DNA from: Larimichthys crocea
Lineage: Eukaryota > Chordata > Actinopteri > Sciaenidae
DNA length: 64,000 bases
Reading direction: 5' to 3'
Assembly: GCF_000972845.2 (NCBI RefSeq)
Contig: NC_040012.1
Span: 9,589,552-9,653,551 of the forward strand
This document shows positions 1 through 64,000 of the stretch, one piece after another (position 1 is the first letter of the stretch; each line of letters starts with the position of its first letter). The position numbers were made by a program, and so were the translations under genes. The notes beneath the pieces were generated by a model that was not told the DNA's origin, searched no databases, and was given only the letters and a program-made list of their open reading frames with translations.

Positions 1-313
1 AATGTGCAGGTCTTTAGAGCCCCCTACAGACTTGAAGTGGAGTAGACACAATGAAGTTCACAGCTAGCCAGCAGAGGGAGCTCTACACTATAAAATAAAC
101 TCTTAAAAAGCAGAAATCTCATTAAGTACAAAACACTGTTTGTAATTTGATCATCTACTTTGAAAACTAGTTAAATTTAATTTGAAAATTAAACTGTCAA
201 ATAAAAGTCTAACTTCATAATATTCCAAAAGTTATTGTGCAGGGGTATGCTATACATCTAAAGAAGTAGGGTGAATGACTGAGGAAAGAAAACGTGTCTA
301 AGAATATACTTAC

Positions 314-3300
314 TATTTGATCAGAGGAGAGGCGAAGCGACTTCCTGTACGTGAGTGGGCTGGGGTGATGCTGACCATCCACTGGCTGCAGTCTCTCCTG
401 ACAGGATGCAGCGCTCACCTCTTTGGCCTCTTCATCACTGGATGAGTCTCCTGCTTTCGGCCTAGAGAGGAAACAAAAACAATTATTATTATCATCAAAA
501 ATCAAGGTGAAATAACCAGTCTATGCCTTTGTAAACAAAACCTGTGGTTGGATATGCTTTGGGGCTTATTTTTCTTTTCCTATTCAATCATTTGGTGTCA
601 TTTCTAAACGGTTCAAGACGTGAAGCTGATTAAATACATTAAATTACAATTAACATACCGAGCCCTTCTTGATCTGCTATGTAACCCTGCCCTGCAATTT
701 CGTTTGTTGACTCCATTCACAATATAATGTGATTTTGTGTGAGTTGCCATAAAGCAACAGATTTATGAGGCTGTGGAATTTTGTGGATGTCATGTCAGTT
801 CAACGTGTCACTGAACTCACTTGACATGTGTGATGAGTATCAATAAATCCTTGGTATGACTTACGGCATGGACAGTTTCTCCTGAGATACAGAGGCACCT
901 TCCTCCTCCAGATGAGAGTCCTCCTTAGTTTCAAGCTTGGTCTCCGACTAAAAGAATCAAACGTAAAATATCCTGATGTGGGTCTTTTTTTTCACAAGGA
1001 AGTTTATTTTAAATGCTTATGATAACTTCACATACCTGCTTGATTGTACTATCCGCTCTTTTTCGCCAGAACCACCAGCGGCCTGACTTCTTTGGCATTT
1101 TCTCCTTCACCCAGGCCTCCTCTGTAGCCTAGGGAAAAACAAGACGTCAGCGACAGTTAACAATGAGCTACTTGTCAATTTACAATGATCCAAAAGAAAA
1201 CAAAGATCACAGTTACCTTTGGTAAATTCTTCTGAAACGCTTGTAGACTCAGAATCAAGGGTGCAGCTAATGTCCAATTATAATATCTGAGGACAGAAGC
1301 AATAGTTAAGAGAAAATATTGACAACACACTATCTCTCTTGTACATTTCATGTGTGAAATAAAAATGCTTACTTACCTATTTCCTATCTTAACTACCAGG
1401 TTGGGGTTATCTATAATTGCTGGGTTTTCAGCAAACTCATGATAGGTGATGATATGCTCCATGAACCTTTCTGCGAACACAGAAGGGAGAAGAACATTAA
1501 TTAAAGACAGAGGATGTAAAGGTCAGTGGTGGTGAGCCACAACGTCTCACTTAAAGCCACACAGAAAGGTCAGGAAACTTTCTTCCATCAGCCAAAGACG
1601 TATAAAACAAACTTCTATAAAAATATATGTATATACCCGTGTATTTTTTATTTATTGACACAGGCGGTTGAGACACAAAAAAGAAAAGAAAGTACTACTG
1701 GGAAGGAAATGTCGACACAAGCAGGCAACAAGGTTATTTTTTGTAAAGAATAGAGGCTCCACCCGCCTCTTCTAATGTGGCAGAAACTTTGTAGTTACAC
1801 AATTAATTCAGTACGTCTCTCCTGGCTGAGGTTAACTTTCATTCCTGTACAGAAGAGCTAAGTGCACTTTGGGCTACATATTTTATGAGTGCTATTCTAG
1901 TGTACCTTTGGATATTTCAGCATTTTCTGTGAGGCCTCCACACAGAGAAAGGGTAACGTCAGGGAGGTCGCTCGCTGAGTCAGAGAGACACTCCGTCCCG
2001 CTGTCAGCTGCTGCACTGCCCACCGACTGTGGAGACTGTGAACCAGAGCGCATCTCTGAGTCCATCCAGTGCTTAGTCGCTGCCTCAGACTCGCTGGAGC
2101 AAGAAAAGAGAACAATACGTCATGCTACTGGTCTTTAAGGCTTTTTTTGGTAGGCTTAGTTTTAAAATAGATCACATTTAGCTTTCTATTTTTAATTAAA
2201 ACAGGTCAAGCAGAAACATTAATTAGGTGCTCCGTTCATGATCTAACCTCTTAGGAAAATATCGTGCAGCAACATCAGGTTCAAGTACATTCAGGTCATC
2301 TAGGTAGATATCCTCAGGACCCTGGTGCTGGCTCCTCTTTGGGACACCTTCATTCAACAACAGAATTAGTTCATGTACAATCATCACTAGTGCTAACCCA
2401 TGAGATTGCTGGCAAGAAACACACCTTTCTTCTTGGAGGGTGAATCGCTCTGTTGGCTGTTAGAAGGGGTGGAGGTTGCCACATTGGATGGCAGAACATC
2501 CAGGGGCTCTGTCGGAGTTAAAGGACTCATAGAGGTGATGGTGCTGACAGATGCGAGAGGATTCACTGGTGTTACAGTTGTGATAGGGGTGCGTGGCTTG
2601 GGCTTGACAATGGTACACACTGAGGACGAGGCACCATCTTCTTTTTCAACATCAGTCTCATTCTCCATGGCCTCAGAGCTGAGGATGACGCGGAAGTGGG
2701 TGCTCTCTGATGGGGTGATGGTCACTGTTTTTAGTAGTTCTGCTTTCTCTTTTTTGGTGACCTGGATTTTGAATATCAGGGGGAAAAGTTAGTAAGATAA
2801 GAGCATGCTGAAAAGCATGTACTTCAGGATGTTAGTGGAGAGAAGTGCTTACCCTGGTTGTTTCCGGAAACTCTCCCCAGGTCCACTGCATGTGGGACTC
2901 AGCTCTGAGCAAACTCTCTGAGGGCCTTACCATCAGTTCAGAGTCACTCTTTGGGGAAAAAGCCTGAGACAAGCCATGACTAAGGAAAAGATAAACAAAT
3001 GGAAACAATCCGTTAGAGTCTATTTACACCCTTGCTGATGGCACCCTGTTAGTGTCAATACATTAGGGTTGTCACTTGCATTTGACACCATGTGTTTAAA
3101 ATGATAAAATCTCATAATAATTAATTTGAGCATTTTTTTTATTTTTTTTTAATTTTGCATTTGATAGTATCTAAAGTACTGAGAAATGGATCTACAAGAC
3201 ACCTCATGTAGTACTAACTAGTAACTAGTGAACTATCTTCACCTCACTCTCCTCCTCCCATGCGGTAGAGGAAGTTTAAGTTATGTTATTGTGTACAATA

Positions 3301-6300
3301 CATACCTGTCGTCTGCCCGCCAGTCCCCATCTGACAGTGGATACCCATCAAGGTTGTGCCTGGCTGCGGGTAATTTGGGGTCAATGTCTCGCGTTGTAGT
3401 TACTGAAGGTGACCTGAGTCCAGGGTGAAAAGGATACATTAGTCTGATAAATTAAGCCATTTCTTGGCTACAGCAGCGAGCATCGACCCAGAACCTACCT
3501 TGAGACACGTGCTGCAGCTTCCTCGTCGGAGCTCATGTCCATCTCAAAGATCTCTTCATTTTGCCCAGTGCTGGACATAGCAGCAGTCGTAGCAGCAGGT
3601 GCGTTAGCAGCAATAGCATTACCAGTATTGACTGACATGGGCGGTGTTAGCTCCTCTCTTCGGGGGTCTCCTTTGTGCTTCTTCCTCCGTCTCTTCTTCT
3701 TTTTCGTGGCCATGGTGCTCGGAGCGGGAGGCTCTGGTGGGTCCTCTGGGTCAGCGTGGTCATCCTCCAGATCTTTCGCTGCGCTCCTGTGCTCAACCTC
3801 TGAGATCCAGAACAGGTGACTCTCGGTGGGGATTGGGGATGTGGCCAGATGGGCAGGGACAATCTGCTAAAGGATGGAGTGGAAATGTAGGAGCTTGAGG
3901 CTTCAGATTGTTTAAACAAGTGCAAAACAAAGCAGCATTAATGATCCCTGCTGTCAGCATAGTGAACCCATGACTCCATTAGAACTGACCTGTTGTCACT
4001 GCTGAGCTGTCACAATGAGAATTCACAAAGCTTGACTAACTTTTAAAATGGCGCAACTGCACTGGAGTAATTTCCTCACACAAACACTGCCCAACACACC
4101 TACGTTAAGATTACGTTAGGATTACGTTAAGATTGCTGTTGAGTCAAGGCATCACAAGACACTTTGTGAGCAAAAACAAAGCTGAATCTGGTGTGAGCAT
4201 CTTCATGAGTATGGGACTTTCTTCAAATTTAATTCTTAACACGTCTTCAAATATTGTTCAATAACAAATGTATTAAAAAGAAAATGACACTGGCTGCTAG
4301 GCTGAAACACAAAACAATCTCATGCTATTAGATTTCGAGTTTCCACAGTCCAATCAATATCTCACTTAACTTTAGCAGCTACAAAGCACAGAAAACAAAT
4401 CAAAACACGTTTCAGTTACTAACCTACAACATTTTTCCAAATGGTGGGCTTTATTAATCTGCATAGTGAACTGGGTGCTTACGTTCTGCTGCTCAGATTC
4501 CTGGACAAAAAAGGCCTCTCCATTGTCACCAAGCTTCATGTGCAGGTCTACCGGCTCGCCATTCACTTCAATGTCAATCTGGAAAGAATTTGGCAAAAGA
4601 TACAAAGCATTTTAACACTGTGTTAACAGTCATTGTGAAGCACTTTCTATTAGGGAATCATGAAGAGGATAACGACGTCTGATCTGTGTCTATGTATCTA
4701 TATAAATCTGATTATGCCCTTGTTATTTGGCATAAAAACAAGTTGAGTCTTGTTTTATTATAATTCCAACATATTGTCAAGCCATTTCGAAGGCCTGTGG
4801 CTACTTACAGCCCTATTTTTCACCCGAGGCTTTACAAAACCTATTTAGCCTATCCAGTTTATGGATCCTCTGGGCATTCATTCTGTGGAGCCTGCCAGAA
4901 CAGGGCCATTCATGTTTGCCAGGCAAACCCCAAGTGGACCCGAGGCCATTCAGAAACTTGACACGACAAAAGCAAAAAAAAAAAAAAAAACAGGTCACGT
5001 CTGGCAGAGACTGCAGAGGAGGCAGACTTTGACTTGCAAGTGCTCTCCTCAGTCTGACAACCTGAAACCAAATCATCAATATTAATTCTCAACCAGTGGC
5101 CGCTCACATCAACTCAAACTCTCGTGATTTGTCATGTGGTATCCATCCTTCTGCTGATGTCCTTTACTGCCAGTGTGGTTTCTCAGCAGCCTCAAGATTT
5201 AATTTCACCCCCTCGGGGTTGCTAAGGGGAATTTATGTATGGTGAGTGAAGGCTGGGAATTTCAATGCCCAATTAATAAGGAGCCTGAATAAATGAGGGT
5301 CTTCTTCAACCTTTCACAGTTGGTGACAGGTCACTTGAGTGGCTGAGTTGTGGGTTTGCCAACACGCTGCTGGAAAACTGGACTTAATGGAGCGATGGCT
5401 TCCTGCAGATGCCCCAAATCAAGGCATAATATTGGACTGTCTCTCTCATTTTTAGTCATCACTAGGAAACAAAAGAAAGTACTGATGCATATCTGAGTTT
5501 AATTTTTTATCCAAAATGTTTTTAGAATCAAACAGTACTTTTCTTTTAAACATTTCTGGTTGCCAACAAAAGGGATTAGGGACAGGCACACCATCCACAG
5601 CCAAATATTAATTAGTATTTGGCTGGCAACAACAGTTTGATTCCCACTGATTTTTTAAAAATATCTGCATGTCAGGAACAAATATCGCATCATTTATTTG
5701 GTCCAGTAGCTTCTCAAAAAAGAAATATATTTAGCAGCAGCCCTCGAGGATCTGATAAGTGAACTCAGGGACACATGCATAACTGTTTGTTACACAACAG
5801 CCCTTGTTGTTGAGGCCTTCTTTACGTTTCCTTCCCCTCCCACGCATTCAAGTTGTAGAGCTGTTGCCATAGGAACCACTCATTCAGTTCTCCCAAAGCC
5901 CATCAGCATTCTGGGTAGGTGGCGAGACAGTGTCAATCCACCACCGCCCCCTCCCAGAAATCATCACCCATTCGGCTTCACAAGCAAGCAAATAAGCTTT
6001 CTTTAAGTCAGAGCACACCACTGCGGTTTGCCCGAAGTCTCGGACAAGTTCAGCATTGACAGTGAGGTGAAAACACATTAAATTATAATGTCTATCTAAT
6101 ATTAGTCATTGCTAATTACTAACTGAATACCAAGGGATACACTGTTAAACTCAAGTAACCTCAGTTTACATGATATTTAACTATGTTGACTTACTACACC
6201 GCCAAAACCACTACAGGAGCAGGCTTAACTTGCTCTCCCTACACGTCCCTGACACTAACACAAAGGTGCTACAAAACTGCCATTTTCACAAGAGAGAAGT

Positions 6301-9300
6301 GAGCGCTAAAAATAGCACCATTGTTCCTGAACCATGATTAATTGAATCTTCTCTCCGGGGGCAAGAATATACAGGAACAACTACTTGACACTAAGACTAA
6401 TAGTTTCTTCAAAGAGAGACAAAACCTGTGTAAACATAGGTAATTGGTTAACATGACGGTTGCCTGCTCTGGTTCATGTTAGGCGTAAGCTGTGCTGAGA
6501 GTATGTTAGGTCACCAATATCAATATATCAACAAAAATGACAAGAATGTCATCACAAAATTACACAACTAGACGGGTGCAGCACTCTCAGTGTTTACGGT
6601 TTGTGATTGTTTTGTTCAATATCTATCACCCACAGCCCAGTTTTATTGACAGGACAGCTAATGTGTCTCTAAGTTCAGAGATATGTCAATAAAGCACATT
6701 TTGTTTACACGTACACTGTCCTGAAATTTGAAACAAAGTAGTTTGGACCTAACTTCATGCAGTACTGGTACAACTTCTGCATGTAGAGGATATACTAAGT
6801 TTAAGTTGTCTTGAAGATAGAAAATATTAACTTGAGAACACATTGTGGGCCTGCTTCTTCAAAGGGAAACACATTTTTTGTAGTAGGCACAGACTCCTCA
6901 AACTTACCACTTTCTCTTTGGAGCGCAGTACACCCAGCTTGCCGAAGCGCACGTGGAATGGCGAGCACTGGTAGGTGCCATCTCTCTGGCGGACAACCAC
7001 AACATCGATGCAGCCCGACAGCGTGGCCTGGTTAATGCCCTTGTACAGTTCTTTGACGGTTACCAGCACCTGACCTGCCAGCTGGCCCACGTAGTTCATG
7101 GTGTCCGCCTAAAGAAGGAGGAGAGAGGGGACAAAATATTAGCTGAGGCAAGGGAAAGGCAGAACGAGGGTGACTGTTCAGCATGTCCAGGAGAGGAGAA
7201 TGTTTTGTCCCGCACAGGATGTAGAATCTAATCGTTTTCCACTTGATTTGCCTTACACACTCTCAGTCTATCTACTGTTGTCTCTTCTTTTAAGTATCTC
7301 CCTCCAGACAGTCGTGCTGTCTCATTTGTCTTTCGCTTTCATCCCTCTGTGCCCTCTCTGCCTGCCTGCGTGCCCCGTGGTGTCTGTTATCTCCTGAGCT
7401 GCATACAGACTACCAGAGTGCCACTGTTACCCTGTCACTGGCCGCTGTCCCACATGAGCAACATCGGAGAAGAGGGGCTGACGGCGGAGCTCAGACAATG
7501 ACGCGAGACAACCTCACACAGAGTTCCCACTGCCCTGCTGACACCGGGAGCAGCTGACTTCCTGTTTACACTCATAACTCCCTGTTTACATAAGCTTGTC
7601 AATTAAAATACTACAGCTTTGTGCTGTGGCTATAATTACATAGGCTTGGATTAACTGTGCACATTTTTAAAGCAGAAGCCCCAGCAAGTTTGTGAGACTA
7701 AATTGTTTTACAAGAAATCCTTTTAATCACAGGCCCGTGCAGTGTGACACGCAGCTCATGTAACTATTAACTCAGCAAACATGATTTTGGTTTGATCCGG
7801 TCAGGGTCTAGTTTAGCCGTGCTTGTAAACACATTGCCCCTGCTGACTTCATTGGGTTTATGTAAACTGAAATGCTGCCATCACTCACACTGACCTTTTG
7901 TTCAGATTCTAGCCATGGGGGCAGTGAGACGGGTTGCAGGGGTGGGATAGGGTAGAGAATAGGGGCATTTGTGTAAGGGTGGCATCATGGAATATGTGAA
8001 AGTGGCATGCTGTGCTTTACCAGAGAGTAAACTAAACTAAAACCAAAACTAAAAACGCTCTTGTTGGTATCACGCAAATAGCACATGGCATAAATTTGGA
8101 GCGCTACATAATGAAGATAATTAACCCCAGAGTGTCAGCTAATACTGTAGGTGCATACAAGTACAAGGCTCAGCAGAGATACATGAATTAGTTTGTCATA
8201 AAAAGGCTCCAAACATCTATAAAGGGCTTTATATAATACAATATAGAGACATAATAAATTACCCTTACACAGGAGCTTTCTGGAGAGGTGCCAGCATTCA
8301 GTTATCTAGAACACACTGACACGTGAAAAACTAGCTTTACCGGCAGCTACCCATTGTTTTCTTTCTGTGTCTCACAAGTACATTGCTGGACACCAAACTA
8401 CAAATTAAACAGTAGTGATAAGAAATAAGTAGCAGGTTAGACAGACAACGCATGCTTCATGACTCAGCCTGAGTATTTTTGACCAAATAGAAACACTTCA
8501 TCAGTGTCCCATTGTCTAACTTATCCCTAAAACAACAGTAGTTTTAATTGCAGCTCTAAAACTGACATCAGTCTGATTCATGTAGTTAGGTAAGAAGCCA
8601 CAAGGCTTGCTAAGCCAAGCAACATACCAAACCAAACAAACAAACCAGTAGTTGGCCCTAGAGCATCAGGCCCAAGCTGTGATCGACTAAGTGACCTGTC
8701 AGCGCTAACTCACCAGAGACCAGGATGACCTCAGAGACGAGGACTCATCCTGCTCGCTGTTGTCTGTGTTGTCCTCTGTGTTGCTTCTCAGCAGTTCCCT
8801 GTCCCCGAAGGATCTCGATCTCTTCATCACTGTTTGCGCAGCGCTGGCTCTTACTTTCCCCAACATCAGGATACACCTCTGGGAGCATTTCTGTCTTCCC
8901 TCAGATTGTCATGACAATGCCTCCCTGTCATCCTGAATACAATCTCACATGTGGCCCACCTAATCATGTTGTAATAGCCCTCCCAAAGGTAAATACCAGT
9001 ACACCGCTATCTGACGCCGGTGGCGATTGTGCAATACTGTCATAAACTGTCATCCTTCTTCTGGGGCTATTCTGGGGCAGGATGTGCACTTGTGCTCGTC
9101 CAGTCAGCTGACGGGACACAAAGGGTTCAGCCAATGGGATGGCCTCTTCGAGGTGGCGGTGTGCGGCTGATAAGGTAATTCCTGTGAACCTCTAAGCAAT
9201 GTTTTTCCCTGATAAGGGTACAAGCTCAGGGAAAAAGAAAACAAATACGCAGTACTGAGCTGCGTGACGTTCTTCTTGCAATCAGTAACGCGTACCGTCC

Positions 9301-11450
9301 AATCGTTGCTGCGTGTGCTTGTTTTTGTGCACGAGTGATCATCCAGCACATTGGACCTCAACATGTTGATCTTGTGCTGCTCACAGAAGCAAACAGGTGA
9401 AAGTTCAGTAAACACCTATGGGATAATCTCTGTAGGGATTTTTATCATATCTACATTCAGTACAGATGGAGTCGGTACATTTAACATGACCTTGTGGTCC
9501 AAGAAATGAGGAATTCAAACGTGTTTTTGTCATCTGTAGGTTCTCGCTGCTGACTTCAAGCAATCTCCTGCCTGGTTTTTCCTCCTAAAATAAACATAAT
9601 GCACAAGGCTCTTCCAAAAAGGCCCCATTCGTACTGTCCCATCTGCTAAGCCTTTTGTAAACACTATCAAACTAAACACAGAGGCCCTCGGAGCGCAAGG
9701 CTGTCGGTTCCTCCTCCCCCAGCCTGTTCTGTGTTTGAATATCTGATCAGAGTCGTGCATACATACTTCCATAGATTAAATGTTCAGAGTAAATAAAGTG
9801 CAGTACTTGTACTCTGTAATGAGTCACAACTAACCAAACAGTAACTGAATATGTAAGAATCAAGGTAGAAGTTTTTTAATAAAAACATACAGTACCATCT
9901 GAGTAAATGTCCTAGTTACTCTCACGGCACAACTACGATCTTCATGAAACGATCCGGTAAACATTTATTTTGACGTAGTGACAAAAGAATCAGTCCTGTG
10001 ACCGCGCTGGCCAACCAGACCACACAAGGCTCATGTTACACGCTTTCGTGTATTAGGTTACACCAAAACTGCACCGAAATGAGCCTGCTTATTATGTGTG
10101 TAACCTAAACCATGAATACAACCACAACCCGAGACAGACAGACAGTGTTGTGGCTTTTATTAGTACACATTCTTCAGTGCAAAAAAAACCATTAAAATCA
10201 AATCAATGTTGTTGTTTTTTTTTTAGGGCTTGAGCTTAGATTTCTAAACCACGATGAATTTGGTGATAAACAAAGAAGAAATCACTCATACTAGTTGGTC
10301 ATTTAAGAATGAGGTTACACCGAATTAAGACGCCTAAAAGCAAAAAGGTAGAGTAAAGCCGTTGTAAGTCTGGACACACACTTCGTTTTTGAATAACTAC
10401 AATAGATTATAAAACTCAAAGTCAAAACCAAAACCAAAGTTAACTTTCAGCTTGAACAATACACACTCAGGTGCCAGGTTTCACCAGGTTAATAGATGCC
10501 TTAGGGCAATAAATCTGCTTTATTCAACTTTATGGCAATTGTAGAGGCTGTCGTTTATTACACTTTTATGCCTTTATAATATTTAATCCAGAACAGCCTC
10601 AATGACCTCTCTGAAACTGTTTAAATAAGGCACGAAAACAGGATTAAATGCAAGGATTGTGAAACCCTAACATAGCTGATTTTAAGTGTTTGGCTACTGC
10701 AGGGTTACCTTAGTGTCAGTGATAAGGTGACACTTTATCTCACTTTACACATTTACATAATACCCTGTTTTAAAAAAGGCATTAAGCTTGTAGTTAATGG
10801 TGTTTTCATGTTAACAGTCACCACCCACAGGCAGGTGGTTTGTTTGATGAGTTGGCAGAAAGTGTTTACGAGCCTCTTTAACAGCTGAACTACAAAAAAC
10901 ACACAAGATAGATTAATGTCGTTTATTTTTTTAAAATGCTAGTGAGATTAAAGCTGTACATTTTTTTTTTTTGAATGAAATGTCACCACCACCACAAGCG
11001 CTCACGAAAAACACGGAAATAACCGAACAGAAACCAAAAACGAACGTTGAGATAACGTTTCAGAGAGGTTGTTTTTATGTTTTAAGTTGATATATATATA
11101 AATCTGTATAGAGAGAGGAGGGAAATAAATGAATGGACACGGAGCTCTGCTAGTTAACCGTCAGCTAGCTTCACCGGACGGTTACCGTTAGCTAGTAGGA
11201 AAACGGTTAAACGGTTAAACGGTTAAAAGCCTCAATGAGAGAGTCGGTTATTTCTGTCACGTTATGAATGAATTCACCACCCCTCCTTGTAGTAATGTGT
11301 GTGTGAGAGTTATAAATAAAGCTCACCGGAGATGAAATGTGTTAGCTTCCTCACAGGCTAGCTGCCGTTAGCTGAGGATATTGTGCATTATCACAGGCGG
11401 TGAACGGCTATCAAACGGTTTGAGAGCGGCGCTATCGTTAGCTGTTTACC
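314..11450 (-). CDS. lpin2: Lipin-2, phosphatidate phosphatase (5' two thirds of the gene; 3' end outside window)
   Basis: Lipins dephosphorylate phosphatidic acid to diacylglycerol at the ER and also act as nuclear coregulators. Coding exons, 5' to 3': 7099-6908, 4578-4483, 3863-3499, 3413-3306, 2979-2853, 2761-2425, 2347-2248, 2093-1906, 1470-1377, 1286-1217, 1128-1036, 947-865, 461-314. They sum to 2001 nt (667 codons) with consistent phases and GT-AG sites. The start [11 protein letters not shown] opens the N-LIP domain (about residues 1-110). A polybasic tract [11 protein letters not shown] lies near 150-160, and the lipin motif WWFWRKR near 577-583. The stretch THFRVI followed by CTIVKPKPR resembles lipin-2 rather than lipin-1. 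The last exon here ends [10 protein letters not shown], so the C-LIP domain with the DxDxT phosphatase site is left of position 1. The acceptor at 7109-7110 places 9 nt of 5' UTR before the ATG. The acceptor of exon 3 could also be 3 nt upstream. Identification is firm; the lpin2 versus lpin1 choice rests on recalled sequence. Confidence 0.95.
7111..11447. other. lpin2 first intron, about 4.3 kb, no gene seen
   Basis: The interval between the proposed non-coding exon and the ATG exon was read on both strands. It holds only short open frames without family resemblance, several A/T-rich runs and no recognisable transposon ends. Enhancers may be present but cannot be recognised from sequence alone. 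Confidence 0.6.
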
Positions 11451-11740
11451 TTTCGGTTACTTCAGCGGGATGCTGCCGGAGGAGGACGTTGTTGTTGTTG
11501 TTATTGTTGTTGTCTTCAGTGAGTTCCCATTATCTTCACCACCCGTTGAACTCCCCTTAAAAAAAAAAAAGGAGGAGTAGGAAAAAAAAAAATCCTCCTG
11601 ACGTGTCCGTGTCTTGGACCACCGTGGCTGACTGGTGTGGCTGGAAACAGGGCGCTGGAGTTGATGGGACAGGGAGCCGCACGGTGGCGGCGCACACACT
11701 CACACTCACACACACACAGCTGGTGGTGGTGTGACACTTT
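11050..11740 (-). promoter_or_regulatory. lpin2: lpin2 promoter and non-coding first exon (predicted)
   Basis: This is a GC- and CpG-richer block upstream of the lpin2 start exon. A good donor on the minus strand (GAAAG|GTAAAC, donor GT at 11449-11448) would end a non-coding first exon at 11450 and splice to the exon starting at 7108. The transcription start is not resolved; the exon probably begins somewhere in 11.5-11.7 kb. A CA/CACA-rich stretch lies at about 11692-11720. No TATA box is obvious. The inference comes from position, composition and one splice site; no transcript evidence is available here. Confidence 0.45.
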
Positions 11741-11823
11741 TCTCCAAGCTATTCTTCTTAAGTTGTCACTTTGTGTAATGCTGCTGCTGCACTATAATTT
11801 CCCAGCTTGGGATAAATAAAGTA

Positions 11824-11917
<94 letters not shown>

Positions 11918-11918
11918 A
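11824..11918. repeat. (TATC)n microsatellite with upstream retroposon-like tail
   Basis: About 24 perfect tandem copies of a TATC tetranucleotide. The sequence just before it, ending GGGATAAATAAAGTATATC, resembles the 3' tail at 39,490-39,520. This suggests that the microsatellite grew from the tail of a fish retroposon. Confidence 0.9.
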
Positions 11919-11949
11919 GACTTTGCCCCCCGAGCAGCTCATCTTAGAG

Positions 11950-12407
11950 CAGTGGTTCTTAACCTTGTTGGAGGTACCGAACCCCACCAGTTTCATATGC
12001 TCATTCACCGAACCCTTCTTTAGTAAAAAATAAAATATGATTTTTTTTTACTGGTGCACAAAATGAACCGTTCATTAACATCACACATCACCTTGTTTAA
12101 ATAACAAAACCAACACAGTGCATGAACTCACAACAACTTACCTCAGTGTGACTTCTGCTGTTGCCTTTGAGAGACCAGTTCAGATATGTGTGGCTTCACC
12201 TTGGCAAGTGCCAGTCTCATGTCATTTTCACAGCAAAGTCTGTTCCTTTTCTTAGTTTTTATGTCCAGCATCCTCAAAAAACGATTGCTCACAAAGATAT
12301 GTTGTAACAAATGGTATAAAAAATTCCAGGGCGGAGGCTCCACCGAACCCCTGAGACAGACTCACTGAACCCCTAGGGTTCGATCGAACCCAGGTTAAGA
12401 ACCACTG
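11950..12407 (-). mobile_element. Non-autonomous hAT element with perfect 8-bp target duplication
   Basis: The left end CAGTGGTTCTTAACC and the right end GGTTAAGAACCACTG are perfect terminal inverted repeats. The 8-bp direct repeat TCTTAGAG flanks the element at 11942-11949 and 12408-12415, the size of an hAT target duplication. The 458-bp interior has a minus-strand open frame (about 12143-12343) containing RMLDIKTKKRNRLCCENDMR, which resembles the C-terminal dimerisation region of hAT transposases. It is therefore an internally deleted copy of a coding hAT element rather than a coding-free MITE. It lies between lpin2 and myom1. Confidence 0.9.
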
Positions 12408-12415
12408 TCTTAGAG

Positions 12416-13437
12416 GATATTTATTGACAGATATGACACAAAGCATTACACATATGAGGTGAGAGGTCTGTTTTGGATGAATGGCATCCTCAATGAAAGC
12501 AGGCAGAAACCAGATGCCACCAATAATATGTAATGAACTGTTTGTATGGGTGATGCAAAGACAAAAAAGGGAAACATCTCCAAAGCAGATGCACCTTTAT
12601 TGCCAGTGAGTGCCTTAAAGAGAAAAACAGCAGAGGAGTATGTTTAACTACAGCTCATTAGACACACAGCCACAGGGCAGATTATCTGTATAGATTCCTT
12701 CTGTTGTACCTGAAATACAACATTACCCCCAAAGCCTTCAACATATTTGTCTGACAGCATCTGGAGCTCACAAGACTAGTTCTACAGAAAAAAAAAAACA
12801 CTATATGTGTACCATGTATGTCTGTACTACTTTGCTCACGGCTTTGTAGGATGTGTGACACACCTTGAATGAACCAGTTTCGACTGTGACAAGTGTGCTG
12901 TGACACTAGTCAACACGTTATCAGGGTTTTCCCGCTCCACCTCTCCTGCAAACGGTTGTGATGACTGGCAAACAGTCAGGTACATAACATACATAGCACA
13001 CAGTACAATTTAAAAACAGACTAGCTGTAGACATAAAGAGCTGTAATAAGTGGAGAATGTGAAATATCCACTGACACATTTTTTTTTTGAAGTTGATAGG
13101 AAGTTCATGACATCAGTTTCTGTCCTTTATTTTATACATAAACCTCAGCAACGACTTAGTTTAAGAGGTCAAAGGTTTTCCAAATGTAATATTCTAACTT
13201 TTGCTGGCCTTCGTGCTGTTTTTAAAACAAATATTAACAGGTCAACCATCTCCCATAATTATACATTACATTTACTGCTGACAGTGGCCAGAAGTGACAG
13301 AAGACATGTCAAAGCAACTACAAGCACATAGATATCCTCTCTTTATCACATTCATTGTTTGCTTCCTAGACAAGCAATGCCCAAAGCTCTTTAGCCCAGC
13401 ACATGAAAGAGGCAGGAGGAAGCAGCTGTATTCATCC
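12416..13437. other. lpin2-myom1 intergenic remainder
   Basis: About 1 kb between the hAT element and the myom1 3' end. It contains only short A runs, with no open frame or repeat family recognised. Part of it may be distal myom1 3' UTR if a downstream polyadenylation site is used. Confidence 0.5.
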
Positions 13438-13443
13438 TTTATT
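13438..13443 (-). terminator. myom1: Candidate myom1 polyadenylation signal
   Basis: TTTATT on the plus strand reads AATAAA on the minus strand, about 100 nt after the myom1 stop codon. Other AT-rich hexamers exist further downstream, so use of this one is unproven. Confidence 0.5.
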
Positions 13444-13544
13444 TAAACTGCTTTGGAGCACCGGCATGTGCCGGGGTAAAATGCTTTGGAGATAGCCCAG
13501 TCGTTCATCTTTCCTGCTTAATTTTCATTACACCACTTCATCCT

Positions 13545-16500
13545 TTAGCCCTTCTTCTCCTCCTCTTCCTCTGGGTTGTAGACGCTGACGGTGAACTCGC
13601 CAGCCTCTGTGCCGTACTTGTTCTTGACCAGGAGGGCGTATTTACCAGAGTCCGCCGTGGTGACACTGGCAATTGTGATGCTGGCAAACTTCCCGGCCTC
13701 GAACTTGAGTTTGTAGCGGTCATCGGACACCAGCTCCTTGTCGTTCTTCGTCCAGCTCACCTCAGGCACGGGCTCGCCCCAGACATTGCCAGTCAGGTTC
13801 AGGGACTAAAGAAAGAAAGAGAGGGTTGCAGGTGGATTACTGTGCGTCATATTAAACTGGAAGGAATGAGACAATGAAAGAAACAGGAAGGTGTGACAAA
13901 GAGCTCCACAGGCTATTAACACACTGAATATCTAATTAATTTACCTTTCCCTCTTGGATTGCAACCACATCTGGCAAGCCTCCAATAACACGAGCACGGT
14001 CTAAACAAGAAACACAAGAGTGAGCCAGGAAGGAAATGTCAGCCTTCAAAACAGTCAGTCAACCTGTGGAGCATTTGTCTGTTGACAGCAGAATATTCAC
14101 CCACACTGACTTTCTAACAGGTTTTCCTTCATGAAAACATAATAAAATATTTTATAACTCTATGCGTGAATAACATTTGAAATAAGTTTTGGCTAAAACT
14201 TTCATTTCTTCAGTTCCATATTGAAATAGAAATATATTTAATCTTCTGCAAAAGCATTTCCCCGTGAATGAGATCTTGTCTCGTGTATCTTCGAACAATC
14301 TATCGAAACTGAAATAGCCTCCATATCCAGAAAAATGTTACATCATTTCACAGAGCGATGTCTCTCGGGAGAACGCAAAGAATAAATAACCACTTACTTC
14401 TCTCTGCGATTGCTGCCGCCCTGAGGAAGGAAGCAAGGAGACATACATTGTCAGAAGCATCTTAAAATGGTATCACAGGCAGCCGTACAATGTCAGGAAA
14501 TGCATTTTTTTAAAATGTGGTTCTAAAGGTGTTCATGAACTACACAGAGTTTATTTTAAGTTTGTGATGATGTTACTATTTATTTGTGTAAACATCCTCT
14601 TCAGGCTGGTATATAGACAAAGATCCAGTCAGTTTGTTTACTTACTTGAGCCTTTGGAATTCTTCAAATGCCTCTTGCCATGCTGCACCGGGAAAAAAAT
14701 AAACTTATTAAAACTTATTATTAAGCACATTACATAAGAAACAAAAATAGCCAAAATCACTGAGGCCTTTTTTTTTTTTTTTTTTTTAAGAAATCTTCCT
14801 TGTTTAGCTTCAAAAGTTGCACTCACCCTGACCAGTCAGTTCAAAGGCTCTCTTCAGACCGTCCTTGCCATCAAAGATGTCCATGGTGTATTTGCCCTTG
14901 TCCTTCTCAGTGGGCTCATTGATCTTAAGCCAAAGCTGCTCTCCTGTGACTCCAGACTTAACTCTCTCTGAGGCGGCAATCTTAGCATCTCTAACAGAGG
15001 AATCACAGAGATTAATTAGTAAGAGACGGTTTACTAAAAATATAGAATGATGCGATCAAGTGGAAACACAAGACTCAAATAGAAAAGTCCCTTTCAAAAC
15101 TGCACTCAACTATGGAAGAGAAACAAAATATATTAAATATGCAGATGCTATAATAGTTTCTATTTTTACTCACTTATTATAAGTAGGTATAGAAGCACTG
15201 TCAACAGAGATTATTTCCGAGCATCACGTGGCTGTAAAACACTGCCATTGGAACGTATTACTTATGCTAAAAGGTAAGAAATAGGCTATTGTAAAAAACA
15301 ACAATGCCAACATGATGTTTAATAAATTTTCATCCTGCTGTCTTATGAGTTAGAATATGTTTTTTAATCCTTTGTGGTGCCTCATCTTGTCTGTTGTCAT
15401 ACATTTCTGACATTTGTGCTTTCCAAGTGTCTATACTAGGTTTTCTTTCTTTCTGTCACTGATGCTGTTGTTCTTTTGTGTATGTGCTTGGATGTTGTTT
15501 TTTGTCTGCTTGCCTGTTTTTGATGAATAACATTGACCTATCGGGGGACTGAAAGTGAGCCTTTTGGCTGTAATCTGGTATTTTATGATGTTGGTCAAAT
15601 GTTTTATATATAACAGATAATGGCTATTTTAAAATCCATCACATGACAAATTCAAGTTTAGTAACATTTGCATTAAGGGACACAGTTTTAAACAATACTG
15701 TGTTGTGTTGTATGTCAGACAGGATATTATATAAAATACGTCAATTATGAAAGTCATTAAGATTTTACACACTTGTGGAGCCAATTAACACGCACGTCCT
15801 CGTGGCAATATGTGACCATGGAGTAGAGGATGATGCCGTGTTCAGTACTGACGACTTTGATTCCAGAGGAGGAGTTGGCTGGAGGGAAAAAAAAAATAGT
15901 GTTTATCTGCATCTACATATAAAAAGGAACCATGTTGATTTATGGTATATAATTCTGCATAAAATATCTCAGTGTCTAGCTGGCAACAGGGCATGCGGCT
16001 GTGGTTTCCTTCACTGTGTGGTACTTAATTTCTGCTTGTTTAGTGTGAAGATCAATGACTCACCAATAACCCTGAACAGCTCATTCATTACAGCCTGGTA
16101 TCCTGGGAAAAGAGCATGAGTGCAACAATTAACGTCATACTCACTGACTTTACAGGTACTTCACTTTACCACTTGATTTTTTCACTCATAAAATTCCTGA
16201 AAGAAACTTTACCTGCATCTGTCATACTGAACTTGCTCTTATCTTTGCCTCTCTCGTCCCTCAGGAAGACCTCGTAAACGCCTATATCGTTCTTGGAGAT
16301 CTAAAGTTTGAAGTGAAAATATTTTAGTATCCTTGAGAGAATTAAGTCCCTTCTACCTCAAACAAAGGGGAATAAAGTGTAATTCTTGTGACAGATAATA
16401 GACAGTCAAACAGCCAGACACAGACTAAACCGAAAAGCAAGCTTTTCTCCCGCCCAGGATGCTGCAGGCGTTAAACGGGAAAACATGAAAAAGGTAAGAC

Positions 16501-19500
16501 TTGAAGGACACATGGAGACATTATAGACGTCAACTTATGGCAGCATAGATTAGGTCCAGACTTTTGCTCTTGGCGGTGGGGGAACGTCCTCTGCAGGTCG
16601 CTTTTTTTCTTCTTTTTCTGTCTCTTTCTCCTGCTTAATAACCCACTGTGAATTAGACAGACAAGCCAGTTAATGCAAATGCGAATGACAGGAGTGGCAG
16701 TGTCTGCCTCTCCCGAGCTCATGCAATGACACCAACCCTCTCTTTATGAATAATGATTATACAGTTTCAATGTAGAGGTGCCTTGAAACGTCAATATAAC
16801 CACGCTGGCACTGATGCTGGCCAGAGGAGTTAAATTGATATATGGTGTTAGAAATGAAATGAATTAATCACACAGATAAACCATATACTGTATTTACACT
16901 ATATAAGCATGTTGAAAAGTACGACCTGTAACTCTATAATATCAAATAAATGATTAGAATTAAATGTAAAAGCTCCTCAATAGAGTCAGTTGTACCCAAT
17001 ATGTCTATTCTGCTTCCCAAGTATGACATGCTGACGTGCTGACACCAGCAGCACTCCAGCGTGACTCTGGGACGAGAATATTTTTATAGGTGTTTCATCA
17101 TTTATGGTTCTGTGTGTCAGAGAGGGATGGTTGGCAGCGTAGCATCTAGTCTGGGTGTACAATGGAAGCACAGCTGCATCAGAAGCACCGCTTTTAGCTC
17201 TTTACTCATAAGCTCACGACTCCTCACAAAGTACGGCCTCCGTCTAATGGGCTGACCTTTCCGATATTAAAGGTCAGCTCGCCGTCTTTCCTCTCGATTT
17301 TCTTAGCATCCTCGTCATCCTCTCGAATCTCGATACAGTCCTTAGACCAGGTGATCTCGGTTTCGGGCTTGACATTTCCTATCTGCGGAGAGAAAGAACC
17401 CATTTGTGATGCTCCATCTTTTTTAAAAAAAAAATATTAACAGTGGTACAAATGTTGACAGTTACTCTGTTTCTCACCTTGCATTTCAACAGCACATTGC
17501 ATTCTTCAGTAACAGTGAAGTCAAGGTACTCGACAAAGTGAGGACCTGTGGATAGAATAGAAAATAATTATCAAAACATACTTGTGTATTTAGTCTTAAA
17601 TTTATGTAATTGAAAAGGAAGCTCTCTTACCTTGTTTCCTGACCCATTCTGCCCTCTCAAATTCTGATTTCTTTTGAAGCGCCCTGAATTCTACACAACA
17701 GCAAAGAAAATGTAAATCTCAGAGTCCTTTCAATAAAATCTGAGTTCAGACAGACATTACAAAGTCAGCTGTAGCACGACGCAGACAGGAAAGATAAGGT
17801 TGTCTTCTGCTGCCCCTCAGTGGACATGTACATTCACTTCGGCAGCATCTGCAGGTTTGATATACAGATGAATCCATATGTACAACATCATTAAGTAAGC
17901 AAAAATGCCCTGAGGTCTTACCATCTCCAATGAGCACCAGGCTGGTTGTACCCTTAGCTTTGCCGTCCACCAGGTTAAAGGTGAACGTTCCCTCATCAGT
18001 GACCTCCAGAGAGTCCATAAACATTTCAATGATGCCGGTGGTCTTGTCAAAGTTCATTGTGTATTTCTGGAAGCAAAAAGACCGATCACTTGTAAGAAAT
18101 GGACACACAGAACACCTGACATGACACCTGAAGAGACTTTTTTTGGACTCTCACCTTTCCCTGAGTGACGATGACATCATTAAAGACATACTCCACTTGG
18201 CATGCGGAAGTGCATTTCTCCACTTGAGTCCAGAATCTCACGCGACCCTTCTCGAGCAGCTCCATGGCCATTTGGTTCTTAAAGGGAATAACTGGAGGAA
18301 CACAGATTTTTTAAAAAGCTCTTGTAGTCCCCACTATACATTCATTCATGTAGCTCTGTAAGTTACCATAGCTTGGAGACTAACTCCAAGTCAAATCTGT
18401 GTTTCTAGAAGGGAATTTGTTGTGAACAGCAATGATGGATTATTTTTTAATTCCCAATCGATGTCTAAGCAGTGCCTGTGATGTAGTGGGATATTTACCA
18501 GGGAACTTGTGGTCATAGCTGATGTCCAGAAGACGTTTGAGACCTGTCAAGTAACAACATCATCAAGATGGATAAATCTTTTGACCTCTGCAAAATCCTT
18601 GAGCATCAAGTTTCACAGGTTTCACAGTTTTTCTTGTTTGACTTTGAGTCTTCTAGAAAACCACATTAATAATGCTGTCAGAAATACTCCATGTCAAGTA
18701 CAACAACTTTGACAGACATGCACCACTGAATAATTTGTTCAAAACAAACACACATATACCCCAGAGGGTAACAGATTGATGCAGCTGTTGAAACAGTGAT
18801 AACAGAGTACACACAGTCCTTCAGGCCGTCCTTACACCTTTAGCACTGATGTCACCCATGCAAATAACAAATGAATCAAGTTTCAGGAGCAGAGATGCCA
18901 AGACGATGGGCTGACTCACCCTCTTCAGTCAGCGTGTAGCTGGAGGAGATGCCATCAGTGTTTGTGACCACACAGGAGAAGATGCCCAGATCCTCCAGAG
19001 AGGGACTGTTGAAGATAGCTCTGGACCTGGAGATGACGACACATGGGGACAACAAGGTATAAGGAAAGAGGAAGAACTTGTTCTGATGTAATATTTTGCA
19101 GTGGAGACAACTGTTACATTTGCACACAAGCCTTGAACAAGTCTATTTGGTCCCTGGAAGTCAGATCAGATGTTGGACACTCAAAGGATACTTACTTGCC
19201 CTTTTCAGTGACAATAGTCAGGCGGGAGGTGTCTGTGATAGCCTTGTAATTCTTGGACCAAATAAACTGAGAGCCCTCTTTCATCTCAGAGCACTCAAAG
19301 ACCATAGAGATCACACCATCATCATCAACATCCACATAAATCTCTTTGGTGCCTGAGGGAAGGAGAGTAAATGGTTACAGTGTGCGAGCATCACTAGCAT
19401 TCCATATTTCAGCTCTTAAACACAAGATTCTGGTTATCACAGTGGTACATATTTAAATATAAGACATTAATTTAGTGCCTATATAAAAAGTGATTTTCCC

Positions 19501-22500
19501 TACTTTTCCAGACCTGCGTAGGATCACTGAATGTGTGAGTTACATAACAATCACACTCACCAGGGCGAGTCTGGGCCAGGATTGGACCTAAGACTGCTGA
19601 GGGCTTTCCAACTCCAGCGAGATTTTGAGCACGCACACGGAAGACGTAGGATGTACCAGCCTTCAGCCCTGTCACCTGAATCAGCACGAGGAGTGGAAGT
19701 CAGAGACAGTTAGAAGAACACTCTCCTTTCTACTTCACATGTATATATGACGTGAAGTTACACTCAAACTCCAATTTGACCATCAGATCTCACAGAATAA
19801 GCGGCTCTCCATCTTCCTCACCTTCATGTATTTATTCTTGTTGACCTTCTCATGAGCAGCCTTCCAGCCTTCCTCTCCAGCAGAGGTCTCCTTCAGATCC
19901 AAATAGTAGCCATTGACAGGAGTACGGCCATTAAACGTAGGTGGCTCCCACAGGATGACGGCGGAGGTGTCACGAACCTCCAGCACGTGAAGACCAATAG
20001 GACCACCTATGGGTAAAAATGATAGTTTGAATGATGTGGAAATCATTTCTCAAACAAAACTAAAAGAAAAAATATATATTTAATATATATTAGATAAATA
20101 CATTTATTACATACACTTAAAAAGTATTTTAAAAAAGCAATTCCACTATTTTTATATATTTTAAATGTAGTGATTGCAGGTTACAAAATCCTCTCTGAAA
20201 TGTATTCTCCTGATCTCGTGGACTGGCTGTCTATCTGTAACGCATTGTGGCCAATACATAGTGATGTAACCAAGCTGCAACCCCCGTGGCTGTGAAATGA
20301 AGCCGATGCAATTCCTCAAATGACCACTTGAGGCTGGATACAGGACAAGTTACTCTATAAGCACCAATATTAAAATGGCCAACTTCACAGCAGAAATAAA
20401 CATGTTTACAACCTAAAACTACATTGGTTTCTATAGCCAATTTCCCTGTTCATGACAATAAAATGATAAATTGAGCATCAATTTAAAATCAAGTTTGCGA
20501 TTAATTCTCTGTCTCATATCTGCCGAGCCCGTCATATTGTCCATCATACCTGGCACAGTAATGGTCCACTCCTTGCACTCCAGAGCTGCACTGGGCAGAG
20601 AGGCTTTACTCACACCTGCCATGTTCATAGCGCGCACCTGGAACTGGTAGAAGACGTTCTCCTTCAGGTTCTCAGCCTAAAAAAAAACAAATGCAGACGA
20701 TGAGAAATTATTAAAATGTTTGTTTAGGGTTGGCAAATATGGCAGCTTGACAAAATGCAGTGAATGGATCATGGCGATCATGGAAGTAAAAGATTTTACT
20801 TTATAGGTGGTGGTAGTCAATGCCTTGTGGTTCATTTCATGCCACTTTCCAACAACGTCTCCCTTCACAGTCCTGTAGTCCACAAAATATCCCCTGATAT
20901 CAGCGCCTCCATTTTTAGCAGGGGCAGTCCAGCTCAGGACCATGCAGTCCTTCACTGCCTCCACCAGGGTCACACCGGTGGGCTTTCCAGGGATGGCTAC
21001 GAAAAAAGTCAACAAGCCTTATTAACATTCGTTGCAAAGTTAAGAAGTGTGTTAAAGAGGATCATTTTCAGATACTGAGACCTTATTTCTTTGTATTTTC
21101 CAACATAATCTCACACAGATGCCCTGGCATTAGGCATAAATCTTAGTTGTCATTAGTGTTAAGCTATCCCATTGATTACAAGTGGTACAGTTAAACATGC
21201 TACATGCTTTGAAAACACAAGCAACACACTATTTTAGGATCACCGTAATCAATAAAGTACTTACACTCAAGGCCAGAAGCAGGGTAACTTTCACGCTACG
21301 AAAATCTCCGAAAGCCAGACGAGACTCTCATTAGGTTCATGCTCTACAGAACACAATGTTTTAGGCTTTATCTTGGCCATGCACCAAGAGGTACTCCTAA
21401 AAAAGTTATCAAATAGCAAAAGAGAACTCGAGCAAAAAGAAATGACAGTAAAAAGCATCGTAAAACATTATTTAATTTGTTATTTAATCTTGTTGCTAAT
21501 AAATGAAAGAATGGGAAACTTAACTTAAAAAAAGAAAAAAAGAAAAACAATGGTGAAATCCAGTGTTAGTGATGATTTTAAGGCAGGCACATGCAAATTT
21601 ATCAACCAGCAGTCAGTCATGAAACTCAAGATACAAGGTAATTTAGCTGCAAAAGAGGAGATATTTGGCCTTAGACCATCATTTTTAAGAGTAAATGTGA
21701 ATGTTGGTTAGGAAAAGGACAACAAGTGATGAAAGTTAACAAGGTTCATGAACAATTAAAGATGAGTTAAGAGACTCGGAGGGCAGAGGGCGGAGGGCCA
21801 TGTGTATGCATGTGTTGAACTATCTGAATTCAAAGCAGGCCTTTCTAGAAAAAAAACATGCTCAGCAATCATTCCCTAGATGAATAAATGTTTAAAAACC
21901 GCCGGGAGGATGGAGCAGAGGGAAAGAGTACGGCTTGAAATGCTACAGGCAAAGTGAAGAATGGAGATGTGCTGTGAGGACACTCACCGATGGCAGCTTG
22001 CACAACCACAGCTTCAGAACTGGAGGAGCTCTGGCTGTATCCAGCAGCGTTGACTGCCTTGACGCGGAACACGTAGTTTGCACCAGTGGTCAGGCCGTGG
22101 CACACAAACCTGAAAACGGTATCAAGGTGTAAAGACTCTCATGTTATCATTGCATGTTGGTTACATCATTTCACGAGTACGAACCAACTAGTAAGAGCTA
22201 TAAAACTAAATATTGGAGTTTTAGTTACACAAAGGCTTTAGGTTGTACTTTTAGGTAGCACCCCTTCCGATCAACCTTGACTTTACGTATGAAAATACGA
22301 ATTTATTAGTAATAAAGCACACCCACTGCTCAGTATATAAAAAAATTTAGTAATAAAGCACACCCACTGCTCAGTATATAAAAAAATACACTTTAGTTTA
22401 GTCGTTAAAGTATTCCTTGGTCTGCTGTTGTTAGCTAATATTTTTGGGGTATATTTCACTGTGTAACTGACTTTCCAATTTATTGATTTTAAGACTCTTA

Positions 22501-25500
22501 TTTACTCTTTTTTACGTTTACAGTATGTTTTACCAGTCTTTATCATGCAATAATTGTCACTTGGTGTTACAAAAGTAAGAAAAAAAGTTAGATAATCTCT
22601 CTGTTACAACTCTGCTACATCAACTATAAGCAAGCTAGTATGCATGCATCCAGTGTGATGAATGATGACAATTAAGGCAATAAAAAAACAAGTCAATTAC
22701 ATTTAGTAGTGTATTCAATTATATTCAACCTAACTATAATCTAAAGCAGCAAGAAATGTTTGCCATATGCTGACAACCATGAGTAAATTGTGTGTACCTT
22801 TTCAACTATGTAATCGATTCATCTTTTTAAGCAATGAATACCTTTTGTATTCATAAACCTAGAACAGTCTTTAGCTGCATCTACCTGGTCTGCTTGACAG
22901 GTTTGTTGTTGCAAGGCATCCAGACATCGGTGCCCACCACGCTACATTCAATATAGTAGCCCACCAGGTGTACAACATTCTTAGAGGCGGCCCAGAAGAC
23001 CACCACTGAGGTGTCGGTGTTCCTGGTGGCCACTGGACTGCCAGGAGCTGAGGGCAGGTCTGAAAAGAAACAAATAAGAAATGAGACTTACATGACAAAG
23101 AGGGAGTATAATGTATTGGGATCAGACAGAACATAATGTTTCCTGACTTGATGATCTTATGATATAGATTTTAGGTCATCATTGTTAAGCCCTATGCAAG
23201 AACTGTCCTGATTAACTGTACAAAATAATATAAATGCAACTCTCACCCAGTTTATCTGCGACCGTGGTCTCTCCTGTGGCTACAGAGGGCTCGCCTACAC
23301 CAGCGGAGTTGCAGCAGCGCACGCGGAAGTTGTAGGCTTTACCCTCAGCCAGGTCAAACAGGGCAAAGCGGGGAGACTTGACTGGCATACCAGTGTTCAC
23401 TCTCTGCCAGGTGTCGCTACCTGAAATACACTGTCGACCACAGAGAGCCAGCGACATGTTAGTAAGGCGACAACACATGCTGGCATATTCAAATGATTTG
23501 TTTTGTATGTTGAACAGTCCAAAATCCAGAGAAAATAAGCCGTATTTGAGAAGCTACCGTTGAATTATTGGCACTTATGATCTCACTGCTGATTATCAGT
23601 AACCACCAGTTTCTGTTAATCAACTAGTCAATCACTGACAAGTTGTTTCAGCACTTCAGTCATTGATTTCTCCTCACCTTCTCAATGTAATACATGACTC
23701 CTTCATGACCCCTCTGGACTGGAGGCTTCCAGGCGAGCACCACGTAGCTCTTGGTTGCCTCAGTAACCACAACATCGGTGGGTTCTCCAGGGATAACACC
23801 CACTAAGGAGGCAAGAGGAGACTCAAGTAAATTTCAGTACTAATTTCAATGCCTAGACTAAATAGAAATGACAGAGTTTGATGCTGTCATACCAGTGGGA
23901 TCCTCCTCTGTGAACTTAATCATTCCAGTCCAAGGAGCTGAGGGTCCAGCTATTGGGGAAAATAAAAGAAATACATTTTAAGTGTGCAGTTGTTGGCCTT
24001 GTTGCAGTGTGTCAGCAGGACTTTGCAACCATGTCTCTCACCTCTGAGGCGAGCTCTGTCAGAGGGATCCATGGCAACCACGGCCTCGGAGACACGGGAT
24101 GAACGGCTGACTCCTGCCATGTTCACAGCCCGCACCCTAAAGATGTAAGAACGCCCCTCCACCAGTCCTGTGACAGGGTAGCGAGCGTACTTCACCGGGT
24201 TGTCATTACACTGAGCCCAGTGGTGAGTGCCGACCTCACACCTGCCAAGGGAACATTGAATCAGATTTGTGAACACCACAAGTAATGTTTTAATTCAAAT
24301 ATCAGAATAAAACAATCTTAAAGTTATTGAAAAAACATTTGACGGGCGTTGTTTGGGAGGTAGCATATGCCTGTATAAAAGCATTCAAGTAAGTTGGTGC
24401 AGAACCACATACTAGTTTGTAGGCAAGCATTAGTGATTTGAATGTAACGCAGGCTGTTACAGGTAGCCAGTGGAGTTTGATGATCAGTTGATATGTGACC
24501 TTTCGGTTTGATTTAAGACCAGGCGCGCTGCCGTGTTCGGGATCATCTGAAAGGGTTTAACTGTGCATGCTGGGAGGCCTGTCAGGACGGCGCTACGGTA
24601 ATCGAGCTGCGAGATGACCACAGCCTGTCTCAGGAGTTGGGTGGCATGTTGAGTCAGGCCTGATTTTTTCTTATGTTTTCTGTCAAGATGTCAGTTTGTT
24701 GGAAATCTAGTGGAATTTGTGCTAGTGCCACATGTCTGCAGAATTAGTTATTTTAGACAGAGACAGCACAAATAGGAGCAGATTTACTGATTGTATCACC
24801 AAAGTAATCGGTGAATATTAATTACATTTCTAACAAACATTTTAAATTAACAACAAAGAGTGAGCTGACCAACCTGTCGATGTAATATCCGAGGATGGAG
24901 CTGCTGCCCTCCACCGCTGGCTGCTTCCAGGTAACCACCACATAGTCCTTGTTGGCATCATGACAGCGCACATCCAGAGGGGCCACAGGAACCCCCTCCA
25001 CCTCCACTTCAGAATCTGGCATAGCAAGACACACACACACATACATACACATGCACTTGTGAGTAGTGCTGTTTCTAAATCAGGCTGATCTCCATTACAT
25101 GCTCAGTTTCCACTTTCTGACCTACTTGCACCTTTACAGTACCAGCATGTGTGGCAGGACAGCAGCTTGCTATGACAGATTACTTCATATCTTGGTAACA
25201 TTCAAGGGGATTCTGAAGATTCCCTCTTCATGCATAAGCCTGATGATTTTTTTATGTTGGATCACACTGCCTATGGAGACTTTACCAACATGCAGACAGA
25301 TATAGAAGCAACATTCCTGGGAGGAAACCAGACACCTCAGAGTGAGCGGTGCGTCACTTAAAGACACAGCAGAATTGAATGCTTCCCTAACAAGTTTGTG
25401 TGTGTGGTGAGCTTTAATATGTTGCTTTACTTTTTACATAATGTTGGACAATTCAGTGCAGACACGAGGGCAAGAGTCTGTCTTTTTCTGCAATAAAATC

Positions 25501-27267
25501 AAAGCTTCAGCTGAAAAACACCTTACCTCTGACAAACACGTAGGCAGAGTAGGTGTCAAAGCCAGATTTGGTGTTGACGCGCAGGGTGTACATGCCCTCA
25601 TCTTCCTTGTTGAGGTGGACAAGGGTGAGTGTGGCACGTTCTCCAGACCAGTGGGTGTGAATCCATTTAGAGGGCTTCAAGGGGACAGCTAATGGGAGAA
25701 GTCATAAACAAAAGATATCTAATTGGATACATATAGAGGATTAATTAGACAGTAGTTATAAAAGGGAAGCTAATGCACTATTTCTGTTTTATTTTTCTAC
25801 TTACAGTTTCTGTACCAGACTACATCAGGCTGGTATTTTTTCACAGTGGGATAAATGATGACAGTGCAGCCCAGACTCAGAGTCTCGCCTTCACTGCCAA
25901 AGGCTACTTCGAATTTGTCAATGATGGTTGTTCGAAAGGTAACACCATGCTCAGGGCAGAAACCATCTGCAGAAGAGGAATTAAAAAAACATTGAAAAAC
26001 ACATTGGAGCTGCGTTCGCCGACTTTTTGAACACAGTGCAACAAGCCATTGAGAAAACTTTATTACACACCCAAAATACATGGTCATTCATTTGAAGTTG
26101 TGTTTTATCCACCATCCATTACCTCTCAGTTTTTGGTCTCCACTAACTCCTGATTTAAAATATCTGGCTCTTCAGCTAAATCCTAAACGGTTCTCCTCGT
26201 CAGTCGCTAACTTTGTCTGCCTGTCGTAATATGTTGAGCAGATGTACAGTGTTTTTCTTTAGCTTCCTGTTGTAGCCAGTATATGGGGTAGATCAGAAAC
26301 AATGGCTGAAAGACCCAATCTTTCTTAAACACAACCAATCTCAATCATTTTCATCAGTGCAGCTTTAATGTTTTATTCTTTGTCTTATGTAGAGGACCTT
26401 AAATCCTCTGTGTATCATAAATATGAATGGTAAAAACACATTAAGTTGCCTGGCCTTACTTAAAAACTAAACTAAACTAAATTATTTAAAGTGTCTTACG
26501 TGGTTTAGGATCAAGTGGGCCTGCTTCCTCGCCATCCTGGAACCCTGTGAAGAAATATATCGTTCAGATATGACACAATGAGGGCACAAAAATCATTTTT
26601 CATTTGAGCATTTAGGACTTTCCTCCAAACATGTTCTACTAAAGCCACACCCTGAAAACTAGACACAACTGTCAGACCACGTTATCTCTATTTTAAACTT
26701 TGACCTCCAGCCCAAGGAGACAGGAGCTGCTGCAGAGGACAGCAGTAGGGTAAACATTTTGTACTACATTGGCATTTGCAAGTGAGTCAGTAAGTCAGTA
26801 AGTCATCATTTCAGGTTAAAAAAGTTCAAACAACAATGCAAGAACAAACAGGTACCTACTTTTAACAACAACAGTAGCCACAGAAGAAGATTCCCCTTTC
26901 ACGTTGAGGACAGAGGCGCGATACTGAGCAGTGTCTAAGAAATCACAGCTGAAAATACAACGTGCCGACATGGTGAATTACCAGCACCACATTGGCAGAA
27001 TATTTTCATAACATAAAAACACTCAGTTTGGGGTAATGTGTATTTTGGGCACATCTCATTAATTCTAACTGAGGCCATGCAGTGTGAGCTTAATGATTAC
27101 CTACTTCTTGATCTCCAGGGAGTGCATGTTGTAATTGCTCTCGGCTGTGTACTTGTCGGGGTGGGCTTTGGCATCAATGAGCACATTGTTTTTGTACCTT
27201 GAAGACAGCAGAAAGACAGCTGGTTTATTTTTACCCTCGTCTTCAGAGTCTGTAATTGCAGAGGAGT

Positions 27268-27303
<36 letters not shown>

Positions 27304-30300
27304 CTGTGGAAAATAGATCTGCCTGATGACGAGAGTTTTGGATGGAAACTTCTCTATGACACACACATGACTGATTGCTCTCATCAGCTTTTTTTTTTCT
27401 CTTCTTGTGACTCAGAAAGGTTTGGGAATGGTGAGTTTGAAGGATATCTCACCAGGCAATCCTGGGTTTAGGCCAACCAGCCACAGTGCAGTGCAGCTTG
27501 AGATTCTTGCCCTCCCAGACAGTCTGTCCACGGGGCTTGATGATAAACTCTGGAGGGTGTGTCAGGCTGTCTGGGTTCATTTTCTTACGGAACTCTGTCC
27601 ACTCGTCAATCTACAGCATAACAAAGTGAAGCATACAGCACATTTGTAGGCTTGTATGTGAGAGATTATCTGAAATTGAACCACAATCCACAGCTGAATG
27701 AAAGGGATTTACCGTCCTGCTCAGTTGCATGCGCTCGGCAGATTCCCTGATATGAGTTGTTCTGGTTTTCTTCTCCACTCTGACATGCATGGCCTCCTTG
27801 GCCTCCCTGACAAACAGGTTCCTCATGGCCACATAGTTAATCCCCTCCTCTGTAACATCCTCCTCCTGGGACTCCATCAGACCGCGAACAACATCATGAC
27901 TGGTGACGGGGGAAAAAAACACGTAAGAGCAGTTTACAGTGAATATAATAATAATAAAAATGTACATCATCTATGGTATTGATAACTTTGTATTTAGGAA
28001 TATCAATCAATCAGTTTTGTGTTTTGCAGAGTCCTCACTCACTTGGCTCTGAACACCGGAATGACGTAGCCGATAACTTCTTTGTCCGTGTCCATTGCCA
28101 GGTAGGTGCGTTTGGCTCTCTTAGGTAGTGGGCTCAGTTTAAACACCTCCTGCCCCTTCTTTGTCTTCACAACAGTCTCCTGCCCCTTCTTTGTCTTCAC
28201 AACAGTCTTCTGGCTTCAAGGTGAGATACAATAATCACAACATAATGAGGCATTTCAAAACAGAGCTTATTTACTACAGAACAGCCTCAAAGGATAAGGC
28301 TTAATGTATTCAATGCTTTTCTTGTACTTATAATACTAATTTGTGGAAACGATGGAGTGCACCATTATCTGTATCTGTGCTACGAGTGGGCCTGGCTTAC
28401 ATTGAATGGGGGTGTGAATAATCTGAAGAACTATTTATTATAAACATTGCTATATTTATTGTATTTGTTTATTATAAAATGAATATAGTTTCAGGAATTT
28501 ATTGAGGCCTTTTTATGGATAAAACTATATATTTTGGCCCATTTTCAAAGAAGTTGTGCCATACACAGTCATTTAGTTTTTGTTGGCACTAACATAATTA
28601 CTGCCACTGTTATCCACTGATTGGATATACCTTCTAACTAACTAATCTTTTAACACTCTCACAGTGTAAGCAGATAACACAAACCCAGCTAATTCTGATA
28701 CTAATTGTTTAACTCGTTTAGTTCCAAATAAAGATGAACTTTTGAACTTGAACCTGTAAAAAAAAAAAAGACAGGCAGCACAGGACATTACACCTCTACG
28801 GTACATGCCACATTGGTTCATAATGACAAAAAGGAGATAAAAGATACCTAAAAGAAGGAATGCAAAGCTGATAATGACAAAAATCCACCAACCACCATCA
28901 GCATGAACCAGACTGCTGCAAGTGTGCTAGTTACATAAAGACACATTCAGAATATGATTTAGTCCAGTTGCTCTGAAAATGAAGATGTATTTCTGTCCAA
29001 CCTGCAGGACCCTGACCCATATTACACTCTGACTCATTTACGCTTTTCTCAGCTGGGTATATAAATGTAGCCAGAACGGGTGGATATTCAGCATGAGGGA
29101 ACAGGTTCATTTTAAAGCCCTGCTTCCATTCATAATCGCTGTCAAGTCTGCCCTAGTCTATCCATTTGGCCCAGAGGAGAAGCCGCACAACGTGGCTTTG
29201 ATAAACTCTATTCCACGCTGGCGAGACGGGATCAAGTCGATGGAAAGAGCTGAGCGCACAGCAGAGACAGACAGATGGTGAGAGTCTCCAAAGATTTCTG
29301 CAGAGACGAGAAACTTTTTTTTTTTTTTTTTTTTTCTGCTGACTCACCAGGTGTGTTGAAGGGATGACTTTGGTTCATTGTATAAGAAAGTCAAAAGGTA
29401 TAAAAAGTTTTACTGCCGATATATAAAGAATTTAAATCTTTCAGTCTGAAAAGCGACAGTATGTGTCAATCTTAAGATTTAAATAATAAAAGTACAAATT
29501 TATATGCATGTGTTTATGCAACCAATAAAATTAAATAGAAACAATGATCAATAGATCTAGTGCACATCTTTAAGGGGAATAACAAAAGTCAGCTTGAATA
29601 AATATGGATAATAGCTCAAGAGTTATTAACTGTCAAAGGTCTGTGGGAGCCGGTGTACACAATTTCATGACTTCCATACTGTCACTTTACAGTTGGCCTA
29701 ATGGCATCGTCTCATGTCCTGTCTACAGAAATAGCTCGGCCGTCCATGAATATATCTGGCAGCACTTCACTACAGCTGAAATTCCTTCCCTGACCCCTTT
29801 TAGAAAGCTATCATGGTTCCAACATGTACACTGAGCCCTGCAGCTCGAAGGACAAAGAAACTCGGACCATGTAGCACAATGGAACATACATAATACATAC
29901 AGACTTACGCTTGTACCAGACTTTCAGAACGCTTTGATCGAGCTTCATTGAGTTTAACACAGAACTTCAACTTCAAGTGAGCTTTCTACTGTCTCTCCAT
30001 AACAGTTATTTTCATTATTGGCTAATCTGCCAGTTATTTTCTTAATTAAATGAACTGTTTTGGCATTTTTGGTAGTTAATTAAATATCATTCAACAAATC
30101 TTCACATTGGAAACAAATGTTTTCTTGAAAAAGTAACTTAAAATTAAATCAAAATTGTTTCTGATCAATGTTGATCAACTTTAAATTAACTGACTAATTG
30201 CTTCAACGCATTCTTGTAATTGTGTTATTGTATTCACTGGGATTTGTATTGCTGTATTTTAATATACTGATAGTTTGGAAAAATGGAAAAAATAAAGTAC

Positions 30301-31247
30301 ACAAACAGAATGTGCTCTATCTGTCATATATATAAGCACATTACCGTTGCTGTGTAGATTCCCAGAGCTGTAGACTCAAGACTTGAAACTTGGACTAGAC
30401 CCAGAGTTAAGTAATAAAAATGAGGACCGAAACCTTGACTTGGACTTGACCACTTTGAGACTTTCGGGTCTCAGGTTTTGACCTGGTAAAATCCTTGAAC
30501 AATAAAAAATAACTACGTCAGTGTGCACACACAGACCTTGCATAGCCTCACAGCTTGAATATTCAATTGTCAGGCCTTTTCATCGAATTGACTCGCTTTA
30601 AGCTTTGTACAAACACAATTAACACAGCTTTGAAAAGACAAGCTGGTATTGATCAGCACTCAGAGGCCTGAGAGATTTATATCCTGGTTTGTAATTTGCA
30701 TATAAAAGACCCAGAAGATCTTAAAAAAAAACAAGCTGTTCTGTAACAGCCTTAGAGAGAAAGGTACGTGTCCTTGTAAATATATGAAACCCTGACATCA
30801 TTAAAAGATGAACACCTCTGAGCAGATGAAGACGAGCAGAGAGACAGCACCCACTCTCCATGAAAACACACTTTGAACTGCATGTCTTTTCTCTCTCCTG
30901 CTGCTGAACACACTTCACAACGGACCCAAAGTACAGTGTTGAATATTTGAAAGAGGTCTGCTTGAATGCATTCACCACCTCTGGGGTCTACAGAAGTGAC
31001 AGGTTACATTCACCGAACCTTCACAGTTTTCAAATATCAACCATCGCAAGTATTTTGGACCTTGCGCTTGTGTCACTCCCATCCTCTCTTACCGACGGCT
31101 GGTGGTCTCGGTGGTCTTGAGAGCCGAGAACGCCTGCTGGCTAACAGACGACTTGGTGCTGAGGTGATAGCTGCTCTCATAGTGATGCTGCTGCTGTTCC
31201 TGCCGCTGATGCTGCAGCTTCTGCACCACTTGTACTGATCCTGACAT
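13545..31247 (-). CDS. myom1: Myomesin-1, sarcomeric M-band cross-linker (complete)
   Basis: Myomesin bridges thick filaments at the sarcomere M-band, binding myosin and titin and dimerising through its last Ig domain. There are 36 coding exons: 31247-31093, 28213-28043, 27899-27713, 27610-27453, 27197-27105, 26948-26860, 26544-26500, 25966-25805, 25688-25527, 25015-24874, 24241-24042, 23949-23893, 23802-23678, 23430-23247, 23059-22885, 22109-21988, 20996-20800, 20676-20550, 20006-19822, 19675-19561, 19352-19196, 19026-18920, 18543-18499, 18291-18155, 18066-17922, 17690-17631, 17545-17478, 17382-17257, 16300-16213, 16102-16064, 15878-15773, 14990-14827, 14682-14646, 14420-14398, 14000-13945, 13805-13545. 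They sum to 4470 nt (1489 aa plus stop). Layout: low-complexity head 1-171; Ig 185-290 and 300-407; five FN3 410-950; five Ig 951-1489. Markers include PPEFIIKPRGQTVWEG, FRVRAVNMAGVS and SGKYALLVKNKYG. It is shorter than the human long form because the head is short and no EH segment is found. The family call is firm; which teleost paralogue it is cannot be told. Confidence 0.96.
22306..22387. repeat. 41-bp tandem duplication in a myom1 intron
   Basis: Two adjacent near-identical copies of a 41-bp unit beginning TTAGTAATAAAGCACACCC, between myom1 exons 16 and 15. No function is evident. Confidence 0.85.
24340..24720. repeat. Probable dispersed retroposon remnant in a myom1 intron
   Basis: The stretch containing GTAGCCAGTGGAGTTTGATG and GTAATCGAGCTGCGAGATGA reads like a widespread fish interspersed repeat (3' region of a LINE-type element) by recall. 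No ends or target duplication were identified, so the family is not named. Confidence 0.4.
27269..27301. repeat. (TG)n microsatellite in a myom1 intron
   Basis: About 16 TG repeats immediately 5' (on the minus strand) of the exon at 27197-27105. Confidence 0.9.
28213..31092. other. myom1 first coding intron, about 2.9 kb
   Basis: No alternative exon or repeat family could be supported. A T-rich run lies at 29316-29334. One minus-strand donor-like site near 29346 has no matching acceptor in frame. Confidence 0.5.
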
Positions 31248-33400
31248 CCTGAAGGCCACTCCGCCAACTTATTATATCAGACTTTACTTTCCAGCTCTGT
31301 AAACCAATCTCATTGTTATTATTACAGATTTCTGAATTGTGGGGGGTTAGTTTGGAGCATGAGATGGCGATTAGGTATTAAGGATGGTGGTTGTTAAGGT
31401 GATGTCGTGATTTTTGTCTTGCGTGAGCAACTAAAGCGCCAGCTCTGGTTAAGATCTAGTTCTACTAGAAGCAACAGGGAGGGAATAAACAGCGGCAGCA
31501 TCGATGTCTCAGCACTCTACCTCTTGGTTTTGTGTCTTCAAGGATAATTTGAGAATTTGAACCTCCACAGGTGGAATGGAAAACAAAATGTGGTGTGATG
31601 TTATCAGATCTGGTAATTATCCAGTGGCTGATGGTTGCATTTGGGAATATCTTAAATATTTTGAGGCTTTGGGTCAATCAGTAACAGATATAACAGGTAC
31701 TGAGGCTGCAACTAATGATTATGTTAATTAACACCTGGACTATTTTAAATTAATAATTAATAATGGTTTTTAAATAGTAAATGGCCTAAAGCCAATGTTG
31801 ACATATTCAAACTGCTTGTTTTGTTCGACCAAAAGCCCCAAACTATTCAGCTGTCATAAAAAACAAGCACTTTTTCCACATCTACATAGCTGGAACCAGT
31901 GATTCTTTTTGCATTTTTGTTTTATTGAATTGTTTATTGAGGTTGTTGGATTAATTTTTAAACAGTCAATGAATCATGTCAGCACTGCGAGTTATACAGC
32001 TTAAAAACATGAGCCCAATGGGCCCTGTGGGCCCGGCCTATGTCCAGTTTAATAGTCATAGGCATTATGTAACCACAGATAAACGAGGTAAATATAAAAT
32101 TTTGAGACAAATGTATTTTATGATAGTTATGTCCTTGAACAACACCTGCTAAAGTCTTCATTTGTGAAGAGGTACAAACCGTAAACTGAACTGCAGGTCA
32201 TGAAGGCACAGAGTGCATGAAGAGAACATCTGAGTCATGAAAACTTTTTGATTGTTTGAGCATAACCAAGAAGTTTTCCAAGAAGTTTTCCAAGAAGTTT
32301 TCATCTTTTAGGATGAAATTTCACTTCAGTGACACATGCAGTCTAATCTAGGACACAGTAGCCAGAAAGAACAAAACCTGGTTAGTATAAGGGACAATAT
32401 CTGAATTAAAGCACATGATTAAACCAAAATAAAATCAATAAAGTGGTTAAAAAAGGCCTCAGGCCTTATTGAGTCAGGCTTTAAAAAAAAAACTCAGTGT
32501 GACATAAGCCAGTAGAGGAATTACTCAGCATTAGAGACAGACTTATTAATAGAGAAAAAAATATTTTATATGTCACTCACCACAACTAAGAATTCAACCA
32601 ATCCACAAGAGTTGAAAATGAGAGAAAAGGTGTGCTATTCCAAAAAAGTAGCTAAAGGAAGCCCAGGTCCAGGCAAAGCAGCAGGGTGAGGGGCAGTGGA
32701 CAGGACGGCAGTCCACAGAACAAAAATAATGCTGCCACTCGGCAGAATGCACAAGACACCGTCAGGACCTTTTAAGGCTGGGACGGCTTTAAATTTAGAC
32801 CATGAAGAAGGACCCAGGCGAGCTGAGGAGCCTCTGCTGGGCCTGTGCTGGGAGCAATGGGGAGGAAATGTGGTGAAGTCGATAAAAGAGGAGCTGCACT
32901 TCTTCTAATGGCTGTTATCAGTCTAATGTGTTTCAAACAAAGTGCCCCAGTTTTGTGCCACACCACCAAATGTGACTCTAAAATTAAAAATTTAATTTTT
33001 TTTTAGTTTTTCCAACTTCATAGTTTGTGCCCAATGTGCAGTCATTTAAATGTTGTACACTGCAATTAAATGTTACACAAATAGTGAAATAATAAATAAT
33101 AAACTTGAGTCATGCTTTTGGTGGGGGGGGCTTTTGTTGGTGACTGCTGACACCTGCTGGCGGCGCATCTGAACTACACCATCTGTCGTTTGGACAAATA
33201 TAAACATAAAGTAATAAAGAAGCTGTCTCTGTGTGGTTGTGTGAGTGTAAAACAACATAAACAAATCTATTTTCGTCCTTCCACTCATCGATATTTAATC
33301 ACATGTGTATAAAAATAAACAGACACGTAGGTAAACATGGAATATTCTAGGCCTGGCTTTGGGCGGCTGTGATTGGTCCGTTTGGCCCAGAGGAAATAAA
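31248..33400. promoter_or_regulatory. Shared upstream region of divergent myom1 and myl12
   Basis: About 2.1 kb separates the myom1 ATG (minus) from the proposed myl12 first exon (plus), so the two genes are head to head. The myom1 5' UTR and promoter must lie here or further right but could not be placed. A 12-bp unit CCAAGAAGTTTT occurs three times in tandem at about 32266-32302. No coding gene was seen. Confidence 0.4.
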
Positions 33401-33480
33401 ACATTGATGGTTCCTCCTCATCAGCTTGTGGATGCTCTCTCTCTCTCTGTGGCGTTAAAGCTCGTGTTTGTGTCTGAGGT
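33330..33480 (+). promoter_or_regulatory. myl12: myl12 promoter and non-coding first exon (predicted)
   Basis: The sequence GCTGTGATTGGTCCG contains an inverted CCAAT box near 33370, followed by an A/T-rich GGAAATAAAACATTG. A CT-repeat run at 33438-33450 and a donor GTCTGAG|GTGGGTGA near 33480 suggest a short non-coding exon 1 that splices to the exon carrying the ATG at 35081. The transcription start is not resolved. Confidence 0.45.
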
Positions 33481-35887
<2,407 letters not shown>

Positions 35888-36188
35888 TGACAGAAGCAGC
35901 TCCGGGGGGTTTATTCTGTACATTGTGTATCTTTTAATGGGTCTTCACTTTAGAACTGCTATATCCTGTTATCTGGCTCATGACAAGCTTCACTGTGGTA
36001 CAGCTCACTGAAGGTTAATTGTTTAAGCTGCTTGTTGGACCATACCTCTGAACAACCCCTCCCCTTCTCCAACTCCTCAACCTTACTCCCAAAGCTCATT
36101 TGCACATCTGTTGAAAAGCCCACTAAAGGGTCAGTTTGTATAAGCTAGTTAAGATGTATGAGAAAGACCCTCATGGATAAAAGCTGGA

Positions 36189-36194
36189 AATAAA
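36189..36194 (+). terminator. myl12: myl12 polyadenylation signal
   Basis: AATAAA lies about 300 nt after the stop codon, with an ATTAAA at about 36260 as an alternative. The bag1 transcript approaches from the other side, so the two 3' ends lie within roughly 100 nt. Confidence 0.7.
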
Positions 36195-36302
36195 CAGAAA
36201 CAAGGAGTCTTGTCATTGTGACTGGTTTGCTTTTACTGAATCGTTTGTATTTTGTAGGAAATTAAAAGATTAAAACTGCGTTCTGACATGAATCACCAAT
36301 GC

Positions 36303-36308
36303 TTTATT
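36303..36308 (-). terminator. bag1: Candidate bag1 polyadenylation signal
   Basis: TTTATT on the plus strand (AATAAA on the minus) gives bag1 a 3' UTR of about 880 nt that ends just beyond the myl12 polyadenylation site. The genes are therefore tail to tail and nearly touching. Confidence 0.5.
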
Positions 36309-36477
36309 CATTTTTCCAGAAGATTTCTTTTTTTTAATTTTAAAACAAAAGCAAAATCAATGTGTCCGTCCCTGTGATGCAAGACCAATTCCACAGTTCA
36401 CATTAATTAAAAAAGATTACGCAGGATCAGTCACTGGATTTAACAAAAGGTGCTGACTCAATGTAGAGTGATAAATA

Positions 36478-36782
36478 TACACTAAATGGCCAAAAGTATG
36501 TGGACAGCAGGCTGTTTTTTTTAAATGTTTGGGCTAAGGTTGTAACAATTATTTTCCAGATTTATTTATAAAATGCTCATTTTATCTAATGCCTTTGAAG
36601 AAATGGTTTCCCCCAGTTTGCTGATGAACTTGACTGGCCTGCACAGAGCTACGACCACTGGGATGCCTAACATCAGAGCCTGACCTCACTGATGATCCCT
36701 GCTGCTAGTCTCCTAAAATCCTGTGCTAGTGGCAGGGATTAATGCTGTTTGGGTGTCCACATACTTCTGGAAATGTGTGTAC
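36478..36782. mobile_element. Tc1/mariner-like MITE in the bag1 3' UTR
   Basis: The left end TACACTAAATGGCCAAAAGT and the right end, read in reverse complement as GTACACACATTTCCAGAAGT, are imperfect inverted repeats that both continue into ATGTGGACA. Internal text GAACTTGACTGGCCTGCACA resembles the C-terminal transposase region of Tc1-like elements, by recall. The length of about 305 bp suggests a non-autonomous deletion product. It sits within the predicted bag1 3' UTR. Confidence 0.7.
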
Positions 36783-37184
36783 AAACTGCCACAGTTGGTA
36801 TATCAGAACAAGAAGAAAAAAACAAACCTATTTTCTCTGTTATTGGACACTTTGTGAGTTACTAGGGGAACCGATAACTTGATAAGATTGGATTCTTTAC
36901 ATAATTAGCCACAATTCAAAGCACCTCTGATCCTTTCACAGAGTGACTGTGGTTACAATATCTCAAGGAGCACTTCATGTGTCTTTAACCCGGAGAACGT
37001 AGCCCAGCTGTGCCCAGGATCGGCGCCGATAACCAGCCTCCTCTTCTGTTCACAGGGTTCTCTTTCATACACGTCACGTCAACAATAAATAGACAAGGAG
37101 CTGCTCCACACTTGAAGTTTTCTGTACATTTTGCAGTTGCTCACAGAGCAATGTATAGCACACAGTATAGAAGATTTTGTAGCT

Positions 37185-39059
37185 CTACTCCGCCAGGGCA
37201 AGATTTTTCGACTGGATCTTTGATAGGTGGTCTGATATACAAGCCTCGATCTTGTCACACTGGGCCAGGAAATCCTATTGACAGAAAATAATAACGTTTA
37301 ATTATAACAATATTCTGATTTTCAATGAAAACATTTGGTTGACACTGACCTGCACTGTCTTTACAAGTCCCTTTTTCTTCATCCTGCAGTCGTTGAAATT
37401 TTCTGGGAGACTCTGTTAAAAGAAGGAGTTTGTTGTTTTCTAGTGTGACATATGATAAATGAAACATGCACACAAGAATAAACACACGAGCCAAAATCAA
37501 TTACCAAAGCATCGATCTGCTCCAGGATCTTCATGAACTGTTCCGCTGCTATTTTCACTCTGTGGTCTAGTTTACCCAGCGCCTCTGCTTGGAGGTCTTT
37601 GGCCAGGAAACCCTGTGGAAGAAAATGGGTGATAATTAGAAACTGAACAATTTTGCATCCTAAAAAAACAAAACTGATAATTAATTGCTTACATTCTTGA
37701 GTCCGGTCAACTCCCCGTCTACCTTCTCCAGCTTTTTAGCCGTCTGCTCCACAGATTTCTCAATGTCTTTAAGCTTCTTCAGTTCAGCTTCTTCCTCAGG
37801 ACTGTTCTGTTTTTAGATAATTGTCGGTATTTGATTACATATACTGTCATATACATATACCGTCACGCATCGTAGACATCACACATGTGAAGGCCTTACC
37901 CGCTTTCCAATCAGCATGAGTTTACAACCTTCTTTTATTCCATAGCTGGACAGACTCTCCTCCATGTCCTTCAGTGATTTTCCTGAAATGCCAGGATGGA
38001 TAGGGAAAGGTTAGAGCTGGATATGTCATATAACATTCAAGCTCACTTGACTGTGAAAGAAAAAAAGAGAGAAACCTACAACAGTCTACCTTTAAAGATG
38101 AGTTTCTGTGAGGTCTGTGGGACTCCAGTAGCTTGAGTGAGAGCATCTGACAGGTCTTTGACAATGGGGCCTTTGCCATCATCCTGGCCGGTTAATGTGA
38201 TGCTGTGCTTTGTAGATCCTGGAGTGAGAGTGAGAAATTATAGCTTCAAGTGTAAAAATGTTAGCATAAGGACTTCCCTGAGTGGATTTTCTTTTTTATA
38301 CCGGAAAAAAGTGAATTACTTGGATGTAAACACGATCATTCCGATTGATAATTTTCATCGCTCTAGATATAGTTAGTAAATGTTACCCTTGAGGATTAGG
38401 CAAAAGTGTTTGAGCATACACTGATCATATATTACAGAAACATCATTCTACAGCAGGGGTGTCCAAACTTCTTTTAAAGAGGGCCAAATCTGACAATGTG
38501 AAGATGCCCGGGGGCCAATACTAACATTTTAAAAATGAAAAAATTACCAATAAAGAGTTACATACAAACGCACTGTTCTGTAACAATTTTATTTTCATTG
38601 TCACAATTATTTTTAAATGGGTATGTAACCAAATCTAAACCAGTGAGGCATGAACAAATCTAAAAACCAGTTCCTCCTTTCTTTCAGATCTGGAGTCAAA
38701 TAACAAAGAATAAATTTTCTGAACCTCGTGTTCATTCTAAACATGACATTATGAGTGATGCAAAGTCTATTAACATTTAAGTTTAAAATCACTCTTGCTC
38801 TTGTCTTTAACTAAATAATTCAGAAAGTAATATTTTGTGTCACATCTACAGATATATAACACCAGCAGTTATGTCCTTAAAGGTTCAAATGCTTTGTTAA
38901 GTCGACCAAAAAAGCCAAGTCTTCCAGCCATTCAGTATCTGACAATCCTAGCAGGACATAAATAATATATTATAAAAATGAACCTTTGAGCCGCGGGACT
39001 TTGGACATGCCTGTTCTACAGTGATGTCTAATTCATATGTATATATTTATATAGGTAGG

Positions 39060-39128
<69 letters not shown>

Positions 39129-40059
39129 CTTTATAACACCTGCACCACCTGATCATGTTGTAGTCCTGTTCATGTCTTATTTTTTCTATTTTATTTCAAT
39201 TATACCTTGCAGTTATTATTCATATTATGGTCACTTTATTTTGTAATATTATTTATATTATGGTCACTACTCTTGCAGTAATATTATTATTTGTATCATG
39301 GTCACTTTCTTTGCAATATTTCTTACTCTATGGTCACTTTACATTACAATACTCTTTTTATACATCATGCCACTTTTATCCTCAGTACTTGTCTGTTTTT
39401 GAAGGTTGATTGTTTTGCCTTTTCTACTTTTTTCTAATTCTGTAGTGTATGCTACACTTTCCTCTGCTGCTGTAACAAGTAAATTTCCCTGTGGTGGGAT
39501 GAATAAAGTATATCTAATCTAAATCTAGACAGACAGACAGACAGACAGATGGGAAATTAGTCCGGTATATTCGAATAAAATACTGAGGTAGAAAAAAATA
39601 AAAACACAGAATGGGACAAGAAAAAAAAACACAAAATAAACAGGTAGATAAGGTACAGTGGCAAGATGATGGTAATAGTACTGATGATATAATGGCATAT
39701 AATAACAATAATAACTGTAACAGTATATAACAATAATAATAATATATCTATAGAGACACACATAGAAATGTGTCTTATATTTAGCCTTCAGTCAAAAAAA
39801 TACTTTTAAATTAAAATGTCAGGTGTATTTAAACGGTTTAATCATACACATTAACGCATTAAGAGGTCAATGTTTCTTTGATTATATTCAATTAAACATT
39901 AAAGTTAAAACACATTAGCCACAGGAGCTAACCCTTTCCTCGCTACTCGAGCGCTGGTTGGTTAAACTCACATCTCCACGTCTATCTATCGTCTGTTAAT
40001 AATCAGGCAGAAATCGTATTACCGTATGCAACTGTCACTGTTATCGTCTGCTCTGACAT
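37185..40059 (-). CDS. bag1: BAG1 co-chaperone (Bcl-2-associated athanogene 1)
   Basis: BAG1 is a nucleotide exchange factor for Hsp70/Hsc70. It links the chaperone to the proteasome through its ubiquitin-like domain and to survival signalling. Coding exons: 40059-40023, 38218-38090, 37982-37900, 37806-37693, 37612-37505, 37412-37350, 37274-37185, together 624 nt (207 aa), close to the short human isoform. Exon 1 encodes only [12 protein letters not shown]. The ubiquitin-like fold spans about residues 5-82 ([21 protein letters not shown]). The helical BAG domain spans about 100-180, with [20 protein letters not shown] and SLPENFND. All phases agree. No upstream in-frame extension comparable to the long isoform was identified. 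bag1 is the neighbour of chmp5 in human, and a chmp5 exon occurs 17 kb away here. Confidence 0.96.
38454..39013. mobile_element. Non-autonomous hAT element in bag1 intron 1
   Basis: The left end is CAGGGGTGTCCAAACTT and the right end is GACTTTGGACATGCCTG, an imperfect inverted pair. It is flanked by an 8-bp direct repeat TTCTACAG at 38446-38453 and 39014-39021, the hAT signature. The 560-bp A/T-rich interior shows no transposase frame. Its termini differ from those of the element at 11950-12407, so it is a separate family. Confidence 0.88.
39051..39128. repeat. (TAGA)n microsatellite
   Basis: About 18 tandem TAGA/GATA units in bag1 intron 1, immediately after the hAT element. Confidence 0.92.
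39140..39550. repeat. Retroposon-like tail with internal imperfect repeats
   Basis: A roughly 45-bp unit containing TATGGTCACTTT recurs about four times between 39,225 and 39,370. The block ends GTGGGATGAATAAAGTATATC, followed by a (CAGA) run at 39,530-39,549. The tail matches that at 11,800-11,825, which suggests a shared fish retroposon family that I cannot name. Confidence 0.5.
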
Positions 40060-40182
40060 TTTGTTGTTTTTGTTTTGTTTTTTAAAATCACAGCAAGAGA
40101 GAAACACACCGCTAACTGTGACATTAGCCGAGGAGCTAACTACTTCCGGCACAGACAGGAAACAGTTCTTCGTGCGGTTGTA

Positions 40183-40211
<29 letters not shown>
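40183..40211. repeat. Poly-T run upstream of bag1
   Basis: About 29 consecutive T residues between the bag1 start and the tRNA gene. Confidence 0.9.
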
Positions 40212-40214
<3 letters not shown>

Positions 40215-40466
40215 GGAACGATAAATACACACAAAATACACACACACACACACAAATTGCGCGATATAAAGTGAGAGCATTTAAGTTACGCGCACATATA
40301 TCGTATAAAAACAAAACTTGTTTGTGTTTTCACCGCATTGTTTGTGGTTTTTAACACCAAAGAAGTGTTGTCATATTCAAATAATCATCGTCAAACGTGT
40401 CCAAAGTTTCCTTAAGAGATGGATATTTTCCGTGCAATAACACGACGCTCCAGAGTTCGTGCAACC

Positions 40467-40558
40467 GGCTCTGTGGCGCAATGGATAGCGCATTGGACTT
40501 CTAGTCAAGCACTTGAGGAGTGATTCAAAGGTTGTGGGTTCGAGTCCCACCAGAGTCG
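40467..40558 (+). tRNA. tRNA-Arg (anticodon TCT) with 19-nt intron
   Basis: The acceptor stem GGCTCTG pairs with CAGAGTC plus discriminator G. The A box reads TGGCGCAATGG and the B box GGTTCGAGTCC. The anticodon loop is CTTCTA, and the intron follows position 37 at 40504-40522, the canonical site. Removing it gives exactly 73 nt with a paired anticodon stem (TTGGA/TTCAA). A TTTT pol III stop lies at 40562-40565. Intron-containing tRNA-Arg(TCT) is known across vertebrates. Confidence 0.97.
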
Positions 40559-40565
40559 CACTTTT

Positions 40566-41411
40566 AAACAGTGATTTCAGAACTGTGAGATACATCATGC
40601 ACGTTTCCAACAAGGTCCTTGTGGGCATGAATACTCAATAAGACATGAACTAACGTGACTTTGAGACAGCATATATACGCTTAGTGAGAAAACAAATTAC
40701 ATTTTCTGTAATAAAAAACAAAAAAAGTCCAAACAAATATGTTGATACTAAACGTATTAGTGATATATTCACTGACAATGTGTTTCTTTGTTTGTTTTCC
40801 GACAAAATGCAAATTTTTTTAATATACTCTCCCCTCTCAGTAACTCAGTATTAATAACATTTCACCTAACATTTAAAAAAAAACATTTTAACCTAACCCG
40901 CATCGGGACGGGAACTCAGGTCTCATGTGCGACAGTTCTGCTGTTTGTAAACATAATGTTTTATTCACACAAACATACTTTATCTTTGAACATAACCCAG
41001 GCGATTACCTTGTCACCACAACGCAATTATAAACATATAAATATAATATAGCAGGGCTGCCAAGAATGTTCAATTAGCACCGAGGACACTGCTGTCATAT
41101 CTTTGATATTTCTTCTGATAATTTGGGTTTTAGCAACTCAGGTAGACTTAAAAACTGTGTCTTTATAGGCTGATTTCAGCATATGATTTGTATTCCTGGC
41201 ATTGTGGGAGATGGTTTGAAACAGCATTTATACATATAGGTGAAGAATTAATACGCTTATTAAATGGTGTTTTAAAATTAGATTTAGGATTAAGATTTAG
41301 TTAAACTATTGTAACTTGCAATAAAGTCTGGGTACAGTAGACGGCGGGACCTCTGGGAATTTGTTGGGCGCCAACATGTTGGTTGAACCTTTACAAATAT
41401 TAATAAGCACA
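40566..41411. other. Region between the tRNA and the duplicated unit
   Basis: A/T-rich sequence without a supported gene. From about 41310 to 41455 it matches 47,500-47,642, including a shared segment TTGAACCTTTACAAATATTA, so the duplication boundary probably lies a little left of 41412 in this copy. Confidence 0.5.
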
Positions 41412-43323
41412 ACATGTTGATGGTAGTCCACCCTCTTATACTATGCATAATTTCTTGGCTCTAAGCCGTCTTTATCTTTCAAATGTATGGAGATTTTTTA
41501 GGTCTGGTTGAACTCTGCTGATCCACTCGATTATTTGGGTGTATTATGGTTCATAAGTGGCAACTTGAAGCACTGACATGGACAGTTTGTGGGATCAGAA
41601 AGGAACACACAGGACAAAACACAGATTATTGAATGATGACAATTGACTTTAAAAGGGCCTTTAGTTGACTGTATCATGTTTAATTACATTTTATTTTGTC
41701 TTTGTTTAGTTTGAGATTTTAGTTCATTGTTATTGTTTGTTTTAAATGTGTTGCTGCTTTATTGTAAAGCACGTTGTAACTGAAAGTGGACTTTGAGTAC
41801 ATAGTGCCATGTCTGAAAAACACCATAAGGTGTCCAGTTGACCCTGATGATGTTATATTGTGTTAGTGACAGGTTACTGTTACTCTTTAAGAGTTTCAAC
41901 ACTGAGGTGCGGCAGGTGTTGTAAACTGTGATGTTCAGGCAGTTTAGTAAAGCAACAATAACAAAGCTACATGGTGTGATCACTGAGTCCATGCAAACAC
42001 AATACAGAGCAGGTCAGCAGTATATACCACATAGAAGTGGTGTACATTATCTGAAAGCTGAGAACCTTGAGATTAATTTGAGATGTAGATTTTAGTCAGA
42101 AATCTGTAATACATGTTCAAATATTGAGAGTTTACGGTCTTAGCACGTTACAATTTAAGTATATAATGACCAATTCCATGCTCTAATATGTCTGCTGTGT
42201 TTGTTGCAGCTGTTTTTCGGTTGATACATATTCTTACACAGATTTGGTGCAAGTTTAAACGCACCCTCACTGACAGCAGACCATGTGCGGCACTGTCAAA
42301 AACATTCATGACCACTGCTGAAGCTCTTCTCCAGCAAACAATTTACAGTCCAACAAAACTCATAATTAACACTCAAGTAACACTAGGCTATGTGGTCCAG
42401 GTCATTTTATATCATGAGGTCAAGTTTCAATAAATAGTCTGCTACAGCCTCTGAAAGACTGTAATGTTGGCCGCAGACATCAATATTGACAAACAGTGAA
42501 GCAAAACTTTTAAAATTTTTTCTATTTTATTTGTTTTATTTTTTGGTGTTTTGTTTTTTTTTTCTTTTCAATTTAAATTAATTAAATTAAATTATGGGAG
42601 AACCAGAGCACCTGGAGAAAACCCTTAGACACAGTCATGTACACTTGACTCATTGCTAGCATTGGGTCTGTCAGCTGCAGCTGTAATCAGGGACAGCAAC
42701 GCTTCAGCCAAGCCAGCATTTTTTTTTTTCAATTTAAATTAAATAAATTGTGGGAGAACCAGAGCACCTGGAGAAAACCCTGAGGCACAGTCATGTACAC
42801 TTGACTCATTGCTAGCATTGGGTCTGTCAGCTGCAGCTGTAATCAGGGACAGCAACGCTTCAGCCAAGCCAGCATTTTTTTTTTTCAATTTAAATTAAAT
42901 AAATTGTGGGAGAACCAGAGCACCTGGAGAAAACCCTGAGGCACAGTCATGTACACTTGACTCATTGCTAGCATTGGGTCTGTCAGCTGCAGCTGTAATC
43001 AGGGACAGCAACGCTTCAGCCAAGCCAGCATTTTTTTTTTCCAATTTAAATTAAATAAATTGTGGGAGAACCAGAGCACCTGGAGAAAACCCTTAGACAC
43101 AGTCATGTACACTTGACTCATTGCTAGCATTGGGTCTGTCAGCTGCAGCTGTAATCAGGGACAGCAACGCTTCAGCCAAGCCAGCATTTTTTTTTTCAAT
43201 TTAAATTAAATAAATTGTGGGAGAACCAGAGCACCTGGAGAAAACCCTGAGGCACAGTCATGTACATTTGCAATGAGACATACTGTGCTAACAATACAAT
43301 GCTGCATCTTCACTTGATGACAT
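41412..43323. repeat. Duplicated unit, flank copy 1 (downstream of kinase A)
   Basis: This sequence recurs at 57861-59460 and, more damaged, at 62694-64000. The shared run starts at ACATGTTG...AGTCCACC and continues through the minisatellite into the kinase C-terminal coding region. Between copies 1 and 2 long stretches are identical, which implies recent duplication or gene conversion. Two short open frames (41759-41992 minus, 42188-42433 plus) are identical between copies 1 and 2 but are broken in copy 3, so I do not call them genes. Confidence 0.92.
42565..43265. repeat. About 155-bp minisatellite, roughly 4.5 units, related to kinase tail coding repeats
   Basis: The phrase GCCAAGCCAGCATTTTTTTT recurs at about 42712, 42867, 43023 and 43178, giving a 155-bp period. 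Each unit joins an A/T-rich piece, a piece with AGCACCTGGAGAAAACCC, and a piece with TTGGGTCTGTCAGCTGCAGC. The last piece closely resembles the kinase tail coding text TTGGTTCTGTCAGCTGCGGC. The equivalent block in copy 2 has about three units (59,020-59,400). Confidence 0.9.
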
Positions 43324-45882
43324 CTAACAGCAGCAGCTTAGAGACTTGACCATTCTGGAGAAGCCCTGTCTGACCCTCTGTAACCACTTGTGCTTGGTTT
43401 TGACTTCGACAAAGTCACTTGGATTGTTACTGGTGCCAGCAGCAGCAGCCTCATCTTGGCAAGCTTGGATTAGTGGTCTGTTACCATTGCCGGCAGGAGT
43501 TCTATCAGTTACGGTTGCAGGTCTGTAACTCGGGCCTGCAGCGGTGGCTTCACCTGATGGTATTCCATTATTATTATCCATAGTGGTTTCTTTATCTTTA
43601 CCTGACATCACAGGGGGCTTGGAGCTGGAGAAGGCCCGTCTGATCCTCTTTAACAACTTCTTCTTTGTTTTGACTTTAACAAAGTTACTTGGATTATTAT
43701 TGTTGCCAGCAGGGACAGCTTCAGCTAAGCCAGCTTGGGCTGGTGGTTCATTGCCAGCATTGGTTCTGTCAGCTGCGGCTGTGACTCTGTAATCAGGGAC
43801 AGCAGCAGCAGCTTCAGCTGAGCCAGCTTGGGCTGGTGGTTCATCACCTTTGCCAGCAATTCTTCTGTCAGCTGTGGCTGCTGTGCTGAACCTGGGGAAA
43901 TCAGCAACAGCTTCAGCTAAGCCAGCTTCGACTGGTGGTCCATTGTCATTGCCAGCAGGAGTTCTATCAGTTACGGCTGCAGGTCTGTAACTCGGGCCTG
44001 CAGCAGTGGCTTTATCCAATTGCATTCCATTATTAGTATCCGTAGGGGTGTCTTCCTCATCTGGACATGGGTCTTTCGATGAAGTAATGGCTGACATTAC
44101 AGGGAGCATGGATTCAGCTGTTGGCTGCTCCCGCTGGCAGTTTTCAATAATAAGGCGGGCTGATTTCACATAATTGTCTTGAATGTGACTACCAAAGTGA
44201 TCCATTGTGATAAAAGAGTGCTTTAAAGCATTGCGTGGTGTAATTCTTTTTTCAGGGTCCACACGCAGCATAGATTTGATGAGGCTTAAAAAGGCCTGTG
44301 TATCAAGAAACTCGGCGAAATCCTTCAGTTCTCCACTGGTGTGCACAATGTCATCAAGTCCAGTAAAGGTGCTAGAAATTCCTCGACATTTTTTGATCAC
44401 TGAGCCTGTTGTGACGATATATTCACTGGGTGTTTTCATCCTCCATGGGGCAAAACGGGACAAACTGTCCTTGGTGAAAATTTCTCCGGTACGCAATCCA
44501 AGGTTTAACAGACGATCATCAGGCTGACCTAGCATCTGCACGATGAGTCTCATCACCTCATACTCAGATCTAGATGGATACAGGTTCTCGGCCAGTAACA
44601 AGAAAGCCAAAATGCAGCCAAGTGACCACATATCAACTGCTGCATCTGGTGGGAGGCCCAGGATGATCTCTGGGGCTCTGTAGCCAGTAGGTTGAATAAT
44701 CTTGCCACACTTCAACTCAGAAACTGGCCTGGCCAGACCAAAATCAATTAATTTCAGCTTGAAAGGCTGCAGCTTATGATTTACTAACATTATATTGTCA
44801 GGTTTAATGTCTGTGTGTGCCACACCCATGTTTCTGAGGGTGTTTAGAGCCACTAGCATCTGTTGTGCGATTACTCTAACCTCAGATAAACTTAGTGGAA
44901 CCAAAGCCCTCTCATATAACAGTTCAAAAAGATTTTTGTCAAGCATTTCAAATATCAAACAATCATATCTCTCATGTGAGAAAAGTTCAATAAATGCAAG
45001 CAAGTTATTCTTGTTGACGTCAAGCTTTTGGAGTTTTTGAAGCATAGTAAACTCATGAACACATAGCCGAGACATGTATTTAGGCATTATTTTTATGGCC
45101 AAATTCTCCCTAGTGTGCAAGTTTATGCAGTGGGCTACTTTTCCGTAAGCCCCCTTCCCTATAAACTCATTTATCTTGAATCTGCTAGATTGACTGTACA
45201 GAATGTCTTCTATATGAAGATCTACTTGATCATTTTCAGTGGTTTGTTTACACGCTGGAAATGAGTTAGAACTGGATGATTCATTCCAACTTATCACTTC
45301 GCCTGGCAATAACATGAGCTTGGAGTCAGCTGTTGTCAGGACAGGTGAATTCTCATCATTGGCGTCATTAATGTCACCACCTGTGATAAAGCAGTGCCGT
45401 AAAGCCTCAGTCGGGGTGATTCTCTTTTCAGGATCTAATTGAAGCAAAGATTTGAGGAGGCTTAAAAAGGCCTGTGTATCCTTACAATCAGAATCCTTCT
45501 TCATTGCTACACAGATGTCGTCAAGACCTGTAAATGTGTCAGAAATTCCACTGATTATTCCAGTCTCATAGCCTGTTCTGAAGTTGTACTCATCTGGTGA
45601 ATTTAACCTCCACGAAGCACAAGAGGAGTCTTGGGTCCTGTTAAAATATATCTCGGTAAACATCCCAGTGTTCAGCAGGTGATCATCAGGTTGACCTTGC
45701 ATTTGCACAATGATTCTCATCATCTGATATTGGCAATGTCTTGGATACAGGTGATCACCCATGCATGCATAAGCCAAAACGCAGCCAAGTGACCACATAT
45801 CAATGGCTTCATTCAATGGGAGCCCCAAAATTACCTCTGGGGCATTGTAGCCAATATCTTCAAAGACTATGCCACACTTCAT
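43324..45882 (-). CDS. HIPK-like protein kinase, copy A (partial first domain, complete second kinase domain, repetitive tail)
   Basis: One 852-codon open frame. Residues 1-170 are the C-lobe of a first kinase domain (GYNAPEVILG, DMWSLGC). Residues 235-557 form a complete second domain: P-loop GKGAYGKV (242-249), ATP-lysine K264, alpha-C glutamate near E277, catalytic HTDIKPDN (356-363), DFG 380-382, YRAPE 401-405. The HIPK relationship (nuclear Ser/Thr/Tyr CMGC kinases) rests on PEIILGLP, DMWSLGC and HSFITMDHFG, recalled as HIPK-like; the usual HRD is HTD. After residue 590 come Ala/Pro-rich repeats, then two basic amphipathic motifs (730 and 820) and a terminal SLSCCC. The upstream N-lobe of domain 1 is decayed, so the true start is unclear and an internal Met may be used. 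Catalytic residues are intact. Substrates are unknown. Confidence 0.85.
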   Translation of the reverse strand: MKCGIVFEDIGYNAPEVILGLPLNEAIDMWSLGCVLAYACMGDHLYPRHCQYQMMRIIVQMQGQPDDHLLNTGMFTEIYFNRTQDSSCASWRLNSPDEYNFRTGYETGIISGISDTFTGLDDICVAMKKDSDCKDTQAFLSLLKSLLQLDPEKRITPTEALRHCFITGGDINDANDENSPVLTTADSKLMLLPGEVISWNESSSSNSFPACKQTTENDQVDLHIEDILYSQSSRFKINEFIGKGAYGKVAHCINLHTRENLAIKIMPKYMSRLCVHEFTMLQKLQKLDVNKNNLLAFIELFSHERYDCLIFEMLDKNLFELLYERALVPLSLSEVRVIAQQMLVALNTLRNMGVAHTDIKPDNIMLVNHKLQPFKLKLIDFGLARPVSELKCGKIIQPTGYRAPEIILGLPPDAAVDMWSLGCILAFLLLAENLYPSRSEYEVMRLIVQMLGQPDDRLLNLGLRTGEIFTKDSLSRFAPWRMKTPSEYIVTTGSVIKKCRGISSTFTGLDDIVHTSGELKDFAEFLDTQAFLSLIKSMLRVDPEKRITPRNALKHSFITMDHFGSHIQDNYVKSARLIIENCQREQPTAESMLPVMSAITSSKDPCPDEEDTPTDTNNGMQLDKATAAGPSYRPAAVTDRTPAGNDNGPPVEAGLAEAVADFPRFSTAATADRRIAGKGDEPPAQAGSAEAAAAVPDYRVTAAADRTNAGNEPPAQAGLAEAVPAGNNNNPSNFVKVKTKKKLLKRIRRAFSSSKPPVMSGKDKETTMDNNNGIPSGEATAAGPSYRPATVTDRTPAGNGNRPLIQACQDEAAAAGTSNNPSDFVEVKTKHKWLQRVRQGFSRMVKSLSCCC

Positions 45883-46464
45883 TTTCTGAACTGGAAAGCC
45901 GACCTGAAATCATACAGTTCACGCCTGAAGGGCTCGATCGATAATTACAAAACCTTACGTTGTTTGTATTAATATGACAATGTACCCGACCGATGTTCTG
46001 TTCAGTGCATCCAGAGCCACCAGGATCTGTTGTGAGACTACTCTAATCTCTGATAACTCAGTGGATTAAAAAACCTCTCCTTCATCAGCTCGTGAAGACT
46101 CATGTCCAGTTTTTCGAATGCAAGACAAACATGTCCGCGATGCATAAAATTATCAACAAGCCTGACCAAGTTATACTTGTCTGTTTCAAGCTTTTGGAGT
46201 TGTTTAAGTCAAGCCAACTCATTTTTACCAACCTGGCGTAGTTTCTAAACACAATCTTCACAGAAACAATCTCTGTAGTGTCCAATTTCATGCAGTTGAC
46301 CACTTTTCCAAAAATCCCTTCCTCCACAAACTTTACTAGCGTGTATTTGCTTATTTCACTATACAGAGCGTCTCCTATGTGAAACTCTTCTTTCGCTTCT
46401 TTAGCACGGCTGCTGTCAGCAGAAGAAATCTTCACATTGTTCGCATCTGCCATTTCTGCCATTT
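45883..46464 (-). pseudogene. Decayed N-lobe of the first kinase domain of copy A
   Basis: A frame opening MAEMADANNVKISS at 46462 runs into a kinase N-lobe (GIFGKVVNCM, VSVKIVF). It then loses frame near 46230. The continuation in another frame (LQKLETDKYNLVRL, then LDMSLHELMKERF) is broken by a TGA and a further frameshift near 46045. The position of the catalytic HxDxxxxN reads HINTNN and that of DFG is lost. The remaining C-lobe is open and fused to kinase A. It looks like an ancestral double-kinase gene whose first domain is dying. Sequencing error could explain one shift but not the lost catalytic residues. Confidence 0.8.
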
Positions 46465-46544
46465 GTAAATGTTTCCACTTAAATCTCCTGGTAACTGGTA
46501 TTCACTGCTCCAACTCAACCAAGTAAGTACAGAGTGACCCTGAG

Positions 46545-46623
46545 TGAGTCATGACGTCATGTGACGTCAGAATGTTTTCCTTTGATCTTCGAAGGCTCAG
46601 ACCATGTGACTCTGGTGACGTCA
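46545..46623 (-). promoter_or_regulatory. Triple CRE plus AP-1 cluster upstream of kinase A
   Basis: The palindrome TGACGTCA occurs perfectly three times, at 46552-46559, 46562-46569 and 46616-46623. A TGAGTCA AP-1 site lies at 46545-46551. All lie 83-161 nt upstream of the ancestral ATG at 46462. These are consensus CREB/ATF and AP-1 sites. Function is inferred from motif density and position. Confidence 0.6.
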
Positions 46624-46636
46624 CCATGGTACACCC

Positions 46637-46823
46637 ACGTGTGTGTGTGTGTGTGGGGGGGGGGGGGGGGCATAATTGGCATAATTAATGCAGTTGATAT
46701 AATATTATATATGATATATATATATATATATATATAGATATATATATATATATATAAATATATAAATTATATAGTGGCATGTATTATGTCCTATGGTTAC
46801 GGCTGTCGCCGTTTCGCCCCACG

Positions 46824-46871
<48 letters not shown>
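46637..46871. repeat. Simple-sequence cluster: (GT)n, G-run, (TA)n, (GT)n
   Basis: A GT repeat and an 18-G run lie near 46637-46670, then an AT-rich alternation near 46705-46760, then a second (GT)n of about 25 units at 46826-46875. The cluster separates the kinase A promoter from the LTR-like block and is likely difficult to assemble. Confidence 0.9.
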
Positions 46872-46876
<5 letters not shown>

Positions 46877-47494
46877 TGTATTTCCCTTATTTAAATTCAG
46901 GTCTGCGGTTGCTGGTGAGGGGTTGAATCCTGACGGCGCCGATCTCCAAGCCGCTGGGTTTGGGATTGGCTGCGTAATCCTCCGCGTCCTCTCCCCGCCG
47001 ACCAATCCGCGGGGCCCAAAAGGGCCATTTAAACAGCAGCCGCCAGAGCATCGTGGCGGCTTCATTGTGTACTGTGGTTGTGAGCTCGCCTCGTTTCGTC
47101 TTGTTAAAAAATCGTGTTTCGAAAGTGTTTAAGTTGGTGAGGATTTCGTCTGGGACTGGGCAGGGATTAGTTTAGAGATATTTACTGATTACTCATGAGG
47201 AGATTTTCTGTTAGACCCATTGGTTTAGGAGTGCTGTTTTTGGTATTTAGTTTGTAATTGTTAGACTTAGTTAGTGAGGTTTTTCTTTCTCGTTTTGGTT
47301 TTCTAGTTAGATAACATGGGCTCTGTTTAGAGTTTTCTTTTTGTTATATTTGTTTGTTCGCCCTTAGTTCCCTTTTGCCTCATCCTTTTGTTAAAACGAT
47401 CTGAACTTTCATTTAATAAAATACCTTTTGTTTAATAACCTTAAAATCTGGTTTTATCTTACTTCTTTTCATACCCTTATATATGGTCGTAACA
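46872..47494 (+). mobile_element. Solo-LTR-like block
   Basis: A 623-bp block starting TGTGGTGTATTTCCC and ending GGTCGTAACA (TG...CA). It has a CCAAT box (GACCAATCCGCGG), a TATA-like CATTTAAACAG and, downstream, an AATAAA in TTTAATAAAATACC, the order expected of an LTR. No internal retroelement genes adjoin it, so it would be a solo LTR, Ty3-type by general look. The target duplication cannot be verified because the left side is a GT repeat. Confidence 0.5.
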
Positions 47495-47499
47495 TATGT

Positions 47500-47642
47500 G
47501 TTTAATCAAACTATTGTTAAGTTTGGGTACAGTAGAGTGTAGGAATCCAGCTTGGTTGGCGGGACCTACATGTTGGTTGAACCTTTACAAATATTAATAA
47601 GCACAACATGTTGATAGTAGTCCATCCTCTTACACTATGCAT
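47500..47642. repeat. Partial extra copy of the duplicated-unit left end
   Basis: About 100 bp near-identical to 41,360-41,455 (AACCTTTACAAATATTAATA and following text), cut off abruptly at CATAAT where the Tx1 LINE begins. This marks a former copy of the unit disrupted by insertion. Confidence 0.8.
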
Positions 47643-47714
47643 AATCCTGCTTTCTCTTGTCCAGGAACATAAAGGTGAAGATTTGTGAGTAGAGTTTTGA
47701 CTATTTTCTCCATT

Positions 47715-47806
47715 AAAAAAAAGAAAAATGATCCCATGCCAACTATCACCCTTGGCGTCTTAAAAAAGAAAAATGATCCCATGCCAACTATCACCCTTGG
47801 CGTCTT
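47715..47806. repeat. 45-bp tandem duplication in the Tx1 5' region
   Basis: Two adjacent copies of a unit with GATCCCATGCCAACTATCAC, 45 bp apart. Confidence 0.9.
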
Positions 47807-48261
47807 AACAACTTTCTTACTACTTTCAGATGAGGACTTTATTAAATTTATCTCCTCTGAAATAACTCTCTTTCTGGAACATAACCAGACCCCAGGAATG
47901 TCCCCCTTAACAGTGTGGGAATCCATGAAGGCATACCTGAGGGGACAAATAATATCATAAAGCACACAGCAAAGAAAACGGCACAATACGAAACTTGAAC
48001 AGTTAACAAATTACATTCTCAAATTAGATGCTACACTTGCTGTCACCCCATCCGATGATTTATTCAAACAGCGACTAACTCTCCAAACAGAGTTCAATTT
48101 GTTATCAACAAGACACATTGAAAACCTGATAAATAAATCACAGAGTAAAGCATTCGAATATGGTGAAAAGACGGGGAAGATTCTCGCCCACCAACTCCAC
48201 CAGAAAACTGTGGATAGAACTATAGCTGAGATAAATGATGAATTGGGCACTAAACATTTAG

Positions 48262-48526
48262 ACCCGGGGTTCCCAACCCGCGGACCGGGGTCCGGATCCG
48301 GACCGGATCGCCATATCATCCGGACCCGAGATTAATTGTAGAATTTTTTTTTTTTTTTTTGACAGGCGAGTCTATTTCATGCCGTAACATTACTTTTCCC
48401 TATCCAAGCACTGCACTGAGCAAGCATTGGAAGGTACCAACCAATCGTGTGAGAGTCATACTACCCATGTGATTCTATCTAGCCAATGAAATCGCCACCT
48501 TGAATTCAGAGCGAGGTGCTACGAGT
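48262..48526 (+). mobile_element. hAT-like element fragment truncated by the assembly gap
   Basis: Begins CCGGGGTTCCCAACCCGCGG, resembling hAT-type termini of the GGGGTTCCCAACC class, inserted into the first copy of the Tx1 fragment. No right end exists because the 10-N gap follows at 48527-48536. The call rests on one terminus. Confidence 0.5.
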
Positions 48527-48536
48527 NNNNNNNNNN
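48527..48536. other. Assembly gap (10 N)
   Basis: Ten N bases. The sequence just right of the gap repeats 47,951-48,261 almost exactly. Confidence 1.
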
Positions 48537-49680
48537 TAATATCATATAGCACACAGCAAAGAAAACGGCACAATACGAAACTTGAACAGTTAACAAATGA
48601 CATTCTCAAATTAGATGCTACACTTGCTGTCACCCCATCCGATGATTTATTCAAACAGCGACTAACTCTCCAAACAGAGTTCAATTTGTTATCAACAAGA
48701 CGCATTGAAAACCTGATAAATAAATCACAGAGTAAAGTATTCGAATATTGTGAAAAGACGGGGAAGATTCTCGCCCACCAACTCCACCAGAAAACTGTGG
48801 ATAGAACTATAGCTGAGATAAATGATGAATTGGGCACTAAACATTTAGACCATTCGGAGATTAATTCATGCTTTCATAGATTTTACTCAAAGTTGTACGA
48901 TAGCGAATCCCTTGGTGACCGTGCTTTATTTGATTCGTTTTTCAGTAAAATAAATGTTCCCACAATTAATAGCAGAGTTGCGTCTGAGCTAGACAAACCA
49001 TTTCCTGTAGGAGAACTTACTAAGGCAATTAGGCTCCTGCAAGCTGGAAAATCCCCAGGACCAGATGGATTCCCAAGCGAGTTTTTTCAAAAATTTGTAG
49101 ATCAGCTATCTCCCATCTTGCTCTCTGTATTCGAGGAGTCATATGCCACCGGCTCCCTCCCTCTGACTATGCGACAAGCGGCCATCTCCCTTATTCCTAA
49201 AAAAGACAAAAACCCTCTAGATTGTGGTTCTTATCGTCCCATTTCACTCTTAAATGTAGACAGTAAAATCCTTTCCAAAGTTCTGGCTTGCCGCTTAGAG
49301 GCGGTCTTGCCCTCAATTGTAGCAGACGATCAAACTGGTTTTATTAAAGGTCGCCACTCCTTTTTTAACATTAGACGCCTACTTAATATTCTTTATGGTC
49401 CCACTCCACCCGACATTCCAGAAATATTATTATCACTTGATGCTGAGAAGGCGTTTGATCGGGTGGAGTGGGACTATCTCTTCTACACTCTCAAACAATT
49501 TGGCTTTGGTGAAAAATGTATCTCTTGGATTAAAGTTCTGTATTCCTCTCCACTAGCAGCTGTCCGAACAAATAACAATCTCTCTCCTTACTTCCCGCTC
49601 CGTCGTGGCACCCGTCAGGGCTGTCCCCTGTCACCCCTTCTATTTGCTGTTGCAATCGAGCCACTAGCTCTAGCTCTGTT
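48537..49680 (+). pseudogene. Tx1/L1 ORF2 fragment, reverse-transcriptase N-terminal half
   Basis: An open frame from within ORF2 through the RT palm (DAEKAFDRVEW, GCPLSPLLF), ended by the L2 insertion after AIEPLALAL. The matching remainder resumes at 54231, so the RT domain was split by the insertion. Confidence 0.85.
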
Positions 49681-49729
49681 AACCGTCTTCCCATATCTGA
49701 GGGAGGCAATATGGGAAGACGGTTAACAG
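49676..49729. repeat. 21-bp perfect inverted repeat at the L2 5' junction
   Basis: The arm at 49676-49696 (starting CTGTTAACCGTCTTCC) is the exact reverse complement of 49709-49729, with a 12-nt spacer. It lies exactly where Tx1 sequence gives way to L2 sequence. Confidence 0.95.
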
Positions 49730-50955
49730 GCAGAACCCAGCACCCGGAGACTCATGATGACACTGAGTGGCCTGCACTGCCATCAAACAGGAATGCATCT
49801 TCAACCCCGCTACCAAGGAGAAAACAACCATGGACTGGAAGTACAACAAAAACAAAGAGCAAATCACCCCAAGACACAGGGATTCTACTAGAGAACAGAT
49901 TTGCTCCACTTTCCCAAAATCCTGACTCCCCAAAAGAAAGCTCATCTTCCAGCGCAAGAGAAAGGTATGAAGCTAAATCATATGCTAAAAGGCCACAGAA
50001 AGAGCTAACGACTGGGCCTGAAACTCTGATAGTGGGTGACGGAGCTGTGGGTGAGATAAAACGCTTTTGCAGCAAGAAAAACACCAAAGTACTCTGTTTT
50101 ACCAAAGATATGGTGTCTGATATTTCAAAGAAGATCCTGAAGATTGCTACTGATCATCCAACAGTTAAATCACTCATCATACACACAGGAGCCCTCGATG
50201 TTGTGAAGCAACAGTCGGAGGTATTAAAACGGGACTTTGTTGATCTGATGAAGAGAGTCCAATGCCTAAATACTGAGGTGTTTTTCAGTGGACCTCTACC
50301 AACAGTTCGGCGAGGAGATGAGCGATTCAGCAGGCTGATGATGCTAAACAGATGGCTCAAAGATACATGTGCTACTCAATCAATAAACTTTATTGACAAT
50401 TTCAACATCTTTTGGGAACGCAGGCACCTCTTTAAGGCAGATGGATTTTGCCTTAACAAATCAGGAGTACAGCTGCTAAGCTCCAACATTTTTTATTTTC
50501 TGCGTCAGACACCAGCAGCCACTGCCAAGGACCAAAGACAAGACAATCCAAAACAACAGATAAGGCGGCGCTCTGGTGAGGGCGCTGAGATTAGGACTGA
50601 ACAGGGAGGACAGCAGACCCAGAAAGAACCGGCAACATCATTATTCTCACCCCAACAAGTGGAGTCTCCCCCAGCCCCAACAGGGAACACTCAACCTCCA
50701 CCCCCCCAGACCCCACCCAGCCCCCAACTCTCTCCATTCAGTCTGGACGACTCCCCACTTCTGGATTTCACAGACAGGATGAAGAGTCTTGTCAATATGG
50801 GAATCCAATTAACACCACGCCAAAATCCCCTATTTTCTCCCCTTAAGCTACCACACCGCCCAGCCCCACCTATTCCACCTCGGAAACAACACTCGACTAA
50901 AAGTCACCGAGCCCCCCCACCTCCTTTGAATCATCATATCTGTGAGTCTGACTGA
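49711..50955 (+). CDS. L2 LINE ORF1 protein with SGNH-hydrolase-like domain
   Basis: An intact 414-codon frame. Residues about 107-268 resemble the esterase-like SGNH domain found in ORF1 of many fish L2/CR1 elements: VGDGAVGEI where block I is normally GDS, IHTGALDV at block III, SGPLPTVRRG, FIDNFNIFWER, and KADGFCLNKSG at block V. The nucleophile Ser, the block III Asn and the block V His all appear replaced. The C-terminal third is proline-rich. L2 ORF1 proteins are thought to bind RNA or lipid during retrotransposition. Whether this copy works is unknown. Confidence 0.8.
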   Translation: MGRRLTGRTQHPETHDDTEWPALPSNRNASSTPLPRRKQPWTGSTTKTKSKSPQDTGILLENRFAPLSQNPDSPKESSSSSARERYEAKSYAKRPQKELTTGPETLIVGDGAVGEIKRFCSKKNTKVLCFTKDMVSDISKKILKIATDHPTVKSLIIHTGALDVVKQQSEVLKRDFVDLMKRVQCLNTEVFFSGPLPTVRRGDERFSRLMMLNRWLKDTCATQSINFIDNFNIFWERRHLFKADGFCLNKSGVQLLSSNIFYFLRQTPAATAKDQRQDNPKQQIRRRSGEGAEIRTEQGGQQTQKEPATSLFSPQQVESPPAPTGNTQPPPPQTPPSPQLSPFSLDDSPLLDFTDRMKSLVNMGIQLTPRQNPLFSPLKLPHRPAPPIPPRKQHSTKSHRAPPPPLNHHICESD

Positions 50956-51153
50956 TATGTGCCGGGTCCAGGCTGCAATACTGATATAAATAATCTTCAC
51001 CAGGAAAAGTCAGGGCCCTATGGAGTTCAGATACCCTTCTCAATCCCTGTGATGACAGGTAACAGAAAAGTGGTTAAACTGATGAGAAATAAAAAGGGTT
51101 CATTTAAATCTGCCAATCTACTGAGTATAGCATGTCAACCATGAAACTTACCA

Positions 51154-52083
51154 GTGTCTCCTGTTATCCCCACAAGGATAGCCCTACTCAATATCAGATC
51201 ACTAGTCAACAAACCACTGATAGTAAATGACATGATTATGACCTATAATCTAGACTTTTTACTTCTTAGTGAAACATGGCTGACTGAATGTAGTTGTGCT
51301 ACCATTCTTAATGAGGCAGCGCCAACAAATTCTTGTCGAAATGGCAAGAAGGGCGGGGGTGTTGCTGCCATTTTCAAATCAGTATTTCAGTGCAAGGACA
51401 TTACATTTGGTGATTTTAGTTCTTTTGAATATCTCTGTTTTTTAATGAAGGGTGATCCAAAAGTCCTTTTTCTAATCATTTATAGACCACCAAGGTACTC
51501 AGGAAAATTTATTGATGAGTTTGCTGATCTGATGTCAGTTATCTGCACTGACTACAACTTTTTTATCGTAACTGGGGATTTTAACATTCACATAGACAAC
51601 AACATGGATACTAATGCCAAAGACTTCTGTTCTCTACTTGACACCTTTGGCCTTGTCCAACACGTCAAAGGGCCCACACACACTCGGGGACACACTCTAG
51701 ATCTGGTTATCTCTAAAGGTGTTGACATTTCTTCTGTTGTTGTTAAGGACTTGGCTCTTTCTGATCATTTCTGTGTGTTCTTTGACTTACAGATAATTCC
51801 AAACATTCAGATAACCTCTGTGTCTGTTAGGAAAAGGTACATAAACGAGAATACTAGTGCTAAGTTTATGGAGGCCATAGCAATGTCACCAACTGTGAGT
51901 GCAGAGACAGTTGATGAACTCCTGGATAATTTCAACTGGAAAATCTCAAATGTCATGGATGCTGTTGCACCTATTAAAACTAAGATGACCTTGAGTAGAC
52001 AGAGATCACCATGGAGGAACACTATGATGGTAAAGGCATTGAAAACAGAATGCAGGAAAGCAGAGCAAATGGAGAAAAACTAA
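51154..52083 (+). CDS. L2 LINE ORF2, apurinic/apyrimidinic endonuclease part
   Basis: This part nicks target DNA for target-primed reverse transcription. All APE motifs are visible in order: LLNIRSL, LLLSETWL, IIYRPPR, VTGDFNIH, HTLDLVIS and ALSDHFCVF. The frame is lost just before position 52083 by a one-base shift; the expected continuation (HHDLYKQSL...) is present in another frame and leads to the RT part. The start shown is the first ATG. The native ORF2 start may lie upstream, around the open frame at 50959-51144. Confidence 0.88.
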   Translation: MSPVIPTRIALLNIRSLVNKPLIVNDMIMTYNLDFLLLSETWLTECSCATILNEAAPTNSCRNGKKGGGVAAIFKSVFQCKDITFGDFSSFEYLCFLMKGDPKVLFLIIYRPPRYSGKFIDEFADLMSVICTDYNFFIVTGDFNIHIDNNMDTNAKDFCSLLDTFGLVQHVKGPTHTRGHTLDLVISKGVDISSVVVKDLALSDHFCVFFDLQIIPNIQITSVSVRKRYINENTSAKFMEAIAMSPTVSAETVDELLDNFNWKISNVMDAVAPIKTKMTLSRQRSPWRNTMMVKALKTECRKAEQMEKN

Positions 52084-52217
52084 ACTCCAAATTCACCACG
52101 ACCTCTACAAACAAAGTCTCAGTAATTTCAACCATGAGTTAATCAAGGCTAGACAGCAACACTTCTCTAAAATTATTAATAAAAACATCAACAACACTCG
52201 CACTCTGTTTGCTATAG

Positions 52218-53963
52218 TTGATAAGCTTACAAACCCCCCCAAAAGAGATAGTTTCAGAACTCTCTTCAAAAGAAAAATGCAATGAATTTGCTCACTTTTT
52301 CGATGAAAAAATCAGATCTTTAAGGCTAAATATCAACAAAAATCTACAAAATGATAAAGTGACGCAATCCCTAAAACCGCCTAGGAATGAATCAACTGTT
52401 ATGTCAGAATTTAATACAGTTGATCAAAAAAACATAGAAGAAACAGTTCAGCATCTTAAATCATCGACATGCTGTCTTGACACAATGCCATCTGACTTTT
52501 TTAAAGCTATTGTAAAATCTGTCCAAACAGATCTGCAACAAATAATAAATTGCTCACTTCAATCAGGCACGTTTCCTAAACCCCTAAAAGTAGCTGCCAT
52601 CAAGCCACTCTTAAAAAAGCGAACGCTGGATACTTTCAAGTTAACCAACTACAGACCTGTCTCAAATCTTCCTTTTATAGCCAAGATTGTTGAGAAAGTG
52701 GTTTTTAATCAACTCAGTAATTACTTGAACTCCAGTGGACTTTTTGACAAATTTCAATCAGGTTTTCGAGCTCACCACAGTACAGAAACAGCTCTTATTA
52801 GAGTGTTAAATGACATAAGGTTGAACACTGACTCAGGCAAAGTATCAGTTCTGGTCCTGCTGGATCTCAGTGCTGCGTTTGACACTGTGGATCACAGCAT
52901 ACTGCTGAACAGGTTGGAAACATGGGCAGGACTCCGTGGAACAGTCCTAGAATGGTTCAAGTCCTACTTGGAGGAACGGAGTTATTTTGTGACCATTGGA
53001 AGTAATCAATCAGATCGAGTGGCTATGACATGTGGGGTTCCTCAGGGGTCAGTTCTTGGACCCCTTTTGTTCAGCCTATATATGCTGCCTTTGGGTCAAA
53101 TTCTGCAGAATTCTAATGTCAACTATCATAGTTATGCAGATGACACACAGATATATCTTGCGCTGTCCCCAGATGACTGCAGTCCTATAGAGTCATTGTG
53201 TAACTGTCTAGAGCAAGTCAAAAATTGGATGAACCAAAATTTTCTTCAGTTAAATCAAGAAAAAACTGAGGTAATTGTTTTTGGCAATAAAGAGAAGAGG
53301 GTTGCTGTCAGTAAACACCTTGAGTTACTGTCTCTAAAAACTAAAGACCAAGTCCGAAACCTTGGCGTGTTGATAGACTCAGATCTGACCTTCAACAGTC
53401 ACATAAAATCAGTCACCAAAACAGCCTTCTACCAACTTAAGAACATATCCAGAGTTAAGGGCTTTATGTCCCAAACAGATCAGGAGAAGCTGATCCATGC
53501 TTTCATCTCCAGTAGACTTGACTACTGTAATGGTCTTTTGACTGGACTCCCCCAAAAAAGTATCAAACAGCTGCAGCTCATTCAGAACGCAGCAGCTCGA
53601 GTTTTGACCAGAACAAAGAGATCAGAACACATCACCCCAGTTCTTAAGTCTTTACACTGGCTCCCAGTTAGCCACAGAATAGATTTTAAAGTTCTGCTAC
53701 TAGTTTACAAATCACTGAATGGTTTAGGCCCACAATACATAAACGAAATGTTAGTAGAATATAGACCCAGTAGGGCTCTGAGATCTACTGACTCAGGTCA
53801 GATAGTGGAGCACAGAGTTCAAACCAGACACGGTGAAGCAGCATTTAGCAGTTATGCTGCTCACAACTGGAACAAACTACCAGCAGGACTGAAATCAGCC
53901 CCAACTCTTAGCACTTTTAAATCCAGGTTAAAAACTTTTCTATTTTCACGTGCTTATGGCTGA
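52218..53963 (+). CDS. L2 LINE ORF2, reverse transcriptase part
   Basis: RT motifs in order: LTNYRPVSNLPF, FQSGFRAHHSTETAL, VLLDLSAAFDTVDH, GVPQGSVLGPLLF and the catalytic YADDTQIYL. It ends with the usual L2 C-terminus (NKLPAGLKSAPTLSTFKSRLK). It joins the APE part only after a second frameshift at an 8-C run near 52234. Apart from these two shifts the ORF is complete, so the insertion is young. Confidence 0.92.
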   Translation: MISLQTPPKEIVSELSSKEKCNEFAHFFDEKIRSLRLNINKNLQNDKVTQSLKPPRNESTVMSEFNTVDQKNIEETVQHLKSSTCCLDTMPSDFFKAIVKSVQTDLQQIINCSLQSGTFPKPLKVAAIKPLLKKRTLDTFKLTNYRPVSNLPFIAKIVEKVVFNQLSNYLNSSGLFDKFQSGFRAHHSTETALIRVLNDIRLNTDSGKVSVLVLLDLSAAFDTVDHSILLNRLETWAGLRGTVLEWFKSYLEERSYFVTIGSNQSDRVAMTCGVPQGSVLGPLLFSLYMLPLGQILQNSNVNYHSYADDTQIYLALSPDDCSPIESLCNCLEQVKNWMNQNFLQLNQEKTEVIVFGNKEKRVAVSKHLELLSLKTKDQVRNLGVLIDSDLTFNSHIKSVTKTAFYQLKNISRVKGFMSQTDQEKLIHAFISSRLDYCNGLLTGLPQKSIKQLQLIQNAAARVLTRTKRSEHITPVLKSLHWLPVSHRIDFKVLLLVYKSLNGLGPQYINEMLVEYRPSRALRSTDSGQIVEHRVQTRHGEAAFSSYAAHNWNKLPAGLKSAPTLSTFKSRLKTFLFSRAYG

Positions 53964-54230
53964 GCTCTTTTGAAGAACTTTTAAAGAATTTTTAATCATA
54001 ATCCAGTGATTCGCTTAATGTTTTAAATTGTTTTCAAATTTGCTATTTAATGATTTTAAATGACATTCTGATGTTTTTAATTAAATTTTCTTCTCTTTTT
54101 AATTTTTTATTTCTATTGCTATTGCTTGTCTTAATGTCAAATGTTTTTCCTTGCCTCTGTAAAGCACTATGAATTGCCTTGTGTACGAATTGTGCTATAC
54201 AAATAAACTTGCCTTGCCTTGCCTTGCCTT

Positions 54231-56005
54231 ACGTAGTGAAATTAATATAAAGGGAATACGGAGATACGACTCAGATAACAAGGTGTCCTTGTATGCTGAC
54301 GACATGCTTTTATATTTGTCCCATCCTTTAACTAGTCTACCAAATACTCTGAAACTGCTTGAAGAATGTGGCAAAATATCGGGATACAAAATTAACCTAC
54401 ATAAGTGTAAAATTATGCCGGTGAATATAGCAGCTAAGCAAATTGACTTTGGTTTATTCCCACTTAAAGTCAATCCACAAAAATTCAAATACCTAGGAAT
54501 TTGGATAACACATTTCTTCAAAGATATATTCAAAGCTAATTTTTCACCACTATTGACCCATCTCAAGCAGGATTTGGAACGTTGGAATTTACTCCCCCTG
54601 TCGCTTGGAGGCAGAATTAACAGAATTAAAATGAATGTTTTGCCCAGATTTCTGTATATATTTCAGTGCGTCCCCCTATACCTATCTAAATCCTTCTTTA
54701 TGTCAGTGGACAAGTTGGTGTCAGAATTTATATGGAATAAGAAAAACCCCCGAATACGGAAGGGAATCTTACAGCAGCATCGTCGACATGGAGGATTATC
54801 CCTCCCTAATTTCCAGTTCTACTACTGGGCTGCCAACATTAGGACTATGCTGTTTTAGAAAGACTCTTTGTCTGGTGACACTAACCCTGAATGGTTACAA
54901 ATGGAAAACTCCTCTTGTCTTCATACTTCTTTACACTCACTGTTATGCTCAAAACTCCCTCTTTCAGAATCCATATCTAAATACACCTCAAATCCAATTG
55001 TGAAACACTCTTTTAGAATCCTGACACAGTTCAGACGAGGTTTTTCTCTCAAAGATTTGCCCACTTGTGCTCCTATAACAAGAAACCACCAGTTCACGCT
55101 ATCACCTATAGATGGTGCTTTTCATGAATGGGCTAATAGAGGAGTCGCCGCAATAGAAAACCTATTCATTGACAATACTTTTGCATCCTTTGATCAATTA
55201 AAGCTTAAATTTAACATTCCAAATTCTCATTTTTTTTAGATTTCTGCAGCTCAGTAGTTTTATATCAAAATCCTCTACTCATTTCCCATCCCAACCACCC
55301 GACTCCCTCTTAAACGACATTCTGAAGCTTAACTCAGGCTCCAAAGGGATTATTGGGAACATATACTCCCTACTAAATACATATAATTTTGAACCTTTGG
55401 CATCATTAAAGACTCAATGGGAGGGCGATTTGGGGTTTGAACTTCCTGAGAATATCTGGGAAAGGGCTTTAGATAGAATACATTCCTCTTCAATTTGCCT
55501 ACGACATACGGTTATCCAGTTCAAAGTTATGCATCGCCTGCATTGGTCTAAAGTAAGACTAGCAAAGTTCACTCCTAGTATTGATCCCATTTGTGATCGA
55601 TGCAGGCAAACACGAGCCACCCTCTTACATATGTTTTGGTTTTGTTCAAAGCTAGACAATTTCTGGCAGTCAATATTTAAAACCTTTTCAGATGTTTTCC
55701 GAGTACCTATAGAACCTTCTGCCATTACTGCCATATTTGGAGTAACTCCTCACGACACTCACTTTGACCGCCAGGCGAAGAGTGCGATGGCTTTCGCATC
55801 TCTTGTAGCTAGGCGATTGATATTGTTTAAGTGGAAGGAGAAACTCCCCCCAACCTATAAAATGTGGATCAATGACCTTCTACACCACTTGGTATTAGAG
55901 AAGATTCGTTACTCTATAAGAGGATGTACTAAAAAATTTTACTCTACATGGAAACCTTTTTTAAGTTATATAGAGAAATTGGATATCATTAATATCGGTG
56001 TTTAA
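54231..56005 (+). pseudogene. Tx1/L1 ORF2 fragment, RT C-terminal half and C-terminal domain
   Basis: Resumes with SLYADDMLLYLSH (RT catalytic aspartates) and runs to 54858, then in other frames to 55239 and 55241-56005. Markers are LGIWIT, GGRINRIKMNVLPRFLY, FIWNKKNPRI and a CxxC...H...C cluster near 55,600. Frameshifts near 54860 and 55240 make it non-functional. Confidence 0.88.
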
Positions 56006-56124
56006 TATGACTGGTCCTGTATTGTGTATAATCTGCAACCCATAAGGACCGCTTCTGATTACATATTGAATTTTTAACTTTAATTCATTTACTTATTTAT
56101 TTTACTTTTTATTTATATTTTTTT

Positions 56125-56160
56125 CTTTAAATTTTATATATATATATATATATTTATATA
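56125..56160. repeat. (TA)n in the Tx1 3' UTR
   Basis: A TA-rich run within the last part of the Tx1 element. Confidence 0.8.
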
Positions 56161-56468
56161 CATTTTTTTCAATATACATTTTTGTATATGTACTTTTGAT
56201 ATGTACAAGTGTCTGCTTATAAGTTCAATCAGTATTGAATTGTCAATTGGTACAGCAATATTGTTGCAGGGATGGGGCTCTGTTGGAGCGAGGGGGGGGG
56301 TGATGTTTATATTTGTATTATTTCCGACCACTTAAGTTCCTGTATCTATGTACTTTGTACACTATGTCTTCTTGTATACACATCAATAAAAAGATTTGGA
56401 GTAAAAAAAAAGAAAAGAAAAATGAGACGGCGAACAAATGAGCAATTCAAGGTTAAATTAACACATCA

Positions 56469-56474
56469 TTTATT
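56469..56474 (-). terminator. chmp5: Candidate chmp5 polyadenylation signal
   Basis: TTTATT on the plus strand (AATAAA on the minus), about 400 nt beyond the chmp5 stop. The interval 56475-56869 is then 3' UTR, in which nothing else is recognised. Confidence 0.5.
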
Positions 56475-56869
56475 TTGCATGTTTCAAGTAACCTGCAGAC
56501 ATTTGATCAGGCTCAGTGGGAATCATCTCCACCTTTGGGAACTCAAAACTAAACAGTAATGTCTAAACAACGCACACAAAACTAGAACAAAAACAAAACA
56601 AGTGAAAATAAATTATTACTAGGTAACACTGCTGCTGAAAGAGACTTAGACGTGTCAGACAGGGGGACGGACAGGGAGAATAATGTTTTTAAAAAAGGTT
56701 CAGTATGTTACAAGGCCACATGCTAGCACAGTAGTGGTAACAATACACAACCCAACACAGCTTTGAAAATCGTAGTGTTCTCAGGTCAAATGGTTTTGCA
56801 TGTATAAATGTTACTCTACATATAAAAGTGTTTTCAGTTGAAGTGCAGTTGTTTTAATCCATCCCCTGT

Positions 56870-56920
56870 TTATGTGGCGGGAATCTGGGGCAGGCCAAAC
56901 TCATCCACCAAAACACCGTC
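56870..56920 (-). CDS. chmp5: chmp5 terminal exon (isolated)
   Basis: A minus-strand acceptor (TTTTCAG at 56921-56927) opens DGVLVDEFGLPQIPAT and a TAA stop, matching by recall the conserved C-terminus of CHMP5, an ESCRT-III subunit that acts in multivesicular body formation through LIP5/VTA1 binding. The intron boundary shows it is genomic, not a processed copy. I could not find any other chmp5 exon between here and 64 kb. The other exons may lie right of the window, which would put the kinase units in a chmp5 intron. Otherwise the exon is an orphan left by rearrangement. Confidence 0.8.
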   Translation of the reverse strand, partial: DGVLVDEFGLPQIPAT

Positions 56921-57630
56921 CTGAAAACAAAAGAAGAAAGCACTTAAATGATGCATTGGCAAGCAAACAGACCTCTAAACACACACTTAGATTTTCAAGT
57001 GTTATTATCTTCTCAGCTGGTTCGTGGATGGATTCAGTCACAGGGTGTGAGAGCTTAGATCAACTTAGATCATGAAACCTGTGTTGTTGACGAGATATAA
57101 AAACTTAGATCATGAAACCTGTGTTGTTGACCGTGGAGCTGCGCTCATGGGGAGTATCTAATAAGTAATCTCATGAACTTTGTAGTTTTACCAGTTTCGC
57201 CGTCGCATCATGACGCAGTCTAGTGCAGTCGGATTCTCTGAATACCATGGTCATCTTCTCCTAGGGGTTGAGCCATTTTCACTCATAGAAGTTCTGTATG
57301 CAACGCAGTTTTGAAGTATTTGTATTTTATATTACATGTAATTGAGTGTGCCTGAAAGCCCTGGTTCGCATCTCCTCCCAGAGTTTCCCAGAGTCGCACG
57401 CACACAAAACAGGTATCAAAACATGCGGCTCGGCTGGGATCGGTGTGCTATGACTTTCCTAAGAGTTTCGGCAAACGGTTTTGCCAAAAATCGCATACCA
57501 AACAGACTTTGATTCTTCAGCTTTTCAGGTATTTGAGGATCAATGAGACTTAATAAATGCCTGCTTTAACCAAAATGGAAGGTGACTGATGCTTACATCC
57601 TTTTTTTTGACATCCTTCCTTTTTGCCAAG
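56921..57630. other. Region between the chmp5 exon and the AAGG repeat
   Basis: No gene is supported. It contains a 40-bp-period tandem duplication (unit starting AACTTAGATCATGAAACC at 57062 and 57102). If chmp5 continues to the right, this is chmp5 intron. Confidence 0.5.
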
Positions 57631-57816
57631 GAAGGAAAAAATGAAATGAAGGAAGGAAAAAACGACGAAAGGAAGGAAGGAAGGAAAAAACGACGAGGGA
57701 AGGAAGGAAGGAAGGAAGGAAGGAAAACAACGACGAAAGGAAGGAAGAAAAAAACGACGAAAGGAAGGAAGGAAGGAAGGAAAAAACGATAAAAAGGAAG
57801 GAAAAACGACGAAAGG
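57630..57816. repeat. (AAGG)n-rich array with ACGAC interruptions
   Basis: Purine-rich tandem GGAAGGAA units interspersed with AAAAACGACGAAAGG. The same composite array occurs at 62458-62690, and each copy ends at the same text (GGAACATGTTG) where the duplicated flank begins. Confidence 0.93.
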
Positions 57817-57883
57817 AACATGTTGCTAGTAGTCCACCCTAAGGAAAAACGACGAAAGGAACATGTTGCTAGTAGTCCACCCT
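57801..57883. repeat. 43-bp tandem duplication at the start of flank copy 2
   Basis: The junction text GAACATGTTGCTAGTAGTCC occurs twice, 43 bp apart, spanning the end of the AAGG array and the first bases of the duplicated unit. Confidence 0.9.
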
Positions 57884-59684
57884 CTTATACTATGCATAAT
57901 TTCTGGGCTCTAAGCCGTCTTTATCTTTCAAATGTATGGAGATTTTTAGGTCTGGTTGAACTCTGCTGATCCACTCGATTCCTTGGGTGTATTATGGTTC
58001 ATAAGTGGCAACTTGAAGCACTGACATGGACAGTTTGTGGGATCAGAAAGGAACACACAGGACAAAACACAGACTACTGAATGATGACAATTGACTTTAA
58101 AAGGGCCTTTAGTTGACTGTATCACGTTTAATTACATTTTATTTTGTCTTTGTTTAGTTTGAGATTTTAGTTCATTGTTATTGTTTGTTTTAAATGTGTT
58201 GCTGCTTTATTGTAAAGCACGTTGTAACTGAAAGTGGACTTTGAGTACATAGTGCCATGTCTGAAAAACACCATAAGGTGTCCAGTTGACCCTGATGATG
58301 TTATATTGTGTTAGTGACAGGTTACTGTTACTCTTTAAGAGTTTCAACACTGAGGTGCGGCAGGTGTTGTAAACTGTGATGTTCAGGCAGTTTAGTAAAG
58401 CAACAATAACAAAGCTACATGGTGTGATCACTGAGTCCATGCAAACACAATACAGAGCAGGTCAGCAGTATATACCACATAGAAGTGGTGTACATTATCT
58501 GAAAGCTGAGAACCTTGAGATTAATTTGAGATGTAGATTTTAGTCAGAAATCTGTAATACATGTTCAAATATTGAGAGTTTACGGTCTTAGCACGTTACA
58601 ATTTAAGTATATAATGACCAATTCCATGCTCTAATATGTCTGCTGTGTTTGTTGCAGCTGTTTTTCGGTTGATACATATTCTTACACAGATTTGGTGCAA
58701 GTTTAAACGCACCCTCACTGACAGCAGACCATGTGCGGCACTGTCAAAAACATTCATGACCACTGCTGAAGCTCTTCTCCAGCAAACAATTTACAGTCCA
58801 ACAAAACTCATAATTAACACTCAAGTAACACTAGGCTATGTGGTCCAGGTCATTTTATATCATGAGGTCAAGTTTCAATAAATAGTCTGCTACAGCCTCT
58901 GAAAGACTGTAATGTTGGCCGCAGACATCAATATTGACAAACAGTGAAGCAAAACTTTTAAAAGTTTTCTATTTTATTTGTTTTATTTTTTGGTGTTTGT
59001 TTTTTTTTTTCTTTTCAATTTAAATTAATTAAATTAAATTATGGGAAACCAGAGCACCTGGAGAAAACCCTTAGACACAGTCATGTACACTTGACTCATT
59101 GCTAGCATTGGGTCTGTCAGCTGCAGCGTTAATCAGGGCACAGCAACGCTTCAGCCAAGCCAGCATTTTTTTTTCAATTTTAATTAAATAAATTGTGGGG
59201 AGACCAGAGCACCTGGAGAAAACCCTTAGACAGTCATGTACACTTGACTCATTGCTAGCATTGGGTCTGTCAGCTGCAGCTGTAATCAGGGAAGCAACGC
59301 TTCAGCCAAGCCAGCATTTTTTTTTTTTTCAATTTAAATTAAATAAATTGTGGGAGAACCAGGCACCCTGGAGAAAACCCTGAGGCACAGTCATATATGT
59401 TTGCAATTATATGTACTGTGCCAACAATACAATGCTGCATCCTCACTTGATGACATCTAACGGCAGCAGCGAATTAGAGACATGGCCATTCCGGAGAAGG
59501 CCTGTCTGACCCTCTTTAACCACTTGTTCTTGGTTTTGACTTCGACAAAGTCACTTGGATTGGTACTGGTGCCAGTAGCAGCAGCCTCATCTTGCCATTC
59601 TTGGATTAGTGGTCTGTTACCATTGCCGGCAGAGTTCTATCAGTTACGGTTTCAGGTCTGTAACTCGGGCCTGTAGCAGTGGCT
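57861..59684. repeat. Duplicated unit, flank copy 2 (downstream of kinase B)
   Basis: Nearly identical to 41412-43323 over its first 1.1 kb. Its minisatellite has about three units instead of four to five, with several single-base deletions. From about 59461 it includes the former C-terminal coding end of kinase B, now out of frame: a third basic motif and an original tail ending in adjacent cysteines. Confidence 0.9.
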
Positions 59685-62450
59685 TCAATGATGGTTATCC
59701 CTTATATTATCCATAGTGGTTTCTTTATCTTTACCTGACATCACAGGGGGCTTGGAGGTGGAGAAGGCCCGTCTGATCCTCTTTAACCACTTGTTCTTGG
59801 TTTTGACTTCGACAAAGTCACTTGGATTGTTACTGGTGCCAGCAGCAGCAGCCTCATCTTGGCAAGCTTGGATTGGTGGTCTGTTACCATTGCCGGCAGT
59901 TCTATCAGTTACAGTTTCAGGCCTGTAACTCGGGCCTGTAGCAGATGGTATTCCATTATTATTATCCATAGTGGTTTCTTTATCTTTACCTGACATCACA
60001 GGGGGCTTGGAGCTGGAGAAGGCCCGTCTGATCCTCTTTAACCACTTCTTCTTTGTTTTGACTTTAACAAAGTCACTTGGATTATTATTGTTGCCAGCAG
60101 GGACAGCTTCAGCTAAGCCAGCTTGGGCTGGTGGTTCATTGCCAGCATTGGTTCTGTCAGCTGCGGCTGTGACTCTGTAATCAGGGACAGCAGCAGCAGC
60201 TTCAGCTGAGCGAGCTTGGGCTGGTGGTTCATCACCTTGGCCAGCAGTTCTTCTGTCAGCTGTGGCTGCTGTGCTGAACCTGGGGAAATCAGCAAGAGCT
60301 TCAGCTAAGCCAGCTTCGGCTGGTGGTCCATCTTCATTGCCAGCATTGGTTCTGGCAGTTGCGGCTGCAGGTCTGTAATCAGGGTCAGCAACAGCTTCAG
60401 CTAAGCCAGCTTGGGCTGGTGGTCCATCTTCATTGCCAGCAACACTTCTGTCAGCTGCGGCTGCAACTTTGTCATTAGGGACAGCAGCGGCAGCTTCAGC
60501 TGAGCCAGCTTGGGCTGGTGGTTCATCACCTTTGCCAGCAGTTCTTCTGTCAGCTGTGGCTGCTGTGCTGAACCTGGGGAAATCAGCAAGAGCTTCAGCT
60601 AAGCCAGCTTCGGCTGGTGGTTCATTGTCATTGCCAGCAGGAGTTCTATCAGTTACGGCTGCAGGTCTGTAACTCGGGCCTGCAGCAGTGGCTTTATCCA
60701 ATTGCATTCCATTATTAGTATCCGTAGGGGTGTCTTCCTCATCTGGACATGGGTCTTTCGATGAATAAATGGTTGACATTACAGGGAGCATGGATCCAGC
60801 TGTTGGCTGCTCCCGCTGGCAGTTTTCAATAATAAGGCGGGCTGATTTCACATAATTGTTTTGAATGTGACTACCAAAGTGATCCATTGTGATAAAAGAG
60901 TGCTCTAAAGCATCGCCTGGTGTAATTCTTATTTCAGGGTCCACACGCAGCATAGATTTGATGAGGCTTAAAAAGGCCTGTGCATCAAGAAACTCGGCGA
61001 AATCCTTCAGTTCTCCAATGGTGTCCACAATGTCATCAAGTCCAGTAAAGGTGGTAGAAATTCCTTGACATTCTGTGATAACTGAGCCTGTTGTGACGAT
61101 ATATTCACTGGGTGTTTTCATCCTCCATGGGGCAAAACGGGAGAAACTGTCCTTAGTGAAAATTTCTCCGGTACGCAATCCAAGGTTTAACAGACGATCA
61201 TCAGGCTGACCTAGCATCTGCACGATGAGTCTCATCACCTCATACTCAGATCTAGATGGATACAGGTTCTCGGCCAGTAACAAGAAAGCCACAATGCAGC
61301 CAAGTGACCACATATCAACTGCTGCATCTGGTGGGAGGCCCAGGATGATCTCTGGGGCTCTGTAGCCAGTAGGTTGAATAATCTTGCCACACTTCAATTC
61401 AGAAACTGGCCTGGCCAGACCAAAATCAATTAATTTCAGCTTGAAAGGCTGCAACTCATGATTTACTAACATTATATTGTCAGGTTTAATGTCTGTGTGT
61501 GCCACACCAATGTTTCTGAGGGTGTTTAGAGCCACTAGCATCTGTTGTGTGATTACTCTAACCTCAGATAAACTTAGTGGAACCCAAGCCCTCTCATATA
61601 ACAGATCAAAAAGATTTTGGTCAAGCATTTCAAATATCAAACAATCATATCTCTCATGTGAGAAAAGTTCAATAAATGTAATGAAGTTATTCTTGTTGAC
61701 GTCAAGCTTTTGGAGTTTTTGAAGGATAGTAAACTCACGAAAACATACCTGAGACATGTATTTAGGCATTATTTTTATGGCCAAATTCTCCCTAGTGTGC
61801 AAGTTTATGCAGTCGGCTACTTTTCCGAAACCCCCCTTCCCTATAAACCCATTTATCTTGAATCTGCTAGATTGACTGTACAGAATGTCTTCTATATGAA
61901 GATCTACTTTATCATTTTTAGTGGTTTGTTCACACACTGGAAATGAGTTAGAAATGGATGATTCATTCCAACTTATCACTTCACCTGGCAATAACATGAA
62001 CTTGGAGTCAGCTGTTGTCAGGACGGGTGAATTCTCATCATTGGCGTCATTAATGTCACCACCTGTGATAAAGCAGTGCCGTAAAGCCTCAGTCGGGGTG
62101 ATTCTCTTTTCAGGATCTAATTGAAGCAAAGATTTGAGGAGGCTTAAAAAGGCCTGTGTATCCTTACAATCAGAATCCTTCTTCATTGCTACACAGATGT
62201 CGTCAAGACTTGTAAATGTGTCAGAAATTCCACTGATTATTCCAGTCTCATAGCCTGTTCTGAGGTTGTACTCATCTGGTGAATTCAACCTCCACGAAGC
62301 ACAAGAGGAGTCTTGGGTCCTGTTAAAATATGTCTCGGTATACATCCCAGTGTTCAGCAGGTGATCATCAGGTTGACCTTGCATTTGCACAATGATTCTC
62401 ATCATCTGATATTGGCAATATACAAAACAACTTTTCTTTGCATCCTTCAT
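59685..62450 (-). CDS. HIPK-like protein kinase, copy B (5'-truncated, tail frameshifted)
   Basis: A 921-codon frame paralogous to copy A. The first 11 codons are not kinase: homology starts at CQYQMMRII, inside the C-lobe of the first domain, exactly where the AAGG-linked junction cuts the gene at about 62420. The second kinase domain is complete: P-loop GKGGFGKV (204-211), lysine 226, HTDIKPDN from 318, DFG 342-344, APE 365-367. The tail has more Ala/Pro repeat units than copy A and two in-frame basic motifs. A third lies downstream but is lost because a one-base change gives a stop after TTMDNIRDNHH. The CRE/AP-1 promoter of copy A is absent. It may be a pseudogene, a chimeric gene with a new promoter, or fully coding if local indels are assembly errors. 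Confidence 0.75.
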   Translation of the reverse strand: MKDAKKSCFVYCQYQMMRIIVQMQGQPDDHLLNTGMYTETYFNRTQDSSCASWRLNSPDEYNLRTGYETGIISGISDTFTSLDDICVAMKKDSDCKDTQAFLSLLKSLLQLDPEKRITPTEALRHCFITGGDINDANDENSPVLTTADSKFMLLPGEVISWNESSISNSFPVCEQTTKNDKVDLHIEDILYSQSSRFKINGFIGKGGFGKVADCINLHTRENLAIKIMPKYMSQVCFREFTILQKLQKLDVNKNNFITFIELFSHERYDCLIFEMLDQNLFDLLYERAWVPLSLSEVRVITQQMLVALNTLRNIGVAHTDIKPDNIMLVNHELQPFKLKLIDFGLARPVSELKCGKIIQPTGYRAPEIILGLPPDAAVDMWSLGCIVAFLLLAENLYPSRSEYEVMRLIVQMLGQPDDRLLNLGLRTGEIFTKDSFSRFAPWRMKTPSEYIVTTGSVITECQGISTTFTGLDDIVDTIGELKDFAEFLDAQAFLSLIKSMLRVDPEIRITPGDALEHSFITMDHFGSHIQNNYVKSARLIIENCQREQPTAGSMLPVMSTIYSSKDPCPDEEDTPTDTNNGMQLDKATAAGPSYRPAAVTDRTPAGNDNEPPAEAGLAEALADFPRFSTAATADRRTAGKGDEPPAQAGSAEAAAAVPNDKVAAAADRSVAGNEDGPPAQAGLAEAVADPDYRPAAATARTNAGNEDGPPAEAGLAEALADFPRFSTAATADRRTAGQGDEPPAQARSAEAAAAVPDYRVTAAADRTNAGNEPPAQAGLAEAVPAGNNNNPSDFVKVKTKKKWLKRIRRAFSSSKPPVMSGKDKETTMDNNNGIPSATGPSYRPETVTDRTAGNGNRPPIQACQDEAAAAGTSNNPSDFVEVKTKNKWLKRIRRAFSTSKPPVMSGKDKETTMDNIRDNHH

Positions 62451-62457
62451 TTTTTGT

Positions 62458-62690
62458 CAAGGAAGGAAAAATAACAGAAAGAAGGAAGGAAAAACGACAA
62501 GGGAAGAAGGAAGGAAAACGACGAAGAAGAAAGGAAGGAAGGAAGGAAGGGAAGGAAGGAAGGAAAAACGACGAAAGGAAGGAAGAAAAAAACGCGAAGG
62601 AAGAGGAAGGAAAAAACGACAGAAGGAAAAGGAAGGAAGGAAGGAAGGAAGGAGGAAGGAAAACATAAAAAGGAAGGAAAAACGACAAAA
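62458..62690. repeat. (AAGG)n-rich array, second copy
   Basis: The same composite GGAAGGAA/ACGAC structure as 57630-57816, here directly replacing the 5' part of kinase B. Pure-purine frames through it are artefacts. Confidence 0.93.
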
Positions 62691-62693
62691 GGA

Positions 62694-64000
62694 ACATGTT
62701 GTAGTAGTCCACCTCTCTTATACTATGCATATTTCTGGCTCTAAGCCGTCTTATCTTTCAATATGTTGGAATTTTTAGGTCTGTTGAACTCTGCTGACCA
62801 CTGATTCCTTGGGTGATTATGGTTCATAAGTGGCAAACTTGAAGCACTGACATGGACAGTTTGTGGGATCAGAAAGGAACACACAGGACAAAACACAGAC
62901 TATGAATGATGACAATTGACTTTAAAAGGGCCTTTAGTTGACTGTATATCACGTTTAATACATTTATTTTGTCTTTGTTTAGTTTAGATTTTAGTTCATT
63001 GTTTATGGTTTTGTTTAAAGTGTTGCTGCTTTATTGTAAAGCACGTTGTAACTGAAAGTGGACTTTGAGTACATGTTCATGTCTAAAAAACCCCATAAGG
63101 TGTCCCATTGACCCTGATGATGTTACTATTGTGTTAGTGACAGGTTAACGTTCCTCTTAAGAGTTTCAACACTGAGTGTCGGCAGGTGTTGTAAACTGTG
63201 GATTGTTCAGGCAGTTTAGTAAAGCAACAATAACAAAGCTACATGGTGTGGATCACTGAGTCCATGCAAACACAATACAGAGCAGGTCAGCAGATATACC
63301 ACATAGAAGTGGTGTACATTACTGAAAGCTGAGAACCTGAGATTAATTTGAGATGTAGATTTAGTCAGAAATCTGTAATACATGTTCAAAATTGAGAGTT
63401 TCGGTCTTAGCACGTTTACAATTTAAGTAATAATGACCATTCCATGCTCTAAATGGTTCCTGCTGTTTGTTGGCAGCGTGTTTTTCGGTTGATACATATC
63501 TAACACAGATTTGGTGCAAGTTTTAAACGCACCCCACGGACAGCAGACAATGTCGGCACGGTCAAAAACATTCATGACACGGCTGAAGCTCTTCTCCAGC
63601 AAACAGTTACAGTCCAACAAAACTCATAATTACACTCAAGTAACACTAGGCTATGTGGTCCAGGTCATTTATAATCATGAGGGTCAAGTTTCAATAAATA
63701 GCTGCTACAGCCTCTGAAAGACTGTAATGTTGGCCGCAGACATCAATAGGACAAAAGTGAAGCAAAACTTTTAAAATGTTTCTATTTTATTTGTTTTATT
63801 TTTTGGTGTTGTTTGTTTTTTTTTTCTTTTCAATTTAATTAATTAAATTAAATTATGGGAGAACCGAGCACCTGGAGAAAACCCTTAGACACTCCATGTA
63901 CACTTGACTCATTGCAGCATTGGTCTGTCAGCTGCAGCGTGAATCAGGACCAGCAACGCTTCAGGCCAAGCCAGCATTTTTTTTTCAATTTAATTAAATA
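62694..64000. repeat. Duplicated unit, flank copy 3 (runs off the window)
   Basis: A third copy of the flank, with many single-base deletions and insertions relative to copies 1 and 2 and few substitutions. It reaches the start of the minisatellite at the window edge. A third kinase copy on the minus strand is expected just to the right. Confidence 0.88.

Follow-up and report, generated by a model that had tools for sequence, protein, structure and literature searches.

A partly decayed tandem array of HIPK-related double-kinase genes in Larimichthys crocea and the fish kinase family to which it probably belongs

Introduction

JAKs, RSK/MSK and obscurin/SPEG have two kinase domains per protein, and in JAKs a pseudokinase is placed ahead of the kinase. 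These proteins differ from the family described here in that they belong to other kinase groups and carry other accessory domains; we know of no kinase of the CMGC group with two or more kinase domains. Plant tandem kinase proteins are likewise of another kinase group and have no close kinship to the HIPK-derived family. Two-kinase proteins of the obscurin/SPEG type are described in the available text of PMC7957886, and plant tandem kinase proteins include WTK7-TM (PMC11006675) and Lr9 (PMC10260399). As far as the available text of the plant accounts goes, these proteins resemble the croaker family in the fusion of a kinase or pseudokinase to a kinase and in being lineage-specific, and one of them has a transmembrane domain; they differ in that an immune role is putative for the croaker family.

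The activation-loop tyrosine of the HIPKs has been located at Y352 in HIPK1, Y361 in HIPK2, Y359 in HIPK3 and Y175 in HIPK4; the available text reports that the activity of HIPKs without it is reduced and that tyrosine mutants of HIPK1 and HIPK2, but not of HIPK3, move from nuclear speckles to the cytoplasm (PMC4353451). Expansions of the DYRK/HIPK type, similar to the present one, are on record for percomorph fishes: 30 of the 40 DYRKs of the fugu kinome form a separate fish-specific cluster (PMC3359783), and a HIPK expansion was reported in the goosefish (PMC7729161). In their available text, compared here by description only, these two accounts describe no fused kinase domains of this kind, no tyrosine loss and no tail. 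Fish DYRK/HIPK expansion is therefore known; neither repeated fusion of kinase domains in the present layout nor the helix-Cys tail was found in open-access titles and the beginnings of abstracts on fused kinases and on fish HIPK copy number or expansion.

The locus under study lies in a window of 64,000 nucleotides of L. crocea (contig NC_040012.1, positions 9,589,552 to 9,653,551). The array is probably a partly decayed tandem duplicate of a HIPK-derived gene for a pseudokinase, a kinase and a helix-Cys tail, belonging to a family that, to judge from the named matches, is multiplied in percomorph fishes and has repeatedly gained kinase domains. Its likeness to HIPK1-3 consists in the homology of the kinase domain. 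In contrast to HIPK1-3, the croaker family is without the activation-loop tyrosine and without a match to the N- and C-terminal regions of HIPK1; it has both domains in one intronless open frame, often two to four domains, and the helix-Cys tail.

Organization of the array

Two minus-strand kinase ORFs and three copies of one 3' flank, the latter all in the same orientation, lie within 41.4-64 kb of the window (Table 1); both of the long open genes and all of the flanks of the original prediction were thus recovered. The product of gene 1 is the database protein P0001 (852 aa, from the first Met). Genes 1 and 2 are 96.4% identical across 2029 columns. The unit borders had been placed at AAGG arrays, which holds for units 2 and 3 but not at 41411, where the array is absent, so that arrays stand at two of three unit borders. 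The two genes are separated by LINE sequence that encodes reverse transcriptase and endonuclease domains, apparently one element nested inside another. The 156-bp repeat is apparently a decayed non-coding continuation of the gene 1 tail repeat, as judged by eye in translation.

Table 1 Features of the array, in positions of the window
Feature	Position	Strand	Remarks
3' flank copy 1	41411-42953		
156-bp tandem repeat x 4.5	42558-43270		just downstream of gene 1
Gene 1 ORF	45909-43324	-	861 codons stop to stop; first Met is codon 10; order: kinase-1 C-lobe fragment, linker, kinase 2, repeat tail, basic helix + CCC
Gene 1 repeat tail	43327-44127	-	two helix modules; the last is DFVEVKTKHKWLQRVRQGFSRMVKSLSCCC
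Gene 1 kinase 2	44155-45225	-	GKGAYGKV, LAIK, HTDIKPDN, DFGLA and APE all present
Gene 1 kinase 1	45364-46387	-	can be traced over its full length; frame changes and in-frame stops disrupt the N-terminal half
Older flank-start fragment	47519-47645		83%; lies upstream of gene 1 as the trace of another unit
AAGG-rich array	57628-57883		border of unit 2
3' flank copy 2	57860-59397		
Gene 2 third tail module	59438-59622	-	cut off from the ORF by stops
Gene 2 ORF	62456-59685	-	923 codons stop to stop; first Met is codon 3; order: kinase-1 stub, kinase 2, tail; stops short of the last tail module
Gene 2 kinase 2	60837-61907	-	
AAGG-rich array	62459-62694		border of unit 3; gene 2 kinase 1 cut here
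3' flank copy 3	62693-64000		low-accuracy sequence; runs on past the right window end without a kinase gene

Flank copy 3 differs from copy 1 by 52 gaps of 1-2 bases per 1150 bases and looks like uncorrected long-read sequence. To the right of the window this noisy copy extends into the tail of the gene and is followed by repeated filler. No kinase frame was found in a stretch of 9.9 kb that spans the right end and runs past it, where the open frames of at least 120 codons listed were AAGG-type repeats and one short frame, and the genome search gave no kinase match to the right of the window among the best candidates listed. A third kinase gene on that side was thus not found in these open frames or among the genome matches listed.

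Kinase domains of the window copies

Every core motif is kept in kinase 2 of both copies. In gene 1 this domain occupies 45225-44155; its earlier placement at 43324-44640 was wrong, that stretch being mostly tail. A Pfam scan of the ORFs gave Pkinase in both, with kinase-type models only and no model matching the tail. Kinase 2 was closest to HIPK2 and HIPK3 in a sequence search of the PDB, with a phmmer score of 268 bits to HIPK2. In the AlphaFold model of gene 1, the kinase-2 blocks have a pLDDT mostly above 90 and the in-frame kinase-1 C-lobe one of mostly 77-96; the best Foldseek match of the kinase-2 model was 7ncf (HIPK2), with an E value of 6.5e-33 and a TM score of 0.93 by target. Both by sequence and by Foldseek, the domain is therefore nearest to HIPK among the solved kinases. 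Viral and phage collections gave distant matches only, with identities of 24-28% in phages (five listed of 11) and 28-31% at three viral loci.

The first kinase domain is partial in both window genes, as had been claimed, but this is not the layout of the gene, since it is complete in an open paralogue elsewhere in the genome (L006, see below); it is partial in the window because the window copies are damaged. By tblastn, kinase 1 of gene 1 needs three frames and runs over stops. Aligned with L006, its N-terminal half has mismatches in 49 of 565 columns and gaps of 1, 1, 1, 1, 2 and 3 bases; its C-terminal half has mismatches in 14 of 487 columns and no gap. The contrast points to a local loss of constraint. 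Introns were considered as the cause of the broken frame and ruled out, because the whole domain is collinear with the open paralogue save for gaps of 1-3 bases.

The open paralogue and other genomic copies

The open paralogue was found by a whole-genome search at C2:10289440-10294518, about 0.64 Mb from the window. Its single open frame, 1189 codons between stops and 1173 when counted from the first Met, holds kinase 1, kinase 2 and three tail modules. Kinase 1 retains VSVK, with the ATP-binding Lys, and the alpha-C Glu; it has HGYINANN where kinase 2 reads HTDIKPDN, and DFR for DFG, and by sequence it is a complete pseudokinase. All core catalytic residues are present in kinase 2. The fusion of a pseudokinase to an active kinase that had been proposed is thus supported by the sequence of L006, where pseudokinase and kinase follow each other in one frame as in JAKs or plant tandem kinase proteins, but it is not intact in the window copies. 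The L. crocea protein P0005, named 'HIPK1' (680 aa), is 99.5% identical to residues 506-1149 of L006; as the match begins at residue 506, P0005 starts within kinase 2.

On the unplaced contig C6485 (L007), the kinase 2 of gene 2 was found with kinase 1 in frame and with no differences in the 178 codons compared, and hence a misjoin may explain why gene 2 is cut at the AAGG array. A dead relic with 14 stops lies at C1:15.73 Mb. Among the best candidates listed, the croaker genome gave 63 matches at about 49 places (our own grouping); one match covers the tail alone, and some might be exons of ordinary HIPKs. Of eighteen regions retrieved, 11 contain a total of 12 open frames, each with one near-complete kinase domain; the remaining ones are partial, broken or flanks of L006.

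Relationship to the HIPKs

Two protein searches, from which the best 120 of 2545 and the best 120 of 729 matches were taken, gave 193 proteins; the second query was a double kinase, and the sample is thus enriched for multi-domain proteins. Removal of 22 canonical HIPKs and P0001 and addition of the two window ORFs left 172 family proteins, a chosen sample with several proteins per species in places. All 32 family rows of a 48-domain tree formed a single clade (100/100) that excludes vertebrate HIPK1-3 and insect HIPK. In topology tests, joining the family to HIPK2 was rejected (p 0.018), whereas joining it to HIPK1 (p 0.186) or HIPK3 (p 0.423) was not. FastTree placed 217 of 217 family rows on one side of a tree of 243 domains with a support of 91, although many of its forks are weak. 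The trees cover HIPK1-3 without HIPK4, and as drawn they do not place the copies inside a one-to-one orthologue of HIPK1, HIPK2 or HIPK3. A HIPK relationship is accordingly backed by the PDB search, Foldseek and the trees, and the proposed lineage-specific expansion by the separate clade together with the number of genomic matches. Among the named matches listed, the family was seen only in percomorph fishes.

Of the 237 complete family domains, a single one has the activation-loop tyrosine, which all 26 canonical rows (25 HIPK, 1 DYRK1A) carry; the position is Ile in both window copies of kinase 2. With blastp at an E value of 1e-3, no N- or C-terminal region of HIPK1 was detected in any of the 172 family proteins, whereas 19 of 21 canonical proteins matched the HIPK1 C-terminus and 11 of 21 the N-terminus. 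The kinase domain is nearest to HIPK, but the terminal regions which also mark HIPK1-3 (homeobox-interaction, PEST, SQA/YH) were not found by this search.

Multiplication of kinase domains

Two to four near-complete kinase domains were found in 44 of the 172 family proteins, in a sample enriched by the double-kinase query. Fourteen all-multi clades of the FastTree each group at least two domains of one protein, which in sequence terms is consistent with many independent internal duplications; domain homogenization or fusion of gene models could distort such clades. Possible gene-model fusions are P0136 and P0152, with near-identical or identical halves. P0137 (1199 aa, two domains) and P0021 (944 aa, two domains) lie on contigs of 3918 and 3267 bases, respectively, which leaves little room for introns.

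Loss of a core residue is commoner in multi-domain proteins (25/103 domains) than in single-domain ones (7/134; p 3e-5). Within the multi-domain proteins, a core residue was missing from the first domain in 12 of 44 and from the last in 9 of 44, both domains being intact in 28 of 44; a rule by which the first domain is always dead and the last always alive was rejected on these counts. A tree of C-lobes only set kinase 1 and kinase 2 apart and a tree of full domains did not, and the idea that the two came from different lineages was dropped on account of the latter. Constraining them together was not rejected (p 0.40), so that an internal duplication is possible.

C-terminal tail

The C-terminal motif of the tail reads roughly FVEVKT+KKWLKRI+RFFSRMFKSxSCC. 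A tail HMM matched 44 of the 172 family proteins, 10 of them seeds; with HMMs that include a second type of tail the matches rose to 57 of 172 (18 seeds in all), and none was found in the 22 canonical proteins. After the last 150 residues had been shuffled, the first HMM found nothing there, and the second found only unshuffled upstream copies in two proteins. Four peptides of the first type have hydrophobic moments of 0.69-0.90, each matched by 0-1 of 2000 shuffles; the one peptide of the second type that was analysed has a moment of 0.61, matched by 5 of 2000. All five peptides thus form a strongly amphipathic helix. In the model of gene 1, the tail helix lies at 839-856 with low pLDDT. A direct search of a large database with the tail returned only the query itself among three candidates.

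Divergence between the copies

Genes 1 and 2 were compared from the kinase-1 C-lobe across the linker to kinase 2; 43 of the changes are nonsynonymous and 7 are synonymous, which gives a ratio of 1.69 that is not different from 1. There are 53 substitutions and no gaps in 1765 aligned coding bases, three single-base gaps in 1150 bases of flank, and two gaps of 3 and 12 bases in 610 tail columns of the best alignment. For kinase 2, dN/dS was 2.25, 1.97 and 1.60 in the three pairs of gene 1, gene 2 and L006, none significantly off 1. For C6485 against gene 2, the ratio was 0.34 (p 0.048); the stretch compared takes in the non-homologous start of gene 2. At 29 differing sites, P0005 has the gene-1 letter 13 times, the gene-2 letter 14 times and a third letter twice, a split that suggests exchange between copies. 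Fast change is clear and adaptive change is suggested; present purifying selection on kinase 2 is not shown, as dN/dS does not fall below 1 by test.

Alternative explanations

It is quite possible, though somewhat short of an even chance, that the duplicates in the window are dead or dying and that function, if there is any, is left to the open copy at C2:10.29 Mb. The broken N-terminal half of kinase 1 in gene 1, whose divergence from L006 is roughly threefold that of the C-terminal half, would fit such decay, as would the truncated start of gene 2, its tail frame broken ahead of the last module, the dN/dS near or above 1 and the further relic on C1. The coding bases of genes 1 and 2, however, align without a gap while their flanks do not, kinase 2 keeps all of its motifs in both, and the tail gaps are confined to those of 3 and 12 bases, though the tail frame of gene 2 breaks beyond them. 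On balance doubtful, but still to be reckoned with, is the view that the tandem look is partly an artefact of assembly, made up of allelic copies or of repeats misjoined at the AAGG arrays. Flank copy 3 is full of small gaps, sequence more than 99% identical to 56.7-57.5 kb reappears past it, and on C6485 the kinase 2 of gene 2 is joined to upstream DNA that, over 700 bases, matches the upstream DNA of gene 1 at 99.7% identity. Against an artefact speak the substitutions between the two genes, their unequal numbers of tail repeats and the LINE sequence between them; moreover, at 27 of the 29 differing sites compared the third paralogue has one or other letter, and the differences between genes 1 and 2 are hence not random errors.

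A rather unlikely alternative for the rapid change is diversifying selection by an antagonist, in an immune-type role with kinase 1 as a decoy, as has been argued for plant tandem kinase proteins. It is favoured by the copy turnover and mosaicism, by an excess of nonsynonymous differences between genes 1 and 2 (43/1246) over synonymous and flank differences taken together (16/1485; p 2.8e-5), by a ratio of 2.11 (p 0.050) for gene 1 against L006 over the kinase-1 C-lobe, linker and kinase 2, and by the kinase-2 N-lobe of the three copies (25/221 against 1.5/52, the 1.5 being entered as 1; p 0.036, uncorrected and from pairs pooled by hand). Measured against synonymous sites alone, however, no pair has a kinase-2 ratio different from 1, and pooling over the three copies gave p 0.063 (8.5 entered as 8); the region from the kinase-1 C-lobe to kinase 2, including the non-homologous start of gene 2, gave ratios of 1.05 between genes 1 and 2 and 1.08 between gene 2 and L006. 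Synonymous divergence also tends to exceed that of the flank (p 0.066), and the flank may thus be homogenized; several regions were tested and the p values are uncorrected. That the family consists of ordinary HIPK1/2/3 orthologues mistaken for something new is highly improbable: many family proteins are labelled HIPK1/2/3-like in the databases, yet their clade is separate from HIPK1-3 and both the activation-loop tyrosine and the HIPK1 termini are absent. The basic C-terminal helix might instead be a calmodulin-binding or nuclear-import element and no membrane anchor; basic amphipathic helices with Trp or Phe serve both of these purposes, but in many of the tail members inspected the helix is followed by Cys, and this reading of the tail is considered unlikely.

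Biological meaning

If the array is a partly decayed duplicate of a pseudokinase-kinase-tail gene, as is preferred here, kinase 2 would be a Ser/Thr kinase that is active without cis-autophosphorylation on tyrosine. The tail would dock it on a membrane by way of its helix and likely palmitoylation, and this docking would replace the nuclear-speckle addressing of HIPK1 and HIPK2; the pseudokinase may serve as a binding, docking or regulatory module. Copies would turn over fast, exchange segments and drift in sequence, possibly because their partners, which might be pathogen or stress factors, are not the same from one lineage to another. The evidence for an immune reading consists of this turnover and of the rapid change. 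It would be a bold and decidedly unlikely step further to regard these proteins as percomorph tandem-kinase receptors, which would be HIPK-derived, membrane-docked, tyrosine-free, self-fusing and under antagonistic selection, and which would form a vertebrate parallel to the tandem kinase immune proteins of plants.

The repeated fusions would amount to repeated natural experiments on the origin of pseudokinases beside active partners. The family does without a residue that, according to the available text of PMC4353451, is needed for full HIPK activity, and it appears to have traded the HIPK termini for a helix-Cys tail; both points can be tested in single proteins. If a link to infection were found, the family would add a kinase arm to the immune repertoires peculiar to single lineages of fishes, among them many that are farmed.

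Tail repeats and the end of gene 2

Translated and read by eye, the arrays of a repeat of about 155 bp that lie 3' of the two double-kinase genes (42558-43270 and 59025-59394) resemble the tail repeat within the genes (AGLAEALL...TAAADRPNASNE) in decayed form; the minisatellite thus seems to extend across the stop codon. At the 3' end of gene 2 (59400-59700), the last of the helix-bearing tail modules lies beyond the end of the open reading frame, resuming downstream after stops; hence, the predicted product would be without the helix and cysteines at its C-terminus.

Surroundings of the kinase genes

The third copy of the 3' flank (62693-64000, and positions 1-1322 of L012, a 9.9-kb region across and past the right end of the window) differs from copy 1 by 52 gaps of 1-2 bases over 1150 bases, a pattern typical of uncorrected long reads, and the sequence that follows it is >99% identical to 56.7-57.5 kb of the window. 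This region is likely an assembly trouble spot.

Between the kinase genes, an outer reverse-transcriptase element lies in two pieces (48473-49726 and 54163-56005, plus strand) and appears to be interrupted by a second LINE (about 49576-53963, plus strand), which has both endonuclease and reverse transcriptase. The myomesin-1-like exon was the sole conserved neighbour gene identified among the few left-hand ORFs scanned.

Other features of the window
Feature	Position	Strand	Basis
Exon resembling myomesin-1 Ig domains	17746-18150	-	similarity
tRNA-Arg (TCT) gene	40467-40559	+	ARAGORN and Rfam
Nested LINEs	47961-56005	+	reverse transcriptase, endonuclease

Related kinases

A database protein model of the leaf beetle Gonioctena quinquepunctata (P0145) carries two closely similar canonical HIPK domains. 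Either two gene models were fused, or HIPK domains also doubled separately here.

Contig C3 of the croaker genome (G000) has five matches within about 1 Mb (region L025 and C3:44.55-45.56 Mb), their open frames being 446-469 codons long. This cluster is a second local expansion in the croaker genome.
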